NCBI RefSeq assembly: GCF_030733265.1 | Contig: NZ_JASHJI010000026.1 | Location: 1 to 64,000, forward strand | DNA: 64,000 bases | Reading direction: 5' to 3' | DNA from: Roseibium sp. MMSF_3412 | Lineage (GTDB): Bacteria > Pseudomonadota > Alphaproteobacteria > Rhizobiales > Stappiaceae | Shown here: piece after piece, positions 1 to 64,000 of the stretch | Layout of the letters: each line of letters begins with the position of its first letter | Numbering within the stretch: the first letter of the stretch is position 1 | Position numbers and translations under genes: made by a program | The notes under the pieces: model-generated | Told to the model about the DNA's origin: nothing | What the model saw: the letters and a program-made list of their open reading frames with translations, nothing else | The model's database searches: none

Positions 1-23
1 GGGACGCGACCGGATCGTCCTGA

Positions 24-39
24 CGGCCCGAAGGGGCCG
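24..39 (-). terminator. Stem-loop after the BTLCP gene
   Basis: On the minus strand, 11 bases past the stop of the protease-like gene, a 6-bp GC stem (CGGCCC/GGGCCG) closes a 4-base loop. There is no clear T run, so it may protect the 3' end or act as a weak terminator. Confidence 0.35.
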
Positions 40-49
40 ATCCCTATCC

Positions 50-664
50 TTATCGTGACACGCTGCTGACGGTGGTGACGCGCGTATCGGATATGCCGGT
101 CCAGCGGACCGGCGAGCTCGCGGACTGGCGTTTGATGTAGCGGTAAGGTGTCGAGTACCAGGGCAGGACCGCTTCGACCTGGTTGTCCAGGATCATGTCG
201 CCATGGTCGGTGCGCACTGTCAGGACCGCATGGCCGGCATTATCGATATCCTTGGCAACGGTGATGAGCAGCGCGCTTTTCGGCCAACCGGCCTTGATGA
301 GGACCCGCTGCTTTTCCAGCACGTATTCCTCGCAGTCGCCGTAGCCGTTCACAGGATACGACCAGTGTTCGACCTTGCCGAAAAGATCATCGTCGGTCAT
401 GGGACGCACACGGCGGTTAACCTCGGCGTTGATTGCAATCAGCTGCTTCCACCGCGCCTCGTCCAGTTTGACGACGACGGGCTGATAACGCTCGTTCGGG
501 CAGGCTGACCTGTTGTCGCGGCAAAACTGCTTGTGTCCGATCGGAGCTCTCACCGGGGACTTCATGTCCATGAAGCGGCCCGGATCAGCATTGGCGGTAT
601 GTCCGACTATGGTTCCGGTGATAAAGACTGTTGCAGCGACAAGTATATTTCCAAGTAATTTCAT
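50..664 (-). CDS. Bacterial transglutaminase-like cysteine proteinase (BTLCP family)
   Basis: A 204-residue exported protein. The first ~27 residues form a signal peptide (MKLLGNILVAATVFITGTIV, ending near NADP). The core carries the family pattern: a Cys in the GDCEEYVLEK segment, a His in NAGHAVLTV and a downstream Asp in GDMILDNQ, which fit a transglutaminase/papain-like triad. BTLCP proteins are often encoded near type I secretion or LapD/LapG-type systems; none is visible here. I chose the ATG at 664 because GGGGAGGG lies just upstream; a longer frame to 703 lacks a good ribosome site. The substrate is unknown. Confidence 0.8.
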   Translation of the reverse strand: MKLLGNILVAATVFITGTIVGHTANADPGRFMDMKSPVRAPIGHKQFCRDNRSACPNERYQPVVVKLDEARWKQLIAINAEVNRRVRPMTDDDLFGKVEHWSYPVNGYGDCEEYVLEKQRVLIKAGWPKSALLITVAKDIDNAGHAVLTVRTDHGDMILDNQVEAVLPWYSTPYRYIKRQSASSPVRWTGISDTRVTTVSSVSR

Positions 665-1118
665 CGTAACGCCCTCCCCAAGGCCGACGCAACGATGACT
701 CAATCATTTTTACTCCACGAAAATTCACGAAGTAAAACCTAATTTATACTTTAATCTATTTTGAAATACATTTTATTCAAATGAGATTTGCATTTAAGGC
801 AAGCTTGAATCGAATTTTCGTAAAATTTTATCGATCCCCCGGAAAGGCATGAAACACTTGAAGATTTGAAATTTTCCAAGGCCGTGAGGCGAGGGACGGC
901 AGAGCCTGATTTCATGTCACTGCGTGCAGCGTGCGGAGAATTCAACCCATTTTCCTGCGCAAAAAAAATCAATCGGCATGCTGAAATTCTTGCGGGCGCG
1001 TCTTTGTCCTTGCCGTGGCATCCACCCGGATGCAGACCCGGACGGGAGCGGCCGTTCACCAGGGCCCAAGGACTGTAGGCGCTTTTGACAGGGGGGGCGC
1101 CTGGTTGATACGGCAATG
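665..1118. other. AT-rich intergenic region
   Basis: About 450 bases without a convincing gene. The part around 715-800 is strikingly AT-rich compared with the rest of the window and probably carries the promoter of the minus-strand protease gene. Short open frames on both strands here have no ribosome site and no recognisable composition. Confidence 0.5.
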
Positions 1119-1145
1119 AAAAGAGGGGGGCATAATGCTCCCCTC
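1119..1145 (-). terminator. Rho-independent terminator of the dodecin-like gene
   Basis: On the minus strand a stem GAGGGG-A-GCA / TGC-C-CCCCTC with one mismatch is followed by TTTT. It lies 18 bases past the stop of the dodecin-like gene. Confidence 0.65.
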
Positions 1146-1163
1146 GCTGGTGCCTGACTGCTG

Positions 1164-1379
1164 TCAGTGGCTGTGCTTCTTGTGAACTGCGCCTATGGCA
1201 ACCGTAACGCTGTACGTCAGCTTCAAGTCGGTATCGATGCTGCCCTTGAAGTTGCCGGCCTCAAATGAAACGAAACGGGAGAACTCTTCATGATGGTTGT
1301 CCCAGCCGCCCTGGATCGCGTTCTTGACGGCATCGTCGAAACTGGCGTCCGAAAATCCCGTGACCGTAAGGATGTGCAA
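1164..1379 (-). CDS. Dodecin-like small protein, doubtful start
   Basis: A 71-residue protein resembling the dodecin/dodecin-like fold: small flavin-binding beta-alpha-beta-beta proteins that form hollow dodecamers. Visible features are VTGFSDASFDDAVKNAI near the N-terminus (the helix) and the strand-rich SFEAGNFKGSI and LKLTYSVTVAIGAV. It opens at a TTG (1379) with no good ribosome site. Twenty-one bases upstream, an ATG at 1400 in the same frame has a good GGAGGA site, but a TAA at 1386-1388 interrupts it after four codons. The gene therefore either starts at TTG, perhaps by reinitiation, or carries a nonsense mutation. Its own terminator follows. Confidence 0.6.
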   Translation of the reverse strand: MHILTVTGFSDASFDDAVKNAIQGGWDNHHEEFSRFVSFEAGNFKGSIDTDLKLTYSVTVAIGAVHKKHSH

Positions 1380-1511
1380 AACGTCTTAATCTACGCTCAT
1401 AATATTCCTCCATCAAATATCTGATTGTGTCTCGAGACATTCCGTAGCGTAATTGAATAATTGAAAAATGCAACTAAAAATAGAATAAGTTCGTGCTTAT
1501 AAGGAGCTGCC

Positions 1512-1697
1512 ATGACAGGTGCCCGAAAGTTGAAGAGGGCGGCCGGGTCAAGCGACCGTGCCGATTCCGGTCTGGTTACGCGATGGGTATTCCTGGGCTT
1601 GCAAACTGGAGCGCGCCTTTACGAAGCATCCTCGACACGGCCCCGAAGCGCGGTGAGTGAGGCTTGTGCAGGTGCTTGTCGTTGGATGGAGAAATGA
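1512..1697 (+). CDS. Possible small protein of unknown function
   Basis: A 61-codon frame starts at an ATG with a well placed AAGGAG six bases upstream. The basic, Ser/Arg-rich sequence shows no domain I recognise and no membrane segment. It stops 43 bases before the next small frame, so it may be a leader or a spurious frame. The ribosome site is its only real support. Confidence 0.25.
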   Translation: MTGARKLKRAAGSSDRADSGLVTRWVFLGLQTGARLYEASSTRPRSAVSEACAGACRWMEK

Positions 1698-1740
1698 CTG
1701 CGCGTGGCAGGTGCGGTCTCAGTCAGACGGAGTGCTTGTG

Positions 1741-1926
1741 ATGGACCTCACGCCGGAAGAAAAGCGGTTTCTGCGCATACTGGCAGCCGGGCGTGTCTAT
1801 TTGTTCGCAAGCGATGGTCTCAGGCTGGAACAGTTGCGCGAAGCTGGGCTCCTGAGACGGGTAGGGCCGAAGCCGCTTGATGTCGTCTTGACCGGCGATG
1901 GGCGGGCGATTGCCGAAGAACTGTGA
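1741..1926 (+). CDS. Small hypothetical protein, 61 aa
   Basis: The protein begins MDLTPEEKRFLRILAAGR and has a natural amphipathic composition (helix, then RLEQLREAGLLRRVG, then VVLTGDGRAIAEEL), reminiscent of a tiny winged-helix-like domain. GGAG lies eight bases before the ATG at 1741; the frame is open further upstream to a GTG at 1657 but that part looks non-coding. No function can be assigned. Confidence 0.4.
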   Translation: MDLTPEEKRFLRILAAGRVYLFASDGLRLEQLREAGLLRRVGPKPLDVVLTGDGRAIAEEL

Positions 1927-2019
1927 AGCGGGCGCGAGGCGAGTAACAAAAACATCTTGGCAGCGGACCAGTATGCTGGCGGATGCACCGTCACGCGGCG
2001 ATGCGGCTCATGCGCTGTT

Positions 2020-2649
2020 TCAGTCTGGTGCGGAAATATGGTGTTCCAGCAGTTCGCGGCTCTGAACAGCCGCGAATTCGACGGCGATACCGCCTTCTAT
2101 CCGCCTTACGACCCGTGCCTGCATCTTGCCGAGTGTGATCGGATCGCCCATCTCGGGCGTGCTGTCGGTCGCGATCGCGGCGCCGGACAGGGACACATCT
2201 ATAATCCGGCAAACATGCTCCGAGCCGTCCGGCAGAACCATCTTCGTCATCGGGTTTTTCGGAACAAACCGGTCATGGCGCCTGTCTTCAGGAAGATTGA
2301 GTTCATCCCTGTTGGCAAGCCATGTGAGAACGTTCGCGATCTTGTCGCGCTTGCGGGCGGTGTTTCGGAGTTCAACGGCGAAGCCGCCATCGATCACGCG
2401 CGAAATCCGTCCTTCGACCCGGCTCAGATGATCGAGATAGGCAACGACCCGTTCGCCGACACGGCCCTCAACAGGTGTTATCATGGCCATGCCGCCTGGT
2501 GACATGTCGATGATCTGGCAGGGATATTCCCGGCGATCTTCCAGCATGAAGCGTCCAAGTATGTCGACCTGAACACGCTGGTGCCGTCTGCGGTCCGTGA
2601 CCTGAAGCGTTTTGCTTCCTTCTGGTGCTGCTGCCAATCCGGCGTCCAT
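2020..2649 (-). CDS. Tandem PilZ-domain protein
   Basis: About 209 residues with two PilZ domains. The first has the c-di-GMP signature RRRHQR followed by DMSPGG; the second has RRHDR followed by DVSLSG. Both keep the RxxxR and (D/N)xSxxG parts that bind cyclic di-GMP in characterised PilZ proteins, so both may bind. It is cytosolic with no output domain, and probably acts by protein-protein contact on motility, polysaccharide synthesis or the cell surface. The frame is open to a TTG at 2664; I prefer the ATG at 2649. It forms a single-gene unit. Confidence 0.85.
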   Translation of the reverse strand: MDAGLAAAPEGSKTLQVTDRRRHQRVQVDILGRFMLEDRREYPCQIIDMSPGGMAMITPVEGRVGERVVAYLDHLSRVEGRISRVIDGGFAVELRNTARKRDKIANVLTWLANRDELNLPEDRRHDRFVPKNPMTKMVLPDGSEHVCRIIDVSLSGAAIATDSTPEMGDPITLGKMQARVVRRIEGGIAVEFAAVQSRELLEHHISAPD

Positions 2650-2895
2650 GCCCGCTCTATCCAAACAGTGTGTCTCGCCCCACCTCTGACCGAGACCCGA
2701 ATCTCCAAACGTCTCTCTACCACTTTAGGCAGATGGGGTTAACGATGTGTAAGAATACGCACATATGAGAGCGTTTGATCGAGAAAAAAATTCTGACAAT
2801 CCAATCTGACGTGGGAATGGCAGAAACACGTCAGGATTGTGACTGCTCCAGATGCCACCTGAATCCTGAGGTTTTCCTCGGTGACGGGAAACCGC
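2650..2895. other. Intergenic region upstream of the PilZ gene
   Basis: Non-coding gap between the convergent side of the PAS gene and the 5' end of the PilZ gene. It should contain the PilZ promoter on the minus strand; I see no consensus promoter or other structure apart from the terminator that follows. Confidence 0.4.
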
Positions 2896-2925
2896 CAAAA
2901 AGAAAACCCGCCGACGGGCGGGTTT
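2896..2925 (-). terminator. Strong Rho-independent terminator of the PAS gene
   Basis: On the minus strand the stem AAACCCGCC / GGCGGGTTT with a 4-base loop runs straight into TTTTCTTTTT. It is about 45 bases past the PAS gene stop and is one of the best terminators in the window. Confidence 0.85.
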
Positions 2926-2970
2926 CTCGAGACCGGCAAGACTTTCGCGATTTCATTGCCTGTTTGGGCG

Positions 2971-3615
2971 TCAGGACTTTCCGCCGCTGTAAACCGTCAG
3001 GTGTCCCACCTGGCGTTCAGCGCCCTGGGGCAGCGGTGCTGCGGGCATGTTCATGCCTTCGGCTGTGAAGCGCGGCAGGATCGGATTGACTGCATTCGAA
3101 GGCTCCATGAAGAACGGCCGCTCGTCCGGCCAAACCAGCCTCAGGCTGTTGATGGACTGGTTCAGTATCGGATGCAGGCCGATCCAGTAAGGTTTGTCCA
3201 TCGGGGTGCAACTGCCCAGGATCCGAATTCTGCCTTCGCCCGGAACATTGAGCGGCAGCAGCAGCATTTCCATGTGAAGTTCCTGGTTTCTTTCCGTGTG
3301 CCCACTTACGCCAACGACGGCGGCAGCGGCATCCTCGGTGATCGCGGCCACGAGGCTCTCGAGAGCTTCCCTGTCCTTTGTGCTCCAGCCGCGCAGAAAG
3401 TTGCGGCCCTTGAGCTCACGGCAATGCGCGGAACAAAGACGTGTCCCCGCAAGGCGGTAGCGCACATCCTGCGCACCTTTCGTTTCCAGAATGAATGTAT
3501 CGCCCAGAAGAGCCCGGATCTCGCCGGGGTCAACTTCGCTGCGGTTGGGAGCGGGGCGTGTACCGCGCAGGTTGTCCCAGTATGAATAGAGTGTCTGTGT
3601 CACGCCATGTTTCAT
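2971..3615 (-). CDS. PAS_5 family protein (PAS domain, unknown output)
   Basis: A 214-residue protein matching the alphaproteobacterial PAS_5 type: N-terminal LYSYWDNLRGTRPAPNRSEVDP, then DTFILE, then RYRLAGTRLCSAHCRELKGRNF, a typical single PAS fold with no kinase or HTH attached. These proteins are conserved in Rhizobiales and Rhodobacterales and are thought to be sensory or regulatory adaptors. The ATG at 3615 is chosen because the conserved part begins there and GAGGCGAAG lies upstream; the open frame to 3720 looks non-coding. It is transcribed alone and ends at a strong terminator. Confidence 0.75.
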   Translation of the reverse strand: MKHGVTQTLYSYWDNLRGTRPAPNRSEVDPGEIRALLGDTFILETKGAQDVRYRLAGTRLCSAHCRELKGRNFLRGWSTKDREALESLVAAITEDAAAAVVGVSGHTERNQELHMEMLLLPLNVPGEGRIRILGSCTPMDKPYWIGLHPILNQSINSLRLVWPDERPFFMEPSNAVNPILPRFTAEGMNMPAAPLPQGAERQVGHLTVYSGGKS

Positions 3616-3984
3616 CTTGCTTCGCCTCGTAACCTTCTGGCGCCCCTTGTTCCGTCTCAAGACAGGTTCTGTTTCAAAATGGGGCGTTTGACCTGTTTCG
3701 TTTTTGTTTGGCGAATACAAAGCAGGGGGCGTGCCAAGTTATTGGCTGCTATGTGATTTTCATTTGGCCGGATCGGTTAAGGTTAAAACCGGGTAACGCT
3801 TGTCCCGAGCCTCGGGGGATGGCACGTTTACGTTCTATTCATACTGGTGCCAACGGCACGACATGGTTTGGCAACGGACAAAGGTGCCGGTTTTAGGGGC
3901 GGCAACAAAACCTGTCCGGAAGCGTACTGAAAAAGGCGCGAAGCAAAAAAATTTTTTAACAGGGATGCGTGGGGACGCGTCCAA
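3616..3984. other. Intergenic region, possible source of a plus-strand RNA
   Basis: This gap between the divergent PAS and rhomboid genes holds no convincing protein gene. It must carry the PAS promoter on the minus strand. Because it ends in a strong plus-strand terminator, a small plus-strand RNA could be made from it. Confidence 0.35.
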
Positions 3985-4030
3985 CGGCGAAAACCGGCAG
4001 GAAAGGCCGGTTTTCGCCGATTTCGTTTTT
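3985..4030 (+). terminator. Strong terminator-like hairpin with no gene in front
   Basis: A perfect 14-bp inverted repeat (3985-3998 with 4006-4019, arm CGGCGAAAACCGGC) encloses a 7-base loop and is followed by ATTTCG and a run of six T (4025-4030). No plus-strand gene precedes it, and it stands about 120 bases before the rhomboid start. Confidence 0.65.
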
Positions 4031-4151
4031 TCACGGCAAAGAATGCGGACGGATTTCGTTAAATTTACCGAAACACGCCTTTGCGATGCTGGCGACCCCT
4101 TGTTTTGTCGAGGATCTTCCTTAGAAGGAAGGATGAAGAGGCCGGTAATTC

Positions 4152-4937
4152 ATGAACGTCTACAAATTTGACGACGAACGCAACCGTCGTGAGCAAGCAG
4201 AACGGGAACAATCCCGAAAAACTCCCAGTGGGCCGCCTGCGCTCAATCTGCCGGACATCATCGTCTGGCTCAGCGGGATACTGATTGCGATCCATCTCGT
4301 GCGCGTGTTTCTTCTCCCTGTGGCCTGGGATAATCTGGTGCTGGCCCTGTTCGCGTTCTGGCCGGTCAAATACGCCTACTTTTTCAGTCTGTCGGTTTTC
4401 GACATGATCGCCGCCCTGTGGTCCGTCGTCTCCTATTCGCTGCTTCACGGCGGTGCGACGCACATTATTTTCAACCTTCTCTGGATGGCGATTTTCGGCA
4501 GCGCGGTGGCGCGCCGGTTCGGCACCGGCCGGTTTCTCGTCTTCTCCGCCTTGTGTTCCGTCGGCGGCGCTTTTGCGCATCTTGCGACGCATTGGGGTGA
4601 AACGGTTCCCATGATCGGTGCGTCTGCCGCAATTTCAGGCCAGATGGCCGCGGCACTCCGCTTCGTATTCGAATTGGGAGGACCGCTCGGCGCGTTTCGT
4701 CGGTCAGACCCGCGTGCCTATTTCGTACCGGCTCAGCCCCTGGTGGACTGTTTCAAGAATCAGCAGGTGCTTGTCTTCGTGGCCGTGTGGTTCGGCCTCA
4801 ATATCTTTTTCGGCCTGATGAGCGGTCCTGTCGCCGGTGAGCCGGCAAGCGTCGCATGGCAGGCCCATATCGGTGGCTTCGTGGCAGGGCTGGCCTTGTT
4901 TCCCTTCCTTGATCCCGTACCCCGCAGAGGCGGCTGA
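4152..4937 (+). CDS. Rhomboid family intramembrane serine protease
   Basis: A 261-residue membrane protein with a ~30-residue charged cytosolic N-terminus and about six membrane segments. The rhomboid signature is complete: the H99-xxxx-H104-xxx-N108 motif in LLHGGATHIIFN, the nucleophile Ser158 in GASAAISG, and the catalytic His239 in AWQAHIGGFVAG. It should cleave membrane-spanning substrates in the inner membrane. Its loop between the catalytic Ser and His segments is fairly long. It is followed after about 115 bases by an unrelated CBS gene, so it is probably monocistronic. The natural substrate is unknown. Confidence 0.9.
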   Translation: MNVYKFDDERNRREQAEREQSRKTPSGPPALNLPDIIVWLSGILIAIHLVRVFLLPVAWDNLVLALFAFWPVKYAYFFSLSVFDMIAALWSVVSYSLLHGGATHIIFNLLWMAIFGSAVARRFGTGRFLVFSALCSVGGAFAHLATHWGETVPMIGASAAISGQMAAALRFVFELGGPLGAFRRSDPRAYFVPAQPLVDCFKNQQVLVFVAVWFGLNIFFGLMSGPVAGEPASVAWQAHIGGFVAGLALFPFLDPVPRRGG

Positions 4938-5051
4938 CGCTTCGGTTTGCATACCGCTGCGATATAGGTTTGCCTGACCCCTTTTTTTTGTCATGATGTC
5001 AGAGACCCGCCATCGCCGGGTCTGTTACTGCCACGGGAGAGGGGTTCAACA

Positions 5052-5483
5052 ATGACCGTCGCCGCCATTTTGAGTGGTAAGGGCCACGAGACAATTACTG
5101 CAAATGCCGACACGCCGCTGAGCGATATTTGCGAGACCCTGGCAAAGCACAAGATCGGCGCAGTCGTGGTGTGTTCGGGTGACAAGCGCATTGAAGGCAT
5201 TGTCTCCGAACGTGATGTCGTGAGGGCAATCGGCACCCAGGGAACATCCTCGCTCAACCTTCCGGTTTCCAGCGTGATGACGAAGGAAGTCGTGACCTGC
5301 AGCGAGGACAACAGCGTCAATGAGGTCATGGCGCGCATGACCCAGGGACGCTTCCGGCATATGCCCGTCGTCAAGGACGGCAAACTGGCCGGTGTCATAT
5401 CCATAGGTGATGTGGTGAAGCACAAAATCGCGCAGGTCGAACTCGAAGCTGAGCAAATGCGCAACTACATTTCAATGTCTTGA
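5052..5483 (+). CDS. CBS-domain pair protein
   Basis: A 143-residue cytosolic protein made only of two CBS motifs (about residues 8-65 and 75-135; SERDVVRAIG and VVKDGKLAGVISIGDVVKHK are the two typical ends). CBS pairs bind AMP, ATP or related nucleotides and act as energy sensors, usually on a partner enzyme or channel. GAGAGGGG lies nine bases upstream of the ATG. Stand-alone CBS proteins of this length are common in alphaproteobacteria; the partner is not visible here. Confidence 0.9.
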   Translation: MTVAAILSGKGHETITANADTPLSDICETLAKHKIGAVVVCSGDKRIEGIVSERDVVRAIGTQGTSSLNLPVSSVMTKEVVTCSEDNSVNEVMARMTQGRFRHMPVVKDGKLAGVISIGDVVKHKIAQVELEAEQMRNYISMS

Positions 5484-5512
5484 TTGTGCGTCATTGATCG
5501 CCAGGTTGGCCT

Positions 5513-5536
5513 GCCGAGGGCCGGCGCCGGCTCGGC
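5513..5536 (+). terminator. GC-rich stem-loop after the CBS gene
   Basis: GCCGAG and CCGGC pair with GCCGGCTCGGC, leaving a small bulge. A short TTTT follows a few bases later. It lies 29 bases past the CBS stop and is a plausible but weak terminator. Confidence 0.35.
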
Positions 5537-5652
5537 TGCGGTCTTTTACGGAACTGTCGCGCCGGTCCTCCCACGCTCACCGTTGCGACCACATTTCCAC
5601 CTGCAAATCATCACACGGATGACTTCGGCTTCGCTGCGCCCTGCCGGTTTCG

Positions 5653-5919
5653 TCAGACCGTCGCTCCCTTGTGGCGGATCACGCAACCTACACTGGCGGC
5701 CAGAACGCCAACGATGATGGCTATGGAGAGATCGAACATATGGACCTCCGCCATGTTGAACCCGGCGAAAATGAGTGTTTCCGCAACACCGACGATAGCG
5801 CCCATGATCCCGGCCAGGATCCAGTTTCTGGTCATCATGCCGAGCGCCAGGCCAAGGATTCCGGGCAGACTCAGAACGTTTCCGCCAATGGTTCCAAGTA
5901 GATCGAGAATTCCGAGCAT
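5653..5919 (-). CDS. Small hydrophobic membrane protein, unknown function
   Basis: An 88-residue protein with three or four hydrophobic stretches and glycine-rich packing (LGTIGGNVLSLPGILGLALG, GIMGAIVGVAETLIF, LSIAIIVGVLAASVG). It resembles small multi-span proteins of the GlsB/YeaQ kind only in composition. It lies 66 bases downstream of napC on the same strand and could be read from the nap operon, but it is not a known nap gene. The start at 5919 is preferred over 5949 because AAAAAGG precedes it. Confidence 0.6.
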   Translation of the reverse strand: MLGILDLLGTIGGNVLSLPGILGLALGMMTRNWILAGIMGAIVGVAETLIFAGFNMAEVHMFDLSIAIIVGVLAASVGCVIRHKGATV

Positions 5920-5985
5920 GTGATTGCCTTTTTCCTTGAAGGACACCATAGGGTCCGGGATCGGATGCCCCGGACGCCGTGAGCT

Positions 5986-6693
5986 TTACTTTTCCGCCAG
6001 GTCGGAAACGTAGGACCGCATTGCGGCGACGCTTTTCCCAGGTTCGGCCGGAATGGCGTTGCTCGCCTGGAGTTCTTCGATGACTTCGCGGTAGTGGTCC
6101 TGGTATCCGGGCGCCAGATCGTGGGCGATGCCCTGGTGGCAGTCGATGCAGGTCATGTTGTTGTCAATCGCGCGCTGATGTTCAGAAGCCGCCCGTGTTT
6201 CCTGCACCGTAAAGTCCATGTACTTGAAGTTATGGCAATTGCGGCATTCGCGGCTGTCGGAAAGCTTCATCTTGCGCCAGACCACAGCGGCCATCGCGGC
6301 CCTGTGTTCCTCGTATTTCTGTGGCGTGCTGATGGTTCCGACAACTTCGTGATAGACGTCCTTCACGGCCATGATCTTCGCCTTGAGCTTGTGCTGCCAT
6401 TCATGAGGCACGTGGCAGTCCGAGCAGATCGCTCTCACGCCCGAATGATTGCTGTAGTGAATGGTCGTGCGATACTCGGCGAGATTGGTTTCCATGCTGT
6501 GGCAGCTGGTGCAGAACTCCTCGGTGTTGGTGAGTTCCAGCGTCCAGTGAAATCCGCCCCAGAACATGATGCCGCCCAGGAACCCCGCAATCAGCACGAA
6601 GCCTGCGCTCAAAACCTTGGTTGGTGTCCAGAACCAGTTCCAGGCTCGGCGGATCGGGTTGCCCGGCTTCTCGTTTTCGGAGTTTTCAGCCAT
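5986..6693 (-). CDS. napC: NapC, tetrahaem quinol dehydrogenase
   Basis: A 235-residue NapC/NirT-family cytochrome c anchored by one N-terminal membrane helix (VLSAGFVLIAGFLGGIMFWG). All four haem motifs are visible in order: CTSCH, CSDCH, CRNCH, CIDCH. In the known pathway it takes electrons from quinol in the inner membrane and passes them to the periplasmic NapAB complex. It is the last gene of the nap operon, 30 bases after napB, with AAGGAG before its ATG. Confidence 0.95.
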   Translation of the reverse strand: MAENSENEKPGNPIRRAWNWFWTPTKVLSAGFVLIAGFLGGIMFWGGFHWTLELTNTEEFCTSCHSMETNLAEYRTTIHYSNHSGVRAICSDCHVPHEWQHKLKAKIMAVKDVYHEVVGTISTPQKYEEHRAAMAAVVWRKMKLSDSRECRNCHNFKYMDFTVQETRAASEHQRAIDNNMTCIDCHQGIAHDLAPGYQDHYREVIEELQASNAIPAEPGKSVAAMRSYVSDLAEK

Positions 6694-6723
6694 GTTGAAG
6701 GCTCCTTGTCGCGACTGAGCGCG

Positions 6724-7176
6724 TTAGCGGGTTTGGATGGGAGAAGAGGGCTCGAACCGGTTGTCGACGAGCGCGGGCACGTCTGCTTGCGGAACATGAC
6801 ACTGATTGCAGAAATACCGTGTGCCTGCGATGTGATCGAGCTCATTGCCGTCGCGGTCCAGATAATGGGTCATCGACAACGTCGGTGCACTGCGTTCACC
6901 GGCCTTTGTCCAGTCGTGGCAGGACAGGCACTGATTGGTGCGGATGTCGATCTGGTATTGAGCGATCGAATGCGGAATGAGAGGCGGCTGCTGACGGTAG
7001 TTCCGCTGCATGCGCCCTTCCTTTCCTTCCCACTTGAAGTCCGGCCCCAGCCGGTTCAGCGCGTCGACCGGGTCAGAGCGCATGGCCTTGACATCCTGCT
7101 GCTGCGCAATGGCAAGTCCTCCAATGCCCGTGATTAAGGCGAGAGCGGCGATGCCCGCGAGTACCGGCTTTTTCAT
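6724..7176 (-). CDS. napB: NapB, dihaem cytochrome c subunit of nitrate reductase
   Basis: A 150-residue exported protein with a signal peptide ending near AIAQQQDV and the two haem motifs CLSCH and CNQCH. It is the electron-transfer partner of NapA in the periplasm. I use the ATG at 7176 because AAGGAG, which overlaps the end of napH, is correctly spaced from it; a GTG nine bases upstream is also in frame. Confidence 0.95.
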   Translation of the reverse strand: MKKPVLAGIAALALITGIGGLAIAQQQDVKAMRSDPVDALNRLGPDFKWEGKEGRMQRNYRQQPPLIPHSIAQYQIDIRTNQCLSCHDWTKAGERSAPTLSMTHYLDRDGNELDHIAGTRYFCNQCHVPQADVPALVDNRFEPSSPIQTR

Positions 7177-7181
7177 CGAGT

Positions 7182-8105
7182 TCACTCCTTGTGCATCAAG
7201 CTTGCAGCGCTTTGTTCAGCCGCGAATTGAGAAGGCGGTTCGGCAAGTCTTCGGTCGAACCGGTGGGTAAATCTGAAAACGTCCTGGGCGCAGACATCGA
7301 TGCAGGCGCCGCAATTGGTGCAGTCACCAGCAAGGATGATCGGAGATGTCCCGGGAGATCCCTTGAGAGCAGGGGAAATCACCTGGTTCTCCGGACAAAC
7401 GGCATAACAATCCATGCAATCATCGCAGGCAGCCCTTTTTGGAGCGCTCACGCGTAGGATCGATGTCTTGCCGATGAGGCCATAAAAAGCGCCAACAGGG
7501 CAAAGGTGGCCGCACCAGCCACGCCGCGACACAAACAGGTCGAAAAGAAAGACCGCCGCAACCACCAGCCATGCGGCCGACAGACCGAAGACAAGCCCTC
7601 TGTGAACCATCGTGACCGGATTGAGGATCTCCCAGGCGATTGTCCCGCTCGCAAAGGACGCGGTGAGGACTGTGCCCAACAACCAGTAACGGGCAGATCG
7701 TTTGGGTTGCCAGCCCTTCGGCAGGTCCAGGCGCCGGTGCATCCAGTGGGCGGCATCCGTGACCGGGTTGATGGGGCAGACCCAGGCGCAATAGGCCCGT
7801 CCGCCAAGGAGCACATAAGCAGCCAGTACGATCAGCGCGCCTGTCAGGGCCGTTGCCGTCAGCCAGTGCCCCGCCGCGATGCTTTGCAGCGCCACCAGAG
7901 GATCGGCAAGCGGAAGAAAGTCGAGCGTCAGGGAGCCGGCGAGCGTGCCTTTGGCGATCCAGAAGCCGAACAAGGGCCCCGTCAGAAAGAGTGCAAGGAA
8001 GAACAGCTGGCTGGCACGGCGCAGCAGGAGATAGCGCCTGGAACCGATCCAGCCCTTTGTTTCGAGCGCCTCGAAGCCGACAGGGAGTTGCGCGTGTGTG
8101 CTCAT
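7182..8105 (-). CDS. napH: NapH, membrane quinol-oxidising Fe-S protein
   Basis: A 307-residue protein with about four membrane helices in the first 220 residues, the CxxxCP motifs CAWVCP and CGHLCP, and two [4Fe-4S] ferredoxin motifs near the C-terminus ([12 protein letters not shown] and [11 protein letters not shown]). With NapG it forms the second quinol-to-NapAB route known from enterobacteria. Its ATG overlaps the napG stop (ATGA), so the two are translationally coupled. Confidence 0.93.
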
Positions 8106-8914
8106 CGCCTGCCACCCGGGAGTTTGTAGGCCGGTTCAAAGCCGCCAGGTGCCGCAAGATTGTCGGTTCCGGGTCCGGGAAGCCGGTCGGGCAGGTCGAT
8201 CAGCCCGTCGACCAGGGGAGCGCCGTTCTTTTCCTTTTCCTCCCAGCCGCGCCGGTAATGGTCGGCGGCTTCTCCGCGTGCCAGCCGCACGGGCAGCACC
8301 TTGATGGCCGCTTCCGGCAGGACGCAGCTCTTTTCGCAAAGACCGCAGCCGGTGCAATGACCGGCATGTACGGTGGGAGCAAAAATCGCATGATGACCCG
8401 AACGCTCGTCGTGCGAGGCCTCCAGTGTGATCGCCGCGTCGATGGCGGGACAGACCCGGTAACACACATCGCAGCGCAGACCGTGGAAATTCAGGCAATT
8501 CTCCTGATCAACCAGAACCGCCGTGCCCATGCGGGCGTCGTCGATATCATCAAGGGCAGGGTCCAGTGCGCCGGTCGGACAGGCAGCAACGCAGGGAATG
8601 TCGTCGCACATTTCGCACGGCACCGTGCGCGCCGTGAAGTAGGGCGTCCCCGTCGCCGGGCCGTCCGTGCCGAGCTCGGCCAGTTTCAACGTGTCGAAGG
8701 GACAGTCGCGCACGCAAAGACCGCATCTGATGCAGGCGCCCAGAAAATCGTCTTCCGCCAGTGCGCCCGGCGGGCGCAAAGCGTCGGCTGGCAAAGCCCT
8801 TGCGTCCCGGGCGACGTAGGCCAGCCCCAGACCCGCCACAGCGCAGCCGCCGGCCATCCGGGCCGTGTCGGCCAGGAAGCGGCGGCGGGATTGTGCGAGC
8901 TGTGGCGTGGCCAT
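8102..8914 (-). CDS. napG: NapG, periplasmic Fe-S protein
   Basis: A 270-residue protein with a twin-arginine signal ([14 protein letters not shown]) and four cysteine clusters for [4Fe-4S] centres: [35 protein letters not shown] and [11 protein letters not shown]. It is the periplasmic partner of NapH. It follows napA by 27 bases. Confidence 0.93.
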
Positions 8915-8941
8915 GGCAGGAATCCGATCCGGGAAGCGCGC

Positions 8942-11434
8942 CTAGACGCGCTCCACCTTGCAGGCGCATTTCTTGAAATCGGTTTCTTTCGACAAGGGGC
9001 AGGTTGCATCCAGCGTCAGCTTGTTGGTGAGCTGCCCTTCGTCGAACCACGGCATGAACACAAGACCCTGAGGGACCTTGTTGCGTCCACGTGTCGCCAG
9101 CTTGCTGCGAACTTCACCGCGACGGGTGGAGATGAGGATTTCCTGACCGTTGCGCAGCCCGCGCGCTTCGGCGTCCGAAGGGTGCATGAACACGACGGCG
9201 AGCGGGAAGGCCCGGTGCAGCTCCGGTACACGGCGTGTCATCGATCCCGAGTGCCAGTGTTCCAGGACGCGCCCCGTGCACAGCCACAGGTCGAAATTCT
9301 CATCCGGAACTTCCGGCGGATCCTCGTATGGCGCGAAGATGATCTTGGCCTTGCCGTCCTTGTATCCGTAGAAGCGGACTTCCTCGCCTTCCGGAACATA
9401 GGGGTCGTAGCCTTCGCGGAACCGGTAGAGCGTTTCCTTGCCGTCGACCACCGGCCAGCGCAGACCGCGTGCCTTGTGATAGGTTTCGAACGGAGCAAGA
9501 TCGTGGGCGTGTCCCCGGCCAAAACCGGCATATTCCTCAAACAGGCCCTTTTGCACGTAGTAGCCGAAATGCTCGGCATCGTCATTGTCGAAACCTTCAG
9601 CGGTTTCGCTCAAGGGGAACTTGTCGACCTGACCATTGGCGTAAAGGACGTCGTACATAGTCTTGCCGCGATGCTCGGGCATCTTGGCAAGAAGTTCCTC
9701 GCCCCAGACTTCCTCGACCGTGAAACGCTTCGAGAATTCCATAAGTTGCCAAAGATCCGACTTTGCGTCTCCCGGAGCATGCACCTGCTGACGCCAGAAC
9801 TGGGTCCGGCGTTCCGCATTGCCGTAGGCGCCTTCCTTTTCGACCCACATTGCCGTCGGCAGGATCAGGTCGGCGGAGACCGCCGTCACGGTCGGGTAGG
9901 GGTCGGAGACCGTGACGAAATTCTCCGGGTTCCGGTAGCCCGGATAGCCTTCCTCGTTGAGGTTGGGTGCCGCCTGCATGTTGTTGTTGCACTGGACCCA
10001 ATAGGCGTTGAGCTCACCGTCCTTCAGCTTGCGGTGCTGCAGAACGGCGTGGAACCCAGGCTTCGGCGGGATCGTGCCTTCAGGAATTTTCCAGGCGTCC
10101 TCGCAGATTTTCCGGTGCTCGTCGTTGTTGACGACCATGTCGGCCGGCAGACGGTGGGCAAAGGTGCCGACCTCGCGTGCCGTGCCGCAGGCAGAGGGCT
10201 GGCCGGTCAGCGAGAACGGGGAATTGCCCGGTTCGGATATCTTGCCGGTGAGCAGATGCACGTTGTAGCAGAGCGAGTTGACCCAGGATCCGCGCGTGTG
10301 CTGGTTGAAGCCCATGGTCCAGAGGCTCATGACCTTGCGCGAGGGGTCGGCATACTGCTCCGCCAGGAACTCCAGCTGCTCTGCGGGAACTCCGGAAAGC
10401 TCGGAAACCTTGTCCAACGTGTACTCGGCGACCGAGGCGGCATATTCGTCGAAGTCGATTGCCTCCATTGCGCCGGAATCCGGGTTCGCGGCCGCTTCCT
10501 GAAGCGGGTTGTCAGGGCGCAGGCCGTAGCCGATATCGGTCGCTGTCTTGGCAATGTTGACATGTTTCGACACGAAGTCTTCGTTGACGCGTCCGGTCGA
10601 GATGATGTGGTTGGCGATGTAGTTCAGGATCGCCAGATCGGTCTGCGGCTTGAAGATGATGCCATTGTCGGCAAGTTCGAAAGAGCGGTGCTCGAAGGTC
10701 GACAAGACGTGCACCTGCGCACCGGGTTTGGTGAGGCGGGTATCCGTCAGGCGGGACCACAGAATGGGGTGCATTTCCGCCATGTTCGAACCCCAGAGCA
10801 CGAATGTGTCTGCATGTTCAAAATCGTCGTAGCAGCCCATGGGCTCGTCAATGCCGAAGCTCCGCATGAAACCGACAACGGCGGAGGCCATGCAGTGGCG
10901 CGCATTCGGATCGATGTTGTTGGACCGGAAGCCCGCTTTCATCAGCTTGGCGGCGGCATATCCCTCCCAGACCGTCCACTGGCCGGAGCCGAACATGCCG
11001 ACACTGGTCGGCCCCTTTTTCTTGAGCGCTTCCTTCCATTTCTGGGCCATGACATCGAATGCCTCATCCCAGCTGACGGGTTCGAATTCGCCGTTCTTGT
11101 CGTAGACGCCGTTGGTTTTGCGCAGCAAGGGCTGTGTAAGGCGGTCTTCGCCATACATGATCTTGGACAGGAAATACCCCTTGATGCAGTTGAGACCCCG
11201 GTTCACCGGCGCGTCCGGGTCGCCCTGGGTTGCGACCACGCGGCCATCCTTGGTGCCGACGAGGACGGAGCAGCCGGTGCCACAGAAGCGGCACGCTGCC
11301 TTGTCCCATCTGATCCCGGTTGTCTGGAATTGTGCCTGGGCCGGTCCGTTGCCGATCGAGATGCCGGCAGCCGAAGCCGTTGCGGCGGCCGCAGTCGCTT
11401 TCAGGAATGTCCTGCGGGTTTCAGAGATGGTCAT
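8942..11434 (-). CDS. napA: NapA, catalytic subunit of periplasmic nitrate reductase
   Basis: An 830-residue molybdoenzyme that reduces nitrate to nitrite in the periplasm. It has a Tat signal (ETRRTFLKA, ending near AQAQF), an N-terminal [4Fe-4S] motif (CRFCGTGC with a fourth Cys in NCIKGYF), and the Mo-coordinating Cys in [12 protein letters not shown]. The length is typical for NapA. The start overlaps the end of napD by 14 bases, as is usual for these coupled genes. It requires NapD for maturation and bis-MGD cofactor made elsewhere. Confidence 0.97.
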
Positions 11435-11723
11435 GGGTCTTGTCTCCGGCTTGGCTGGATTTGGCTGGCAGAGACGCGGCCTGGGGAGCCGCGAGATCTT
11501 CGAAGTGGTGATAGGTGAGGGTGACGGAGAGAACGCCGGGGATCTGATGCAATTGCATGATCAACTCGGAGGCCGTGTTGGTTTCCGTGTCTTCAACGAC
11601 AACCACGAGACGCCCTTCGTCATCTGAGGCGTGGATTTCGACACCGTTCATCGCCTCGACCCGGTCTCGAATTCCGGGAAGCGACAGAACAGCCGCATGT
11701 ACGAGACAGCCGCAAATATTCAT
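11421..11723 (-). CDS. napD: NapD, NapA signal-peptide chaperone
   Basis: A 100-residue cytosolic protein beginning [10 protein letters not shown], typical of NapD. It binds the Tat signal of NapA and delays export until the Mo cofactor is in. The conserved part starts at this ATG, which overlaps the napF stop as ATGA; the longer open frame to 11813 is not used. Confidence 0.9.
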
Positions 11724-12241
11724 GCCGGTTTCTCTTTCTTGTTCGGCTCGGTTCTTTTGAAGGTCACCGCAGCAGCAGGGCACTGATATGCACAGGCGCC
11801 GCAACCCGTGCATTGATGCGGGTCAATCAACGGTTCGGATTTTCCGCCAAGTGCCAGCCGGAAGCGGATGGCCCGGGGGTCGCAGGCATCTTCGCAGGCA
11901 CGGCAGGAAACGCCCTGCAGGGAAAGGCAGGCGTCGGTCACTTCGGCCTTCCAGGACCACTCGGCATAGATGTCTTCAGAGAATGCGCCGGACGGGCAGG
12001 CCTCAAGGCAGCCACCGCAGAACGTGCACGCGCCCCTGGTAAAGTCCAGAACCGGAAATCGTCCTGAGCCTGCGATGATGATCTGCTCCGGGCAAGCTTC
12101 CATGCATGCACCGCAGCTTTTGCAATATTCGGAAAGGAGCGCGGCGTTGGTTCCCGGAGGCCGCACGGTCTCAGGTTCTGCGCGTGTGCTCAGCTTCAAA
12201 AAGGCGCGCCTGCTGACAGAGATGTCGGATCGCTCTGACAT
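11720..12241 (-). CDS. napF: NapF, cytosolic Fe-S accessory protein
   Basis: A 173-residue ferredoxin-type protein with three classical [4Fe-4S] motifs (CKSCGACMEACP, CTFCGGCLEACP, CTGCGACAYQCP) and extra Cys in CRACEDAC. NapF is known to help cofactor loading of NapA. It is the first recognised nap gene. No ribosome site is seen before its ATG, but the stop of a small upstream ORF lies four bases before it, suggesting coupled translation. Confidence 0.92.
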   Translation of the reverse strand: MSERSDISVSRRAFLKLSTRAEPETVRPPGTNAALLSEYCKSCGACMEACPEQIIIAGSGRFPVLDFTRGACTFCGGCLEACPSGAFSEDIYAEWSWKAEVTDACLSLQGVSCRACEDACDPRAIRFRLALGGKSEPLIDPHQCTGCGACAYQCPAAAVTFKRTEPNKKEKPA

Positions 12242-12245
12242 GAGG

Positions 12246-12401
12246 TCACACAGGCGGCGCGCAAGGCCAGAGACCCGCAGGTCGCTTTACCGGAGCGAAA
12301 GCAACCGGTAAATCCTTTGAAACGACACATATTTCGGCAAAAACACGGCAAAGAGCCGGTACGGGGACGTGCAGCCGCGCTCGATCACACTCTTCTGCCA
12401 T
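12246..12401 (-). CDS. Small leader ORF upstream of napF (51 codons)
   Basis: A 51-residue frame begins at an ATG (12399-12401) with a strong GGGAGAGG ribosome site and stops four bases before the napF ATG. The product, starting MAEECDRARLHVPVP, is mixed in composition and is not NapE: it has no membrane helix. It contains three Cys and many Pro. It may serve only to bring ribosomes to napF, which has no visible site of its own. No homologue is known to me. Confidence 0.4.
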   Translation of the reverse strand: MAEECDRARLHVPVPALCRVFAEICVVSKDLPVAFAPVKRPAGLWPCAPPV

Positions 12402-12614
12402 AGCCTCTCCCTAAGTATGGACAGAAAAAAGAGTTTTGACTTCTTCTTATCGTTCGGAAGAGCTTAGGCTGACCAACCTTGCGTCGGGTATAAGTTTAAA
12501 TACGTATGCAGCTATTCCGTTACTTTCGAAATAATGATAAAATATTGAGATTTATGGCTTAAGGATCTTGCGTGGAAAACAAATCAATCCGCTGAAACGC
12601 GGCGAAACTGAAGT
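12402..12614. other. Intergenic region upstream of nap operon
   Basis: This gap separates the nap operon from hisI, both on the minus strand. It is AT-rich around 12480-12560 and should hold the nap promoter. I looked for an FNR-type TTGAT-N4-ATCAA box and did not find a convincing one. Confidence 0.45.
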
Positions 12615-13070
12615 CTAGCCTTTTCCATAAACTTCGGCCGGGTCATAAACCTTTTCGGATTCGACCCGTTCGAGACCGACGGCTCCGTCCGTCGGTGTCG
12701 TAATCTTGCGAAAGAAGCAGGAGCGGTAGCCGACATGACAGGTCGCGCCGTTTCCGGCAACGCTCACCTTGAGCACAAGCGCATCCTGGTCGCAGTCGGT
12801 GAGGATTTCGTGCACAGTCTGAACCTGACCCGACGTTTCGCCCTTTTTCCAGAACCCCTGCCTCGACCGGCTCCAGTACCAGGCTTCACCGGTTTCGATG
12901 GTGCGTTTCAGGGCTTCTTCGTTCATGTAGCCGACCATCAAAACTTCGCCTGATGCCACGTCGGTCACGACGGCGACGATCAGGCCGTCACGATCGTATT
13001 TCGGCATCAGGAAAGCGCCGCTCTCGACTGTTTCCTTGTCGCCGCGTTCGCTGAAACTCGTGTTGCACAT
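12615..13070 (-). CDS. hisI: HisI, phosphoribosyl-AMP cyclohydrolase
   Basis: A 151-residue cytosolic enzyme of histidine biosynthesis that hydrolyses the ring of phosphoribosyl-AMP. The family pattern is clear: [39 protein letters not shown] and the metal-binding CHVGYRSCF. It is the stand-alone HisI form, not fused to HisE. It lies apart from other his genes and next to folE, an order common in alphaproteobacteria. A terminator-like hairpin separates it from folE on the same strand, so it may have its own promoter. Confidence 0.95.
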
Positions 13071-13071
13071 G

Positions 13072-13107
13072 AAAACGAAACCCTTGCCTTTTTCGAAGAA
13101 GCAAGGG
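13072..13107 (-). terminator. Terminator-like hairpin between folE and hisI
   Basis: On the minus strand CCCTTGC pairs with GCAAGGG across a 13-base loop and is followed by TTTCGTTTTC. It sits 12 bases past the folE stop and ends right at the hisI start, so it could end folE transcripts or act as an attenuator for hisI. Confidence 0.65.
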
Positions 13108-13119
13108 CTCGTCAGGTCG

Positions 13120-13788
13120 TTAGCCCTTGCTGCGTACCATGCTCATGAACTTGGCCTGTTCGGCCGGGTCATCCTGGAATACGCCGGTAAACTGTGTGGT
13201 GATCGTCGAGACCCCCTGTTTCTGGACGCCTCGCATGGTCATGCATTGATGTTCTGCTTCGATCATGACAGCAAGTCCGCGCGGTGCCAGGGTGTCGTCA
13301 ATGACGGATGCGACCTGCGCCGTCAAGTTTTCCTGCGTCTGTAACCGTTTGGCGTAAATGTCGACGACGCGCGCGAGCTTGGACAGGCCAACCACACCTT
13401 CTGCCGGATAATAGGCAATGTGCGCCTCGCCGATGAAGGGGAGCATGTGATGCTCGCAATGGGAATGGAACGGAATGCCGCGCACGAGCACGATGTCCTG
13501 GTAGCCGCCAACGTCCTCGAACGTTCTTTCCAGATGCTCTGCCGGGTCTTCGAAATACCCGCCGTAGAGCTGGCTAATAGCCTTTACGACGCGCTTTGGC
13601 GTGTCCAGCAGACCCTCCCGGTCGGGGTCATCACCGGTCCAGGCCAGGATGGTCCGCACGGCGGCCTCGGCTTCTTCTCGGCTTGGCCTGAGCAATTGTT
13701 CAGGCGACTTTCTTTCAAATCTTTTTTCTACCGGCTTGAGGACTGCGTCCATCGGGACCCTCGCAAATTTAACCTTGTCACTCGTCAT
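13120..13788 (-). CDS. folE: FolE, GTP cyclohydrolase I
   Basis: A 222-residue enzyme making 7,8-dihydroneopterin triphosphate from GTP, the first step of folate (and queuosine) synthesis. The zinc and active-site segments are visible: [38 protein letters not shown], and the late His/Cys part [13 protein letters not shown]. The N-terminal ~30 residues are a variable extension. It is divergently arranged from the Fe-S scaffold gene. Confidence 0.96.
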
Positions 13789-14040
13789 ACGGCGCTCGTT
13801 CTTGCACAGATCATGAAGTCCCCGCCAGTCAGCCGGGGACCATTATCATACTCCACACAAAATGCGAACGCTCAGTTTCTGAGCGGGTTTAGCCAGCGTT
13901 GAGCGTACCTGCCACGCTCATAATTGCCAACTGCGACCACTCTGCCCCTTGCGATATTTGCCGTGGCGTCTGATCTATATATAAGAAAGCAAAGCGCCAT
14001 CAATGTGTCGCGCATCACAGGCTTTCACGAAGAGGCGAGA

Positions 14041-14493
14041 ATGCTTGACGACATCTACAACGCGAAGATCCTAGAATTCGCAGGAAACATCCCGCGCGTC
14101 GGGCGTCTTGACCAACCTGACGCAACGGCAAAGGCGCATTCCAAGCTTTGCGGGTCGACGGTTCTTGTTGACATTTGTGTGAAAGACGGTGTTGTCACCG
14201 ACTTCGCCCACGACGTGAAAGCGTGCGCGCTCGGACAGGCATCTTCCTCGATCATGGCACAGAATGTGGTCGGAGCGTCTGCAGCGGAGTTGCGGGATGT
14301 TCAGGAAACGATGCGCGCGATGCTCAAACAGGGTGGTGAACCGCCGTCCGGGCGTTTTGCAGATCTGAAGTTCCTTGAGCCCGTGCGCGAGTACAAGGCG
14401 CGCCATGCATCCACCTTGCTGACGTTCGATGCCGTCGTCGATGCGCTCGATCAGATTGACGCCAAGGCGAAGAAAGACGGGGCGGCGGCCTAG
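14041..14493 (+). CDS. IscU/NifU-N-like Fe-S cluster scaffold protein
   Basis: A 150-residue cytosolic protein with the IscU/SufU-type fold. The cluster-binding Cys are in HSKLCGS and VKACALGQASSS; a third conserved Cys near the C-terminus, present in classical IscU, is not obvious, which fits the divergent alphaproteobacterial group encoded beside folE. The start at 14041 follows GAGGCGAGA; the open frame upstream to 13924 is not convincing. Probably cotranscribed with yidD, 29 bases downstream. Role in Fe-S assembly is inferred from family. Confidence 0.8.
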   Translation: MLDDIYNAKILEFAGNIPRVGRLDQPDATAKAHSKLCGSTVLVDICVKDGVVTDFAHDVKACALGQASSSIMAQNVVGASAAELRDVQETMRAMLKQGGEPPSGRFADLKFLEPVREYKARHASTLLTFDAVVDALDQIDAKAKKDGAAA

Positions 14494-14522
14494 CCCCGCG
14501 CCACACTCACCGCAGCAAAGCC

Positions 14523-14882
14523 ATGTGTCCGAACCCCGGTTGCCAGAGCGAACAGGACAAAACGCTGTCGCCTGCCGGCCGCGCCGCCCTTGGCCTCATC
14601 TGGATTTACCGCCACTCACTGTCGCTGTTCATGGGGCGCGGATGCCGCTACGCGCCAACCTGTTCCGAATACACGGAAAGCGCAATCCGGCGCTATGGGT
14701 TCTGGGTTGGCGGCTGGATCGGTTTATCGCGTATTCTCCGATGCAATCCCTGGGGCGCGTCCGGGTTCGATCCAATTCCGGAGAACCTTCCTGAAAATGC
14801 GCACTGGTATACGCCCTGGCGTTACGGCCGTTGGACCGGACAGCATATCGCGAAAGAGTTCCGGCTTGATGCAGAAGACTAG
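14523..14882 (+). CDS. yidD: YidD, membrane protein insertion efficiency factor
   Basis: A 119-residue protein with the YidD core: IWIYRHSLSLFMGRGCRYAPTCSEY and RILRCNPWGASGFDPIP, including the three conserved Cys. YidD is a small amphipathic protein at the inner membrane that helps YidC/Sec insertion. The C-terminal ~30 residues extend beyond the minimal family. The gene sits away from the usual rnpA-yidC locus, next to the Fe-S scaffold, an arrangement known in this class. Confidence 0.93.
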   Translation: MCPNPGCQSEQDKTLSPAGRAALGLIWIYRHSLSLFMGRGCRYAPTCSEYTESAIRRYGFWVGGWIGLSRILRCNPWGASGFDPIPENLPENAHWYTPWRYGRWTGQHIAKEFRLDAED

Positions 14883-14965
14883 GTGTGCCGAAGCACATTA
14901 GGGCATTGACCTAGGGGAATGCGAATGCAACGCTCACCTGTCAGCTGAAGGGCAGATGAGGGGAC

Positions 14966-16747
14966 ATGGACGTGCGCGACTTCCATTTCGTTATGATCAA
15001 GCCGACCCATTATGACGATGACGGCTATCCGATCCAGTGGCTGAGATCTGCCATTCCCTCCAACACGCTTGCCAGTCTCAATGGTCTTGCGGAGGCTGCG
15101 GTTGAACGCAAGGCGCTTGGCGAGGGCGTGCGTATACACCTTCACACCTATGACGAAACCAACAAACGTGTCCGGCCAGAAAAGATAGCCGGCGACATTC
15201 GCCGCAAAGGCGGCAAGGCCATGATCGCACTCGTTGGTGTTCAGTCGAACCAGTTTCCACGCGCCACGGATCTGGCGCGCCGGTTCATGGCGGAAGGCCT
15301 GCAAACGGCAATCGGCGGGTTCCATGTCTCCGGCTGCATCTCCATGCTCGACGACATGCCCCCGGAAATGGTTGAGCTGCAGGCCGAGGGGGTCAGCTAC
15401 TTTGCCGGCGAAGCCGAAGACCGCCGGCTTGACCAGGTGTTCCGGGACGCCTGGGCCGACGATCTGAAGCCGCTCTACAATTTCATGGCCGATCTGCCTT
15501 CTCTTGAAGGCGAACCGACGCCCATCCTGCCCACCAAGCATATCCAGTTCACGGCCGGATCGCATTCGAGCTTCGATCTCGGGCGCGGCTGTCCGTTCCA
15601 GTGTTCCTTCTGCACGATCATCAACGTTCAGGGTCGCAAGAGCCGGTTCAGATCGGCCGACGATCTTGAGCAGATCATCCGGGACAACTATGAGCAGGGC
15701 ATCAACCGGTTTTTTATCACTGACGACAATTTCGCCCGCAACCGCGAATGGGAGCCGCTGTTCGACAGGCTGATCTGCCTTCGCGAAGAGGAAAAATTCG
15801 ACATCAAGTTCATCATCCAGGTCGACACGCTTTGCCACCGGATCGAGAATTTCATCGAAAAAGCGACCCGCGCAGGGGTGAACCGCGTCTTCATCGGCCT
15901 TGAAAACATCAACCCGGACAACCTGCTGGCGGCCAAGAAACGCCAGAACAAGATCACCGAATACCGGGACATGCTGCAGAAATGGCGGGCACATGGGGCA
16001 ACCACCTATGCGGGCTACATCATCGGCTTTCCCGGGGATACGAAAGAAGCCGTTCTTCGCGACGTCGAGATCATCAAGAACGAGCTCCCGCTCGACCTGC
16101 TTGAATTCTTCTACCTGACACCGCTTCCCGGTTCAGAAGACCACAAGGTGCTTCTGTCCAAGGGAACCTGGATGGACCCGGACCTCAACAAATACGACCT
16201 CAATCATCGGGTGTCCCACCATCCGAAAATGACCGATACGGAATGGGAAGAAGCCTACCAGGAAGCCTGGGCGAGCTATTATTCCGATGCCCATATCGAG
16301 ACAGTCCTGAAGCGTGCGGCCGCGCATCGGAAGGGGCGGCCGGGCAACAAGCTGTTTCTCATGATGTGGTTCAAGCTGATGGTGCAGTGCGAGGGCGTCC
16401 ATCCGCTGGAGGGTGGATATTTCCGGCTCAAGTTTCGCAAGGACAGGCGCAGTGGCTTGCCGGTCGAAAGCGCGCTGGCGTTCTATCCGCGCTACATCTG
16501 GGAGATTGCTACAAAACACTGGGCCTATGTGTCCGCGACCTGGCGGGTCTACAGGATCTATCGAAAGGTCAAGGCATCGCCGGACCGGCGCAGCTATTCG
16601 GACATTGCCATCAGGGAGATCGAGGGGGATGGTGAGGAAGCCCTTGCCATGATCCAGGAAACACGCGGCGGGGTCGAGGCCGTGGCCAAGACCGCACGCG
16701 ATGCATCGATCGTCAGGGCGGCGAAGAAACGGGCTGCCACCTCATAG
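14966..16747 (+). CDS. B12-binding-domain radical SAM protein
   Basis: A 593-residue cytosolic protein. The N-terminal ~170 residues resemble a cobalamin-binding (Rossmann-like) domain, with ALVGVQSNQFPRATDLARRF and AIGGFHVSG; the classical DxHxxG cobalamin motif is not obvious. The radical SAM domain follows, with the [4Fe-4S] motif GRGCPFQCSFCTIINVQGRK and later GLENINPDNL and AGYIIGFPGDT. The C-terminal ~200 residues are unique. Relatives include enzymes that methylate or rearrange lipids, hopanoids or pigments; the substrate here is unknown. It stands alone after yidD. Confidence 0.85.
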   Translation: MDVRDFHFVMIKPTHYDDDGYPIQWLRSAIPSNTLASLNGLAEAAVERKALGEGVRIHLHTYDETNKRVRPEKIAGDIRRKGGKAMIALVGVQSNQFPRATDLARRFMAEGLQTAIGGFHVSGCISMLDDMPPEMVELQAEGVSYFAGEAEDRRLDQVFRDAWADDLKPLYNFMADLPSLEGEPTPILPTKHIQFTAGSHSSFDLGRGCPFQCSFCTIINVQGRKSRFRSADDLEQIIRDNYEQGINRFFITDDNFARNREWEPLFDRLICLREEEKFDIKFIIQVDTLCHRIENFIEKATRAGVNRVFIGLENINPDNLLAAKKRQNKITEYRDMLQKWRAHGATTYAGYIIGFPGDTKEAVLRDVEIIKNELPLDLLEFFYLTPLPGSEDHKVLLSKGTWMDPDLNKYDLNHRVSHHPKMTDTEWEEAYQEAWASYYSDAHIETVLKRAAAHRKGRPGNKLFLMMWFKLMVQCEGVHPLEGGYFRLKFRKDRRSGLPVESALAFYPRYIWEIATKHWAYVSATWRVYRIYRKVKASPDRRSYSDIAIREIEGDGEEALAMIQETRGGVEAVAKTARDASIVRAAKKRAATS

Positions 16748-17641
16748 CGCCGATTTTGAAGCTGTCTTTCCTGCAAACACCGTCCAGCCGAGTGTCAGGC
16801 CTGCGGCGGACAGAATGATCGCGGCTGCGCCGAGAAGCTGCGAGAAGTGCAAGGCCTGCCCGAAGGCGATGTAATCGACAAGGATGGCAACAACCGGATA
16901 GACAAAGGAAAACGCGCCTTGCAGGTAGGTCGGCAGTTTCTGCACGGCACCGTACATAAGGATGTACACAAAGCCGGTGTGAACTGCGCCAAGCGTGATC
17001 AAGGCCCCCCAGGCAACGCCGTCATCGGGCAGCGACGTCCAACTGACGAAAGGGGCCAGCATCACGATCCCGACACAGACCTGGACAAGGGCAATCAGCT
17101 GTGGAGGCATGTCGTTCAGTTTCTTGGCAAGGAGCGCGGCGACCGCCCAGAAAAAAGCTGCGCCCAGAGCCAGTGCGATCCCAAGCGTGTAGTTTGTCCC
17201 GTCGGCTGCCGCGCCCACCGGTTTCGCCTGAACGATAAGAACCACACCGAGAAACGCGACCGAAAGCCAAGACAGCCTTGCCGCCGACAGACGCTCTCCG
17301 AGAAACAGGACGCCGAAGCCGACGAGTATGAAGGGCTGCGTGTTGTAGACGGCGGTGGCAACGCCGATCGAGACGTTGCCGTAGGCGCTGAACAGCATGG
17401 CCCAGTTCGCAACAATCGCGACACCGCCAAGTGCAGCGATTGCAATCTGGCGGAAGGTTATGCGCCGGTGCAGCATCCCCTGCAACGCACAGATCAGCAA
17501 CAGGGCAAGAGCGCCAAAGGCGCATCTCCAGAAGACGACATCGATGGCCATTTGTCCTGAAAGAACGACAAAAAAACCGATGGTGCCGAGAATTGTCATT
17601 GCAGCGCTCATCTCCGCCGCACCGCGAAGGGTCTTGTCCAT
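16742..17641 (-). CDS. EamA/DMT-family transporter
   Basis: A 299-residue inner-membrane protein with ten hydrophobic segments and two EamA repeats, the usual architecture of drug/metabolite exporters. The start at 17641 follows AAGGCGGAAAAG; the frame is open to 17698. Its stop overlaps the end of the convergent radical SAM gene by six bases. It is divergent from an Lrp/AsnC-family gene, a layout typical of amino-acid exporters controlled by their neighbour, so export of an amino acid is possible but not shown. Confidence 0.88.
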   Translation of the reverse strand: MDKTLRGAAEMSAAMTILGTIGFFVVLSGQMAIDVVFWRCAFGALALLLICALQGMLHRRITFRQIAIAALGGVAIVANWAMLFSAYGNVSIGVATAVYNTQPFILVGFGVLFLGERLSAARLSWLSVAFLGVVLIVQAKPVGAAADGTNYTLGIALALGAAFFWAVAALLAKKLNDMPPQLIALVQVCVGIVMLAPFVSWTSLPDDGVAWGALITLGAVHTGFVYILMYGAVQKLPTYLQGAFSFVYPVVAILVDYIAFGQALHFSQLLGAAAIILSAAGLTLGWTVFAGKTASKSAL

Positions 17642-17712
17642 GTCTTTTCCGCCTTGTGCTGAACCAGGAACAAGGATGAAGAACGATTGCTTGCGCATCC
17701 ATGCGAGGAATT

Positions 17713-17734
17713 AGGGAAATTCACGAATTTCTCT
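17713..17734. promoter_or_regulatory. Palindromic operator candidate between transporter and Lrp-type gene
   Basis: Arms AGGGAAATT and AATTTCTCT surround CACG, pairing at eight of nine positions (inner GAAATT-CACG-AATTTC is perfect). It lies in the divergent intergenic region directly before a TATAAT. Confidence 0.6.
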
Positions 17735-17740
17735 TATAAT
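17735..17740 (+). promoter_or_regulatory. -10 element (TATAAT) of the Lrp-type gene
   Basis: A perfect TATAAT 31 bases before the GTG start. No good -35 hexamer lies at the right distance; the palindrome occupies that place, which suggests regulator-dependent transcription. Confidence 0.5.
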
Positions 17741-17771
17741 GTGAGGTCCAGACATGATTTGAGGTGATATT

Positions 17772-18218
17772 GTGAAGTTGGATGAAGCGGACGCCAAAAT
17801 AGTTGATGCATTGATCCGGGACGGCCGCATGTCGCTCAAGGACCTTGCTGCCCATGCCGGTCTGTCGTCTCCCGGTGTTTCGGAACGGATCAGGCGGCTG
17901 CAGGAGCGCGGGGTCATTCGCGGGTTTTCGGTGGAGATCGATCCGAAGGCGCTGGGCTACAGCCTGCAGGCCATCGTTCGCATCCGTCCGCTTCCCGGGA
18001 AGCTTCATATCGTTCGGCAGCTCATTCAGGAGATCCCGGAATTCTGCGAATGCGACAAGGTCACCGGCGACGATTGCTTCATCGCGCGCCTGGCCGTTCC
18101 GTCGATAGAGCAGCTGGACGACATTCTGGACGTGATCGCCGACAAGGCCGAAACGAGCACCTCTATCGTGAAGTCCCAGCCGATCCGCCGCCGTCCACCG
18201 CCGCTCGTCACAGGTTAG
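17772..18218 (+). CDS. Lrp/AsnC-family transcriptional regulator
   Basis: A 148-residue regulator with an N-terminal helix-turn-helix (SLKDLAAHAGLSSPGVSERIRRL, residues ~21-43) and a C-terminal RAM ligand-binding/oligomerisation domain (VEIDPKALGYSLQAIVRI ... CDKVTGDDCFIARL). It starts at GTG 17772 after GAGGTG. It probably senses an amino acid or related compound and controls itself and the divergent EamA transporter through the palindrome between them. Confidence 0.92.
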   Translation: MKLDEADAKIVDALIRDGRMSLKDLAAHAGLSSPGVSERIRRLQERGVIRGFSVEIDPKALGYSLQAIVRIRPLPGKLHIVRQLIQEIPEFCECDKVTGDDCFIARLAVPSIEQLDDILDVIADKAETSTSIVKSQPIRRRPPPLVTG

Positions 18219-18369
18219 AAACGCTACGCCCATGTGACCAATATGCGTCAAAGGCCGGGCAAACTATCGGAAAGGGTTGCCGTTTTCCCCGGAATGCCCT
18301 ATCAGCAGGCCGTCCAAAAAACCGAACAGCTTACCTGCATGGTCTGCAGGAGTGAGCAGGAGACGCGAC

Positions 18370-20340
18370 ATGATCCAACTGACCTTTCCCGACAATTCCG
18401 TGCGCGACTATGAAGCAGGCACCACCGGCCTTGCCGTCGCCGAAGGCATTTCCAAATCGCTGGCCAAGAAAGCGGTCGCGATGACACTGGATGGTGAGCT
18501 GAGGGACCTCAGCGATGCCATTTCGGCCAATCACAGCATCGAAATCGTCACGCGTGACGATCCGCGCGCCCTTGAATTGATCCGGCACGACGCCGCGCAT
18601 GTGATGGCTGAAGCCGTGCAGGAACTCTGGCCGGGAACACAGGTCACGATCGGTCCCGTCATCGAGAACGGGTTCTATTACGATTTCAAGCGCGTTCATC
18701 CCGACAGCGGAGACGACTGGCCATTCCATCCCGATGATCTGCCGGTCATCGAGAAGAAGATGCGCGAGATCATTGCCCGCGGGGCGCAGTTCACCAAGGA
18801 AATCTGGTCCCGCGAGGAAGCCAAGACCTATTTCGCCGCTAAGGGCGAGCACTACAAGGTCGAGCTTGTCGACGCGATTCCCGAAGATCAGGAACTCAAG
18901 ATCTACAAGCAGGGCCAGTGGCTCGACCTTTGCCGTGGTCCGCATATGGCCTCCACCCGGCAGATCGGCGATGCCTTCAAGCTCATGAAGGTTGCCGGTG
19001 CCTACTGGCGCGGCGATTCCAGCAATGAAATGCTGAGCCGGATCTACGCGACCGCGTGGCACAACGAGAAGGAGCTGAAGGGCTACCTTCGCATGCTGGA
19101 GGAAGCCGAAAAGCGCGATCACCGCAAGCTCGGGCGGGAGATGGACCTTTTCCATTTTCAGGAAGAGGGCCCCGGCGTCGTGTTCTGGCATCCCAAGGGC
19201 TGGGACATGTTCCAGAACCTCATTGCCTACAAGCGGCGCGTTCTGAAGGACGACTACAAGGAGGTGAACGCACCCCAGGTGCTGCATACGTCCTTGTGGG
19301 AGACCTCCGGTCACTGGACCTGGTACAAGGAGAACATGTTCTCCGTGCAATGTGCCGATCCGGACGCGGAGGATGACCGTGTCTTCGCGCTCAAGCCGAT
19401 GAACTGTCCCGGCCACGTTCAGATCTTCAAGCACGGGCTGAAAAGTTATCGCGACCTGCCGATGCGTCTGGCGGAATTCGGTGTCGTCCACCGCTACGAG
19501 CCGTCAGGTGCGCTCCACGGGTTGATGCGTGTGCGCGGATTTACCCAGGACGACGCGCATGTCTTCTGCACCGAAGAGCAGCTTGAGGAAGAGTGTCTCA
19601 AAATCAACGACCTGATCCTGTCGGTCTACAAGGATTTCGGATTTGACGAAGTCGTCGTCAAGCTTTCCACGCGCCCTGAAAAGCGCGTTGGAACCGATGA
19701 GATGTGGGACCATGCGGAAGCAGTTCTCTCGGATGTTCTGAAGAAGATCGAAGCGCAGTCGGAAGGCCGGGTCAAGACCGATATTCTGCCGGGCGAGGGG
19801 GCGTTCTACGGTCCGAAATTCGAATATACGCTGAGAGATGCAATCGGGCGTGAGTGGCAGTGTGGCACGACGCAGGTCGACTTCGCCTTGCCGGAACGTT
19901 TCGGTGCGTTTTATGTGGACAGCAACGGCGAAAAGAAAACACCGGTCATGGTGCACCGCGCGATTTGCGGTTCCATGGAACGCTTTCTTGGTATCCTTAT
20001 CGAGAACTATGCCGGACACTTCCCGCTCTGGTTCGCTCCCCTGCAGATCGTCGTTGCGACCATCACGTCCGAAGCCGATGCCTATGGCCAGGAAGTTGCG
20101 GACCTGTTGAAGGCGAAGGGGTTGAAGGTCGAGACCGATTTCCGGAACGAGAAGATCAACTACAAGGTTCGCGAGCACTCGCTTGCGAAGGTCCCCGTGA
20201 TCATTGTCTGCGGCATGCGCGAGGCTGAGGAACGCACCGTCAATGTCCGCCGTCTCGGCTCGAAAGACCAGCGCTCCATGGGGCTTGAAGAAGCCGTCGA
20301 GGCGTTTGTCCAGGAGGCGACGCCGCCGGACTTGAAATAA
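18370..20340 (+). CDS. thrS: ThrS, threonyl-tRNA synthetase
   Basis: A 656-residue class II synthetase charging tRNA-Thr. Domains in order: TGS (residues ~1-62), the editing domain with [17 protein letters not shown] and [10 protein letters not shown], the catalytic core ([45 protein letters not shown]), and the C-terminal anticodon-binding domain. The ATG at 18370 is preceded by AGGAG; 31 upstream codons in frame are not used. No T-box is seen in the ~150-base leader. Confidence 0.97.
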
Positions 20341-20378
20341 TCTCCGGAGCACCAAAATACGGGGATAAGTTACAGCTT

Positions 20379-20408
20379 GCACATTGCCCTTACGCTAGGG
20401 CAATGTGC
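20379..20408. terminator. Perfect 12-bp hairpin after thrS
   Basis: GCACATTGCCCT and AGGGCAATGTGC form a perfect 12-bp stem with a 6-base loop, 38 bases past the thrS stop. There is no T run, so it is either an unusual terminator, a 3'-end stabiliser or a protein-binding palindrome in front of the acyltransferase gene. Confidence 0.5.
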
Positions 20409-20475
20409 TGTCACATTCCTGAAACACTGGTTCTGGTATCTGGTTCCGGATTTACCCGAACACCCTGTCGAGACG

Positions 20476-21333
20476 ATGGTTGCCGTGGATTACGCAGAAT
20501 TCAGCTACGCCAATCCTGACCATCCGCCCCTGAAGCGGTGGACGATACGGGCGATCGAGGGCATTTCGGGCCGCCGGAAGCTTGTTGATCTTTACGAAGT
20601 CTGGAAAAACCAGATGGTCGGGACTTCGGACTACATCTGGAGCGACCTTCTGGGTCTCATCAACCTGAATGTCGCCGTGAAAGATGGCGAGTGGCCGCCG
20701 AAAGACCTGCCCGAGGGACCGCTTGTTCTGATCGCCAACCACCCTTACGGCATTGGTGACGGTCTTGCGATCCTGGCGCTGGCGGAACAGCTCGGGCGGC
20801 CTTTCAAGATCCTGATAAACAACGAACTCCTGAAGGTTCCGGAAGTCCGGCCATTCTCCCTGCCGGTGGATTTTGAGGAAAACAAGCAGGCTCTCAAGAC
20901 AAACATGCAGACCCGCAAGGAAGCGCTGCGCCTGCTTCAGGAAGGCACGACCATTATCGTCTTCCCGGGAGGTGGTGTCGCGACCGCTGCAAAGCCTTTC
21001 GGACGCGCTGAAGAACTGCCCTGGAAAACGTTCACTGCGAAGATGATCCGGTCTTCGAAGGCAACCGTGCTGCCGCTTTATTTCGAAGGTCAGAATTCCT
21101 GGCTTTTTCATCTCGTCAGCAAGTATTCGCTGACCCTGCGCCTGTCACTTCTGGTGAGGGAATTCCGCCGGATTCTCGGCTCCGTCATAACGGCGCGGGC
21201 CGGGCAGGCGATCCCGTTCGAAACCCTCTCCGGTTTCAAGGACCAGAAGGAAATCATGGATTTTCTTCAGACGAAAGTCATGGAAATGGGGCCGGCCACC
21301 TCTGTCAGGGGCCTGCTCGGCCGTAGCCGCTGA
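20476..21333 (+). CDS. PlsC-like lysophospholipid acyltransferase family protein
   Basis: About 285 residues. The acyltransferase signature is NHPYGIGD (His and Asp of the catalytic HxxxxD-type motif), followed by FKILINNELLKVPEV and FPGGGVATA, the typical order in this family. It probably transfers an acyl chain to a lysolipid at the membrane. The frame is open back to a TTG at 20377, but that start would lie inside a perfect hairpin, so I place the start at the ATG 20476. It follows thrS on the same strand. Confidence 0.75.
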   Translation: MVAVDYAEFSYANPDHPPLKRWTIRAIEGISGRRKLVDLYEVWKNQMVGTSDYIWSDLLGLINLNVAVKDGEWPPKDLPEGPLVLIANHPYGIGDGLAILALAEQLGRPFKILINNELLKVPEVRPFSLPVDFEENKQALKTNMQTRKEALRLLQEGTTIIVFPGGGVATAAKPFGRAEELPWKTFTAKMIRSSKATVLPLYFEGQNSWLFHLVSKYSLTLRLSLLVREFRRILGSVITARAGQAIPFETLSGFKDQKEIMDFLQTKVMEMGPATSVRGLLGRSR

Positions 21334-21352
21334 GACGATATCCGGAAAGTCG

Positions 21353-21622
21353 CTAGGGTACGGGCTCATAAATGAAGTCAATTTGGTTTGGATCGTTTTG
21401 ACCAACTGCAAGGAGCGAAAGCGCAGAAAATGTGCTTCATTTCCAAGCCTTTCGCGACGCCGCAGATGGCTGAAACGGCCGAATCCGAAGGACGGCAAAA
21501 TGGCCTCACCTCGCAGCGTCACCGCGCTTGACCGGGCATAAAGCCCGCTCTACTCGCGCTTCCTGGCGAGGTTTTGCCATTTCTGCCGCCAAATCGGCTT
21601 CATTTATGGGTCCGTGCCCTAG
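21353..21622. mobile_element. MITE-like element with CTAG target duplication (1)
   Basis: A 262-base element (21357-21618) begins GGTACGGGCTCATAAATGAAG and ends in the inverted form of GGCACGGACCCATAAATGAAG, 19 of 23 terminal bases matching. CTAG flanks it on both sides (21353-21356, 21619-21622), as expected for the target-site duplication of some IS5-family elements. No transposase is encoded, so it would be non-autonomous. Confidence 0.75.
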
Positions 21623-21661
21623 ACTTTGCGTCGGAGGCGCATTCGCGCGTGCAGGGATGGA

Positions 21662-22762
21662 TCAGTTGCTGCTGGTCGTTTCCTGGGTTTCCAGTTCACT
21701 GACGGCCGTCACAACTTCGACTTCCCGATCCTGACCCGGAGCGACTTCAAAGTTGTGCAGGTAGGTCTTGCCGTTGTTCCTCGCCAGCGCTTCATACTCG
21801 CCTGCTGCCAGCACAAAATCCGGAAACGCGCCCGTTGCCTCGACGACGACATGGCCACCGGCGCTCAGAACCGACCACGTGGTGTTGGCGATCGCTTCGC
21901 CGCCGCGCTCGTTGACCAGCTTCAGGGTGATATCCGCTGCCTTGTGCAAGATCGTTGCCTCGGTCAGCTTTCCTGGCAGTACCTGAATGTCGGCACGGAT
22001 CACCGCGTTCACGTCACCATAGCGGCTGACCACGTGGTATGTGTCCGCGTTGAGCCTGACGATCGCACCGGGAGCAATATCTCCGACGATCTTGTTGCGC
22101 TCACCCCGCTCGTCGAACGTCATCCCGTAAACGTCGAATGTGACCTGGGCTTCGTCGATGCCGTCGCCGTCCTTCATGGCAGCGCCGAATTTGATGCCGC
22201 CCGCATTCAGTGTCAGCATCTTTGACTGAACATCCTGACCAATGACGACCCGGTTTGTCGACTGGGCGTAGCCGTAGGCGGTGTGAACCAGGTAGGCGCC
22301 GGGATTGAGCCTGAATTCCGCGTCTCCCCCCATGGAGGTGGCAACCAGTTCCAATCTTCCATTGGCGTTGGCCGCTTCGGAATAGATGCGCCAGATCAGC
22401 CCGTCATCGAGGGGCTTGCTGTCCCGTGTCAGCTTTGCCATCAGGTAAAGGGCACCCTGATCGAGACCATCGCCTGTTCCTGCCGAAACCGAACGGGACG
22501 CAGGGGCATAGGGCAGTTCGACGTCTGAAAAAAGCGGTTCCGGTTCACGATCCAGAAGATTGATAATCTGGTCGCTGCCGGCAGCTGTGGGGGCATTCGG
22601 GTCGGGTTTCGCCCTCGGTGGCATCGGGGCCTCGGCGGTTTGCGCATGGACGACGGCGCTCGTGGAAATCGCGACGGGGAAAACCATCAGGAGTCCGCAC
22701 GCGGCATTTCTCGCCAAACGCTTTGCCGCCGCGGCAAATGGTGTCGAACCTTTTTCCAACAT
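21662..22762 (-). CDS. Exported protein of unknown function, beta-rich
   Basis: About 366 residues with an N-terminal signal segment (ACGLLMVFPVAISTSAVVHAQT). The mature part has a low-complexity Pro-rich stretch, then at least three related beta-rich modules, each like small carboxypeptidase-regulatory or prealbumin-type folds (for example FRLNPGAYLVHTAYGYAQST, GAIVRLNADTYHVVSRYGD, FVLAAGEYEALARNNGKTY; all share the pattern of a turn, Y and an aliphatic strand). It is periplasmic by prediction; its function is unknown. A GTG at 22768 is a possible alternative start. Confidence 0.7.
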   Translation of the reverse strand: MLEKGSTPFAAAAKRLARNAACGLLMVFPVAISTSAVVHAQTAEAPMPPRAKPDPNAPTAAGSDQIINLLDREPEPLFSDVELPYAPASRSVSAGTGDGLDQGALYLMAKLTRDSKPLDDGLIWRIYSEAANANGRLELVATSMGGDAEFRLNPGAYLVHTAYGYAQSTNRVVIGQDVQSKMLTLNAGGIKFGAAMKDGDGIDEAQVTFDVYGMTFDERGERNKIVGDIAPGAIVRLNADTYHVVSRYGDVNAVIRADIQVLPGKLTEATILHKAADITLKLVNERGGEAIANTTWSVLSAGGHVVVEATGAFPDFVLAAGEYEALARNNGKTYLHNFEVAPGQDREVEVVTAVSELETQETTSSN

Positions 22763-22784
22763 GCCCACTTCTTATTCTTGTTGA

Positions 22785-22800
22785 CTGTGACAAGTTACAG
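22785..22800. promoter_or_regulatory. Weak palindrome upstream of the exported protein gene
   Basis: CTGTGAC-AA-GTTACAG pairs at six of seven arm positions, about 20 bases before the gene start. The rest of the ~310-base gap to the nitroreductase gene shows nothing I can name. Confidence 0.3.
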
Positions 22801-23089
22801 TCCGTTGACTTTTATACCAATTCAGACCGGAACGATATACCGCAATATGTCCAAGCTTTTTCCCGGTGGAATCGGGGCAAGTCGTTTGCAGCCTCGATCA
22901 GGGGAGGTTGCCCCGGCATTCCCGGTAAATGCAAGCCGTACCACCTTGTTCCGCGCCTGGCAGCCCTGTCCGGCCCTCTCAAATGCGCTTGAAAATCAGG
23001 CGAATTCAAGACATCGAATCGAAGTTGACAATTGCGCTCAATGAATTACGTCCAGTGAAACGACTGAAACATCGAGAAGTGTGAAACGC

Positions 23090-23686
23090 ATGTCCACTTT
23101 CAGCCAACCCGCACCCGGTGTCCTGGAATTCCTGCGCAAACGCCGTTCCCATCCATCAATCACGATGTCGGAACCCGGCCCGGATGAGGACCAGGTCAGG
23201 GATCTTCTGACGATTGCCGCTCGGGTTCCGGATCACGGCAAGCTTGCTCCATGGCGGTTTGTCCTCTTTCGAACGGCGCAAGGGGAGGCGGTCGGACGCC
23301 GGCTGGCTGCGATACTCGAGGAAAGACAGGGTCCTCTTGACGATGATCAGCGCCAGAAGGAATTGACCCGCTTCACACGCGCTCCCCTTGTCATCGGTGT
23401 CGTGAGCATGGCTGCGCTGCATCCCAAAATACCGGTCTGGGAGCAGCAACTGTCTGCCGGTGCCGTTTGCATGAACCTGGTCACGGCTGCTTCGGCGGCC
23501 GGATTCGCATCGCAGTGGCTGACCGAATGGTACAGTTTCGACAAGGAAGCCGCGCAGTTTCTCGGTGCCCGCGATGATGAGCAATTTGCCGGTTTCGTGC
23601 ATGTGGGCACACCCACGCAGGCGCCGGTTGAAAGACCACGGCCCGATTTGGCCGACCTCGTCAGTGAATGGAGCGAAGACACCTGA
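23090..23686 (+). CDS. Nitroreductase family protein (YdjA-like)
   Basis: About 198 residues with the FMN-dependent nitroreductase fold. RKRRSHPSI and AARVPDHGKLAPWRFVL match the short YdjA-like group, which uses NAD(P)H to reduce nitro or quinone compounds. A GTG at 23081 is a possible start; I prefer the ATG nine bases later. The next gene begins one base after the stop, so the two are translationally linked. Confidence 0.87.
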   Translation: MSTFSQPAPGVLEFLRKRRSHPSITMSEPGPDEDQVRDLLTIAARVPDHGKLAPWRFVLFRTAQGEAVGRRLAAILEERQGPLDDDQRQKELTRFTRAPLVIGVVSMAALHPKIPVWEQQLSAGAVCMNLVTAASAAGFASQWLTEWYSFDKEAAQFLGARDDEQFAGFVHVGTPTQAPVERPRPDLADLVSEWSEDT

Positions 23687-23687
23687 G

Positions 23688-24290
23688 ATGTTTTATGAAA
23701 CCGCCAAAAACGACCACGGCCTGCCTCACAACCCCTTCAAGGCGATCGTGTCGCCCAGGCCGATCGGCTGGATTTCTTCGCTCGATGCTGACGGACGTAC
23801 CAACCTTGCGCCATACAGCTTCTTCAACGCCGTCGGGGACCGGCCTCCGATCGTGATGTTCTCCTCGTCCGGCTACAAGGACAGTGCCGCAAACGTGGAC
23901 GCGACCGGCGAATTCGTCTGCAACATGGCCAGTTGGGACCTGAAGGATGAAATGAACGTGTCTTCAGCCCCCGTTTCAGGAGACACCAGCGAGTTTGAGC
24001 TGGCGGGCCTGGACATGGCGCCTTCGCGTCTGGTCAAGGCACCGCGTGTTGCAAAGGCCGCAACAGCGCTTGAGTGCAGGCACCTTCAGACGCTCAAGCT
24101 GAAGGATCTCGATGGCGTGGAAACCGACAACTGGATTGTTTTCGGGCAGGTTGTCGGCGTTCATATCGACGAGAGCATCCTCGTTGACGGGAAGGTCGAC
24201 GTTACCCGCTTCAAGCCGCTTTCCAGACTGGGTTACATGGAATACGCAGCTGTTACCGAAGTGTTTGAAATGGTTCGGCCGAACGTCTAG
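23688..24290 (+). CDS. Flavin reductase-like (DIM6/NTAB) protein
   Basis: About 200 residues with the flavin-reductase split-barrel fold: SPRPIGWISSLDADGRTNLAPYSFFNAVGDRPP is the typical FMN-binding start of the family, followed by NMASWDLKDEMN. It may supply reduced flavin or act as an FMN-dependent oxidoreductase with the nitroreductase encoded just before it. Its stop codon TAG falls inside the CTAG target duplication of the repeat that follows. Confidence 0.87.
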   Translation: MFYETAKNDHGLPHNPFKAIVSPRPIGWISSLDADGRTNLAPYSFFNAVGDRPPIVMFSSSGYKDSAANVDATGEFVCNMASWDLKDEMNVSSAPVSGDTSEFELAGLDMAPSRLVKAPRVAKAATALECRHLQTLKLKDLDGVETDNWIVFGQVVGVHIDESILVDGKVDVTRFKPLSRLGYMEYAAVTEVFEMVRPNV

Positions 24291-24587
24291 AGCATTTTCC
24301 GACCAATGAGGGTCATTTGACCGAGGCCCTTTTTCGCGCTGGCAAGACGGTTTGCCCGCCGCGGTGCTTCCCACCACAAGGGTGGACCAACGATGCCAGA
24401 GCGGAAAAGGGCCCGGCCAATCTTGATGTCTGCCGCTTGAATGCGTTCCACAACGGGTGAGGATATCCAGCCCGCCGGCTGCGTTGTGCCACTTGCACGA
24501 TGCACCGCATCGCGCCTCGTGACCCGCTTGGCCGCGTGAACCGGATATCCTCATCAAATGATCCAAAGTGGTCGGAAAATGCTCTAG
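24287..24587. mobile_element. MITE-like element with CTAG target duplication (2)
   Basis: A 293-base element (24291-24583) has perfect 15-base ends AGCATTTTCCGACCA / TGGTCGGAAAATGCT, extended by an imperfect match through ATCATTTGA, and CTAG on both sides (24287-24290, 24584-24587). An inner inverted repeat TGAGGATATCC/GGATATCCTCA is also present. It encodes no transposase. The AGAGCATTTTCCG end is a frequent intergenic repeat in alphaproteobacteria. Confidence 0.8.
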
Positions 24588-24879
24588 GACAAAGCGGCCC
24601 GGGTTTGTTTCCTGTTTCGCCGCAGCATGAGCGGTGATCAGCGGAAAAACGAATCCGGCCGACGCGAGTGCCTGCAGTGCTGCCTTCAGGAAGCGACAGG
24701 AAAACAGGCAAGCTCGAAACGGGCAGGGTTTCGGTATCGTGTATTTTGCTTACCCAACGTCTCTTTCGAGGCTGTTTCCCAGAAGAATTAAGGCTAGCTG
24801 TGCACTGTTAAGACTTTGTTAACCATTCCGGCGTGAAAGTTAACAAAGTCATAATCAGTTCCGTCGAGGAGACTAGGTC
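24588..24879. other. Intergenic region before the transglycosylase gene
   Basis: No gene is supported here. The last ~90 bases are AT-richer (for example GTTAACCATT and GTTAACAAAG) and likely hold the promoter of the following gene. Confidence 0.4.
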
Positions 24880-26115
24880 ATGCATGTGACTGACACACCC
24901 TCGGTCGCGTCTCGGATCGAGCTAGCGTTTCAGTCTGCGAGTAGTTCCACGGGTACTTCGTTCGAGTACCTGGTGAAGACCGCTGCGCGCGAGTCGTCTT
25001 TCAATCCGTCGGCGAAGGCCAGAACTTCGAGTGCGACCGGGTTGTTCCAGTTCATCGAATCGACCTGGCTGGAGACCATGAAAGAGGCGGGCCCAAAACA
25101 CGGGCTTGATAAATATTCAGACCAGATCCTGCAAACGAAGAGCGGCAAGTACTACGTCAAGGATCCGGAGGTAAAACGCGAGATTCTCGATCTGCGCAAG
25201 GACCCTGAAATTTCCTCGATGATGGCCGGTGCGCTGACCCAGAAGAACGCTGCCTACCTGGAACGCAAGATCGGCAGAGAGCCGACTGACGGCGAGCTCT
25301 ACATGGCGCATTTCCTGGGAGCGCACGGCGCCAGCCGCCTGATCGATGCGACCAATGCCAATCCGGACATGCGTGCCGACAAGATGTTCTCGGCGCAGGC
25401 GCGGGCCAACAAGCCGATCTTCTTCCACGGGAATGGCAAAGCGCGTTCGATGCAGGAAGTCTACGAGGTCATCGTTTCCAAACATGACGCAGTGACAATG
25501 ATCGCCCAGGCGAGCGGCAAAACCGATCTGCGCACGTCCGGTGAGCTTCTGAATGTCGCCGCTCTGCCGACCGCGAAGCCTGTGCATGCGATGCCGGGAA
25601 CCGATCCGCAGAATTTTGACCACCTTGCCGGTGATACGGCGGCCTCGTTTGCAATGCGCTCCAAACCGCCGGGGCCGGAAGAACTGGCCCGCATGCAGGC
25701 GGAGCTGCCAGACCGCAATCCGGTACAGCTTGCCGAAGCCACGACATCTTTGCCGCGCGGTGCGGAGGCGCAGAACCCGGCACCGCAAGATCCGCGGGAG
25801 GCTTCGATAAACCCGGCGGACCCGGCGGCGGCGCAACGAGTCGTTTCCGCGTTCCAGGCAACGGAAACGGACAGTCCTTTCGAAGCTCTTTTCAGAAATG
25901 ACCAGGGTTCGTCTCAGGCCGATCTGAACCCGCGATTCGCTTCCGCCTTCGCGGCAGTCGAAGAAGCCGGAATGTTCAGCACCTTCACCGGGATTTCCAA
26001 TCAGGTCGCCGCACAGGAACTGGCGCTTGCAGATCAGGGCAGCCCTCTCGATTTGACGCGGTTCTTGAGGCTGAAAGCGGAAGAAGAGCAGAAGGATCTG
26101 CTGCCACCGGCCTGA
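24880..26115 (+). CDS. Lytic transglycosylase (SLT-like) protein
   Basis: A 411-residue protein with an SLT-type domain in the first ~190 residues: the catalytic Glu in AARESSFNPSAKA and the following SATGLFQFIESTWLETM are clear. There is no classical signal peptide. The C-terminal half is disordered, Pro/Ala-rich and unique. Proteins of this group cleave peptidoglycan and in alphaproteobacteria are often linked to assembly of envelope structures such as flagella, though no flagellar gene is nearby. A good GAGGAG precedes the ATG. Confidence 0.8.
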   Translation: MHVTDTPSVASRIELAFQSASSSTGTSFEYLVKTAARESSFNPSAKARTSSATGLFQFIESTWLETMKEAGPKHGLDKYSDQILQTKSGKYYVKDPEVKREILDLRKDPEISSMMAGALTQKNAAYLERKIGREPTDGELYMAHFLGAHGASRLIDATNANPDMRADKMFSAQARANKPIFFHGNGKARSMQEVYEVIVSKHDAVTMIAQASGKTDLRTSGELLNVAALPTAKPVHAMPGTDPQNFDHLAGDTAASFAMRSKPPGPEELARMQAELPDRNPVQLAEATTSLPRGAEAQNPAPQDPREASINPADPAAAQRVVSAFQATETDSPFEALFRNDQGSSQADLNPRFASAFAAVEEAGMFSTFTGISNQVAAQELALADQGSPLDLTRFLRLKAEEEQKDLLPPA

Positions 26116-26215
26116 TTGCGTATTTTTACAGGCCTCGTGAAAATTATAGTGAACAGATCGTTAAGTCTTTGCTGGCAGGGTGTGAGTCGACACTCAAACA
26201 ACACTGATTGCCATC

Positions 26216-27370
26216 ATGACCGCACACGACCTTTTGCTTTTCGAAGATGATCACACTCCCGAGCGCGACGTCGCTGCCGCTAGGGAATTCGCAGAACGTT
26301 ATTTGCAAGCCGAACACGGCAGTCAGGACCGGGCCAGCATGGCAACAGCTCTTACAGTTCTTCTGGACGACCCGAGCCGCGCGATCCGCAAGGCGATCTC
26401 TAAGACTTTGGCATCAAGTGCCTACGCGCCTGCCCATGTCGTGCGGTCGCTCGCAAGCGATGTTGACGAGGTCGCCGTCCCGGTATTGAAAGAATCGCCG
26501 ATCCTCACCGAAGCAGAGCTTGTCGATCTGCTTGCCCAGGGCAGTGAGACCGTTCAGTGTGCCATTGCAGGGCGCGCCGGCCTGCCTGCCTCCATCAGCG
26601 CGGCGATCTGCGAAGTTGCCAGCGAGCGTGCCTGTCAGGTTCTGCTCGACAATGGCAGCGCAGAGGTCCTGCAATCGTCGCTTTTGCGACTGGCACAGCG
26701 GTTCGAGAACCGTCCCGATATCTGCGACCAGTTGCTGCGGACACGGGATCTGCCCCTGGCGAATCGTTATGAACTGCTTATGAGGCTCGCCGAAAGCCTT
26801 GATGATCACCCGATCGTTCTGGAGCGGGTGCCGGAGAACCAACGGCATACCTTCCTGAGCGACGCGGAAGACAAAGTTGTCCTGAGGCTGGCTCTGGAAG
26901 CGAGCGAAGAGGAACTGCCTGATTTTGTCGAGCATCTGAGAAGCCGGGGAAAACTGAACACGAGGCTGTTGCTGCGGTCGGTCTGCTGTGGCCGCCTGCG
27001 CTTCTTTGCGGCAGCTCTTGCCAATCTGGGCCAGGTGCCGCTGCCGAGACTTTGCAAGTTGCTTGTCACCGTTCGCCGGTCGGCGCTTCAGGCGATCCTG
27101 CGCAAGGCAGGCCTGCCAATCCGTTCCCATCAGGCGTTCTTGCTGGCCATCGACATTGCGCGCCAGGCCGAAGCCGATTTCACGTACGATCTGGCTCTCG
27201 ACGAAGCCCGGATGCTGACAGAAACGCTGCTTGAGGAAATGCAGGACGGAGCCCTTGGCGCCGACGAAGATGTCGCCGCATTCCTGCGCCGTTTCGCGAT
27301 CGAGGTCGCACGCCTGGAAGCCCGTCTGCTTGTGAAGAACGGGTCCCTGCATATCACCGCGGCTGCCTGA
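26216..27370 (+). CDS. DUF2336-domain protein
   Basis: A 384-residue cytosolic helical-repeat protein of the alphaproteobacterial DUF2336 family. The recognisable parts are the HEAT-like segments DDPSRAIRKAISKTLASSAYAPAHVVRSLA and VPVLKESPILTEAELVDLL. The biochemical function of the family is unknown. It lies 100 bases after the transglycosylase, same strand. Confidence 0.85.
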   Translation: MTAHDLLLFEDDHTPERDVAAAREFAERYLQAEHGSQDRASMATALTVLLDDPSRAIRKAISKTLASSAYAPAHVVRSLASDVDEVAVPVLKESPILTEAELVDLLAQGSETVQCAIAGRAGLPASISAAICEVASERACQVLLDNGSAEVLQSSLLRLAQRFENRPDICDQLLRTRDLPLANRYELLMRLAESLDDHPIVLERVPENQRHTFLSDAEDKVVLRLALEASEEELPDFVEHLRSRGKLNTRLLLRSVCCGRLRFFAAALANLGQVPLPRLCKLLVTVRRSALQAILRKAGLPIRSHQAFLLAIDIARQAEADFTYDLALDEARMLTETLLEEMQDGALGADEDVAAFLRRFAIEVARLEARLLVKNGSLHITAAA

Positions 27371-27511
27371 CCTTTCTCCCATCCCTGTCAAAGCGGACGG
27401 TCGTCCGGCAATAGCGATTCTTTCTTTGCCGGACACTTCCGGCTGAAAAGTGGCTTGTCGCCGGTTTCGGGCGGTGGTTAGGTGCCGCTCCTAAACTGGA
27501 AAGGTGGCGTC

Positions 27512-28405
27512 ATGCAATCAGCGACGGGCGGCGCGCGGTCACAGGCCTCGATGGGTATTATTCTCATGTGTGCAGGCATCGCCTCCCTGAGTCTCAGCGA
27601 TGCGATTGCGAAGCAGCTGACGTCTTCCTACACACCCGTACAGATCCTGTTCATGCGCAATCTCATTGCCTTGCCGTTTGCCGTGCTGATTGCGCTGAAA
27701 ATGGGTGGCACGGGTGCCCTGCGCTCCTATCGCCCGGCGGCGCACCTTTTGCGCGGTGTGCTCTGGCTGATCGCGGCGGGTCTCTTTTTCACCAGCCTGA
27801 AATACCTGGAAATTGCCGAAGCAACGGCCCTCGTCTTCATGGCACCTGTTTTCATCACCGCGATTTCGGCACTGTTCCTGAAGGAGACGGTCGGCTGGCG
27901 CCGCTGGCTCGCGGTGCTCGCGGGTTTTGCAGGTGTGCTGATCATTGTCAGACCGGGGGCAGGGACGTTCCAGAGCGCGTCATTGCTGCCGATTGTCGTC
28001 GCATTCTTCTACGCCGTTCTCATGATCAGCGCCCGTTGGGTCGATCCGCGCGAGAGCGTCTGGACCTTGATGCTCTATCTTGTCGGCGCCGGTGCCTTGC
28101 TGAGCGCATTGGTGGCTCCCTTTGTGTGGGTCGACATTCGCGCCGAGGACATGTGGCTTTTCATGGGTATCGCGGTCTTCGGAACTGCGGGCATCACGCT
28201 GATCACGCAAGCCTTCCGTTTCGCACCGTCGGCAACACTGGCACCATTTGAATACAGTGCGCTGCTGTGGGCGACGCTGCTCGGCTGGATTGTGTGGCAG
28301 GAGATTCCGGATCTGCTGACCTATGTCGGCGCAGCGTTCATCATCCTCAGCGGCTGCTATATCGTTTTCCGGGAGCAGCGGCTCGCCGATGAAAGTCCGG
28401 GCTGA
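27512..28405 (+). CDS. EamA/DMT-family transporter (second copy type)
   Basis: A 297-residue inner-membrane protein with about ten hydrophobic helices in two EamA repeats (first repeat ends near FLKETVGWRRWLAVLAGFAG, a typical joint). The start at 27512 follows AAAGGTGG; a GTG at 27482 is also in frame. Only distant similarity to the transporter at 16.7 kb is visible. The substrate is unknown. Confidence 0.88.
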   Translation: MQSATGGARSQASMGIILMCAGIASLSLSDAIAKQLTSSYTPVQILFMRNLIALPFAVLIALKMGGTGALRSYRPAAHLLRGVLWLIAAGLFFTSLKYLEIAEATALVFMAPVFITAISALFLKETVGWRRWLAVLAGFAGVLIIVRPGAGTFQSASLLPIVVAFFYAVLMISARWVDPRESVWTLMLYLVGAGALLSALVAPFVWVDIRAEDMWLFMGIAVFGTAGITLITQAFRFAPSATLAPFEYSALLWATLLGWIVWQEIPDLLTYVGAAFIILSGCYIVFREQRLADESPG

Positions 28406-28410
28406 CGCCG

Positions 28411-28935
28411 TCAGGCGGTTTCCGGTTCCGCCGGAAACTGCTTCAGGAATTCATTTGTGACGTTTTCCAGTGTCTGAAGCAGCTCGACTCCGGTCGAATT
28501 GCCTTCATCCTTGGCACCTTCCATGACCATCGCACGAATGGCTTCGACGTAGCGCCCGGCCAGTTCACGCGGCAGCTTGTCGGGTGAGGGAACCGTCTCG
28601 ATCAGATGGCAGAAACTTGCCGCGACCTGACCGACAAGCGGAAAGCCGAGGGTCAGGGCCTGTCCCTTGATGTTGTGCGCCGCGTGAAACAAGGGGGCGA
28701 TCGTCTCTTCTGAGAGGCCGTCCGGCGGCACATTTTCCCAGGCCTGATTGAGCGTGACCGTTTCATTGACCATCCAGCTGCCGAAATGGCTCGATAGCCG
28801 GCTCATGGCGGCTTCGGCAGCCTTTACCGGATCAAACTTCTTGGCTTCCCGCGGTGACAGAACCCGAACCTTGCTGCGCAGATTGGTCGGGGGAGACAGG
28901 ATTTCGTAGTCCTTGTCCTCGGCTGTTTCGGCCAT
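28411..28935 (-). CDS. Histidine phosphotransfer (Hpt) domain protein
   Basis: A 174-residue cytosolic helical protein. The Hpt motif AAHNIKGQALTLGFP, with the phosphorylatable His and the following K-G, is clear at the centre. It should relay phosphate between a sensor kinase and response regulators, but no kinase or receiver gene is nearby. Start chosen at 28935 with AAAGG upstream; the frame is open to 28971. Confidence 0.82.
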   Translation of the reverse strand: MAETAEDKDYEILSPPTNLRSKVRVLSPREAKKFDPVKAAEAAMSRLSSHFGSWMVNETVTLNQAWENVPPDGLSEETIAPLFHAAHNIKGQALTLGFPLVGQVAASFCHLIETVPSPDKLPRELAGRYVEAIRAMVMEGAKDEGNSTGVELLQTLENVTNEFLKQFPAEPETA

Positions 28936-29039
28936 GCTAGCAATGCCTTTTGTCAACGGATGCGATTTCAAACGTCTCCGGAGTATGATCGCAGTCGCTT
29001 AACAGGCTCTTGCCAGGATGAGATTTTCAAAAGAATCGC

Positions 29040-29852
29040 TCAGTAGCGGAACATCTCCGACAGAATGCGCTCGTCCCAGCCATGGTCGGAATCGAACATG
29101 ATCACGCCTTTCGCCCGGGACGACTCCCTGACGGTTACGCGCGTCACACGACGGATTTCCGTGTGATCGGCGGAAGCGCTCACGGGGCGTTTGTCCGCTT
29201 CAAGGATATCGATGTCCACCTTCGCCCCGTTCGGCAGCAGCGCTCCGCGCCATCGCCTCGGACGGAAGGCGCTTATTGGCGTCAGGGCGAGCAACTGCGC
29301 CGTGATCGGCAGGATCGGCCCATGGGCGGACAGGTTGTACGCGGTGCTGCCTGCAGGTGTTGCGACAATGATGCCGTCGCAGACGAGTTCTTCCAACCGG
29401 ACTTTCTCGTCGACCGAAATGCGCAGACGGGCTGCCTGGGAAGTCTGACGCAGCAGCGAGACCTCGTTGATGGCGAGTGCCATGTGCTCGTTGCCGTGTT
29501 CGTCGAGCGCTGTCAGTTCGAGCGGGCGTATGGTCGTCACATCCGCTTTCGCTAGCCGGTCCGGCAGGTTGTCTTCGCGATACTCGTTCATCAGGAAACC
29601 TACCGAACCGCGGTTCATGCCGTAGATCGGCTTGCAGCTTTCCATATGTGCATGAAGCGTCTGCAGCATCAGGCCGTCGCCGCCGAGAGCAACAATTATA
29701 TCGGCGTCATCCGCATCGACATTGCCGTAGCGATCCGACAGTGCAGCGCGTGCGCGCTGCGCATCCTCGGTATCGCTTGCAACGAAGCAGAGTTTTCCTG
29801 TCGACAGGACCTGACTTTCAGCAGACATCGGAGGAGGTGCGGATTGGTTCAT
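29040..29852 (-). CDS. nadK: NAD kinase
   Basis: About 270 residues. It phosphorylates NAD to NADP with ATP. The family motifs are present: [15 protein letters not shown] (GGDG), [14 protein letters not shown] and the NEVSLLRQ segment followed by [22 protein letters not shown]. The exact start is uncertain: ATG codons at 29870, 29852 and 29828 are in frame and none has a strong ribosome site; the conserved region begins near KLCFVASD. Confidence 0.92.
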
Positions 29853-29975
29853 GGTCGAACTGTCTTGCATTGCTGAAGAGTGCGCGGATGTCCGGCACCG
29901 GTCGGCTTCCTTGCGGCAACCGATCGTCAGCATAGCGGCAATTGAAAGCAGGAACAGCGCCTTTTTTCAGATCCT

Positions 29976-30806
29976 TCAATTCGTCTCCTGCTCCTGGCCG
30001 TCGTTCAGCGAAGGGACTTCGCTTTCGAGTTCGCCATTGCAGGACGCAGAGGCAATGAGATCCTGCCATTCCGGGAAAGGGACGACAACCGAACGCTCGT
30101 CATTGATTTTTGAAGACATGACAGCGGCGACCCGTGGACCGAAAATCGTGTTGACCATAAGCGGGCCACCGGAGGCACCCGATTCGGTGTTGCAGTCGGT
30201 TACCCAGACATCCTTCTGGCTCCCGAGTACTGAGCAGGACGAGACGACCGTGGGCAGATATGGCCTGCTCCGGCGGTATCCAACGGAGAGAAAACGAGTC
30301 GTTTGGGGCAACCTCCGGGACTCATCCGGTGTCAGCGGAGGAAGCGGAAACAGGGTGCTCGGCTCCTTCAGCACAATCAGGCCCAGATCCTTGTGGAGGT
30401 CGCTGATTTTCGGCCGGCCTGCCGGAACGTATCCATCCGGCACGATAAGGCATTCCGCCTCCAGCCTGGCGGCGTATTCGTCACGCCGCACTCCGGCGAT
30501 GAACAGGACTTCGTCGGCAGGCAGCTTCTTCTTTGTTTTCGAAGAAACGATGCAATGCGCTGCGGTCAGAACGAGATTTGGCGCAATAAGGGTGCCGGTA
30601 CAACTTGAAACAGACTTGTAGCCGGCCCGGTTGACGCGGCCGATCGAATGCCAGGGATAATCCGTGCTGTCGATGACCTTGAGTTCGCCTTTGGCATGTG
30701 CCGGTTGCGCGAAAAGCGTGCAGGCCAGGGCCACGAAGACCGATGTACAGGCAAGAAGCCAACCGCCCGAGCGGCGAAGCTGATGTTTGCGTCTCATTGG
30801 GCGCAT
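29976..30806 (-). CDS. Secreted trypsin-like serine protease
   Basis: A 276-residue protein with a signal peptide (LLACTSVFVALACTLFAQPAHA) and a chymotrypsin-fold domain. The catalytic triad is visible: His in TAAHCIV, Asp in HKDLGLIVL and Ser in ESGASGGPL. Paired Cys suggest disulfides in the periplasm or outside. It is of the short S1 type without PDZ domains. The C-terminus is acidic and Gln/Glu-rich. It lies 120 bases upstream of nadK on the same strand. Confidence 0.88.
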   Translation of the reverse strand: MRPMRRKHQLRRSGGWLLACTSVFVALACTLFAQPAHAKGELKVIDSTDYPWHSIGRVNRAGYKSVSSCTGTLIAPNLVLTAAHCIVSSKTKKKLPADEVLFIAGVRRDEYAARLEAECLIVPDGYVPAGRPKISDLHKDLGLIVLKEPSTLFPLPPLTPDESRRLPQTTRFLSVGYRRSRPYLPTVVSSCSVLGSQKDVWVTDCNTESGASGGPLMVNTIFGPRVAAVMSSKINDERSVVVPFPEWQDLIASASCNGELESEVPSLNDGQEQETN

Positions 30807-30986
30807 CTTGTCCGATCCTGTTTCGCGCGCACGGCTGCGCCGGGTTGATGGCGCGAGATTGCGGCAATTGGCGTTTGCCTGCGATAGTAGTCACAGACCA
30901 TCTTTCTTGCCAATCGTTGTTCACGCGCAGGGCAGGATCCACCCAAATGGGCAAAGACAGGCATCGGCACATCTTTCGGCCGGGCT

Positions 30987-31769
30987 TCACTCGGCGTCCA
31001 GCCTGTCGATCAGCGTTACAAGATCCGCAACCGTATCGATTACATGATCTGCACCCGCAGCCTTCAATTTTGCCGTTGCACGCTGCCGGAGAAGATCGAC
31101 CTCGGCGTCCGGAAGCAGTTCAAGTTCTTCGGGCGTTTTGCCCGCATAGTTGCCTGAGAGCGCAAGGCCGACCGTCACGCACCCCGCCGCGACCCCTTCC
31201 GCGATGCCGGGTTCCGTGTCATCGACCTTGATAACGGCAGAAGGGGGATAGGCGACAAGGTCAATGAAACACTTGTACATGCCCAGCGGACCGGGTCGGC
31301 CTTCTGGAAGATCGTCGGAACAGACAAGGTTGTCCGGTGCATAGCCCTGTTCGGCGGCCCGTGGCAGGACCCGTTGCATGATCGACCGCGTATAACCGGT
31401 CGTGGAGCCTATCTTGATGCCCCTTGCCCTCAGCGAGCCGACCATATCAGCAGCGCCCGGCACGAGGTCGGCGTAATCCGCGACAACTTCCTCATTCATC
31501 GGAACGAAGATTTCATAGACCCTGTCGACATCGGCTTCCGTCGGAGCCACACCGTATTTTTCCGTCCATTGAGCCGCGATATCCGGATCGCCCATCATGT
31601 CGCGAATATGGTCCCGCTTGGGCTTGCCCATCGGTTCGCGAGCCTGTTCGATTGTTGCGGAGACACCGAACTCTTCAAATACCTTGACGAACACGCCCAT
31701 GGGAGCGAACGATCCGAAATCGATCATTGTTCCGGCCCAGTCGAAGACCACGGCTTTGAATTTGCTCAT
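30987..31769 (-). CDS. phnX: PhnX, phosphonoacetaldehyde hydrolase
   Basis: A 260-residue HAD-superfamily enzyme. The first motif is FDWAGTMIDFG (nucleophile Asp, as in PhnX), the Schiff-base Lys region is MGKPKRDHIRDMM, then TGYTRSIM, GRPGPLGMYKCF and the acidic KVDDTEPGIAEG. It cleaves phosphonoacetaldehyde to acetaldehyde and phosphate, the second step of 2-aminoethylphosphonate use. No phnW transaminase or phosphonate transporter is in the window, so it is an orphan here. Confidence 0.92.
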   Translation of the reverse strand: MSKFKAVVFDWAGTMIDFGSFAPMGVFVKVFEEFGVSATIEQAREPMGKPKRDHIRDMMGDPDIAAQWTEKYGVAPTEADVDRVYEIFVPMNEEVVADYADLVPGAADMVGSLRARGIKIGSTTGYTRSIMQRVLPRAAEQGYAPDNLVCSDDLPEGRPGPLGMYKCFIDLVAYPPSAVIKVDDTEPGIAEGVAAGCVTVGLALSGNYAGKTPEELELLPDAEVDLLRQRATAKLKAAGADHVIDTVADLVTLIDRLDAE

Positions 31770-32061
31770 TTCCTGTCCTTGTCATCTGAAGCCCGAGGTA
31801 ATTTTTCACCAGTTTCGTGCAGTGCCAGATTGTTGGCCGCTCGTCGATAGGCTCAACAGGCGCAACGCTTCAATGGTGGACAGCGCAGGCCGGTCATTTG
31901 CAATACGACGATCGAATGACGATGAGGTGAAGCCATCATAAGTGATCCGCTTCTTTTTCCCGCAACCGAATTGTTCATCGAATTTCCGCAACGCGACCCT
32001 TTCAAAGCAGAGACGGCTCGGCTACGCTCGATTCCATTCGGTTCAGGGTTTTTCGTTGCCG
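31770..32061. other. Divergent intergenic region, phnX / cyo
   Basis: Almost 300 bases without a supported gene. It should contain the phnX promoter (minus) and the upstream part of the cyo promoter. A 61-codon minus-strand frame beginning with TTG is not supported. Confidence 0.4.
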
Positions 32062-32075
32062 TTGATATCGTTCAA
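32062..32075. promoter_or_regulatory. FNR/FixK-like box upstream of cyo
   Basis: TTGATATCGTTCAA matches TTGAT-N4-ATCAA at nine of ten positions. It lies 18 bases before the leader ORF and 90 bases before cyoA, a place where an oxygen-responsive regulator could repress the operon. Confidence 0.5.
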
Positions 32076-32092
32076 CAATGAGGAAGGTCGCA

Positions 32093-32158
32093 ATGGCTGA
32101 CTTCTTCAGTGTTCCGGAAAAAGCTGGGGTGGTTATCACCCCGAACGGCGGAGCATAA
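32093..32158 (+). CDS. Leader peptide ORF upstream of cyoA (21 codons)
   Basis: A short frame, MADFFSVPEKAGVVITPNGG plus Ala, starts at an ATG with GAGGAAGG eight bases upstream and stops six bases before the cyoA GTG. Inside it, GGGGTG-GTTAT-CACCCC (32126-32142) can form a 6-bp hairpin. It may be a regulatory leader or act in translational coupling of cyoA. No known homologue comes to mind. Confidence 0.4.
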   Translation: MADFFSVPEKAGVVITPNGGA

Positions 32159-32164
32159 GCCAAC

Positions 32165-33085
32165 GTGAATATTCCGCAATTCTTCCGCCTTACCGTGAAA
32201 CGGATCTGGATCGCCGGTGTCCTGGGGATGTGCCTGCTTCTGCCGGGCTGTGGTCTGTCGGACGCCCCGGTGCTTCATCCGAAAGGGCCGATTGCCCTGG
32301 CAGAGCGCGACCTTCTCTTTACGGCGTTCTGGATCATGATGATTGTTGCGATCCCGGCGATAGTGCTGACGCTCTTCTTCGTCTGGCGCTATCGCAGCGG
32401 TTCCAAGAAGGCGGCTTACGCACCCGAATGGGACAGTTCCTGGAAGGTCGAGACGGTGGTCTGGCTGGTTCCGGCCGCGATCATTGTCGTTCTGGGAACG
32501 CTGGTCTGGCAATCCACCCACAAGCTTGATCCATACAGGGAAATCGCTTCGGACAAACCCGCGTTCAAGGTTCAGGCGATCGCCCTCGACTGGAAGTGGC
32601 TGTTCCTTTACCCCGAACTCGGTGTGGCCAGCGTCAACGAGCTTTCCTTTCCCGCGGACCGCCCGCTTTCCATTGAGATCACGTCAGATACGGTCATGAA
32701 TTCACTCATGATTCCGGCGCTTGGCGGTCAGATCTACGCTATGGCGGGCATGCGCTCGGAACTCAACCTTCTTGCGGACGATCCGGGCGTGTTCATGGGC
32801 CGCAACACGATGTATTCCGGCGACGGCTTCCCGGATCAGCACTTCAAGGCCCATGCCATGAGCGAAGCGGACTTTACCGCCTGGAAGGCGAAGGTTTCGG
32901 GGGAAGGGACGTCACTTGACGCGGAAACCTATCTGGAACTGCACAAGCAGAGTATTGCCAATCCGGTCGCCTACTATTCGTCCTTCGAGACCGACCTTTT
33001 CAAGCTGATACTTCGAAAATACGCGCCGATCGTTGGGCCTTATGAAAGCGAGGCGGCCGAACTCATCTGCAGGGGGGCTGCGTGA
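32165..33085 (+). CDS. cyoA: CyoA, cytochrome bo3 ubiquinol oxidase subunit II
   Basis: A 306-residue membrane-anchored lipoprotein. It has a lipobox (LLLPGC, acylated Cys near residue 29), two membrane helices, and the periplasmic cupredoxin-like domain without the CuA Cys pair, which marks a quinol rather than a cytochrome c oxidase. It starts at GTG 32165. First structural gene of the cyoABCD operon, overlapping cyoB by one base (TGATG). Confidence 0.95.
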   Translation: MNIPQFFRLTVKRIWIAGVLGMCLLLPGCGLSDAPVLHPKGPIALAERDLLFTAFWIMMIVAIPAIVLTLFFVWRYRSGSKKAAYAPEWDSSWKVETVVWLVPAAIIVVLGTLVWQSTHKLDPYREIASDKPAFKVQAIALDWKWLFLYPELGVASVNELSFPADRPLSIEITSDTVMNSLMIPALGGQIYAMAGMRSELNLLADDPGVFMGRNTMYSGDGFPDQHFKAHAMSEADFTAWKAKVSGEGTSLDAETYLELHKQSIANPVAYYSSFETDLFKLILRKYAPIVGPYESEAAELICRGAA

Positions 33086-35124
33086 TGCTTGGACGCCTGA
33101 CAATCGAGGCAATACCGCTTTATTCCTGGGTTGCCATGGGCGGTGCAGCGGTGACCGTCGGTGGCGGGATCGCTGTGTTTCTCCTGATTACCTATCTCAG
33201 GGCCTGGAAGGTGCTGTGGACCGACTGGCTGACCAGTCTCGATCACAAGAAGATCGGCATCATGTATGTGGTGCTTGCCCTGGTCATGCTCGTGCGCGGC
33301 TTCATCGATGCCCTCATGATGCGCGCACAGCAGGCCATTGCGCTCAACAACGAAGGCTACCTGCCGCCGGAGCACTTTGAGCAGATCTTCTCCTCGCACG
33401 GCACGATCATGATCTTCTTCGTGGCGATGCCGTTTCTGACAGGGCTGATCAACATCATCGTGCCGCAGCAGATCGGCGCGCGCGACGTTGCGTTTCCGTT
33501 CCTGAATTCCGTCAGTCTCTTTTTAACGGCAGCCGGGGCGGGGCTGGTCCTGATTTCCCTTGCGATCGGAAAGTTCTCGACGGCCGGCTGGACGGGATAT
33601 CCGCCTTATTCGGGGATTGATTACAATCCCGGCGTTGGTGTCGACTACTGGCTCTGGGCGCTCATTGTCAGCGGTGTTGGCAGCACGGCGTCCGGGATCA
33701 ATTTCATCGTCACCATCGTCAAGAACAGGTGCCCTGGCATGACCTATATGCGCATGCCGATGTTCACCTGGACGACGTTGTGCATTTCCATCCTGATCGC
33801 GTTCGCCTTTCCGGCCCTGACCGTCGTTGCCGCGCAGCTGGCTCTCGACCGGACGCTCGGCTTTCACTTCTTCACCAACGGGGACGGCGGCAACATGATG
33901 CTGTTCGCCAACCTTCTTTGGATCTGGGGCCATCCGGAGGTCTACATCCTGATCCTGCCGGCATTCGGCATCTTCTCGGAAGTCGTGGCGACGTTTTCCC
34001 GCAAGCGTCTGTTCGGATACAAATCGCTGGTCTACGCGACTGCCTGTATCGCCATCCTGTCCTTCACTGTCTGGCTGCACCACTTCTTCACCATGGGTTC
34101 TTCGGCCAATGTGAACGCGGTCTTCGGGATCGCGACCATGATCATTGCCGTGCCGACGGGTGTGAAAATCTTCGACTGGATGTTCACCATGTACCGGGGC
34201 CGGATCGAGTTCCATCCGTCAATGGTTTTCACGATCGGTTTCATGGTGACCTTCGTGATCGGAGGCGTGACGGGTGTTCTGCTCGCGCTGCCGCCGGCCG
34301 ACTACCTGATGCACAACTCCACTTTCCTTGTGGCGCATTTCCACAACATGCTGATCCCCGGTGCTCTGTTCGGATACTTCGCCGGTCTGAACTACTGGTT
34401 TCCGAAGGCGTTCGGTTTCAAGCTCGATGCCAAGTGGGGGATCCGCTCCTTCTGGTTCTGGATCATCGGATTTTACCTTGCCTTCATGCCGCTCTACGTG
34501 CTCGGCTTCATGGGCATGAGCCGGCGCATGGAACACTACGCCGACCCGAACTGGCAGCCCTATCTGATTGTTGCGGCACTTGGCGCAGTCTGCGTGCTGC
34601 TCGGCATCGTCTGTATCGCCATTCAGCTCTACGTTTCGGCGAAAAACTGGGGTTCGGCCCGCGACCTGACCGGTGACCCGTGGAACGGGAGGACGCTGGA
34701 ATGGGCAACCGCATCTCCGGCAGCGCCGTACAACTTCGCCATTGTCCCGACGGTGCGCGACATTGATGCCTTCCACGACATGAAGCTTGGCGGCACCGCC
34801 TACCAGCCTGCGGCAGCGTACGAGGATATCGTCATGCCGAAGAGCAGCGGGCTTGGGCCGGTCCTCGGGGCACTGTCATTCGCGCTCGGGTTTGCCATGG
34901 TCTGGTACATCTGGTGGCTCGCCGCGCTGGCCTTCGTCCTTGCGCTTGTCTGTGTCGGCATCCGGGCGTGCGACGATGAGAGCGAATTCATCATCCCGGC
35001 GGCGGAAGTCGCACGGATCGAGGGAGCGCATCTGGGACAGATCACGTCTGCCGACATGCACGACATGCGCGATTTCCAACCGGTCGGGCCCGCGTCCGGC
35101 GCACCACTGCCGGGGAGGGCGTGA
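33085..35124 (+). CDS. cyoB: CyoB, cytochrome bo3 ubiquinol oxidase subunit I
   Basis: A 679-residue haem-copper oxidase subunit with about 15 membrane helices. Active-site parts are visible: WGHPEVYILILPAFG (CuB His and the cross-linked Tyr), LHHFFTMG (CuB His pair) and HFHNMLIPG (haem ligands). It carries low-spin haem, haem o3 and CuB and pumps protons while reducing oxygen to water with ubiquinol. The ATG at 33085 overlaps the cyoA stop. Confidence 0.97.
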   Translation: MLGRLTIEAIPLYSWVAMGGAAVTVGGGIAVFLLITYLRAWKVLWTDWLTSLDHKKIGIMYVVLALVMLVRGFIDALMMRAQQAIALNNEGYLPPEHFEQIFSSHGTIMIFFVAMPFLTGLINIIVPQQIGARDVAFPFLNSVSLFLTAAGAGLVLISLAIGKFSTAGWTGYPPYSGIDYNPGVGVDYWLWALIVSGVGSTASGINFIVTIVKNRCPGMTYMRMPMFTWTTLCISILIAFAFPALTVVAAQLALDRTLGFHFFTNGDGGNMMLFANLLWIWGHPEVYILILPAFGIFSEVVATFSRKRLFGYKSLVYATACIAILSFTVWLHHFFTMGSSANVNAVFGIATMIIAVPTGVKIFDWMFTMYRGRIEFHPSMVFTIGFMVTFVIGGVTGVLLALPPADYLMHNSTFLVAHFHNMLIPGALFGYFAGLNYWFPKAFGFKLDAKWGIRSFWFWIIGFYLAFMPLYVLGFMGMSRRMEHYADPNWQPYLIVAALGAVCVLLGIVCIAIQLYVSAKNWGSARDLTGDPWNGRTLEWATASPAAPYNFAIVPTVRDIDAFHDMKLGGTAYQPAAAYEDIVMPKSSGLGPVLGALSFALGFAMVWYIWWLAALAFVLALVCVGIRACDDESEFIIPAAEVARIEGAHLGQITSADMHDMRDFQPVGPASGAPLPGRA

Positions 35125-35729
35125 TGTCGGAGACAGCCCTGAACAGTGAACTCCTCGAACACGAAGAGAAAAAGTCCCTGGAATCGCGTGAGTTCGGCTT
35201 CTGGGTCTACCTGATGACCGATGCCGTCATCTTCGCGCTTTTGTTTGCCTCCTACGTCGTGCTTTCGAAAAATTCGGCCGCAGGCCCGACATCGAGGGAT
35301 CTGTTCGATCTCGGGCATACGGCAGGTGAAACGGCGCTGCTTCTGCTGTCGAGCCTGACCTTCGGTCTCGCGACAATCGCGATGACTTCGGATCAGGCGG
35401 GACGCGTCGTTCAGTGGCTCTTCGTGACCCTTATCCTCGGCCTCGGCTTTCTTGCAATGGAGATGCTCGAGTTTCACGGGATGATCGCGCAGGGAGCCGG
35501 GCCGGGTACCAGCGGGTTCCTGTCCGCCTTTTTCACCCTTGTGGGAACACACGGGCTTCATGTCGCCTTCGGCGCTATAGGGATCTGCGTGGTGATCGGG
35601 CAGGTTTTGGTCAAGGGACTGACCTTGCCGGTGCGCTCACGCCTGGTTCGGCTCGGATTGTTCTGGCATTTCCTCGATATCGTCTGGATCGGTATCTTTT
35701 CCGTCGTTTACCTGCCGGGCGTCATGTAG
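35124..35729 (+). CDS. cyoC: CyoC, cytochrome bo3 oxidase subunit III
   Basis: A 201-residue protein with five membrane helices, beginning with a charged cytosolic stretch and FGFWVYLMTDAVIFALLFASY, typical of quinol-oxidase subunit III. It stabilises the complex. The start codon overlaps the cyoB stop (TGATG). Confidence 0.95.
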   Translation: MSETALNSELLEHEEKKSLESREFGFWVYLMTDAVIFALLFASYVVLSKNSAAGPTSRDLFDLGHTAGETALLLLSSLTFGLATIAMTSDQAGRVVQWLFVTLILGLGFLAMEMLEFHGMIAQGAGPGTSGFLSAFFTLVGTHGLHVAFGAIGICVVIGQVLVKGLTLPVRSRLVRLGLFWHFLDIVWIGIFSVVYLPGVM

Positions 35730-35737
35730 GAGGCACC

Positions 35738-36043
35738 ATGCACCATTCAGCTGAACGCAGTCTGTCGACCTACCTGACCGGTTTTGCGCTCGCGGTCGTT
35801 CTGACCGCGATCCCGTTCGCACTTGTCTGGGGTGGTCTGCTGACCGGCCCGGCGGTTTATGTGGTCATTGCGGTTGCCGCGGTGATACAGGTCGTGGTCC
35901 ACCTGGTGTTCTTTCTGCACATGAATTTCAAGTCCACTCCGGGCGAAAACCTCTTCTTCCTCGGCTTTGCCGCCGTTCTGATCTGCATCATGGTTGGCGG
36001 CAGCCTCTGGATCATGATGGACCTGCATCACCGGATGATGTGA
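35738..36043 (+). CDS. cyoD: CyoD, cytochrome bo3 oxidase subunit IV
   Basis: A 101-residue protein with three membrane helices (LTGFALAVVLTAIPFALVW, YVVIAVAAVIQVVVHLVFFLH, FFLGFAAVLICIMVGGSLW), the CyoD pattern. A TAGGAGG ribosome site stands just before the ATG. Last gene of the operon; no cyoE (haem O synthase) or SURF1-type gene follows here. Confidence 0.94.
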   Translation: MHHSAERSLSTYLTGFALAVVLTAIPFALVWGGLLTGPAVYVVIAVAAVIQVVVHLVFFLHMNFKSTPGENLFFLGFAAVLICIMVGGSLWIMMDLHHRMM

Positions 36044-36164
36044 TGCGCGCACGCGCGGGCATCCGGAGTGCATTTCACGGATAGATTGCTCTCGATCAAT
36101 GACGCCGGCCCGTATCCCGTGGGATCAAGAGCCTGTGTTAGGCCTTTAGAAGAAGGGATCGGTC

Positions 36165-37181
36165 ATGGCAAAGATGAACGCTGCCGTTGTTCGTGAGTTC
36201 GGGGCGCCGCTTGACCTGTGCGAGGTTGAAAAACCGGAGGTCAAGGACGGCAAGATCGTCGTGAAAGTCGTGGCATCGGGTGTCTGCCACACCGATCTGC
36301 ATGCGGCAAACGGCGATTGGCCGGTGAAACCGAGTCCGCCCTTCATTCCAGGACACGAAGGCGTCGGGTTTGTCGCAGAAGTCGGCGCTGGGGTCACATC
36401 CGTGAAAGAGGGGGACCGGGTCGGTATTCCCTGGCTTCATTCGGCCTGCGGGCATTGCAGGCATTGCATGGGCGGCTGGGAAACGCTGTGCAACGATCAG
36501 CAGAATACCGGCTACAGCGTGAACGGCGGATTTGCAGACTATGTTCTCGCGGACCCGGATTATGTCGGGCATCTCCCGGACAGGCTTGAATTTGCGCCTG
36601 CCGCGCCGGTTCTGTGCGCAGGTGTGACCGTCTACAAAGGGCTCAAGGAGACGGATACCAGGCCGGGGCAAACGGTGGTGATTTCCGGCATTGGCGGGTT
36701 GGGGCACATGGCCGTTCAATATGCCAAGGCCATGGGACTGCACGTGATCGCGGTCGATATTGCCGACGACAAGCTGAAGCTGGCCAAGTCTCTGGGAGCA
36801 GACCAGGTCATCAATGCGATGGAAACCGATCCGGTGGCGGAAGTGCAGTCTGGCGGCGGTGCCGAGGGCGTTCTTGTGACCGCGGTGGCGGGCAAGTCGT
36901 TCGAGCAGGGCGTCGGGATGCTGGCACGGGGCGGGACGATGAGCCTCGTCGGTTTGCCGCCCGAGGACTTCCCGCTGTCCATTTTCGACACCGTCCTGAA
37001 CCGCAAGACCATCCGTGGATCCATCGTCGGAACGCGGCTCGACCTTGCCGAGTCGCTGCAATTTGCCGCCGAAGGCCTTGTGCAATCGCACTACACGGAA
37101 GAAACGCTCTCAGACGTCAACAGCATTTTCGACCGGATGAAAGCAGGCACGATCGATGGAAGGATCGTCATGGCGATCTGA
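36165..37181 (+). CDS. adhP: Zinc-dependent alcohol dehydrogenase, AdhP type
   Basis: A 338-residue MDR-family enzyme. Catalytic zinc: Cys in SGVCHTDLHA, His-Glu in PGHEGVG. Structural zinc: the four Cys of CGHCRHCMGGWETLC. NAD-binding: ISGIGGLGHMAVQYAK. This set and the length match propanol-preferring AdhP enzymes that interconvert primary alcohols and aldehydes with NAD. AGAAGGGATCGGTC precedes the ATG. It has its own unit, 120 bases after cyoD. Confidence 0.93.
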   Translation: MAKMNAAVVREFGAPLDLCEVEKPEVKDGKIVVKVVASGVCHTDLHAANGDWPVKPSPPFIPGHEGVGFVAEVGAGVTSVKEGDRVGIPWLHSACGHCRHCMGGWETLCNDQQNTGYSVNGGFADYVLADPDYVGHLPDRLEFAPAAPVLCAGVTVYKGLKETDTRPGQTVVISGIGGLGHMAVQYAKAMGLHVIAVDIADDKLKLAKSLGADQVINAMETDPVAEVQSGGGAEGVLVTAVAGKSFEQGVGMLARGGTMSLVGLPPEDFPLSIFDTVLNRKTIRGSIVGTRLDLAESLQFAAEGLVQSHYTEETLSDVNSIFDRMKAGTIDGRIVMAI

Positions 37182-37189
37182 GCGGATCT

Positions 37190-37233
37190 GAAAAAAATCA
37201 ATGGCCGGCAGCTCTCAAGAAGACGCCGGCCAT
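37190..37233 (-). terminator. Terminator between adhP and mscL
   Basis: ATGGCCGGC (37201-37209) pairs with GCCGGCCAT (37225-37233). On the minus strand the stem is followed within a few bases by a run of seven T, so it ends mscL; on the plus strand it may also stop adhP transcripts. Confidence 0.8.
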
Positions 37234-37248
37234 CGGTTGGTCACGTCG

Positions 37249-37683
37249 TCAGGCTTTTGCCTTCAGCACGTCCCGGATTTCGGCAAGAAGTTCCTCGGTT
37301 GTCGGCCCCTTCGGTTCTTCCGGTGCGGGCTCTTCCTCGGGCGTGGCCGCGTCCTTGATCCGGTTGACGGACTTGACCAGCATGAAGACGACCCATGCGA
37401 TGATCAGGAAGTTGATCACTGCCATGATGAATGCACCATAGGCAAAAACGGATGCGCCGGCTTCGCGCGCGGCTTCAAGCGAAGCTCCCGCGGGTACTTC
37501 CCCGGCGAGAACCGCGTAATTGTTGGTAAAGTCGACGCCGCCGGATACCAGTCCGATGATGGGGTTTATGAGATCCCCGACAAGCGACGTTACAATTGCG
37601 GTGAACGCGGCGCCGATGATGATGCCGACCGCCATGTCCATGACATTGCCCTTGGCAATGAAATCCTTGAATTCATTAATCAC
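37249..37683 (-). CDS. mscL: MscL, large-conductance mechanosensitive channel
   Basis: A 144-residue protein with the amphipathic N-terminus [26 protein letters not shown], two membrane helices and an acidic C-terminal bundle ([13 protein letters not shown]). It opens on osmotic downshock to release solutes. I choose GTG 37683 as start because GGAGGG lies five bases upstream and it gives the usual MscL N-terminus; a TTG at 37695 adds four residues without a ribosome site. Confidence 0.96.
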
Positions 37684-37901
37684 AATTCCCTCCAACCCTA
37701 TTTTCGCAACCGGTTCCCGTCCGGCCCTGCGGATGCGAAGCCTACTAAAAATTTACAGTGCTGTATTGTTGGAATGCGCCAATCCCTTGGCCTTGCGAAC
37801 GTGGGGAACCCTTCCGCATCAACATCAGATCTGCGCTCGGACACCAGAATTTCACAATCGCTTGTCAGGCTTCACCGGATCGAACCGATAGGAGAAACCC
37901 C

Positions 37902-38171
37902 ATGCAGCTGTTTTCCACCCGCACGGCCTTGTTGGCTTGCTCCGCTCTTTTCCTGGCAAGCCTGCCCCAAAATGCGATGGCGGATTGTGCCGCCGATATC
38001 AGCAAGGTCGAGTACGCAATCGATCATGCCAAGCGCACGGGCATCGATATTACCGACGCCGAAAGGATGCGGGCTCTGCTTGAAGACGCCAACAAGGAAC
38101 GCAAGGCAGGCAACGAAAACAAGTGCCAGGAACTGATCAACGAGGCGAAGCGAATGGGCAATGTCGAGTGA
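37902..38171 (+). CDS. Small periplasmic protein, unknown function
   Basis: An 89-residue protein with a signal peptide (LLACSALFLASLPQNAMA) and a ~60-residue mature helical part with two Cys (DCAADI and NKCQELI) that could form one disulfide. GGAGAAACCCC precedes the ATG. It resembles small YbgT-like or periplasmic helical-hairpin proteins only in layout. It is not clearly part of the TRAP unit that begins 112 bases later. Confidence 0.65.
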   Translation: MQLFSTRTALLACSALFLASLPQNAMADCAADISKVEYAIDHAKRTGIDITDAERMRALLEDANKERKAGNENKCQELINEAKRMGNVE

Positions 38172-38224
38172 TGCACGAGGTCTGGAAACACGACCTTCAG
38201 AAAATCGATCAAACACAAAAATAT

Positions 38225-38255
38225 CGATAAAAAATTTGAAAAGATAAAATTATCG
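38225..38255. promoter_or_regulatory. Spaced inverted repeat upstream of TAXI gene
   Basis: CGATAA and TTATCG face each other 19 bases apart in a very AT-rich stretch 29 bases before the TAXI gene start. It could be a regulator site; the AT-richness lowers its weight. Confidence 0.3.
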
Positions 38256-38283
38256 TCTATCCTGATCACAAAATCGGGAGGAC

Positions 38284-39213
38284 ATGATGTTTGATATGAT
38301 TAAATCGGCCGGTCTCGCGTGCGGACTGCTTTTCTCGGTATCGATGGCGCAGGCGGAAGAGCTGCGCATCGGCACGGCGAGCCTTGGCGGCGCCTTTTAC
38401 CCGATGGGGCAGAGCATCTCCAACCTGGTGAACAAATATGCGGGTGGAGATATCACGATGGTGCCGGTCGTCACCGGCGGATCGGTCCAGAACCCGCGTC
38501 TCATCGATAGCGGCGAGGTTGAGATCGCGATAACCAACAACAATCTCGCTGTGCTGGCCGTCAACGGGAAGGGCCCCTACAAGACCGGCGCGATCGAGAT
38601 GAGCGCGGTTGCGGCGCTGCACCCGAGCGTGTTGCACATGATCGTGCTGGAAGGCTCGGACATCCAGACCATCGAGGACATCAAGGGCAAACGCGTGGCC
38701 GTCGGTCCTGCGGGGGGCGGTACGCTTGGTTTCATGAACTTCCTGCTGCCGCTTCACGGCATGTCCATGGATGACATAACGCCGAGTTTCCTTTCCTATT
38801 CGGACGGCTTCAGCCAGCTGAGCGACGGCAATGTCGACGCCGCCTTTGCGCTCTCTGGGTATCCGGCCGGCGCGGTGATGCAGGCCGCGGCAGGCAACAA
38901 ACTGCGCTTCATCAGCTTTTCGGACGGCATCCTTGACAAGGCCTTGGAAAAGAACGGTGCGTTCAAAGCCGTGGAAATCCCGGCGGATGTTTATGGCACT
39001 GCTGAACCCGGGACTGTGATCGGCGTCAACAACATGCTGATCGTGCCCAATACGCTTTCGGCGGATGTCGTCGAAAAGGTCGTGTCGTCGGTGTTCGATA
39101 ATCTTGAGGAATTTCAGGCGGAAAACGCGAATGCGAAACAGATCGATCCGGCGAATTCCCTGAATCTTGCCATTCCGCTGCACGAGGGTGCGGCACGCTA
39201 CTTCAACAAATAG
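38284..39213 (+). CDS. TAXI-type TRAP transporter binding protein
   Basis: A 309-residue periplasmic protein with a signal peptide (ending SMAQAEE). It has the TAXI pattern: LRIGTASLGGAFYPMGQSIS at the start of the mature part, VVTGGSVQNPRLIDSGEVEIAITNN, and GKRVAVGPAGGGT. TAXI proteins deliver organic acids or amino acids to a fused TRAP permease. A GGGAGG ribosome site precedes the ATG. First gene of a unit with the permease, a cupin and a secreted protein. Confidence 0.93.
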   Translation: MMFDMIKSAGLACGLLFSVSMAQAEELRIGTASLGGAFYPMGQSISNLVNKYAGGDITMVPVVTGGSVQNPRLIDSGEVEIAITNNNLAVLAVNGKGPYKTGAIEMSAVAALHPSVLHMIVLEGSDIQTIEDIKGKRVAVGPAGGGTLGFMNFLLPLHGMSMDDITPSFLSYSDGFSQLSDGNVDAAFALSGYPAGAVMQAAAGNKLRFISFSDGILDKALEKNGAFKAVEIPADVYGTAEPGTVIGVNNMLIVPNTLSADVVEKVVSSVFDNLEEFQAENANAKQIDPANSLNLAIPLHEGAARYFNK

Positions 39214-39290
39214 CGTCACCGCAACGATCGTGAACGAACGCGGGCCCGCTCACGAGGGCTCGCTTCCCGACCCGGCAAGAGGGCGTCCCG

Positions 39291-41183
39291 GTGACGAGCC
39301 ACAATTTCCGAAAGGTGTTCATCAGCAAAGAGGCCGCGGTTTACACCGCCGCCCTTTGTCTCGGGCTTTTCCATCTTGCCGTCGTTTCCGGCGTGGTCTC
39401 TATCTCGACCATGCCGCTTCGGCTGATCCATGTCGCCATGGCGTTTTCGCTCCTGTTCGCGCTAAGGCCAGCAACCGCGCGGCTGGCAGGCACGAAGACG
39501 GATCTGGTTCTTTCGCTGTTCCTGATTGCGGCCGCGATCGGCGCGAGTGCATGGCTGTTGTCACGCTGGAAGGCGATCGCCTTCAGCGGCGGGCTGACGA
39601 CAGACGGGGACTATTATGCAGGGTTCGTCATTCTTGTGCTGGTTTTCGAGGCCGCCCGCAGAGGTGTCGGGCTGGTGCTGGCCCTCATAACACTGGTCTT
39701 CTTCTGCTATCCGTTTGTGAGCCCTTATCTTCCGGGGATACTTAGCGGGCGCGGATATGGGCTGGAACGCATGGTCCTGTTCCTGACGACCGACACCCAG
39801 GGCGTTTACGGCATTCCCATCGGCGTTGCCGCCACCTACATCATCGTCTTCACCATATTTGGCGCAATGCTGTCGCGTTTCGGCGCAGGGGATTTCTTTT
39901 TCGAGATTTCCATCCGGCTGACGAAGGGCCTCAGGGCCGCGAGCGCCAAATCCGCCGTGCTATTCTCGACGCTGATCGGCATGGTGTCCGGATCCGCCGC
40001 AGGGAATGTCGCAGTTACCGGCACAGTGACCATCCCCATCATGAAGCGCGAAGGCTATCAGCCGCACCAGGCAGGTGCGATCGAGGCCGTCGCATCGACA
40101 GGCGGTCAGCTGATGCCACCGGTCATGGGGGCCGCCGCCTTCATCATGGCCGAGATCGTCGGTGTTCCCTATACCTCCGTCATGGCGGTCGCGATCCTCC
40201 CCGCATTGCTGTTCTTCGGGTCCGCGTTCTTCGTGGTTCATCTCCAGGCGGTGCGCTCCGGCATCTTGCCGAGGGAGACGGATCAGAGCGATGGGCGGCC
40301 GCTGCATGTTGTGCTGTTGGAAGGGGCGCCCTTTATCGGGGCGTTCACCGTTCTGCTTGCGTTGATGCTCGCCGGGTTTTCGCCGTTCAAGGCGTCGCTC
40401 TGGGGCATGGGGGTTCTGATCGCACTTTATGTCGCCAGAACGCGCCGCATCGACAGGGACCTGATTGCAAAAACTGCCGGAAGCATCTCGGAAGGTGCGC
40501 GCAACGTCATCACGATTTCGGCTGCCTGTGCCGCCGCCGGCATCATTTCCGGTACGCTCGGGATCACCGGACTTGGCTCCAAGATTGCGCTGCTGATCGA
40601 CGTTGCCTCCAACGGCTACCTCATCCTGGCACTGATGTTCACGATGATCGCCTCGATCGTTCTGGGCATGGGGCTGCCGACAACGGCGGCCTACCTGATC
40701 CTGGCAACCGTGGTCGCGCCCGCGTTGGTCAAATTGGGTGTGCCGATGCTTACCGCGCACTTCTTCGTTTTCTACTATGGCTGCATCTCGACCATCACGC
40801 CGCCGGTGGCCCTTGCGTCCTATGTTGCCGGCGGCATTGCCGGTGCAGACGTCAACAAGGTCGGCTGGACCGCGGCCTCCTACGCGCTCACGAGCTTTGT
40901 GCTGCCTTTTGCCTTTGTGTTTGGTCCCGGCCTCCTGATGCAGGACGGTGTTGCCGCGAATGCGCTTGCCATCGTCACGGGGTTCGCCGGCGTGGGTGCG
41001 GTTGCCGCCGGTGTTATCGGCTGCGCGATCCGTCCGCTGTCCGGCCTGAACCGGGCGGCTGCGCTTTGCGCAGGTCTTTGCCTTCTGGTTCAGTCCTGGC
41101 CGACGCTGGTCCTCGGCCTCGTGCTTCTCGCCTACCTGCTGATCCAGCAAAAGGCGCTTCCCCAAATGTCCCTGAAATCCTGA
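39291..41183 (+). CDS. TRAP transporter fused 4TM/12TM permease
   Basis: A 630-residue inner-membrane protein with about 16-18 helices: the N-terminal ~170 residues match the small DctQ-like subunit and the rest the large DctM-like subunit, joined as in all TAXI systems. Typical segments include GSAAGNVAVTGTVTIPIMKREGY and MGLPTTAAYLILATVVAPALVKLG. It works with the TAXI protein upstream, powered by a sodium or proton gradient. It starts at GTG 39291. Confidence 0.92.
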   Translation: MTSHNFRKVFISKEAAVYTAALCLGLFHLAVVSGVVSISTMPLRLIHVAMAFSLLFALRPATARLAGTKTDLVLSLFLIAAAIGASAWLLSRWKAIAFSGGLTTDGDYYAGFVILVLVFEAARRGVGLVLALITLVFFCYPFVSPYLPGILSGRGYGLERMVLFLTTDTQGVYGIPIGVAATYIIVFTIFGAMLSRFGAGDFFFEISIRLTKGLRAASAKSAVLFSTLIGMVSGSAAGNVAVTGTVTIPIMKREGYQPHQAGAIEAVASTGGQLMPPVMGAAAFIMAEIVGVPYTSVMAVAILPALLFFGSAFFVVHLQAVRSGILPRETDQSDGRPLHVVLLEGAPFIGAFTVLLALMLAGFSPFKASLWGMGVLIALYVARTRRIDRDLIAKTAGSISEGARNVITISAACAAAGIISGTLGITGLGSKIALLIDVASNGYLILALMFTMIASIVLGMGLPTTAAYLILATVVAPALVKLGVPMLTAHFFVFYYGCISTITPPVALASYVAGGIAGADVNKVGWTAASYALTSFVLPFAFVFGPGLLMQDGVAANALAIVTGFAGVGAVAAGVIGCAIRPLSGLNRAAALCAGLCLLVQSWPTLVLGLVLLAYLLIQQKALPQMSLKS

Positions 41184-41199
41184 AACGAGCGAAACGGAT

Positions 41200-41775
41200 A
41201 TGGCAAGAGAATTCAGACGTGTGGTAACCGGCCATGACAAGAACGGGGTTGCCATTGTTGAAAGCGACGGCATTGCGACCCACAGGCTGCAAAGAGAGAA
41301 CCGGCCCGGCGTCACGCTGACCAACTTCTGGCTGTCTGACGGAACGCCGGCGGAATATGACGGCCCTGTCGAAACCTGTGAAGGACCGTTTGTCCTTCAT
41401 CCGCCGCAAAACGGCAGCGTTTTCCGGGTGGTCGAATTCATGCCGGAAGATCCCGAAGTCATGAAGACGCTGGACGGGAAGGCGGCTTTTGCGGAAATGG
41501 GCGCGGGCGATAATGTCGTGCAGGACGCGCGGCATCCCTGGATGCACCGAACCAACAGCGTCGACTATGCGGTCATCCTCACAGGCGAGATCTACATGCT
41601 GATGGATGAGGAGGATGTGCTCTTGAAGGCCGGCGATGTGGTTGTCCAGCGCGGCACCAATCACGCCTGGTCAAACCGCGGCACGGAACCATGTTCAATC
41701 GCCTTCGTCCTGGTTGATGGCGTGACCCAACGCTCAGCAGAGCCGGAAGACCTGAAAGGCATTCCGAAGAGATAG
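41200..41775 (+). CDS. Single-domain cupin protein
   Basis: A 191-residue cytosolic cupin. The beta-barrel with MHRTNSVDYAVILTGEIYMLMDE, LKAGDVVVQRGTNHAWSN covers the C-terminal ~90 residues; the first His-x5-Asp and the last His are the likely metal ligands. The N-terminal half is a separate module (VVTGHDKNGVAIVESDG). Such proteins are often encoded in catabolic clusters of unclear chemistry (isomerase, lyase or sensor). It follows the TRAP permease by 16 bases, so it probably acts on the imported compound. Confidence 0.8.
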   Translation: MAREFRRVVTGHDKNGVAIVESDGIATHRLQRENRPGVTLTNFWLSDGTPAEYDGPVETCEGPFVLHPPQNGSVFRVVEFMPEDPEVMKTLDGKAAFAEMGAGDNVVQDARHPWMHRTNSVDYAVILTGEIYMLMDEEDVLLKAGDVVVQRGTNHAWSNRGTEPCSIAFVLVDGVTQRSAEPEDLKGIPKR

Positions 41776-41821
41776 AGCACCCGGGCGACAGCTCATTTTT
41801 CAATCCGGAGAGGATCATCAC

Positions 41822-42346
41822 ATGCGCATAAACGGACCGTGCCTTGTCTTTCTGGCGATGACCGTTTCATTGCCGGCGCTTGCCGAAGCCCCCGATCTCA
41901 AGACTCCCGCGCCGGTGATTTATCTCGCCGACAATCTCGACGAGGCCGACAATCTCGGCTGGTGTATCGACACGCAAGGGCGCGGGTTCGGTGAAAATCT
42001 CCATGCCCATTCGTGCAAGCCCCGGGGAGGGGATGTTCAGTTCACCTTCGACGCGGCATCCGGGCAGATCCGTTCCGTTGCCTTCGACGGTAAATGCATG
42101 GAACTGATTGCACCGGGAGATCCTGCGATAGCCTTCGGGTTGCGCGACTGCGCCGACGGTAAGGCGGAGCAGGTGTTCGCCTTCGATCCGGCGAGCGGGC
42201 ACATCACCCCCGGGAGCCAGCCCGCGGATTGCGTTGCTGCCGGGGCAGCGAGCCGGGCTGCCGGCCCGTTCATGTCTCGTGACCTGATCCTTGCTCCGTG
42301 CGAGACTGCCGATCCTGCAGTCATCACGTGGCGCGAAAGGAAATAG
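41822..42346 (+). CDS. Secreted beta-trefoil (ricin-type lectin-like) protein
   Basis: A 174-residue protein with a signal peptide (LVFLAMTVSLPALAEA). The mature part has three repeats, each with two Cys in the same place: GWCIDTQG...AHSC, KCMELIA...LRDC and DCVAAGA...LAPC. This is the spacing of ricin-B-type beta-trefoils, which bind sugars; QxW motifs themselves are absent or degenerate. It is the last gene of the TRAP unit, so a carbohydrate-related substrate or surface role is possible, but this is only an inference. Confidence 0.65.
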   Translation: MRINGPCLVFLAMTVSLPALAEAPDLKTPAPVIYLADNLDEADNLGWCIDTQGRGFGENLHAHSCKPRGGDVQFTFDAASGQIRSVAFDGKCMELIAPGDPAIAFGLRDCADGKAEQVFAFDPASGHITPGSQPADCVAAGAASRAAGPFMSRDLILAPCETADPAVITWRERK

Positions 42347-42393
42347 GCGCGCTCAAGACCCTTTTCGACGGGCAGTTGTCAAGCGCGGCAGGA

Positions 42394-43377
42394 TCAGGCC
42401 TGTTCGCCGATCAGGTCCCGGCCCATCTGCGCAAACAGATCCAGGTAGTCGAGCATGACCCAGTTCTCCATGATCTTGCCACTTGCGCATCGGTAGAAGT
42501 CCATGACGCGAAGCGTGAGCGCCTTGTTGGTGGCCGGAACGCCGATATAGTCGCCCTTGTGGGTCATTGTCATGGAAGGCCAGCCGCTGACAGCAGCATA
42601 GTTGCCGTCGCCGATCCGGCAATAGTGGTTGCCGCCGACACGGTCGGGAAACGCCGTCAGAAAGGACGCCCGGTGATCCTTTTCAAACCCGCTCCAGCGG
42701 TAGTTTGAGCCGATCCCGCCCGGTCCGTACCAGAGCATGTCTTCATGCCAGTAACCGTCGTCGCCGGTCTGACCCTTGGACGTGAAGTTTTCAGGGTCGA
42801 AGGCTTTCAGGTCGGCCAGCATCGCCTCGCACAGGTCGAGGGTTTTCTCGCCATCTCCCTGACCCACGGGAACCACGCCGTCATGGGTCGCCGGGCCCGG
42901 GAAAAGCATCTCCGTTCCGAGCAGACGGGGCAGGGGGAATCGCTCGGCCTGACGCATGAGGTCGATCAGGTCCAGGATGATCTTGGCTTCCGAGATCCGC
43001 CCGTCCTCTTCTACGCGGTAGAATTCGCCCGAACGCAGAAACACCAGATGGTTCGACGGTTTGACGCCGAAGAGCGGCTTTTCGAAATTGCCGAGATAGT
43101 GAGTGAAAGATGCACACCAGTGGCCGCCGGGCTCGCGCCGGTTCGGCCCGCCGATAAAAATCTCGTCGCGGCGGCGTACATGCGAGAGAGCCTCTTTCAG
43201 CGGCTCGAAAAAGGCATCGCGAACGCTCTCGCGCCCGGTCAGACGGTTCACCGGGTGCGCGACATCGAAGGTCACGTCTTCCTTCAGGTGCCGGGCGAGA
43301 AGGTCGCCGGTCTCATGCACCGGTGAGGTCAATACTGTGTTCAAAAAGCCATGGGGAGCGAGCCGGAAATCGGACAT
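42394..43377 (-). CDS. SnoaL/NTF2-like bidomain protein A
   Basis: A 327-residue cytosolic protein with two SnoaL-like (polyketide-cyclase/NTF2-fold) domains of about 150 residues each. The C-terminal domain ends in the signature DFYRCASGKIMENWVMLDY...AQMGRDL, shared with proteins B and C of this cluster. SnoaL-like folds catalyse cyclisations, isomerisations, dehydrations or epoxide openings. It is transcribed away from the ABC transporter, with two operator-like palindromes between. The start follows AAGG. The reaction is unknown. Confidence 0.8.
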   Translation of the reverse strand: MSDFRLAPHGFLNTVLTSPVHETGDLLARHLKEDVTFDVAHPVNRLTGRESVRDAFFEPLKEALSHVRRRDEIFIGGPNRREPGGHWCASFTHYLGNFEKPLFGVKPSNHLVFLRSGEFYRVEEDGRISEAKIILDLIDLMRQAERFPLPRLLGTEMLFPGPATHDGVVPVGQGDGEKTLDLCEAMLADLKAFDPENFTSKGQTGDDGYWHEDMLWYGPGGIGSNYRWSGFEKDHRASFLTAFPDRVGGNHYCRIGDGNYAAVSGWPSMTMTHKGDYIGVPATNKALTLRVMDFYRCASGKIMENWVMLDYLDLFAQMGRDLIGEQA

Positions 43378-43420
43378 TGGATACCTTGCGAGTTTCAGAG
43401 CTATGAAGGTATAGCAACAA

Positions 43421-43440
43421 TTTTGCATTCGTATGCAAAA
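43421..43440. promoter_or_regulatory. LacI-type operator candidate O1
   Basis: TTTTGCATTCGTATGCAAAA: an 8-base perfect inverted repeat around TCGT. It lies 44 bases upstream of gene A and shares its arms with O2 and O3. Confidence 0.75.
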
Positions 43441-43475
43441 AATCGTTGCCAAAGTCTTTTTGCTGTGTCTAGCTG

Positions 43476-43495
43476 TTTTGCATAGGAATGCAAAA
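43476..43495. promoter_or_regulatory. LacI-type operator candidate O2
   Basis: TTTTGCATAGGAATGCAAAA: the same 8-base arms as O1 around AGGA, centred 55 bases from O1 (about five helical turns) and 27 bases before the ABC ATPase gene. The pair could support looping and control both divergent units. Confidence 0.75.
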
Positions 43496-43521
43496 TTGGT
43501 CTGAAAACAGTCGAAGAGGGG

Positions 43522-44583
43522 ATGGCTGTGGCAGAAATTCAGCTCAAGAATGTGTCGAAGCGGTGGGGATCCTTTGTCGGCGTCGACAATTTCGATCTCA
43601 CGATCGCCGACCGTGAGTTTCTGGTACTTCTCGGCCCGTCCGGCTGCGGCAAGACGACAACGATGCGCATGATCGCCGGACTGGAAGACGCGACCGGCGG
43701 CGAGATCGTTATTGGCGACAGGGTCGTGAACGACCTCGATCCGAAAGACCGGGATATCGCCATGGTATTCCAGTCCTACGGTCTTTATCCGAACATGAAT
43801 GTCTACGAGAACATTCGCTTTCCCCTGAAAGTTCGCAAGGTCGACCCGGCAACGCATGATGAACGCGTGCGCCGGGCAAGCGCGATGGTCGAACTGGACG
43901 AGTTTCTGCACCGCAAGCCTGCGGAACTTTCAGGCGGTCAGCGCCAGCGTGTCGCGCTCGCACGTGCGATCGTGCGGGAGCCGAATGTGTTCCTCATGGA
44001 CGAGCCGCTTTCGAACCTTGACGCAAAACTGCGCGTGTCGACGCGGGCGCAGATCAAGAACCTCCAGCACGAGCTCAAGGTCACCACCATCTACGTCACG
44101 CATGACCAGATCGAGGCGATGACGCTGGCTGATCGGGTCGTGGTGATGAAGCGCGGGATCATCCAGCAAGTGGGCTCGCCAACCGAAATCTATGATCGCC
44201 CTGCCAACACGTTCGTTGCCAGCTTCATCGGGTCGCCGGCGATGAACCTCATGCAAGGCACGCTTGCCGGGGGCACCTTTACCGGCGAGAACGTGACGAT
44301 ATCCGGTCTGAATGCGCCTGACGGTCCGGTCACGCTCGGTTTCCGTGCGGAGGATGCGGCGGTTGCCGGTTCGAGCGCCGAGGCGGAGATCAGCGCTCCC
44401 GTCTATACGATGGAACTCCTGGGCGATGCCACGATGATCACGGTGAAAGCCGGCGGAGCGCTGGTGTCGGTCAAGGCCAACAAGGACTACCGCATCGAGA
44501 TCGACGAGACGGTCGGTTTGCATATTCCGGCGGAGATCTGCCACCTTTTCAATCATGAGACCGGCGCGCGCATCGACGCGTAA
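43522..44583 (+). CDS. ABC transporter ATPase, MalK/UgpC type
   Basis: A 353-residue ATPase of a carbohydrate-type importer (CUT1). Walker A is GPSGCGKTT, the signature is LSGGQRQRVALARA, Walker B is VFLMDEPLSNLD, and the switch His is in YVTHDQIEAMTLADR. The C-terminal TOBE domain (~residues 245-350) is present. An alternative GTG start six bases later exists. First gene of the plus-strand importer operon. Confidence 0.93.
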   Translation: MAVAEIQLKNVSKRWGSFVGVDNFDLTIADREFLVLLGPSGCGKTTTMRMIAGLEDATGGEIVIGDRVVNDLDPKDRDIAMVFQSYGLYPNMNVYENIRFPLKVRKVDPATHDERVRRASAMVELDEFLHRKPAELSGGQRQRVALARAIVREPNVFLMDEPLSNLDAKLRVSTRAQIKNLQHELKVTTIYVTHDQIEAMTLADRVVVMKRGIIQQVGSPTEIYDRPANTFVASFIGSPAMNLMQGTLAGGTFTGENVTISGLNAPDGPVTLGFRAEDAAVAGSSAEAEISAPVYTMELLGDATMITVKAGGALVSVKANKDYRIEIDETVGLHIPAEICHLFNHETGARIDA

Positions 44584-44660
44584 GCCTGTCCGGACCCGGC
44601 GCATAGCCGAAAACCAGAAGAGCGCCACAGGGCGCATGGAACAGCAGGGAGACCTGACGC

Positions 44661-45866
44661 ATGCTCAAGAAACTTCTTCTCGCCAGTGCAATGACACTGG
44701 CAGTCACGGGTGCGGCAAGCGCGTGTGATTTTGAAAATACGACGCCGGTGAAATCGCTCTCCGCCGGCTTTGAAGCCTGGAAGGCGGTCACTTCTTTCAT
44801 GGCCAAGTGCGGCGATTTCGAAGCCGAACTTGACCAGGAGTTCCGGACCAAACAGCCAGCGGCTTTCGCGGCCGATCCGTCGCTTTACCAGATCGGTGGC
44901 GTTGCTAACGGGACGCTGGTTCCGTTGCTCAATGAAGGCACGATCCGTCCGCTTGACAGCCTGATCGAGAAATACGGTCAAAACCTCACGGCGAACCAGC
45001 TCATCAAGATCAACGGCGAGACCATGGCCGTTGCCATGATGGTCAACGCGCAGCACCTGATGTACCGCGAAGACATCCTCACCGATCTCGGTATTCCGGT
45101 TCCCAAGACCTATGACGAAGTGCTGGCAGCGGCAGCCAAGATCAAGGACGCGGGCGTCGTCGACTATCCGATCGGCGGCACGTTCAAGACCGGCTGGAAC
45201 CTCGGCGAGGAATTCGTCAACATGTATCTGGGCATGGGCGGCGAGTTCTTCGGTCCGGACAATTCGGCAACCATCGACAACGAGCAGGGCGTTGCATCGC
45301 TCGAAATGCTCAAGAAGCTGACCGAGTACATGGATCCGGAATATCTCGTCTCCGACAGCACCTATGTCCAGCAGCAATTCCAGCAGGGCAAGATCGCCAT
45401 GGCGAACCTGTGGGCGAGCCGTGCCGGCGCAATGGATGATCCGAACGAGTCCCAGGTCGTCGGCAAGGTCAAGATGGCCGGTGCACCGACAGCAAATGCC
45501 CGCGCAGCCTCGACCCTTTGGTGGGACGGGATCGTGATTGCCAAGAACGCATCGGACGAAGAGGCAGAAGCTGCTTTCCGTGTTGCCATGAACGGCATGA
45601 CGCCGGAAATGGTCAAGGCAAACAACGATGTCGCCGTCTGGCTGGTTGAAGGCTACGAGCCGGGTCCGCTTGCACTTGGTGTGGTCCAGACGGCTGAGGC
45701 CGGCGCGCTGCCCTATCCGGCAAGCTCGCAGATGGGCCTTATGCACACCGCGCTTGGAAACGGTGTCGCCGACTATCTGACCGGCGCCAAGGATGCCCAG
45801 ACGACGCTGAAGGATATTTCCGCGGCGTACACGACCTCCGCCAAGGAAGCCGGCTTGATCAAGTAA
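44661..45866 (+). CDS. ABC transporter periplasmic binding protein (sugar type)
   Basis: A 401-residue exported protein (signal ending near GAASACD) of the extracellular solute-binding type 1 family used by CUT1 importers. Typical middle parts are TMAVAMMVNAQHLMYREDIL and FQQGKIAMANLWASRAGAM. The first part of the mature protein is unusual in lacking the common early Trp-His strand and in having two Cys (residues ~22 and 50). It should bind the cluster's substrate. Confidence 0.9.
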   Translation: MLKKLLLASAMTLAVTGAASACDFENTTPVKSLSAGFEAWKAVTSFMAKCGDFEAELDQEFRTKQPAAFAADPSLYQIGGVANGTLVPLLNEGTIRPLDSLIEKYGQNLTANQLIKINGETMAVAMMVNAQHLMYREDILTDLGIPVPKTYDEVLAAAAKIKDAGVVDYPIGGTFKTGWNLGEEFVNMYLGMGGEFFGPDNSATIDNEQGVASLEMLKKLTEYMDPEYLVSDSTYVQQQFQQGKIAMANLWASRAGAMDDPNESQVVGKVKMAGAPTANARAASTLWWDGIVIAKNASDEEAEAAFRVAMNGMTPEMVKANNDVAVWLVEGYEPGPLALGVVQTAEAGALPYPASSQMGLMHTALGNGVADYLTGAKDAQTTLKDISAAYTTSAKEAGLIK

Positions 45867-45881
45867 GCCGCTGACGCCTCC

Positions 45882-45905
45882 GCGAAGGGCGTTCGCGCCC
45901 TTCGC
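45882..45905 (+). other. Intercistronic 10-bp hairpin after the binding-protein gene
   Basis: GCGAAGGGCG pairs with CGCCCTTCGC around a stable TTCG loop. There is no T run, so it more likely protects the binding-protein mRNA end or partly attenuates the operon, as known in sugar ABC operons, than fully terminates it. Confidence 0.65.
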
Positions 45906-45998
45906 CCTGGAGCGCTTCTGAAGAATTCGGGGCGGCCAGCCACGTATTCCTCAAAAGGCCTCCGGCCACGATCACCGCGCGTTTCAAGGGAGGGCAGC

Positions 45999-47024
45999 AT
46001 GAATGCCAAGACCTTTGCCGCCTTTGTCGGCCCGTCCATCTTTTTGATGCTGCTTTTCATTGCTGCGCCGCTGATCAGCGTGTTCATGCAAAGCTTCTAT
46101 ATAACCCAGCCCGTCTTCGAGACGGTGCAGGTCGAAACCTGCACGCCCGGTTTTCCGAACCAGACCTGTGTGACCGAGGAAAAGGTGCAACCGGTCCTGG
46201 GCGAGGACGGTAAAGTGATAACCACCGTCAAGTATGTCGGCCTGGAAAGCTACGTGAACGTTCTGGAACCCGATCGCGCCTGGGCGGCACTGAAGGCGTT
46301 GGATTTCGGTTCCCTGCTGACGATCGATTTCTGGAAAGCCCTCCGCTTCACCTTGACCTTCACGCTGGTAACGCTTCCGCTCGTGATCGGCGTCGGGCTG
46401 GCGATCGCAATAACAGTCAACAACGCCACCCGCATGATACGCGGCCCCATCATCTTCATTTCCCTGTTGCCGTTCATCATCACACCGGTGATCGGCGCGC
46501 TGTCGATCCGCTGGCTTTTCATCGGTGACGGCATCATGACCGCGTTTCTGGAATGGTGGCTCGCGCGCGACATATCCATGTTCGCGCAAGGCTGGACGAT
46601 CGAACTCCTGATGATGTTCTACCGGGTCTGGCACGTGGCGCCATTTGCCTTCGTGGTCTTCTATGCCGGCCTTCAGACCGTCAACCAGGATACCTTGGAA
46701 TCGGCCGTGATCGACGGTGCCAGCCGCTGGGAACGGCTCCGGTATGTCGTTATTCCGCACCTGATGCCGTTGATTGTCTTCATCTCGCTCATCCACCTGA
46801 TGGATTCCTACCGCGTCTTTGAGGAGATCGTCGGGTTCTCCAGTCAGGCGTACAGGATCTCGCTGCAGTGGCTGACCTACGATCTGCTTACGCCTGACGA
46901 CAGCGGCAACCGCTCCATCTCACGCGCCTCTGCAAGCGCAATGCTCACCATGATCGGAATTGTCGTGCTGCTGGTGCCGCTCCTGCGCAAGACCTGGCGC
47001 GATCACAAGGGGGGACGGGTATGA
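45999..47024 (+). CDS. ABC transporter permease, MalF-like
   Basis: A 341-residue inner-membrane protein with six to seven helices. The ATPase-contact loop is DTLESAVIDGASRWERLRYVVIP. A ~60-residue hydrophilic periplasmic loop with two Cys (VETCTPG ... NQTCVTE) lies between helices 1 and 2. A TGAG overlap joins it to the next permease gene. It pairs with the MalG-like protein. Confidence 0.9.
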   Translation: MNAKTFAAFVGPSIFLMLLFIAAPLISVFMQSFYITQPVFETVQVETCTPGFPNQTCVTEEKVQPVLGEDGKVITTVKYVGLESYVNVLEPDRAWAALKALDFGSLLTIDFWKALRFTLTFTLVTLPLVIGVGLAIAITVNNATRMIRGPIIFISLLPFIITPVIGALSIRWLFIGDGIMTAFLEWWLARDISMFAQGWTIELLMMFYRVWHVAPFAFVVFYAGLQTVNQDTLESAVIDGASRWERLRYVVIPHLMPLIVFISLIHLMDSYRVFEEIVGFSSQAYRISLQWLTYDLLTPDDSGNRSISRASASAMLTMIGIVVLLVPLLRKTWRDHKGGRV

Positions 47025-48178
47025 GTTCGCCGAAATCCATGCAGCAACCGATGGCGCTGCGCCTTTCCTCTGCCGGTTTCCTTGCTTTCTGGTGCCTCCT
47101 GGCGTCGTTCCCGATCTTCTGGATCGCGGTGATGAGCTTCAAGGATCCGATCGATGCGTTCGCCTCGAACCCTCTCAGCGTCATCTTCGGGCCGGAAACG
47201 GTCGCGACCGGGCGGGGCCTGTCGATCGTCAGCATCGTCGTCGGCGCTGCCGTTCTCTGGTACACCGTGCACCTGGCCGTTACCAAACTTCCACGCGTGG
47301 TGACGCAACTTACGCCGCCGGAATTGATCGTGCCGGGCTGGATCATCGGCGCGGTGGTGTTTGCGCTCGGTTTCCTGATCGTTTTCTTCGGTATTCTGCC
47401 GCCGGTCCTGGGTGTTCTGAATTCGGTGCTTGGTCCCCTCGGCAAGCCGATCCTCGGGCTGACGACCGAGCATTACCAGGCGGTCTGGGCCGAGAATGCG
47501 TTCTACGAGAATTTCATCAACTCGCTGATCATTACCGTCGGGGTTGTCACGGTATCGCTTACCGTCGGCACGCTGGCCGGCTACGGCCTGGCCCGGTCAG
47601 GTTCCAGCCTTGCCTTCTGGATCCTGATCGTCGCACTGGTGTTCCGGGCGCTGCCGCATTCGGTTCTTGTTGCCGGTTACCTTCCGCCCTTCATCAATTC
47701 GGCGGAAATCCTGCGCCCGATCCTCGGGGAGGCGGCACCGACGCTCTACGGCAAGCCGTGGGCGGTGATTGCCGTGCTGGTCTCCATCAACCAGCCGTTC
47801 ACGATCTGGATGCTGCGTTCATTCTTCCAGAACATCCCGAACGAGCTGGATGAAGCGGCGCGCGTCGACGGCTGCACCCATTTCCAGGCGTTCAGGTGGG
47901 TGATCATGCCGGTCATGTGGCCAGGGGTCATTACGACCGGGCTGTTCAGCTTCCTCCTGGCCTATAACGACTATCTCGTCTGTTCGCTGCTTCTGGACGC
48001 CCAGAACCAGACGATGGTCCCGGCTATTGCGGGCTATTTCAACCGCGAGACGACGACAACCGACCAGGTTGAAGCCGTGGCCGCCGCCGTTTCGATCATC
48101 GCTCCGCTGTTCCTGCTGATCATGATCTTCCAACGCCAGATCGTCAGCGGTCTGACGGCCGGTGCGGTGAAGGGCTAG
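47021..48178 (+). CDS. ABC transporter permease, MalG-like, with inserted segment
   Basis: A 385-residue inner-membrane protein, roughly 100 residues longer than usual MalG-type permeases. The extra part follows helix 1 and contains two more hydrophobic stretches (SIVVGAAVLWYTVHLAV and IIGAVVFALGFLIVFFGILP). The EAA loop is NELDEAARVDGCTHFQAFRWVIMP. It starts in a four-base overlap with the MalF-like gene. Confidence 0.9.
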   Translation: MSSPKSMQQPMALRLSSAGFLAFWCLLASFPIFWIAVMSFKDPIDAFASNPLSVIFGPETVATGRGLSIVSIVVGAAVLWYTVHLAVTKLPRVVTQLTPPELIVPGWIIGAVVFALGFLIVFFGILPPVLGVLNSVLGPLGKPILGLTTEHYQAVWAENAFYENFINSLIITVGVVTVSLTVGTLAGYGLARSGSSLAFWILIVALVFRALPHSVLVAGYLPPFINSAEILRPILGEAAPTLYGKPWAVIAVLVSINQPFTIWMLRSFFQNIPNELDEAARVDGCTHFQAFRWVIMPVMWPGVITTGLFSFLLAYNDYLVCSLLLDAQNQTMVPAIAGYFNRETTTTDQVEAVAAAVSIIAPLFLLIMIFQRQIVSGLTAGAVKG

Positions 48179-48219
48179 GCCATGCGCTCTTTTGAAACAC
48201 ACGTTCCTAAAGGTGAAAC

Positions 48220-48756
48220 ATGAAGGGTTCGCGTCCCGAACAGGCTGTGCTGAGCCGCGACACGGATATGAGCAAGACGGATGATACGCGCCGTGTCATC
48301 GAAGACATGGTCGATGGACTCAACGACCATCGGATCGCCGATATCGGGGAGTTTTTCTCCGACGGCTTCCGCTGGCTCGGCAACACAGGTTGCGGCACCA
48401 AGACCGGGTTGAAGGAGTTTCAGGACAATTGGCAAAAACCGTTCCAGGCAGCTTTTTCCGACAAGGTGTGCGTTGACGAGGCCCGGCTCTACATGGGCGA
48501 GTGGGCGGCTGCGTTCGGGCGTCAGGAGGCAACGCATTCAGGCGAATTCATGGGGCTTGCACCGACCGGAAAGAGGGTTGAGATCCGCTACATGGATTTC
48601 TGGAAGGTCGTCGACGGCAAGATTGTCGATAACTGGGTCATGGTCGACTTCCCGCATGTTCTGGCGCAACTCGGCAAGGATGTTTTTGAAGGGCAGGGCT
48701 GGGAGGCCTTCGACCGTGGCGAGCGCAACCCACCTGCGCCGACCAAGGCCGCCTGA
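48220..48756 (+). CDS. SnoaL/NTF2-like single-domain protein B
   Basis: A 178-residue cytosolic protein with one SnoaL-like domain, ending in the same signature as A and C (YMDFWKVVDGKIVDNWVMVDF...AQLGKDVF). AAAGGTG precedes the ATG. It is the last gene of the importer operon, followed by operator candidate O3. An internal ATG at 48268 is an alternative start closer to the domain. Confidence 0.82.
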   Translation: MKGSRPEQAVLSRDTDMSKTDDTRRVIEDMVDGLNDHRIADIGEFFSDGFRWLGNTGCGTKTGLKEFQDNWQKPFQAAFSDKVCVDEARLYMGEWAAAFGRQEATHSGEFMGLAPTGKRVEIRYMDFWKVVDGKIVDNWVMVDFPHVLAQLGKDVFEGQGWEAFDRGERNPPAPTKAA

Positions 48757-48803
48757 GTTTGGATTACGTAGTATTTCGTGCAGCGTTGTTTGTTGCTTGA
48801 AGT

Positions 48804-48823
48804 TTCTGCATACGTATGCAAAT
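48804..48823. promoter_or_regulatory. LacI-type operator candidate O3
   Basis: TTCTGCATACGTATGCAAAT holds the perfect core TGCAT-ACGT-ATGCA of O1/O2 with slightly weaker flanks. It lies 78 bases before the HisD-like gene and would control the second half of the cluster. Confidence 0.72.
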
Positions 48824-48900
48824 TGAATGGAAAAGACGGGTGCTGCGGTGAAAAGAGACCTTGAAAAACTGGTCCGCCGGCGCTTTGAAAGGGATGAAAC

Positions 48901-50211
48901 ATGGCCATTGAGTATCTGAAGCGCGGGAAGCCGGAAGCCGAGCGTTCCGAAGACGATGCCAAGGTCCGCTCCATCGTGGAGGGGACGCTCAAGGAGATCG
49001 AAACCCGCGGCGATGCCGCCGTGCGCGAACTGTCCGAGAAATTCGATAACTACGCTCCGTCCTCGTTCCGGCTCAGCGGATCGGAGATAGCGGCCCTGAT
49101 GAACCAGGTCTCGGCACGCGACATGGAAGACATCAAGTTCGCGCAGGAGCAGGTGCGCAAATTTGCCGAGGCACAACGTGCGTCGATGCTGGATATCGAG
49201 GTCGAAACGATGCCGGGCGTCATCCTCGGCCACAAGAATATTCCGGTGCAATCGGTCGGCTGTTATGTACCCGGCGGCAAGTTTCCGATGGTGGCTTCGG
49301 CGCACATGTCGGTGGCGACCGCATCGGTGGCGGAGGTGCCGCGCATCATAGCGGCGACGCCGCCGTTCAAGGGCGCGCCAAACCCGGCGGTGATTGCCGC
49401 CATGCATCTTGGCGGGGCGCATGAAATATACGTCCTCGGCGGCATTCAGGCGGTTGGCGCGATGGCGATCGGAACCGAGACGATCGATCCAGTGCACATG
49501 CTGGTCGGGCCGGGCAATGCCTTTGTTGCAGAAGCCAAGCGTCAGCTGTTCGGCCGTGTCGGTATCGATCTCTTTGCCGGGCCGACGGAAACAATGGTCA
49601 TCGCCGACGACACTGTGGATGCGGAGATGTGCGCCACCGATCTCCTCGGTCAGGCCGAGCACGGTTACAATTCGCCGGCGGTCCTTGTGACCAATTCCCG
49701 AAAACTGGCGACAGAAACGCTTTCTGAAATCGAGCGCCTGCTCAAGATCCTGCCGACAGCCGACACCGCGTCCAAGTCCTGGGAGGACTATGGCGAGGTG
49801 ATCGTCTGCGACACCTACGATGAAATGCTGGCCGTTGCCGACGATATTGCCTCGGAACATGTCCAGGTCATGACCGACCGGGACGACTGGTTCCTGGAGA
49901 ACATGACCTGCTACGGCGCCCTGTTCCTGGGCGCGCGCACCAACGTCGCCAATGGTGACAAGGTGATCGGCACCAATCACACGCTGCCAACCAAGAAGGC
50001 CGGGCGCTATACAGGCGGGCTCTGGGTCGGCAAGTTCCTGAAAACCCATTCCTATCAGAAGGTTCTGACCGACGAGGCTGCAGCCGAGATCGGCGCGTAC
50101 TGCTCGCGGCTTTGCATGCTGGAAGGGTTTGTCGGTCATGCCGAACAGGCCAATGTGCGTGTCCGCAGGTATGGCGGCGGCAACGTGCCTTACGGAGAGG
50201 CCGCCGAATAG
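48901..50211 (+). CDS. HisD-superfamily dehydrogenase (HpsN-like), catabolic
   Basis: A 436-residue NAD-dependent enzyme of the histidinol dehydrogenase superfamily. Zinc and catalytic parts are conserved: [35 protein letters not shown] and ASEHVQVM (Glu-His). The context is catabolic, and the sequence resembles the sulfopropanediol dehydrogenase HpsN branch rather than biosynthetic HisD, so it probably oxidises a primary alcohol to a carboxylate in two NAD-dependent steps. First gene of the second operon, behind O3. Confidence 0.85.
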
Positions 50212-50212
50212 C

Positions 50213-51262
50213 ATGGACAGGCATACCCGGCACAAACAGCTGATCGCGCCGCTCCGGGCGGCCATGTACGACTTTGAGGAGACTTCGGTCCGCAAAACGC
50301 TCGCGGACATTTGCACGCCCGATGTCCTGTTCAGGCTGTGCCACCCGTTCGGCGACACCGCCGGAACGGACGCGTTTTACGACAAGGCCTATGCGCCCCT
50401 GTTCAGGGCGATCCCGGATCTTGAGAGGCGCGACACCATCGTCATGGCCGGGCCGACACCGGAAGGCAATGACTGGGTCGGCTGCGGCGGCTATTACACG
50501 GGCTCCTTCGAAAGACCGTGGCAGGATGTTCCGGCAACAGGCCATCAGGTGGCCATGCGGTTTCACGAGTTCTATCGCTTCGTCGACGGGAAGGTCGTCG
50601 AGTTTCAGGCGCTCTGGGATTTACCGGAAGTGATGATGCAGGCAGGTGCCTGGCCAATGGCTCCGAGCCTTGGCCGCGAATGGCATGTACCTGGGCCGGC
50701 GACCGAAGACGGGATCGTGCCGGGCCCTTATGACGAGGCTTCGGGCAAAGAGACGTGCCAGCTGATTGTCGATATGCTGGAACACATGAAGCGGCATCCG
50801 TCACAGGGCGGGCCCGAGGTGATGGAGATGCCAAAATTCTGGCATCCGCGCATGAGCTGGTACGGGCCGTCGGGAATTGGTACCGGACGCGGGATAAACG
50901 GTTTCCGCAAGTGGCACCAGATCCCGTTTTTAAAGGCCATGCCGGATCGCGGCCAATATGTCGATCAGATCGAGTATCACTTCTTCGGCGACCGCAACTA
51001 TGCCGCTGTCACCGGGTGGCCCGACATGATCCAGTCGGTCACCCATGACGGCTGGATGGGTATTGCGCCGGCGGGCAGGAAAATCACCATGCGCAGCCTC
51101 GATTTCTGGCGCGTGGAAAATGGCCTGATCCGTGAAAACTGGGTCATGGTCGACCTTCTCGACGCTTATGCGCAATTGGGTGTTGACGTTTTCAACCGAC
51201 TTCGCGATTTCAACAAGGCCCGTGTGGGCTTTGACCCGGAAACCGGAGTTGCGCTTCCATGA
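50213..51262 (+). CDS. SnoaL/NTF2-like bidomain protein C
   Basis: A 349-residue cytosolic protein with two SnoaL-like domains, related to A along its whole length (WYGPSGIGTGRGINGF matches WYGPGGIGSNYRWSGF of A) and sharing the terminal signature SLDFWRVENGLIRENWVMVDL...AQLGVDVF. The ATG at 50213 lies one base after the dehydrogenase stop. It overlaps the SDR start as ATGA. The reaction is unknown. Confidence 0.82.
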   Translation: MDRHTRHKQLIAPLRAAMYDFEETSVRKTLADICTPDVLFRLCHPFGDTAGTDAFYDKAYAPLFRAIPDLERRDTIVMAGPTPEGNDWVGCGGYYTGSFERPWQDVPATGHQVAMRFHEFYRFVDGKVVEFQALWDLPEVMMQAGAWPMAPSLGREWHVPGPATEDGIVPGPYDEASGKETCQLIVDMLEHMKRHPSQGGPEVMEMPKFWHPRMSWYGPSGIGTGRGINGFRKWHQIPFLKAMPDRGQYVDQIEYHFFGDRNYAAVTGWPDMIQSVTHDGWMGIAPAGRKITMRSLDFWRVENGLIRENWVMVDLLDAYAQLGVDVFNRLRDFNKARVGFDPETGVALP

Positions 51263-52026
51263 TCGACCTTCCTTCCACTCCCAGCTTTTCCCTTGCAGGC
51301 AAAAAAGTGCTTGTTGCCGGAGCGTCTTCAGGCATCGGCCTTGCTTCTGCGGTCGCCTTGGCGGAGGCGGGAGGAGAGGTGGTCCTGGCAGCACGCAGGA
51401 CGGAGAAGCTCGACGAGGCCGTCGAAGCGATCCGGGCGAAAGGCTTCAAGGCGTCCGCGTTGCAGCTGGATATTGCCGACGTCCTTGAAGTGCAGGTCAG
51501 CATCGAGAAACACGGGCCTTTCGACGTCCTGGTCAACAGCGCCGGGCTGGCGCGCCACAGTGCGGCCGTCGACACCACGCCCGAGGATTTCGATGCCGTC
51601 ATGAACGTCAACGTGCGCGGGGCTTACTTCGTTACGAAATGCGTCGCGAAAGGCCTGATCGCGGCGGGCAGATCCGGGTCGCTGATCAACATGAGCTCGC
51701 AGATGGCACATGTCGGGGGCATTGACCGTGCGGTCTACTGTGCGTCGAAATTCGCGGTCGAAGGGTTCACCAAGGCCATGGCGCTCGAGTTCGGACCGCA
51801 CAAGATCCGGGTCAACACCATCTGCCCGACATTCATTCGCACACCGCTGACCGAGCAGACCTTCGACAATCCGGACCGCGTCCAGTGGATCGAGGAGAAG
51901 ATCAAGCTTGGCCGTACGGGTGTCGTCGAGGACATCATGGGAGCGGTGCTTTATCTGGCAAGCGATGCCTCCGCTCTGGTCACCGGAACCTCGCTTCTAG
52001 TCGATGGAGGTTGGACAGCGGACTGA
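51259..52026 (+). CDS. Short-chain dehydrogenase/reductase
   Basis: A 255-residue classical SDR: VAGASSGIGLASAVALAEAG (cofactor), VNSAGLARHS, catalytic Ser in INMSSQMAH and YCASK (Tyr and Lys), and the end segment ALVTGTSLLVDGGWTAD. It probably oxidises a secondary alcohol to a ketone, or the reverse. Start overlaps gene C and stop overlaps the LacI gene (TGATG). Confidence 0.92.
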   Translation: MIDLPSTPSFSLAGKKVLVAGASSGIGLASAVALAEAGGEVVLAARRTEKLDEAVEAIRAKGFKASALQLDIADVLEVQVSIEKHGPFDVLVNSAGLARHSAAVDTTPEDFDAVMNVNVRGAYFVTKCVAKGLIAAGRSGSLINMSSQMAHVGGIDRAVYCASKFAVEGFTKAMALEFGPHKIRVNTICPTFIRTPLTEQTFDNPDRVQWIEEKIKLGRTGVVEDIMGAVLYLASDASALVTGTSLLVDGGWTAD

Positions 52027-53057
52027 TGCGCTCCGAGAAAGTTACTTCCGTTGACGTTGCCAAAAAGGCCGGTGTCAGCCAGTCGGCAGTCAGCCGTGTG
52101 TTCACGCCGGGCGCATCGGTGTCTCCGAAGATGGCGGACAAGGTTCTGAAAGCCGCCGACGAACTCGGTTATCGTCCCAACGTGCTTGCCCGTTCGCTGA
52201 TCACCGGCCGGTCGAAGATCATTGGCCTTGTCGTCGCCTATCTGGAAAACCAGTTCTACCCGGACGCACTGGAAAAGCTCTCCACGGCGCTGCAGGAACA
52301 CGGCTATCACATTCTGGTTTTCATGGTCTCCAACGACGATGCCAGCGTCGACAAGGTGATGGGAGAACTGCTGGACTATCAGGTCGACGGCATCATCACG
52401 GCGTCAGTCGGAATGTCGAATGCTCTTGCAGCGCGGTGTTCGGCCGCCGGCGTGCCCGTGGTTCTGTTCAACCGTGGCCAGGACGACGAGAGACTGAACC
52501 AGGTCACGTCCAACAACCTGGCGGGCGGCCGCAAGATCGCGGAATTCCTGCTGGCCGGAGGACACACAAAAATCGCTCATATTGCAGGTTGGTCCGGGTC
52601 TTCCACCGGCCGCGACCGCGAAGCCGGCTTTCGTGCCGGTCTGGCAGCAGCCGGTGTCGAGCCTGTCGCCTGTATCGACGGCATGTACAAGCGCGAGACC
52701 GCGGCCGCCGCCGCCCGCGAGCTCTTTTCCGGTAAGGACCGCCCGGACGCGGTCTTCGTCGGCAATGACCACATGGCCTTCGCGGTCATGGACGTGCTGC
52801 GTTTCGAACTCAAGCTGGACGTGCCGGGTGATGTTTCGGTCGTCGGTTACGACGACGTACCGCTCGCGTCCTGGCCTGCCTACGACCTGACAACCTTGCG
52901 GCAACCCTCGAACCGGATGGTGGAGGCAACGGTCTCCACGCTGCTCGGGTGGATCGAGGAGGGCAGCAACGATGTCCGAAAAATTCAGATAGACGGACCG
53001 CTGATGATCCGCGGTTCCGCACGCATACCCCAAGGATGGCCCGATGAAAGGCTTTGA
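52026..53057 (+). CDS. LacI-family transcriptional regulator
   Basis: A 343-residue regulator. The N-terminal HTH is TSVDVAKKAGVSQSAVSRVF and the hinge LARSLITGRSKIIGLVV; the rest is a periplasmic-binding-protein-like ligand domain (PDAVFVGNDHMAFAVMDVLRF, VVGYDDVPLA). It is encoded inside the catabolic operon and is the natural binder of the three TGCAT-N4-ATGCA palindromes O1-O3, whose form is typical of LacI operators. The effector is probably the substrate or an intermediate. Confidence 0.95.
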   Translation: MRSEKVTSVDVAKKAGVSQSAVSRVFTPGASVSPKMADKVLKAADELGYRPNVLARSLITGRSKIIGLVVAYLENQFYPDALEKLSTALQEHGYHILVFMVSNDDASVDKVMGELLDYQVDGIITASVGMSNALAARCSAAGVPVVLFNRGQDDERLNQVTSNNLAGGRKIAEFLLAGGHTKIAHIAGWSGSSTGRDREAGFRAGLAAAGVEPVACIDGMYKRETAAAAARELFSGKDRPDAVFVGNDHMAFAVMDVLRFELKLDVPGDVSVVGYDDVPLASWPAYDLTTLRQPSNRMVEATVSTLLGWIEEGSNDVRKIQIDGPLMIRGSARIPQGWPDERL

Positions 53058-54012
53058 CCCTCGCTGGACGGATTTCCCCGATTACATCATCGGGATTACC
53101 AGGGAAATCTGGGAAGATCGCAAGATTGCGACCCTGCATCACTACTATTCGGACGACATTGTCGTGCGCTCGCCCGCTTCCGTCGTTGTCGGAAACAAGG
53201 GCGTGATCGGCGCGACCATGGCAACGCTCGCCGAGTTTCCTGACAGGACCCTTCTGGGGGAAGATGTGATCTGGTCCGGTTCGCCGGAAGAAGGCATGCT
53301 TTCATCTCACAGGATCATATCGACCGCGACACATCTTGGCGACGGCGTCTACGGGGCGGCCAGCGGCAAGAAGCTCCAGTACCGGATCATTGCCGACTGC
53401 CACGCCATCAACAACCAGATCAACGATGAATGGCTGATCAGGGACCAGGGCGCGATCGTTCGTCAGATGGGCTGGGATCCGAAGCAATACGCGCTGGATC
53501 TGATTGCGCGTGAGGGCGGTCCGGACACCTGTGTTCATCCTTTCACCCCCGCCATCGACAAGCCGGGCCCCTACAAGGGCAAGGGCAACGACAATGAATG
53601 GGGCGAACGCTACGCGGATATCCTGTCGCGCATCATGGCGGCGGACATCGCTGTTATCGAGGCCGAATACGACCGGGCCTGCGCGCTGTTTTACCCGGGG
53701 GGTGTCAACGGTCACTCGTTTGGTGCCGCCGACCGTTTCTGGATGGGTCTGCGCGCGAGTTTTCCCTCCGCCGACTTCAGGGTCGAGCACCGCATCGGCC
53801 GGGACGACCCGCTGATGCCGCCAAGAGCCGCCATTCGCTGGTCGCTGCACGGCAGGCACGACGGCTGGGGTGCTTTTGGCGAGCCGAGCGGGGCCGAGGT
53901 TTATGTCATGGGCGCCTCGCATGCCGAATTCGGGCCCTGGGGCCTGCGCCGCGAATACACGCTTTTTGACGAAACGGCGGTCTGGAAACAGATCGCCCTG
54001 AAGACCGGATAA
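53044..54012 (+). CDS. SnoaL/NTF2-like bidomain protein D (divergent)
   Basis: A 322-residue cytosolic protein made of two SnoaL-like domains, but without the NWVMVD signature of A-C, so a distinct subfamily. Recognisable parts are YYSDDIVVRSPASVVVGNKG in the first domain and FYPGGVNGHSFGAADRFWMGLRASFPSADFRVEHRIG in the second. The start overlaps the LacI gene end by 14 bases. Function unknown; it is likely to act on an intermediate of the pathway. Confidence 0.75.
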   Translation: MKGFDPRWTDFPDYIIGITREIWEDRKIATLHHYYSDDIVVRSPASVVVGNKGVIGATMATLAEFPDRTLLGEDVIWSGSPEEGMLSSHRIISTATHLGDGVYGAASGKKLQYRIIADCHAINNQINDEWLIRDQGAIVRQMGWDPKQYALDLIAREGGPDTCVHPFTPAIDKPGPYKGKGNDNEWGERYADILSRIMAADIAVIEAEYDRACALFYPGGVNGHSFGAADRFWMGLRASFPSADFRVEHRIGRDDPLMPPRAAIRWSLHGRHDGWGAFGEPSGAEVYVMGASHAEFGPWGLRREYTLFDETAVWKQIALKTG

Positions 54013-54033
54013 TTTTTAAGAACAGGTTTGGTT

Positions 54034-54999
54034 ATGAGCCCTGAAGAAATGGAAACCCGGATTGTACGCTACGGAGATCTCAAGCCGTGCCGTACCGCTT
54101 TCATCGATGCCCACACGCCAGGATCGGATCAGAAGGAAAACTTCACGATTATCGGCGGCGGTGTCTCCGAAAGCCCGGACCAGCATGTCCACATCAAGGA
54201 TACGCCGGGTTTCAATATCGGTGCGGCCGGTCAGCCGCCCAAATGCCGCAACTCGCTGCATTCGCATACGACAGCGGAAGTGTTCTTTGTCCTGAAGGGC
54301 AGATGGCGGTTCTTCTGGGGGCGCTGGGGAACGGCCGGAGAAGTTGTGCTCGAGGAAGGCGATATTTTCAATATCCCGACTGGCATCTTCCGGGGCTTTG
54401 AAAACATCGGCACTGATTACGGAATGATCATGGCGATCCTTGGCGGCGATGACGCCGGTGGCGGGGTGACCTGGGCACCACAGGTTATCGAGGATGCCAG
54501 CGACCATGGCCTTGTTCTGGGGCAGAACGGCGTTCTCTACGACAGCAAGAAAGGCCAGGCCCTGCCCGAAGGTGTCAGCCCGATGCCGCTTTTGAGCGAC
54601 GAGGAACTGAAGGCGTTTCCGGAGCCTGGAAACGATGCAGTCGTGAAAGATTATGTCGCGCGCTACTGGGACATGATGGCGCTCGGGGCCAAGGCACCGT
54701 GCCGGGTGATTGGCGAACATGGATTGCTGAAAGATCGTCCCGGCTTCGAAGTCGATTTCCTCACCCGCGGGTCGATCCCCGAGGCGAGCTACAGCCTCTA
54801 CAGCCACGAGATCCTCATGGTCATGCGGGGCCATTGGAAACTCGGCTGGTGCGGTGGCGAAAAGGTGCTGGCTCCGGGCGATACCTGCGCTGTTCCGCCG
54901 GGACTGGAGCACACTCTTGTTCCGTCCATGAGCGGTGAGGCGAGCCTTTTCCGTGTCATGAACACAGACGACCCGGCAGGTCCGACCTGGGTGGGATAA
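54034..54999 (+). CDS. Bicupin protein, possible dioxygenase or isomerase
   Basis: A 321-residue two-cupin protein. The first barrel has a complete metal motif (SLHSHTTAEVFFVLKG, then GDIFNIPTGIFRGF). In the second barrel the first motif is degraded (LYSHEILMVMRG has one His only) although the end GDTCAVPPGLEHT is kept. Gentisate-dioxygenase-like and other bicupins share this layout. The start at 54034 is preferred to a TTG six bases earlier. It may open a ring or rearrange a keto-acid; unproven. Confidence 0.8.
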   Translation: MSPEEMETRIVRYGDLKPCRTAFIDAHTPGSDQKENFTIIGGGVSESPDQHVHIKDTPGFNIGAAGQPPKCRNSLHSHTTAEVFFVLKGRWRFFWGRWGTAGEVVLEEGDIFNIPTGIFRGFENIGTDYGMIMAILGGDDAGGGVTWAPQVIEDASDHGLVLGQNGVLYDSKKGQALPEGVSPMPLLSDEELKAFPEPGNDAVVKDYVARYWDMMALGAKAPCRVIGEHGLLKDRPGFEVDFLTRGSIPEASYSLYSHEILMVMRGHWKLGWCGGEKVLAPGDTCAVPPGLEHTLVPSMSGEASLFRVMNTDDPAGPTWVG

Positions 55000-55042
55000 C
55001 AACAGAACGGGGGTGACCCCGCCGCAGCAGCTGGGAGGACCC

Positions 55043-56176
55043 ATGAGCAAGATCGATGTGACCCATGTCGGCTCGTTGCCGCGCACGCAGGAAGTCGTGG
55101 ACTTCATCTTTGCCCGCGAAAAAGGCGAGCCGTTTGACCAAGCTTCCTTCGACGCGGCGATGGCATCGGCGGTTTCCGAAACCGTGCGCAAGCAGGTGGA
55201 CGCCGGGGTGACGATCGTCAGCGACGGCGAGACCTCGAAGATCTCGTACGCCACCTATGTAAAGGACCGGTACACCGGCTTTTCCGGTGACAGCCCCCGC
55301 AACGCGCCGGCGGATCTGAAGCTTTATCCGAGCTTTCTGAAACGGATCGCGGAAAGCGGCGGCACGCCCCAATATGCCCGTCCGATGTGCACGGGCGAGG
55401 TGCGCTCCAAGGGACAGGGGGAACTGATCAAGGACATCAAGCATCTCAAGGATGCGATGGCGACACACGGCGTGGAAAGCGGATTCATGAATGCCGCTTC
55501 ACCGGGTGTGATTTCGCTCTTCCTGCAAAATGATCACTATCCGACACGCGAGGCCTATCTGCGGGCGCTGGCCGATGTGATGAAGGACGAATACGAGACG
55601 ATCGTCGCCGCCGGTCTCGATCTGCAACTGGACTGTCCGGATCTCGCGCTGTCCCGGCACATGCTGTTCACAGACCTGTCGGATGACGAATTCCTGAAGA
55701 TTGCGGCAAGCCATGTCGATGCGCTCAACCATGCGCTTCAGAATATCGACCCGGCAAAGGTGCGGATCCATATCTGCTGGGGCAACTACGAAGGTCCGCA
55801 TGTCTGCGACATTTCCATGGACAAGGTCTTTTCGACGCTGATGTCGGCACGCGCGCGCTACGTTCTTTTTGAGACCTCCAACCCGCGCCACGCGCATGAA
55901 TGGACGGTCTTTCGCGACCGGAAATCGGAAATCCCGGATGACAAGATCCTGGTGCCGGGCGTTGTCGACACGACGACGAATTTCGTTGAACACCCGGAAG
56001 TGGTTGCGCAGCGGCTGGACCGCTTCGTTGAGATCGTCGGCATGGACAGGGTGATTGCCGGTTCCGACTGCGGCTTCGGCACATTTGCAGGCTATGGGGC
56101 TGTCGACCCGGAGATCGCGTTCGCAAAACTGAAGTCTCTGGCGGACGGGGCTGCAATCGCTGAGGCGCGTGCGTGA
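55043..56176 (+). CDS. MetE C-terminal-domain-like protein
   Basis: A 377-residue protein of the cobalamin-independent methionine synthase II / UROD-MetE superfamily. The zinc ligands of the family appear: HICWGNYEG (His-x-Cys), FETSN (Glu) and GSDCGFG (Cys), and the start HVGSLPRT is typical. In this family zinc activates a thiol for alkyl transfer; the epoxyalkane:coenzyme M transferase is a known catabolic relative. The N-terminal half of true MetE is absent, so methionine synthesis is unlikely; an alkyl-transfer or C-S step is possible. GGGAGG precedes the ATG. Confidence 0.85.
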   Translation: MSKIDVTHVGSLPRTQEVVDFIFAREKGEPFDQASFDAAMASAVSETVRKQVDAGVTIVSDGETSKISYATYVKDRYTGFSGDSPRNAPADLKLYPSFLKRIAESGGTPQYARPMCTGEVRSKGQGELIKDIKHLKDAMATHGVESGFMNAASPGVISLFLQNDHYPTREAYLRALADVMKDEYETIVAAGLDLQLDCPDLALSRHMLFTDLSDDEFLKIAASHVDALNHALQNIDPAKVRIHICWGNYEGPHVCDISMDKVFSTLMSARARYVLFETSNPRHAHEWTVFRDRKSEIPDDKILVPGVVDTTTNFVEHPEVVAQRLDRFVEIVGMDRVIAGSDCGFGTFAGYGAVDPEIAFAKLKSLADGAAIAEARA

Positions 56177-56868
56177 CACCGCTGGTTCTGCTTCCGGGCA
56201 TGATGTGCGACGCACGGCTTTACGGGCCGCAGATCGCAGCCCTGTCCGGACGCGTTCCAGTTCATCTCGCACCCATAACGGCGTTTGACACCGTCCAGGC
56301 GCTTGCGAGAGACGTTCTTGTGCATGCCCCGCCGTGGTTTGCCCTTGCGGGGCTTTCCATGGGCGGCATCGTTGCGATGGAGATCGTCAGGCAGGCACCG
56401 GATCGTGTCTTGCGGCTTGCGCTGCTCGATACCAATCCGCGCGCGGAACTTGACGAGGTCAGGCAGGCCCGCGAACCCCAGATCGCGTCGGTGCGCGCAG
56501 GCGGTCTGCACACCGTCATGCGCGACGAGCTCAAACCCAATTACCTGGCCAACGGACCGCGTCGGCAGGATGTGCTGGACATGTGCATGACCATGGCTAT
56601 GGACCTTGGTCCGGACGTGTTCGAACGGCAGTCCCGCGCCCTGCAGACCCGTCCAGACCAGCAGGCGACTTTGAAATCGGTCGAAGTGCCAACGCTGATC
56701 CTTATGGGGAGGGAGGACAGGCTCTGTCCGCTGGACCGGCATGAATTGATGAACGATCTTGTTGCCGGTTCGGAACTGAAGATTATCGAGGGGGCCGGGC
56801 ATCTGCCGACCCTGGAGCAACCCGAGGCCGTCAACGCGGCTTTCAAGACCTGGCTGGACATGGAATGA
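56173..56868 (+). CDS. Alpha/beta hydrolase
   Basis: A 231-residue alpha/beta hydrolase: nucleophile elbow GLSMGGIVAMEI (Ser), acid residue in MGREDRLCPLD and His in EGAGHLPTLEQP. The short length and no cap domain suggest a simple esterase or C-C/lactone hydrolase. It starts at GTG in the GTGA overlap with the MetE-like gene. Confidence 0.9.
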   Translation: MTPLVLLPGMMCDARLYGPQIAALSGRVPVHLAPITAFDTVQALARDVLVHAPPWFALAGLSMGGIVAMEIVRQAPDRVLRLALLDTNPRAELDEVRQAREPQIASVRAGGLHTVMRDELKPNYLANGPRRQDVLDMCMTMAMDLGPDVFERQSRALQTRPDQQATLKSVEVPTLILMGREDRLCPLDRHELMNDLVAGSELKIIEGAGHLPTLEQPEAVNAAFKTWLDME

Positions 56869-57560
56869 ACACCGAACTTTTGGACCTTCTGAAATCCGTC
56901 GATACGCCGACGGTCTGCAATGCGATTGAAGTGGCCGAGGGCAGGCGGGGCTTCAACCGGTTCACACGCGGAACGATGCTCGCGTCCGATCCCGCTGCCG
57001 GGGCCATGGTCGGCTATGCCAGAACCGCCAGGATCTCCGCGCTTGCGCCGCCGACGGAGCCGCCCGATGTCATCAAGGCCCGGCGCATGGATTATTACCG
57101 CCACATGTCCGAGGGCCCGCGCCCGGCGCTCGCCGTGGTCGAGGATGTCGACTATCCGAATGCGATCGGCGCCTATTGGGGCGAAATCAACACGACCGTC
57201 CACAAGGGACTGGGGCTCTGCGGTGCCCTGACCAACGGCGTGATGCGCGATCTCGGCGATCTGCCGGAAGACTTTCCGGTGGTTGCCGGGTCCGTCGGAC
57301 CGAGCCACGGCTTCGTTCACGTCAAGGAAATCGGCACGCCGGTGAAGATCTTCGGGCTGGACATTCAGCCAGATGAACTGGTGCATGCCGACCGGCACGG
57401 CGCGCTGGTTATCCCTGAGGACGTGATACCGGCACTCGCGGCTGCAATCGGTAAATTGCTTGAGACCGAAAAGCTTGTTCTTGAACCGGCGCGTCAGCCC
57501 GGCTTCGATTTCGAAAAATTCCAGGAAGCCTGGGCGGCTTTCGAAAAGGCCAGAACCTGA
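56865..57560 (+). CDS. RraA-family aldolase/decarboxylase-like protein
   Basis: A 231-residue protein of the RraA / HMG-CHA aldolase superfamily: GEINTTVHKGLGLCGALTNGVMRDLGDLP matches the substrate and metal-binding loop (Arg and Asp in MRDL), and GDIQ-like end parts follow. Catabolic members cleave 4-hydroxy-2-oxo acids or decarboxylate oxaloacetate. Being last in the operon, a terminal C-C cleavage role is plausible. It overlaps the hydrolase gene by four bases. Confidence 0.85.
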   Translation: MNTELLDLLKSVDTPTVCNAIEVAEGRRGFNRFTRGTMLASDPAAGAMVGYARTARISALAPPTEPPDVIKARRMDYYRHMSEGPRPALAVVEDVDYPNAIGAYWGEINTTVHKGLGLCGALTNGVMRDLGDLPEDFPVVAGSVGPSHGFVHVKEIGTPVKIFGLDIQPDELVHADRHGALVIPEDVIPALAAAIGKLLETEKLVLEPARQPGFDFEKFQEAWAAFEKART

Positions 57561-57595
57561 ATTTGCAGCAGGAGGCTTGCCTCAAAAGACGAGCG

Positions 57596-57624
57596 CGGAC
57601 GTGTCGGCGCGTCCGTTCGGTTTT
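57596..57624 (+). terminator. Possible terminator of the catabolic operon
   Basis: CGGACG and CGTCCG pair over an 8-base loop and are followed by TTCGGTTTT, 36 bases past the RraA-family gene. The stem is short and the T run broken. Confidence 0.4.
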
Positions 57625-57816
57625 ACCGCTGTCAACGCTTTCGGAAGTTGCTCGTGCTATGTTTAGGGCACGTGGCCGCATCCTGTTTGCGTGATCTCCT
57701 GTTGCATTTCAGCGAAAAATAGTATACCGCCGCATACAATTCATTTTGCCCGGCTTCCGGCGCCTGATGAGAGGCCGCGCCGAAGCCTCAAGAAACCCCA
57801 GTTCCCGAGGACGCTC

Positions 57817-60609
57817 ATGAGCCTTTACACAGCCTACCTTGAAGAAATCGAAAGCCGCAAAGAGCAGGGCCTGCATCCCAAGCCGATCGACGATGGCGCA
57901 CTCGTGAGTGAGCTCATCGCGCAGATCAAGGATGCTGGCAATGCGCACAGGCAGGATTCCCTCAAGTTTTTCATCTACAACACGCTTCCCGGAACGACGA
58001 GTGCTGCAGGCGAAAAGGCGCGCTTCCTGAAAGAGATCATCATTGGCGACGCCCCGGTTGAGGAGATCTCACCCGCATTCGCATTCGAGCTTCTGTCTCA
58101 CATGAAGGGCGGGCCCTCTGTCGAGGTGCTTCTCGACCTGGCGCTTGGCGACGATGCGTCGACAGCACAGGCGGCTGCCGAGGTGCTGAAGACGCAGGTG
58201 TTCCTTTACGAGGCCGATACGGACCGCATCAAGGAAGCGTTTGCTGCCGGCAACGCAATCGCGAAAGACATCCTGGAAAGCTACTCCGAGGCCGAGTTCT
58301 TCACCAAGCTTCCGGACGTCGACGAGGAGATCAAGGTCGTTACCTTTATCGCCGCTGAAGGCGACATTTCCACCGACCTTCTGTCGCCGGGCAACCAGGC
58401 CCACTCCCGCGCCGACCGGGAACTGCATGGCAAGTGCATGATCTCGGAACGGGCGCAGCAGGAGATCCAGGCGCTGAAGCTTCAGCATCCGGACAAGCAG
58501 GTGATGCTGATCGCCGAAAAGGGCACCATGGGTGTCGGCTCCTCGCGCATGTCGGGCGTCAACAACGTCGCCCTTTGGACGGGCAAGCAGGCCAGCCCCT
58601 ACGTGCCTTTCGTCAACTACGCCCCGATCGTTGCCGGTACGAACGGCATTTCGCCGATCTTCCTGACCACCGTCGGCGTAACGGGCGGTATCGGCGTCGA
58701 CCTGAAGAACTGGGTCAAGAAGCTGGACGAGGACGGCAACCCGATCCTGAACAATGACGGCAACCCGGTTCTGGAACAGAAATACTCGGTGGAGACGGGA
58801 ACGGTCCTGACTATCAACACCAAGAGCAAGAAGCTGCTAAACGAAGCCGGCGATGAAGAACACGCCGACCTGAGTTCTTCCTTCTCGCCGCAGAAGCTTG
58901 AATTCATCAAGGCCGGTGGCTCCTACGCAATCGTCTTTGGCAAGAAGCTGCAGAGCTTTGCCTGCGAGACGCTCGGGATCGAACTGAAATCCGCCTTTGC
59001 AGCCTCCAAGGAAATCACCCACGAAGGGCAGGGCCTGACCGCCGTTGAAAAGATCTTCAACGCCAATGCACGCGGCGTGACACCGGGCACCGTCCTGCAC
59101 GCCGGGTCCGACGTCCGGGTCAAGGTCAACATCGTCGGGTCGCAGGACACGACGGGCCTGATGACCTCGCAGGAGCTCGAGGCGATGGCCGCGACGGTTC
59201 TGTCGCCGAGTGTCGACGGTGCCTATCAGTCCGGCTGTCACACGGCATCGGTCTGGGACCTGAAGGCGCAGGCCAACACGCCGAAGCTGATGGCTTTCAT
59301 GCACAAGTTCGGTCTTGTCACGGCGCGCGATCCGAAGGGCGTCTACCATTCCATGACGGACGTCATTCACAAGGTGCTGAACGACATCACCGTGGATGAC
59401 TGGGCAATCATCATCGGCGGCGACAGCCACACGCGGATGTCCAAGGGCGTGGCGTTCGGTGCCGATTCCGGCACCGTTGCGCTTGCTCTTGCGACCGGCG
59501 AGGCGACCATGCCGATCCCCGAGTCCGTGAAGGTCACCTTCAAGGGGGCCATGGCCGATCACATGGATTTCCGCGACGTGGTCCATGCGACCCAGGCGCA
59601 GATGCTGAAGCAGTTCGGCGACAACGTCTTCCAGGGCCGTATCATCGAGGTGCATATCGGCACGCTGCTGGCCGACCAGGCCTTCACCTTCACCGACTGG
59701 ACCGCAGAGATGAAGGCCAAGGCCTCCATCTGCATCTCCGAGGACGAGACCCTGATCGAATCGCTGGAAATCGCGAAGCACCGCATCCAGATCATGATCG
59801 AGAAGGGCATGGACAATGACGCGCAGATGCTGCAGGGCCTGATCGATATCGCCGAGAAGCGGATCGCGGAAATCAGGTCCGGTGAGAAGCCCGCGCTCGC
59901 GCCTGACGGCAACGCCAAGTACTTTGCGGAAGTCGTCGTCGACCTCGACGAGATCAACGAGCCGATGATCGCCGACCCGGACGTGAACAACGCCGATGTC
60001 TCCAAGCGCTATACACACGACACCATCCGTCCGATTTCGCATTACCGGGCGGAGAAGAAGGTCGATCTCGGCTTCGTCGGATCCTGCATGGTGCACAAGG
60101 GAGACGTGAAAATCGTTGCCCAGATGCTGCGCAATCTGGAGAAAGCCTCCGGCAGCGTCGAATTCAACGCTCCGCTCGTCGTGGCGGCTCCGACCTACAA
60201 CATCATCGATGAGCTGAAGGAAGAAGGCGACTGGGCCGTTTTGCAAAAATATTCCGGCTTCGAATTCGACGACACGGCGCCGAAGAACATCGCACGCACC
60301 GAGTACGAGAATATCCTCTATCTGGAGCGGCCCGGCTGTAACCTTTGCATGGGCAACCAGGAAAAGGCCGCCAAGGGCGACACCGTGCTTGCCACGTCGA
60401 CGCGCCTGTTCAAGGGGCGTGTTGTCGAGGATTCCGATGACAAGAAGGGCGAATCGCTGCTGGCCTCGACGCCGGTCGTGGTCCTGTCCGCCATTCTCGG
60501 CCGGACACCGACCATCGATGAGTACAAGACGGCGGTTGAAGGCATCGACCTCACCAAGTTCGCCCCGCCACTGCAGAAGCCGCTCGACACCCAGTCGGTC
60601 CACTTCTAG
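57817..60609 (+). CDS. acnB: AcnB, aconitate hydratase B / 2-methylisocitrate dehydratase
   Basis: A 930-residue cytosolic [4Fe-4S] enzyme of the citric acid cycle. The N-terminal HEAT-like domain (~residues 1-160) and the swivelling domain precede the core. Cluster Cys are in SGCHTASVWD and RPGCNLCMGNQEKAAKGD. A segment with tandem DGNP near residue ~310 (DEDGNPILNNDGNPVLE) fits a surface loop. The ATG at 57817 follows GAGGA; the upstream open frame from 57691 is not used. AcnB also serves in propionate (methylcitrate) breakdown and can bind mRNA in other bacteria. Confidence 0.96.
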   Translation: MSLYTAYLEEIESRKEQGLHPKPIDDGALVSELIAQIKDAGNAHRQDSLKFFIYNTLPGTTSAAGEKARFLKEIIIGDAPVEEISPAFAFELLSHMKGGPSVEVLLDLALGDDASTAQAAAEVLKTQVFLYEADTDRIKEAFAAGNAIAKDILESYSEAEFFTKLPDVDEEIKVVTFIAAEGDISTDLLSPGNQAHSRADRELHGKCMISERAQQEIQALKLQHPDKQVMLIAEKGTMGVGSSRMSGVNNVALWTGKQASPYVPFVNYAPIVAGTNGISPIFLTTVGVTGGIGVDLKNWVKKLDEDGNPILNNDGNPVLEQKYSVETGTVLTINTKSKKLLNEAGDEEHADLSSSFSPQKLEFIKAGGSYAIVFGKKLQSFACETLGIELKSAFAASKEITHEGQGLTAVEKIFNANARGVTPGTVLHAGSDVRVKVNIVGSQDTTGLMTSQELEAMAATVLSPSVDGAYQSGCHTASVWDLKAQANTPKLMAFMHKFGLVTARDPKGVYHSMTDVIHKVLNDITVDDWAIIIGGDSHTRMSKGVAFGADSGTVALALATGEATMPIPESVKVTFKGAMADHMDFRDVVHATQAQMLKQFGDNVFQGRIIEVHIGTLLADQAFTFTDWTAEMKAKASICISEDETLIESLEIAKHRIQIMIEKGMDNDAQMLQGLIDIAEKRIAEIRSGEKPALAPDGNAKYFAEVVVDLDEINEPMIADPDVNNADVSKRYTHDTIRPISHYRAEKKVDLGFVGSCMVHKGDVKIVAQMLRNLEKASGSVEFNAPLVVAAPTYNIIDELKEEGDWAVLQKYSGFEFDDTAPKNIARTEYENILYLERPGCNLCMGNQEKAAKGDTVLATSTRLFKGRVVEDSDDKKGESLLASTPVVVLSAILGRTPTIDEYKTAVEGIDLTKFAPPLQKPLDTQSVHF

Positions 60610-60615
60610 GGCGAT

Positions 60616-60635
60616 CACGCTCGATAGTGAGCGTG
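60616..60635 (+). other. Small stem-loop just after acnB
   Basis: CACGCTC-GATAGT-GAGCGTG, a 7-bp perfect stem six bases past the acnB stop, preceding the true terminator. Confidence 0.4.
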
Positions 60636-60659
60636 TGGTTCGACTGCAAAGACACCATG

Positions 60660-60693
60660 CCCGGCGCGGAGGTTCTTCGTGCCGGGTGTTTTT
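60660..60693 (+). terminator. Strong terminator of acnB
   Basis: CCCGGCGCGGA pairs over its full 11 bases with TTCGTGCCGGG (two G-T pairs), loop GGTTC, followed by TGTTTTT. Confidence 0.88.
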
Positions 60694-60802
60694 ATGCCCG
60701 GTCGCGCCGGTAGCTGCTTTGGGCAGCACGTCGCGGCCTGGCAACGCTCAGGTGTCGTTTGCGCTCTTGCAGCGAGAAGCAATTGATTTAAAGGGGAGAA
60801 AC

Positions 60803-60878
60803 TGGTGCCGGCAGCAGGATTCGAACCCGCGACCCCGAGATTACAAATCACGTGCTCTACCAGCTGAGCTATACCGGC
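60803..60878 (-). tRNA. tRNA-Thr (TGT anticodon)
   Basis: A 76-base cloverleaf on the minus strand begins GCCGGTATAGCTCAGCTGG, has the anticodon loop TTTGTAA (TGT), the T-arm GGTTCGAATCC and an encoded 3' CCA (60803-60805). Acceptor pairing GCCGGTA/TGCCGGC is complete with one G-T pair. Confidence 0.96.
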
Positions 60879-61125
60879 GCCGGGGATGGCTTCTACCAGA
60901 TTGGACGCGCTTGTCCATGGGGGAAACGAAAAAAACGGCAAGTCAGCTAAAAAATTCCTGCAAGCCTTTCTAAAGTCTGCCGGAATCGTCTGTCCGCTGT
61001 GGATAATCACATTGCCGCGTACAGGCCGAAGACCTGTGTCCGCTCTTGCTCTCAGTGGGCCAGGGCGAGGTTCTTTGGGCGTTCCTGAAAGTCGTTTGTG
61101 CGCTGGCCGGTCACAGAGTGTGGCG
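60879..61125. other. Intergenic region before tRNA-Thr
   Basis: It lies between the tRNA-Thr gene and the 3' end of rlmB, both on the minus strand. It should hold the tRNA promoter; I did not find a consensus pair with proper spacing and see no gene. Confidence 0.4.
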
Positions 61126-61947
61126 TCAGAGGCCCATCTTCATGCGGGCGACATAGAGCGACAGGACGGCGGCGTTGGAGACGTTGAGCGAACGGATCTC
61201 GCCGGGCATGTCGAGCCGGGCGAGAAGGCCGCAAGCCTCGCGCACACCCTGGCGGACGCCTTTTCCTTCCGAACCCAGAACCAGCACCGTTTTGTCGGTA
61301 AAGGCCGTGTCCTCGAGACTGGCGGGACCGTCGCTGTCGAGCGCGATGCAGCCGAAGCCCTTGTCCTTCATCTCAGCCACAAACCTTGCCATGTTCTTCA
61401 CGCGCACATGCTTGATCATGTCGAGGGCACCGGAGGCCGACTTTGCCAGCACCGGGCCTTCTTCGGGCGCGTGGCGCTCGGTTGTGACGACGGCGTCGGC
61501 GTCAAGAGCAACGGCGGATCTGAGGATTGCGCCGACATTGTGCGGGTCGGTGACCTGATCGAGGGCCAGCACCAGCCGCGCGCCTTCAAGGTGTTCCGCG
61601 CCGTATGCGGGCAGAGGATCGGCTTCCAGGATCATGCCCTGGTGGACGGCGTCCCTCGTGACCATCCTGTCGAGCGCGCGCGGCATCATGGTCTCGACCG
61701 GCACATCGATCTTCACGCCGCGTTCCATGAGGCGATTCTGGGCGTTCTCCGTGGCAAAAAGCTTCAGCCGTTTGCGGTCCTTGTTGGCGAACGCGGCCTC
61801 GACCGTGTGCAGGCCATACAAAAGGACGGGACCTTCCGGCGGCAGACCGGGTCTGCGGGGCGCGGGTTTTCCGCCAGTCTTCTTCTTGTAGAAAGGCTTT
61901 TGACCCGAACGCGGTCCGGGGTGGCCAGTTTTGGAGTTATCCGTCAT
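61126..61947 (-). CDS. rlmB: RlmB-type 23S rRNA 2'-O-methyltransferase (SPOUT)
   Basis: A 273-residue SPOUT methyltransferase with a basic Lys/Pro/Gly-rich N-terminus (~40 residues), a substrate-binding L30e-like domain (LLYGLHTVEAAF) and the knotted catalytic domain (DPHNVGAILRSAVAL, VLGSEGKGVRQGV, SLNVSNAAVLSLY). These are the RlmB/TrmH motifs; RlmB makes Gm2251 in 23S rRNA using S-adenosylmethionine. Specificity for that site is from family, not shown here. Confidence 0.92.
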   Translation of the reverse strand: MTDNSKTGHPGPRSGQKPFYKKKTGGKPAPRRPGLPPEGPVLLYGLHTVEAAFANKDRKRLKLFATENAQNRLMERGVKIDVPVETMMPRALDRMVTRDAVHQGMILEADPLPAYGAEHLEGARLVLALDQVTDPHNVGAILRSAVALDADAVVTTERHAPEEGPVLAKSASGALDMIKHVRVKNMARFVAEMKDKGFGCIALDSDGPASLEDTAFTDKTVLVLGSEGKGVRQGVREACGLLARLDMPGEIRSLNVSNAAVLSLYVARMKMGL

Positions 61948-61994
61948 GGCGATTGCTGTAGCGGCAAATTTGGCGGAGGGGAAGGGCGCATGTC

Positions 61995-62105
61995 CTCTTC
62001 TTTATGCGCACGGCGCGAAACAGTTCCTGCCGTCCCGGCCTTGAGCCGGGACCCGTGCCATCGCTGCGAATGGCCCCGGATCGGGTCCGGGGCGGCAAAG
62101 AAGAG
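61995..62105. repeat. REP-like double-hairpin element
   Basis: A 111-base unit bounded by a perfect 9-base inverted repeat (CTCTTCTTT / AAAGAAGAG). Inside are two hairpins, GTCCCGGC-CTTGA-GCCGGGAC (62032-62052) and GCCCCGGA-TCGGG-TCCGGGGC (62073-62093), both with perfect 8-bp stems. The same kind of palindrome is common between genes in alphaproteobacteria. It lies between the rlmB promoter side and the thioesterase 3' end. Confidence 0.8.
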
Positions 62106-62191
62106 AGGTTTTCGACCCTTGGCGCGAGTGCGGTTCGCGCTTCGAACAGCGAGTCAATGTCTGGGAACAGGTCAGCTTTTCGGTTTTGTCT

Positions 62192-62695
62192 TCAAGACGG
62201 CCTCAGGATCATGCAGCTCACCGTACCGTGGGCGATCAGCTTGCCGTCCGCGTTTCTGAGATCGCCTTCGGAAGTGGCCAGGCGCGAGCCGCGATGGACG
62301 ATCCGGCCTTCGCAGATGACTTCGCCGCTCGTTGCCTGAAGCGGGCGGACCATGTTCACGTTGAGCGAGGTGGTCGTATAGAACTCGCCCGGCTTCAAGG
62401 TGGTGTGGACCGCGCAGCTCAGCGCCGTATCGATCAGCGTTGAAATCCAGCCGCCGTGGACGGTTCCGAGCGGGTTGAGAAACTGCTTCGCCGGAAGACC
62501 GGTGAAGACGGCGCGACCTTCCTCAAATTCCTTCATTCTTATATTGGAGTGGATCATGATCGGCGGGGCAGGCAGGTCGCCCGCCATCATAAGCCTGAAA
62601 ATGTCGAGCCCGGTCATCTCCGAAAAGGCCGTTTTCGGCAGAGCACCGATCTCGTGGGTCTTGCCGTTTTCGGTGATCGTGTCCGTGTTGCTCAT
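62192..62695 (-). CDS. PaaI-type hot-dog thioesterase
   Basis: A 167-residue hot-dog fold enzyme. The family segment is LNPLGTVHGGWISTLIDTALSCAVHT, with the catalytic Asp of the HGG...D pattern, and the end VHRGSRLATSEGDLRNADGKLIAHGTVSC. It probably hydrolyses an acyl-CoA (phenylacetyl-CoA-like or medium chain) in the cytosol. It follows the MarR gene by 24 bases and is likely under its control. Confidence 0.92.
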   Translation of the reverse strand: MSNTDTITENGKTHEIGALPKTAFSEMTGLDIFRLMMAGDLPAPPIMIHSNIRMKEFEEGRAVFTGLPAKQFLNPLGTVHGGWISTLIDTALSCAVHTTLKPGEFYTTTSLNVNMVRPLQATSGEVICEGRIVHRGSRLATSEGDLRNADGKLIAHGTVSCMILRPS

Positions 62696-62719
62696 CGGAT
62701 ATCCTTCAGTCAGAAGCGT

Positions 62720-63217
62720 TCAGTTGGTTTGGTCAACGTTTGGCGTGGCCTTGGCGTCGTTGTCTTCCAGAATGTGGACGGCCTTGCGCAGGGCGGACAT
62801 GTGAGCGCGCACCGCTTCAGCCCCTTCAGGGCCGAGCATGCCTGTCAGTTCCTCCTGCGCGCGCTGCCAGGCCTGGTGAATTTCAATGACCTTCTCTTCG
62901 CCTGCCGGGGTCAGTACGGGCAAAACGGTTCGCCCTGCGGTTTCGCGCCGGCGGATCAGTCCGGCGGCTTCCAGCGGGCGCAGGTTGCGCGCGAGCGTCG
63001 AGCGGTCAATGCCGAGATAGCGGGCGATTGCGGAGGCGGACGGCGCGGTGCCATCGGCTATAACGGCGAGGAGCTGTGCCTGGGTCAGTTCCAGGCCGAG
63101 CCCGGCCATGGCGCGGTTGTAATGACGTGTCAGCAGATTCGCCGTGCGCCGGGCCGCGTGGCCGAAGCAGGTTCTGCCCATCTCGGCAAAGTCGATGGCT
63201 TTCAGGTCGGATGACAT
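62720..63217 (-). CDS. MarR-family transcriptional regulator
   Basis: A 165-residue winged-helix regulator: PSASAIARYLGIDRSTLARNLRPLEAAGLIRRR is the HTH plus wing. MarR proteins bind palindromes as dimers and respond to small phenolic or acyl-type ligands. A perfect palindrome lies two bases before the start, suggesting autoregulation; the thioesterase is the likely target. The ATG at 63217 is chosen over an upstream start at 63250, which would place the operator inside the gene. Confidence 0.93.
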   Translation of the reverse strand: MSSDLKAIDFAEMGRTCFGHAARRTANLLTRHYNRAMAGLGLELTQAQLLAVIADGTAPSASAIARYLGIDRSTLARNLRPLEAAGLIRRRETAGRTVLPVLTPAGEEKVIEIHQAWQRAQEELTGMLGPEGAEAVRAHMSALRKAVHILEDNDAKATPNVDQTN

Positions 63218-63218
63218 G

Positions 63219-63234
63219 TGTTGTAGGTACAACA
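63219..63234. promoter_or_regulatory. MarR operator candidate
   Basis: TGTTGTAGGTACAACA: a perfect 7-base inverted repeat around GG, directly upstream of the MarR start. The TTGTA-N2-TACAA form is typical of MarR-family sites. Confidence 0.7.
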
Positions 63235-63260
63235 AAATGAGAGGCGTCACAACTTGAAAG

Positions 63261-63296
63261 CGCGTGCGGCGGCCCCTGAAAGGGGGCGGGCACGCG
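63261..63296. other. Imperfect GC-rich hairpin
   Basis: CGCGTGC (63261-63267) pairs with GCACGCG (63290-63296), with an inner CCCCT/AGGGG stem around GAA. No T run follows on either strand. Its role is unclear; it lies in the 400-base gap between marR and the tRNA unit, where no gene is supported. Confidence 0.35.
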
Positions 63297-63512
63297 ATGC
63301 GGTGCGGAAAATTCCGTTTCGGGCGGCGCCGGTGAGTTGTCCACAGGCAGGGGCGATTCTCGGCTTAGCCTGAGGAAATGCATCGGCAAATGGTGACATT
63401 GGAGGGCCGGGCAGGCACTCTTGGAAACACGGTAACCGAAGTGAACGCCAGCGTTCGAAGCACCTGTTTCGAACGTCTTCCCGATTTTGTGCATTTCTTT
63501 GCAAAATCAGCG

Positions 63513-63541
63513 TTGACAGGGCAGGTCGTCATCTGCATAAC
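63513..63541 (+). promoter_or_regulatory. Sigma-70 promoter of the tRNA-Tyr/Gly/tuf unit
   Basis: TTGACA (63513-63518) and CATAAC (63536-63541) are 17 bases apart, about 85 bases before tRNA-Tyr. A GC-rich discriminator (ACGCGCC) follows, as in stringently controlled stable RNA promoters. Confidence 0.75.
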
Positions 63542-63624
63542 ACGCGCCACGGGATTGCTCGCCCCTTTCGGGCGGGTTCTCCGGTAAGCCATCCTGATCG
63601 CTTCGGCGTGAAGCAGGACGAGAT

Positions 63625-63709
63625 GGAGGAGTGCCCGAGTGGCTAAAGGGGACGGACTGTAAATCCGTTGGCTATGCCTACGTTGGTTCGAATCCAACCT
63701 CCTCCACCA
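63625..63709 (+). tRNA. tRNA-Tyr (GTA anticodon)
   Basis: An 85-base class II tRNA: GGAGGAG acceptor with CTCCTCC, anticodon loop CTGTAAA (GTA), long variable arm (GGCTATGCC), T-arm GGTTCGAATCC, and encoded CCA (63707-63709). Confidence 0.97.
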
Positions 63710-63731
63710 TCGTACCTGTTTCTCTCGTTGT

Positions 63732-63805
63732 GCGGGTGTAGCTCAATGGTAGAGCAGCAGCCTTCCAAGCTGACGACGAGGGTTCGATTCCCTTCACCCG
63801 CTCCA
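63732..63805 (+). tRNA. tRNA-Gly (TCC anticodon)
   Basis: A 74-base tRNA: GCGGGTG acceptor with CACCCGC, anticodon loop CTTCCAA (TCC), T-arm GGTTCGATTCC and encoded CCA. It is 22 bases after tRNA-Tyr and in the same unit, leading to tuf. Confidence 0.97.
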
Positions 63806-63974
63806 TCATGGGGCATACCGGAGTGTCCGGAACGGAAGGCTCTTTCGCCCGGAAATCCTGACATAAGTTCTACGGGAAGCAATTCGACGCTCGCGGATCT
63901 GTCCAAGGCGCCGGAGGGCGTCCCGCCTCGAGCCTGTATCGACCGAACCGAGTATTGGACAGAGAGCGACGCCG

Positions 63975-64000
63975 ATGGCGAAGGAAAAATTTGAGCGCAA
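63975..64000 (+). CDS. tuf: tuf, elongation factor Tu (5' fragment)
   Basis: The last 26 bases begin an ATG frame reading MAKEKFER, the usual N-terminus of bacterial EF-Tu, cut by the window edge. The tRNA genes just upstream in the same direction give the classical tRNA-tuf arrangement. Confidence 0.75.

Follow-up and report, generated by a model that had tools for sequence, protein, structure and literature searches.

A cluster of 15 genes at positions 42394-57560 of contig NZ_JASHJI010000026.1 from Roseibium sp. MMSF_3412 appears to be an operon that imports a methylated ring compound and breaks it open. We suggest, at a probability of roughly 0.4, that it is an inducible catabolic operon for mycosporines, MAAs and 4-deoxygadusol, which are methylated C7 cyclohexenones, and that an otnK-type sister version of it serves gadusol. 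This substrate assignment is drawn from the gene content and from the comparison of cluster variants. Computation shows that the gene set is conserved, that genes replace one another from variant to variant, and that the mass balance closes; it also identifies the operators and assigns the enzymes to families and folds.

The cluster and its predicted operators

In the window, by which we mean the whole stretch of 64,000 nucleotides analysed, the cluster has 14 genes on the plus strand and a divergent gene, snoA, on the minus strand (Table 1). The original prediction had the coordinates right but counted only fourteen genes. It also described the genes as mostly overlapping, which is a little strong, since overlaps of 1-14 bases occur at 6 of the 13 plus-strand junctions; elsewhere the genes are separated by 1-15 bases (three junctions) or by 41-144 bases (four junctions). 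Reading frames were checked a second time for 12 of the cluster's genes, and the start of snoA was set at MSDFRLAP. The ABC uptake system, two dehydrogenases, hydrolase, and RraA-like protein that had been predicted are all present, as are the four SnoaL-like proteins, of which one has a single domain and the other three have two SnoaL-like halves. The solved relatives of the binding protein are too distant to name its ligand.

Table 1. Genes and operator-like palindromes of the cluster, in window coordinates.
Feature	Coordinates	Strand	Basis or remark
snoA, tandem SnoaL-type protein, 327 aa	42394..43377	-	Pfam SnoaL, two stretches; frame rechecked
Operator-like palindrome, exact TTTTGCAT-N4-ATGCAAAA	43421..43440	.	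Motif search
Operator-like palindrome, exact TTTTGCAT-N4-ATGCAAAA	43476..43495	.	Motif search
ABC importer ATPase, UgpC/MalK type	43522..44583	+	NCBIfam PRK11650.1, 449 bits vs cut-off 432
Solute-binding protein, SBP_bac_1	44661..45866	+	
Permease A	45999..47024	+	Pfam BPD_transp_1
Permease B, MalG-like	47021..48178	+	
snoB, single-domain SnoaL-type protein, 178 aa	48220..48756	+	Nearest solved chain nogalonic acid methyl ester cyclase
Operator-like palindrome, 2 mismatches, upstream of HisD-like gene	48804..48823	.	Motif search
HisD-like alcohol dehydrogenase, 436 aa	48901..50211	+	Nearest solved protein HpsN
snoC, tandem SnoaL-type protein, 349 aa	50213..51262	+	
Short-chain dehydrogenase (SDR), 255 aa	51259..52026	+	
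LacI-family regulator, 343 aa	52026..53057	+	
snoD, SnoaL-type protein, 322 aa	53044..54012	+	Second SnoaL-like half weaker
Bicupin, 323 aa	54028..54999	+	Proposed ring-cleaving dioxygenase
MetE-like protein, 387 aa	55013..56176	+	Start possibly 55046; proposed thiol methyltransferase
Alpha/beta-hydrolase, PcaD-like, 231 aa	56173..56868	+	
RraA-like protein, 231 aa	56865..57560	+	Proposed pyruvate-releasing aldolase

Both exact palindromes sit between snoA and the ABC ATPase gene. When up to 3 mismatches are allowed, the 64-kb window contains 4 matches against 0.15 expected, a number reached in 0 of 100 shuffles; the fourth match, at 63487, is beyond the cluster. At the level of loci, the control was one mononucleotide shuffle for each locus. 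The three copies within the cluster are predicted LacI-type operators, in agreement with the earlier proposal that shared operator-like palindromes join these genes in one regulon.

Recurrence of the gene set

Alphaproteobacteria repeatedly carry the gene set as a unit, and related clusters are found in Gammaproteobacteria, Bacillota, and Deinococcus. Related clusters also occur in three alphaproteobacterial genomes that are small and low in GC; these bacteria look like streamlined ocean plankton. The neighbourhood comparison that the original prediction had called for bears it out, with HisD, SDR, and LacI genes alongside the bicupin in 54 of 80 named bicupin loci, some of which are cut by contig ends. 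Counted singly, these loci carry HisD (62), SDR (66), SnoaL (66), LacI (67), hydrolase (68), RraA (48), and MetE-like (52) genes. The MetE-like protein was used as an independent anchor, and 41 of 72 matching genomes were tested, with G1207, a half-length match of 67%, left out. Where the copy has at least 66% identity (window genome excluded), the bicupin is no more than 1 kb away in 15 of 17 genomes tested, and the remaining two have the bicupin and MetE-like genes on different contigs. The 41 anchored genomes comprise 20 with a cupin near the MetE-like gene, 2 with separate contigs, 9 with no cupin match, and 10 with only weak cupin matches, which were not counted as positive. Judged from these comparisons, the cluster is not a chance neighbourhood, because the genes co-occur at bicupin loci and the independent MetE-like anchor finds the bicupin again.

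For the comparison of variants, loci were kept if, in the stored orientation, the cupin match is preceded by more than 7 kb and followed by more than 3.5 kb of sequence, which keeps 105 of 132 and 124 of 154 loci. Short or duplicate loci and those without the cluster (L001-L003, L108-L136, L165, and L166) are excluded from the 105- and 124-locus counts, and the later-added L189-L198 are in neither. The tblastn references used to call genes were drawn from these same clusters, which means that divergent members can escape detection, and Fisher tests on the locus counts ignore relatedness. The variants share a core of cupin, alpha/beta-hydrolase, and pyruvate-type aldolase, the last being RraA or HpcH/HpaI. 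Two accessory genes recur, a GMC oxidoreductase gene at 7 loci and, at 6, a glutathione-transferase-like gene named by reading the sequence and with no NCBIfam match at the limit used; neither points to a substrate. In Paracoccus alcaliphilus, genes for taurine import and for a D-cysteine desulfhydrase lie further downstream, outside the unit.

Proposed ring opening, demethylation, and aldol cleavage

In the proposed route, the LacI regulator would sense the compound and leave the operators, and uptake would occur through the ABC importer. The SnoaL-type proteins may then remove the amino-acid substituents, and the ring CH2OH of 4-deoxygadusol, the core of mycosporines, would be oxidized to COOH by the HisD-like enzyme. 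The bicupin would use O2 to cut between the enol and methoxy carbons, to give 4-carboxy-4-hydroxy-2-oxoadipate, and RraA would split this into pyruvate and oxaloacetate. The MetE-like enzyme could transfer the methoxy methyl to a thiol, probably homocysteine, while the ring is still closed, or the methyl could leave as a methyl ester, made in the ring cleavage and hydrolysed by the alpha/beta-hydrolase. Gadusol would likewise be cleaved, demethylated, and split, giving pyruvate and 3-oxo-tetronate. The mass balances close for both 4-deoxygadusol and gadusol with these products, and the SDR is left over.

The top Foldseek matches of the predicted bicupin model are quercetinases and salicylate dioxygenase (E about 1e-12, over both domains); the model is of moderate confidence, and residues 20-60 are poor. 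Thus, the fold is shared with quercetinase YxaG (1y3t) and salicylate 1,2-dioxygenase (2phd), although the identity is only 11-18%. The usual metal site of cupin dioxygenases has three His, often plus Glu. In the alignment, H78, H80, E84, and R122 of the bicupin are invariant, and Arg122 stands where the third His is usually found, so the protein does not have the three-His site. This counts against the proposed route.

The MetE-like model matches the fold of core cobalamin-independent methionine synthase (3rpd) with a TM of 0.75, and the zinc ligands of that enzyme, His, Cys, Glu, and Cys, are intact as H242, C244, E276, and C342, invariant in 36 sequences, as expected for the zinc protein first described. 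S10, E62, and D196, which would correspond to homocysteine contacts of MetE, are invariant in the same 36 sequences. Unlike the core enzyme, however, this protein is encoded in a catabolic operon and scores below the NCBIfam cut-offs. A MetE-like zinc methyltransferase fits the removal of the methoxy methyl in the predicted route. Among 154 cupin loci, 61 have both hydrolase and MetE-like genes, 68 the hydrolase only, 7 the MetE-like gene only, and 18, several of them partial or distant, neither. The 61 loci with both rule out the two proteins as strict alternatives. These loci, where one enzyme should suffice, and the 18 with neither count against the proposed route.

Two unrelated aldolase families, RraA and HpcH, alternate at the cupin loci. 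In the 124-locus set, RraA is present in 59, HpcH in 48, both in 9, and neither in 26 (p 4e-7, Fisher, relatedness ignored). The clusters with both families, partly within one operon without otnK (L168, L169), count against our route, as do the 26 of 105 loci (105-locus set) with neither aldolase in range. In Rhizorhabdus wittichii, the cupin has next to it an HpcH aldolase that is identical over 250 residues to the solved hydroxyketoacid aldolase 6r62 (Swit_5035), whereas RraA fills this slot in the window's cluster. The RraA-like protein belongs to the fold family of the LigK/ProA 4-carboxy-4-hydroxy-2-oxoadipate aldolase (3noj), and the Arg-Asp motif, the active-site motif of RraA-type aldolases, is aligned. 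However, the similarity is weak (E 0.0085), and the protein scores 22 bits against the cut-off of 304.5 for the curated LigK/ProA family TIGR02798.

Could these enzymes instead serve an O2-free route for a sugar acid or polyol, with the cupin as isomerase, the hydrolase as lactonase, and the aldolase splitting a 2-keto-3-deoxy acid? The sugar-type importer and LacI regulator would suit it, the SDR is KduD-like and HpcH matches GarL and YfaU, all under cut-off, and HpcH-family aldolases act on 2-keto-3-deoxy sugar acids too. We find it improbable, as the cupin model best matches dioxygenases and oxalate decarboxylase, and the MetE-like, amidase, and SnoaL proteins would be unexplained. Plain sugar acids were set low for the cupin fold, the MetE-like protein, and the amidase. 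Compared with one another, the variants favour oxidative ring cleavage of a methylated compound over the plain sugar, polyol, or glycoside route first envisaged.

Dehydrogenases and the choice of substrate

The closest solved protein to the HisD-like enzyme is HpsN, sulfopropanediol 3-dehydrogenase (PDB 8v35, 8wwe; E 3e-113), so the kinship noted earlier holds. The zinc and catalytic motifs QAEHG, ASEH, GDK, and LEG..H are aligned in both. This kinship and a MetE-like protein of thiol-dependent type would be accommodated by catabolism of a sulfonate or thioether with HisD acting as HpsN, and taurine-type genes lie downstream of the unit in one related record. Nevertheless, this explanation, also raised in the original prediction, is scarcely credible: no gene is named sulfo-lyase in the annotated neighbourhoods that were read, and the cupin, hydrolase, and aldolase would be left without a function. 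Unlike the setting of HpsN, the window's unit has no sulfonate or desulfonation genes but is a ring-cleavage cluster with an importer and LacI, and a further HisD gene is found on contig 30 of this genome, together with TRAP, SDR, and LacI genes. Sulfonates were accordingly set low as a class.

HisD is present in 78 of 82 SDR-carrying loci, and the SDR occurs without HisD in 4 of 105 (105-locus set). The proposed route leaves the SDR without a step despite this pairing, which counts against it. The pairing would be explained by ascorbate-like reductones, with HisD and SDR oxidizing a CH(OH)-CH2OH side chain, the cupin cleaving the enediol, and the hydrolase splitting the oxalyl ester; HpsN likewise works with partner dehydrogenases, the cupin is quercetinase-like, and the mass balance to oxalate and threonate closes. 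Yet the aldolase would have no step and the MetE-like, SnoaL, and amidase proteins no role, and a tetronate dehydrogenase is not seen among the annotated neighbours of the otnK clusters, which makes reductones very improbable. Ascorbate itself was set low for the idle aldolase and missing dehydrogenase, and kojic acid for the unexplained aldolase and otn genes; pantothenate, opines, and betaine lipids were also considered.

Sister clusters contain the OtnK and OtnC genes of the otnK/otnC/otnI 3-oxo-tetronate pathway (OtnK passes its NCBIfam cut-off in three records and OtnC in two, Vibrio and Thioclava among them), whereas the pathway is absent from the window's cluster, which has HisD in its place. 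In the 124-locus set, HisD is found in 0 of 10 otnK loci and 93 of 114 others, relatedness being ignored. This exclusion is expected if the CH2OH is either oxidized by HisD or kept, to end as 3-oxo-tetronate. Thus, one substrate family may explain both variants, because the fate of the CH2OH differs between the 4-deoxygadusol and gadusol routes. Gadusol has no amino group, and the rarity of SnoaL at otnK loci (1 of 10, same set) was counted in favour of the mycosporine and gadusol assignment. An amidase or C-N hydrolase occurs at 15 of 18 loci with two HisD (105-locus set), in keeping with mycosporine-glutaminol, which has an amide and an amino alcohol. However, an Ensifer locus that carries otnK/otnC also has a SnoaL-type gene and an importer like that of the window's cluster; this requires an extra assumption and counts against the assignment.

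The same enzyme logic could act on another methylated or acylated ring, such as a plant or fungal pyranone, a furanone, or another cyclitol enone. Such a substrate shares the evidence up to the centre of the pathway (cupin, aldolase, and variant counts) and would agree with the wide range of hosts, which come from soil, leaves, skin, and the sea. It must also give 3-oxo-tetronate after pyruvate loss in the otnK variants, and so carry both a tertiary alcohol and a CH2OH group on its C7 skeleton. Reasoning from structure, we found that among common natural rings none but the gadusol type meets this demand, and we regard another ring as rather unlikely.

In phytoplankton, seaweeds, corals, lichens, and fungi, mycosporines and MAAs commonly serve as natural UV filters; gadusol is found in fish eggs and brine shrimp. 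We know of no named catabolic genes for any of them. A still more tentative extension of the mycosporine and gadusol assignment is that a widespread bacterial pathway, also in the small-genome, low-GC alphaproteobacteria, eats these algal, fungal, and animal sunscreens: a cupin would open the C7 ring, a MetE-type enzyme would pass the methyl to homocysteine, and HisD with RraA (MAA) or OtnK with OtnC (gadusol) would feed the carbon into central metabolism. Orphan families (HisD-like, tandem SnoaL, bicupin, MetE-like, RraA, and HpcH) would then be joined in one route with specific intermediates, and the solved aldolase 6r62 would gain a possible physiological role. The bicupin and MetE-like genes would provide a marker pair for metagenome surveys, and the fate of mycosporines, MAAs, and gadusol as carbon and nitrogen in the surface ocean, in soil, and on leaf surfaces would become testable.

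Gene content and operators of the operon

Table. Coordinates of the features discussed.
Feature	Sequence	Position	Strand	Remark
15-gene region	window	42394-57560	snoA minus, other 14 plus	
Operator-like TTTTGCAT-N4-ATGCAAAA	window	43421 and 43476		exact; both between the divergent starts
Operator-like TTTTGCAT-N4-ATGCAAAA	window	48804		2 mismatches; 5' of HisD-like gene
TAXI-type TRAP transporter (solute-binding protein, fused permease); small cupin; ricin-type lectin-domain protein	window	38284-42346		just downstream of snoA end
acnB (aconitase B)	window	57691-60609	same as RraA	130 bases after RraA
Genes named DMSP demethylase and DMSP breakdown proteins	L106, Marinovum algicola plasmid	17524-25733	opposite to cluster	after the cluster
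Second HisD with SDR, TRAP-type transporter and LacI	L165, host genome contig 30, 300000-319999	about 11650-18160		
Swit_5035 aldolase	L089, Rhizorhabdus	14228-14983		beside cupin

The plus-strand genes of the region encode, in order, the ATPase, binding protein and two permeases of an ABC importer, the SnoaL-type protein SnoB, a HisD-like alcohol dehydrogenase, SnoC, an SDR, LacI, SnoD, the bicupin and, lastly, proteins of the MetE-like, alpha/beta-hydrolase and RraA-like types. Each encoded protein falls within a known superfamily, and we know of no pathway that the gene set fits. The core of the operator-like element, TTGCAT-N4-ATGCAA, occurs in 31 copies in 27 of 132 related loci, all outside annotated genes, and in none of the shuffled controls (one shuffle for each of the 132 loci). 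The acnB gene is probably separate from the operon. The second HisD of the 6.2 Mb host genome, at L165, shares 48% identity with a sister-cluster HisD, and its locus is possibly of the dihydroxypropanesulfonate type.

Distribution and variants of the cluster

The nearest named relatives of the bicupin among the matches listed are in ten Roseibium or Labrenzia loci (88-92% identity). A scan of named genomes gave at least 571 relatives; the best 80 loci, which were kept, are mostly from Hyphomicrobiales and Rhodobacterales, with one labelled Marinobacterium. The original prediction that these genes form one regulon is supported. HisD, SDR and LacI genes accompany the bicupin in 54 of these 80 loci. 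RraA is present in 48, the MetE-like gene in 52, the hydrolase in 68 and SnoaL in 66, counts affected by loci that end at contig ends. The bicupin was found in 21 of 45 genomes of the genus, the host included, and thus the operon is accessory. A relative of the Vibrio cupin occurs in 25 of 398 genomes in a phylum sample. Four genomes of one family (G1314, G1397, G1220 and G1468) show an unusual expansion, with 10-14 weak cupin relatives each.

The MetE-like gene served as an independent anchor; among 385 genomes of the class, 72 had a match, and 41 of these were tested for the bicupin. At 66% identity or more, the bicupin is within 1 kb in 15 of 17 tested genomes, and the two genes are on separate contigs in the other two. 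At 50-55% identity, the nearest cupin is about 7 kb away or less in five further genomes. For 19 of the 41, no cupin close to the MetE-like gene was counted. Three of the tested alphaproteobacterial genomes that carry versions of the cluster (L189-L191) measure 1.4-1.6 Mb, with a GC content of 0.30-0.32 in the fetched stretches. All have binding-protein and permease genes, SnoaL, MetE-like, cupin and HisD genes, the last at 76-77% identity, and in two of them SDR and RraA-like genes are present as well; no hydrolase was detected in any of the three. These hosts perhaps resemble streamlined ocean bacteria.

Further variants were taken from annotated plasmid records. The Klebsiella cluster has LacI, HisD, SDR, MFS, hydrolase, HpcH/HpaI aldolase and cupin genes. 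In Pantoea, Novosphingobium and two Deinococcus, we found two HisD, an SDR, SnoaL, an amidase or carbon-nitrogen hydrolase, cupin, hydrolase and HpcH; Priestia has the same set with one HisD. The Rhizorhabdus wittichii cluster comprises SDR, hydrolase, HpcH and cupin, and that of Roseomonas hydrolase, cupin and HpcH at the record end, with further neighbours outside the record. In Vibrio, Salinivibrio and Thioclava, the cupin, HpcH and hydrolase are joined by otnK, by either otnI or a TIM-barrel protein, and by an aldolase that occupies the otnC position; HisD and SDR are absent from the annotated neighbours. The Ensifer cluster is like the Vibrio type, without otnI and with a SnoaL-type gene and LacI. 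More distant cupins in Rhodococcus and Cupriavidus have different gene settings. Given this varied company, the common centre is cupin, hydrolase and pyruvate-type aldolase.

Properties of the encoded proteins

Residues H78, H80, E84 and R122 of the bicupin are fully conserved in 20 relatives, which share 31-82% identity with the window's protein and include single-cupin forms. Its AlphaFold2 model (pLDDT 75, pTM 0.80; residues 20-60 poor) matches quercetinases, oxalate decarboxylase and salicylate 1,2-dioxygenase at 11-18% identity. The cupin lacks the third His of the usual site, which counts against the route proposed below. In the MetE-like protein, neither the zinc ligands nor S10, E62 and D196, which we take to correspond to homocysteine contacts, vary among 36 sequences; its model (pLDDT 88) matches core methionine synthase 3rpd with a TM of 0.75. 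HpsN is the nearest solved protein to the HisD-like enzyme, and the motifs are common to both. The hydrolase is PcaD-like, with a score below the cut-off.

Proposed route and the aldolase step

What might the operon degrade? The otnK and HisD genes are mutually exclusive: HisD is found in 0 of 10 otnK loci compared with 93 of 114 others (p 3e-7, relatedness ignored), and within the long-cupin clade in 0 of 10 compared with 12 of 19 (p 0.001). SnoaL occurs in one of the 10 otnK loci. Both OtnK and OtnC score above the NCBIfam cut-offs in Vibrio and Thioclava; in Ensifer, OtnK does so and OtnC is just under (241 of 250 bits). If pyruvate release leaves 3-oxo-tetronate, the aldolase substrate needs a tertiary alcohol bearing CH2OH and CH(OH)COOH, and the gadusol skeleton results when the two carboxyl ends of this C7 acid are joined to close a ring. 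Gadusol bears a 2-methoxy group, which would become a methyl ester after ring cleavage, thus providing work for the hydrolase. In the computed mass balance the two sides agree: gadusol + O2 + H2O - methanol = pyruvate + 3-oxo-tetronate.

In the window, HisD would oxidise the CH2OH first, so that 4-deoxygadusol, the core of mycosporines and mycosporine-like amino acids, would be converted via 4-carboxy-4-hydroxy-2-oxoadipate to pyruvate and oxaloacetate; this balance also closes. LigK-type RraA aldolases catalyse the same reaction as the proposed last step. The window's RraA-like protein is far from 4-carboxy-4-hydroxy-2-oxoadipate aldolase in sequence, but the Arg-Asp pair is aligned. The SnoaL proteins may strip amino-acid substituents. 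Of the 18 loci that carry two HisD genes, 15 also have an amidase or carbon-nitrogen hydrolase, and a second HisD and amidase would suit fungal mycosporine-glutaminol.

Several observations do not fit this route. No clear step falls to the SDR, although HisD accompanies it in 78 of its 82 loci. Whereas either the hydrolase or the MetE-like gene should suffice, 61 of 154 loci carry both; another 18 carry neither. In Ensifer, otnK/otnC stand with a SnoaL-type gene and with an importer that shares 57-77% identity with the window's, a combination likewise at odds with the route.

The last slot of the cluster is occupied by either of two unrelated aldolase families, RraA and HpcH: among 124 loci, RraA is present in 59, HpcH in 48, both in 9 and neither in 26; in a set of 105 loci, 26 have neither within range. 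A simple exchange is weakened by the clusters that hold both, including L168 and L169 (Rhodobacterales type), where cupin, HpcH, hydrolase and RraA stand in one row and otnK is absent. In those two clusters, RraA may act at a later stage. The RraA/HpcH co-occurrences, and the loci without single steps, slightly lower our confidence. From gene content and family chemistry, we infer a ring-cleavage catabolic operon, with methylated C7 cyclohexenones as a narrowed, candidate substrate class. Over 250 residues, Swit_5035 has the same sequence as PDB 6r62, a structure deposited as hydroxyketoacid aldolase, and the cupin cluster at L089 may be the natural setting of this solved enzyme.
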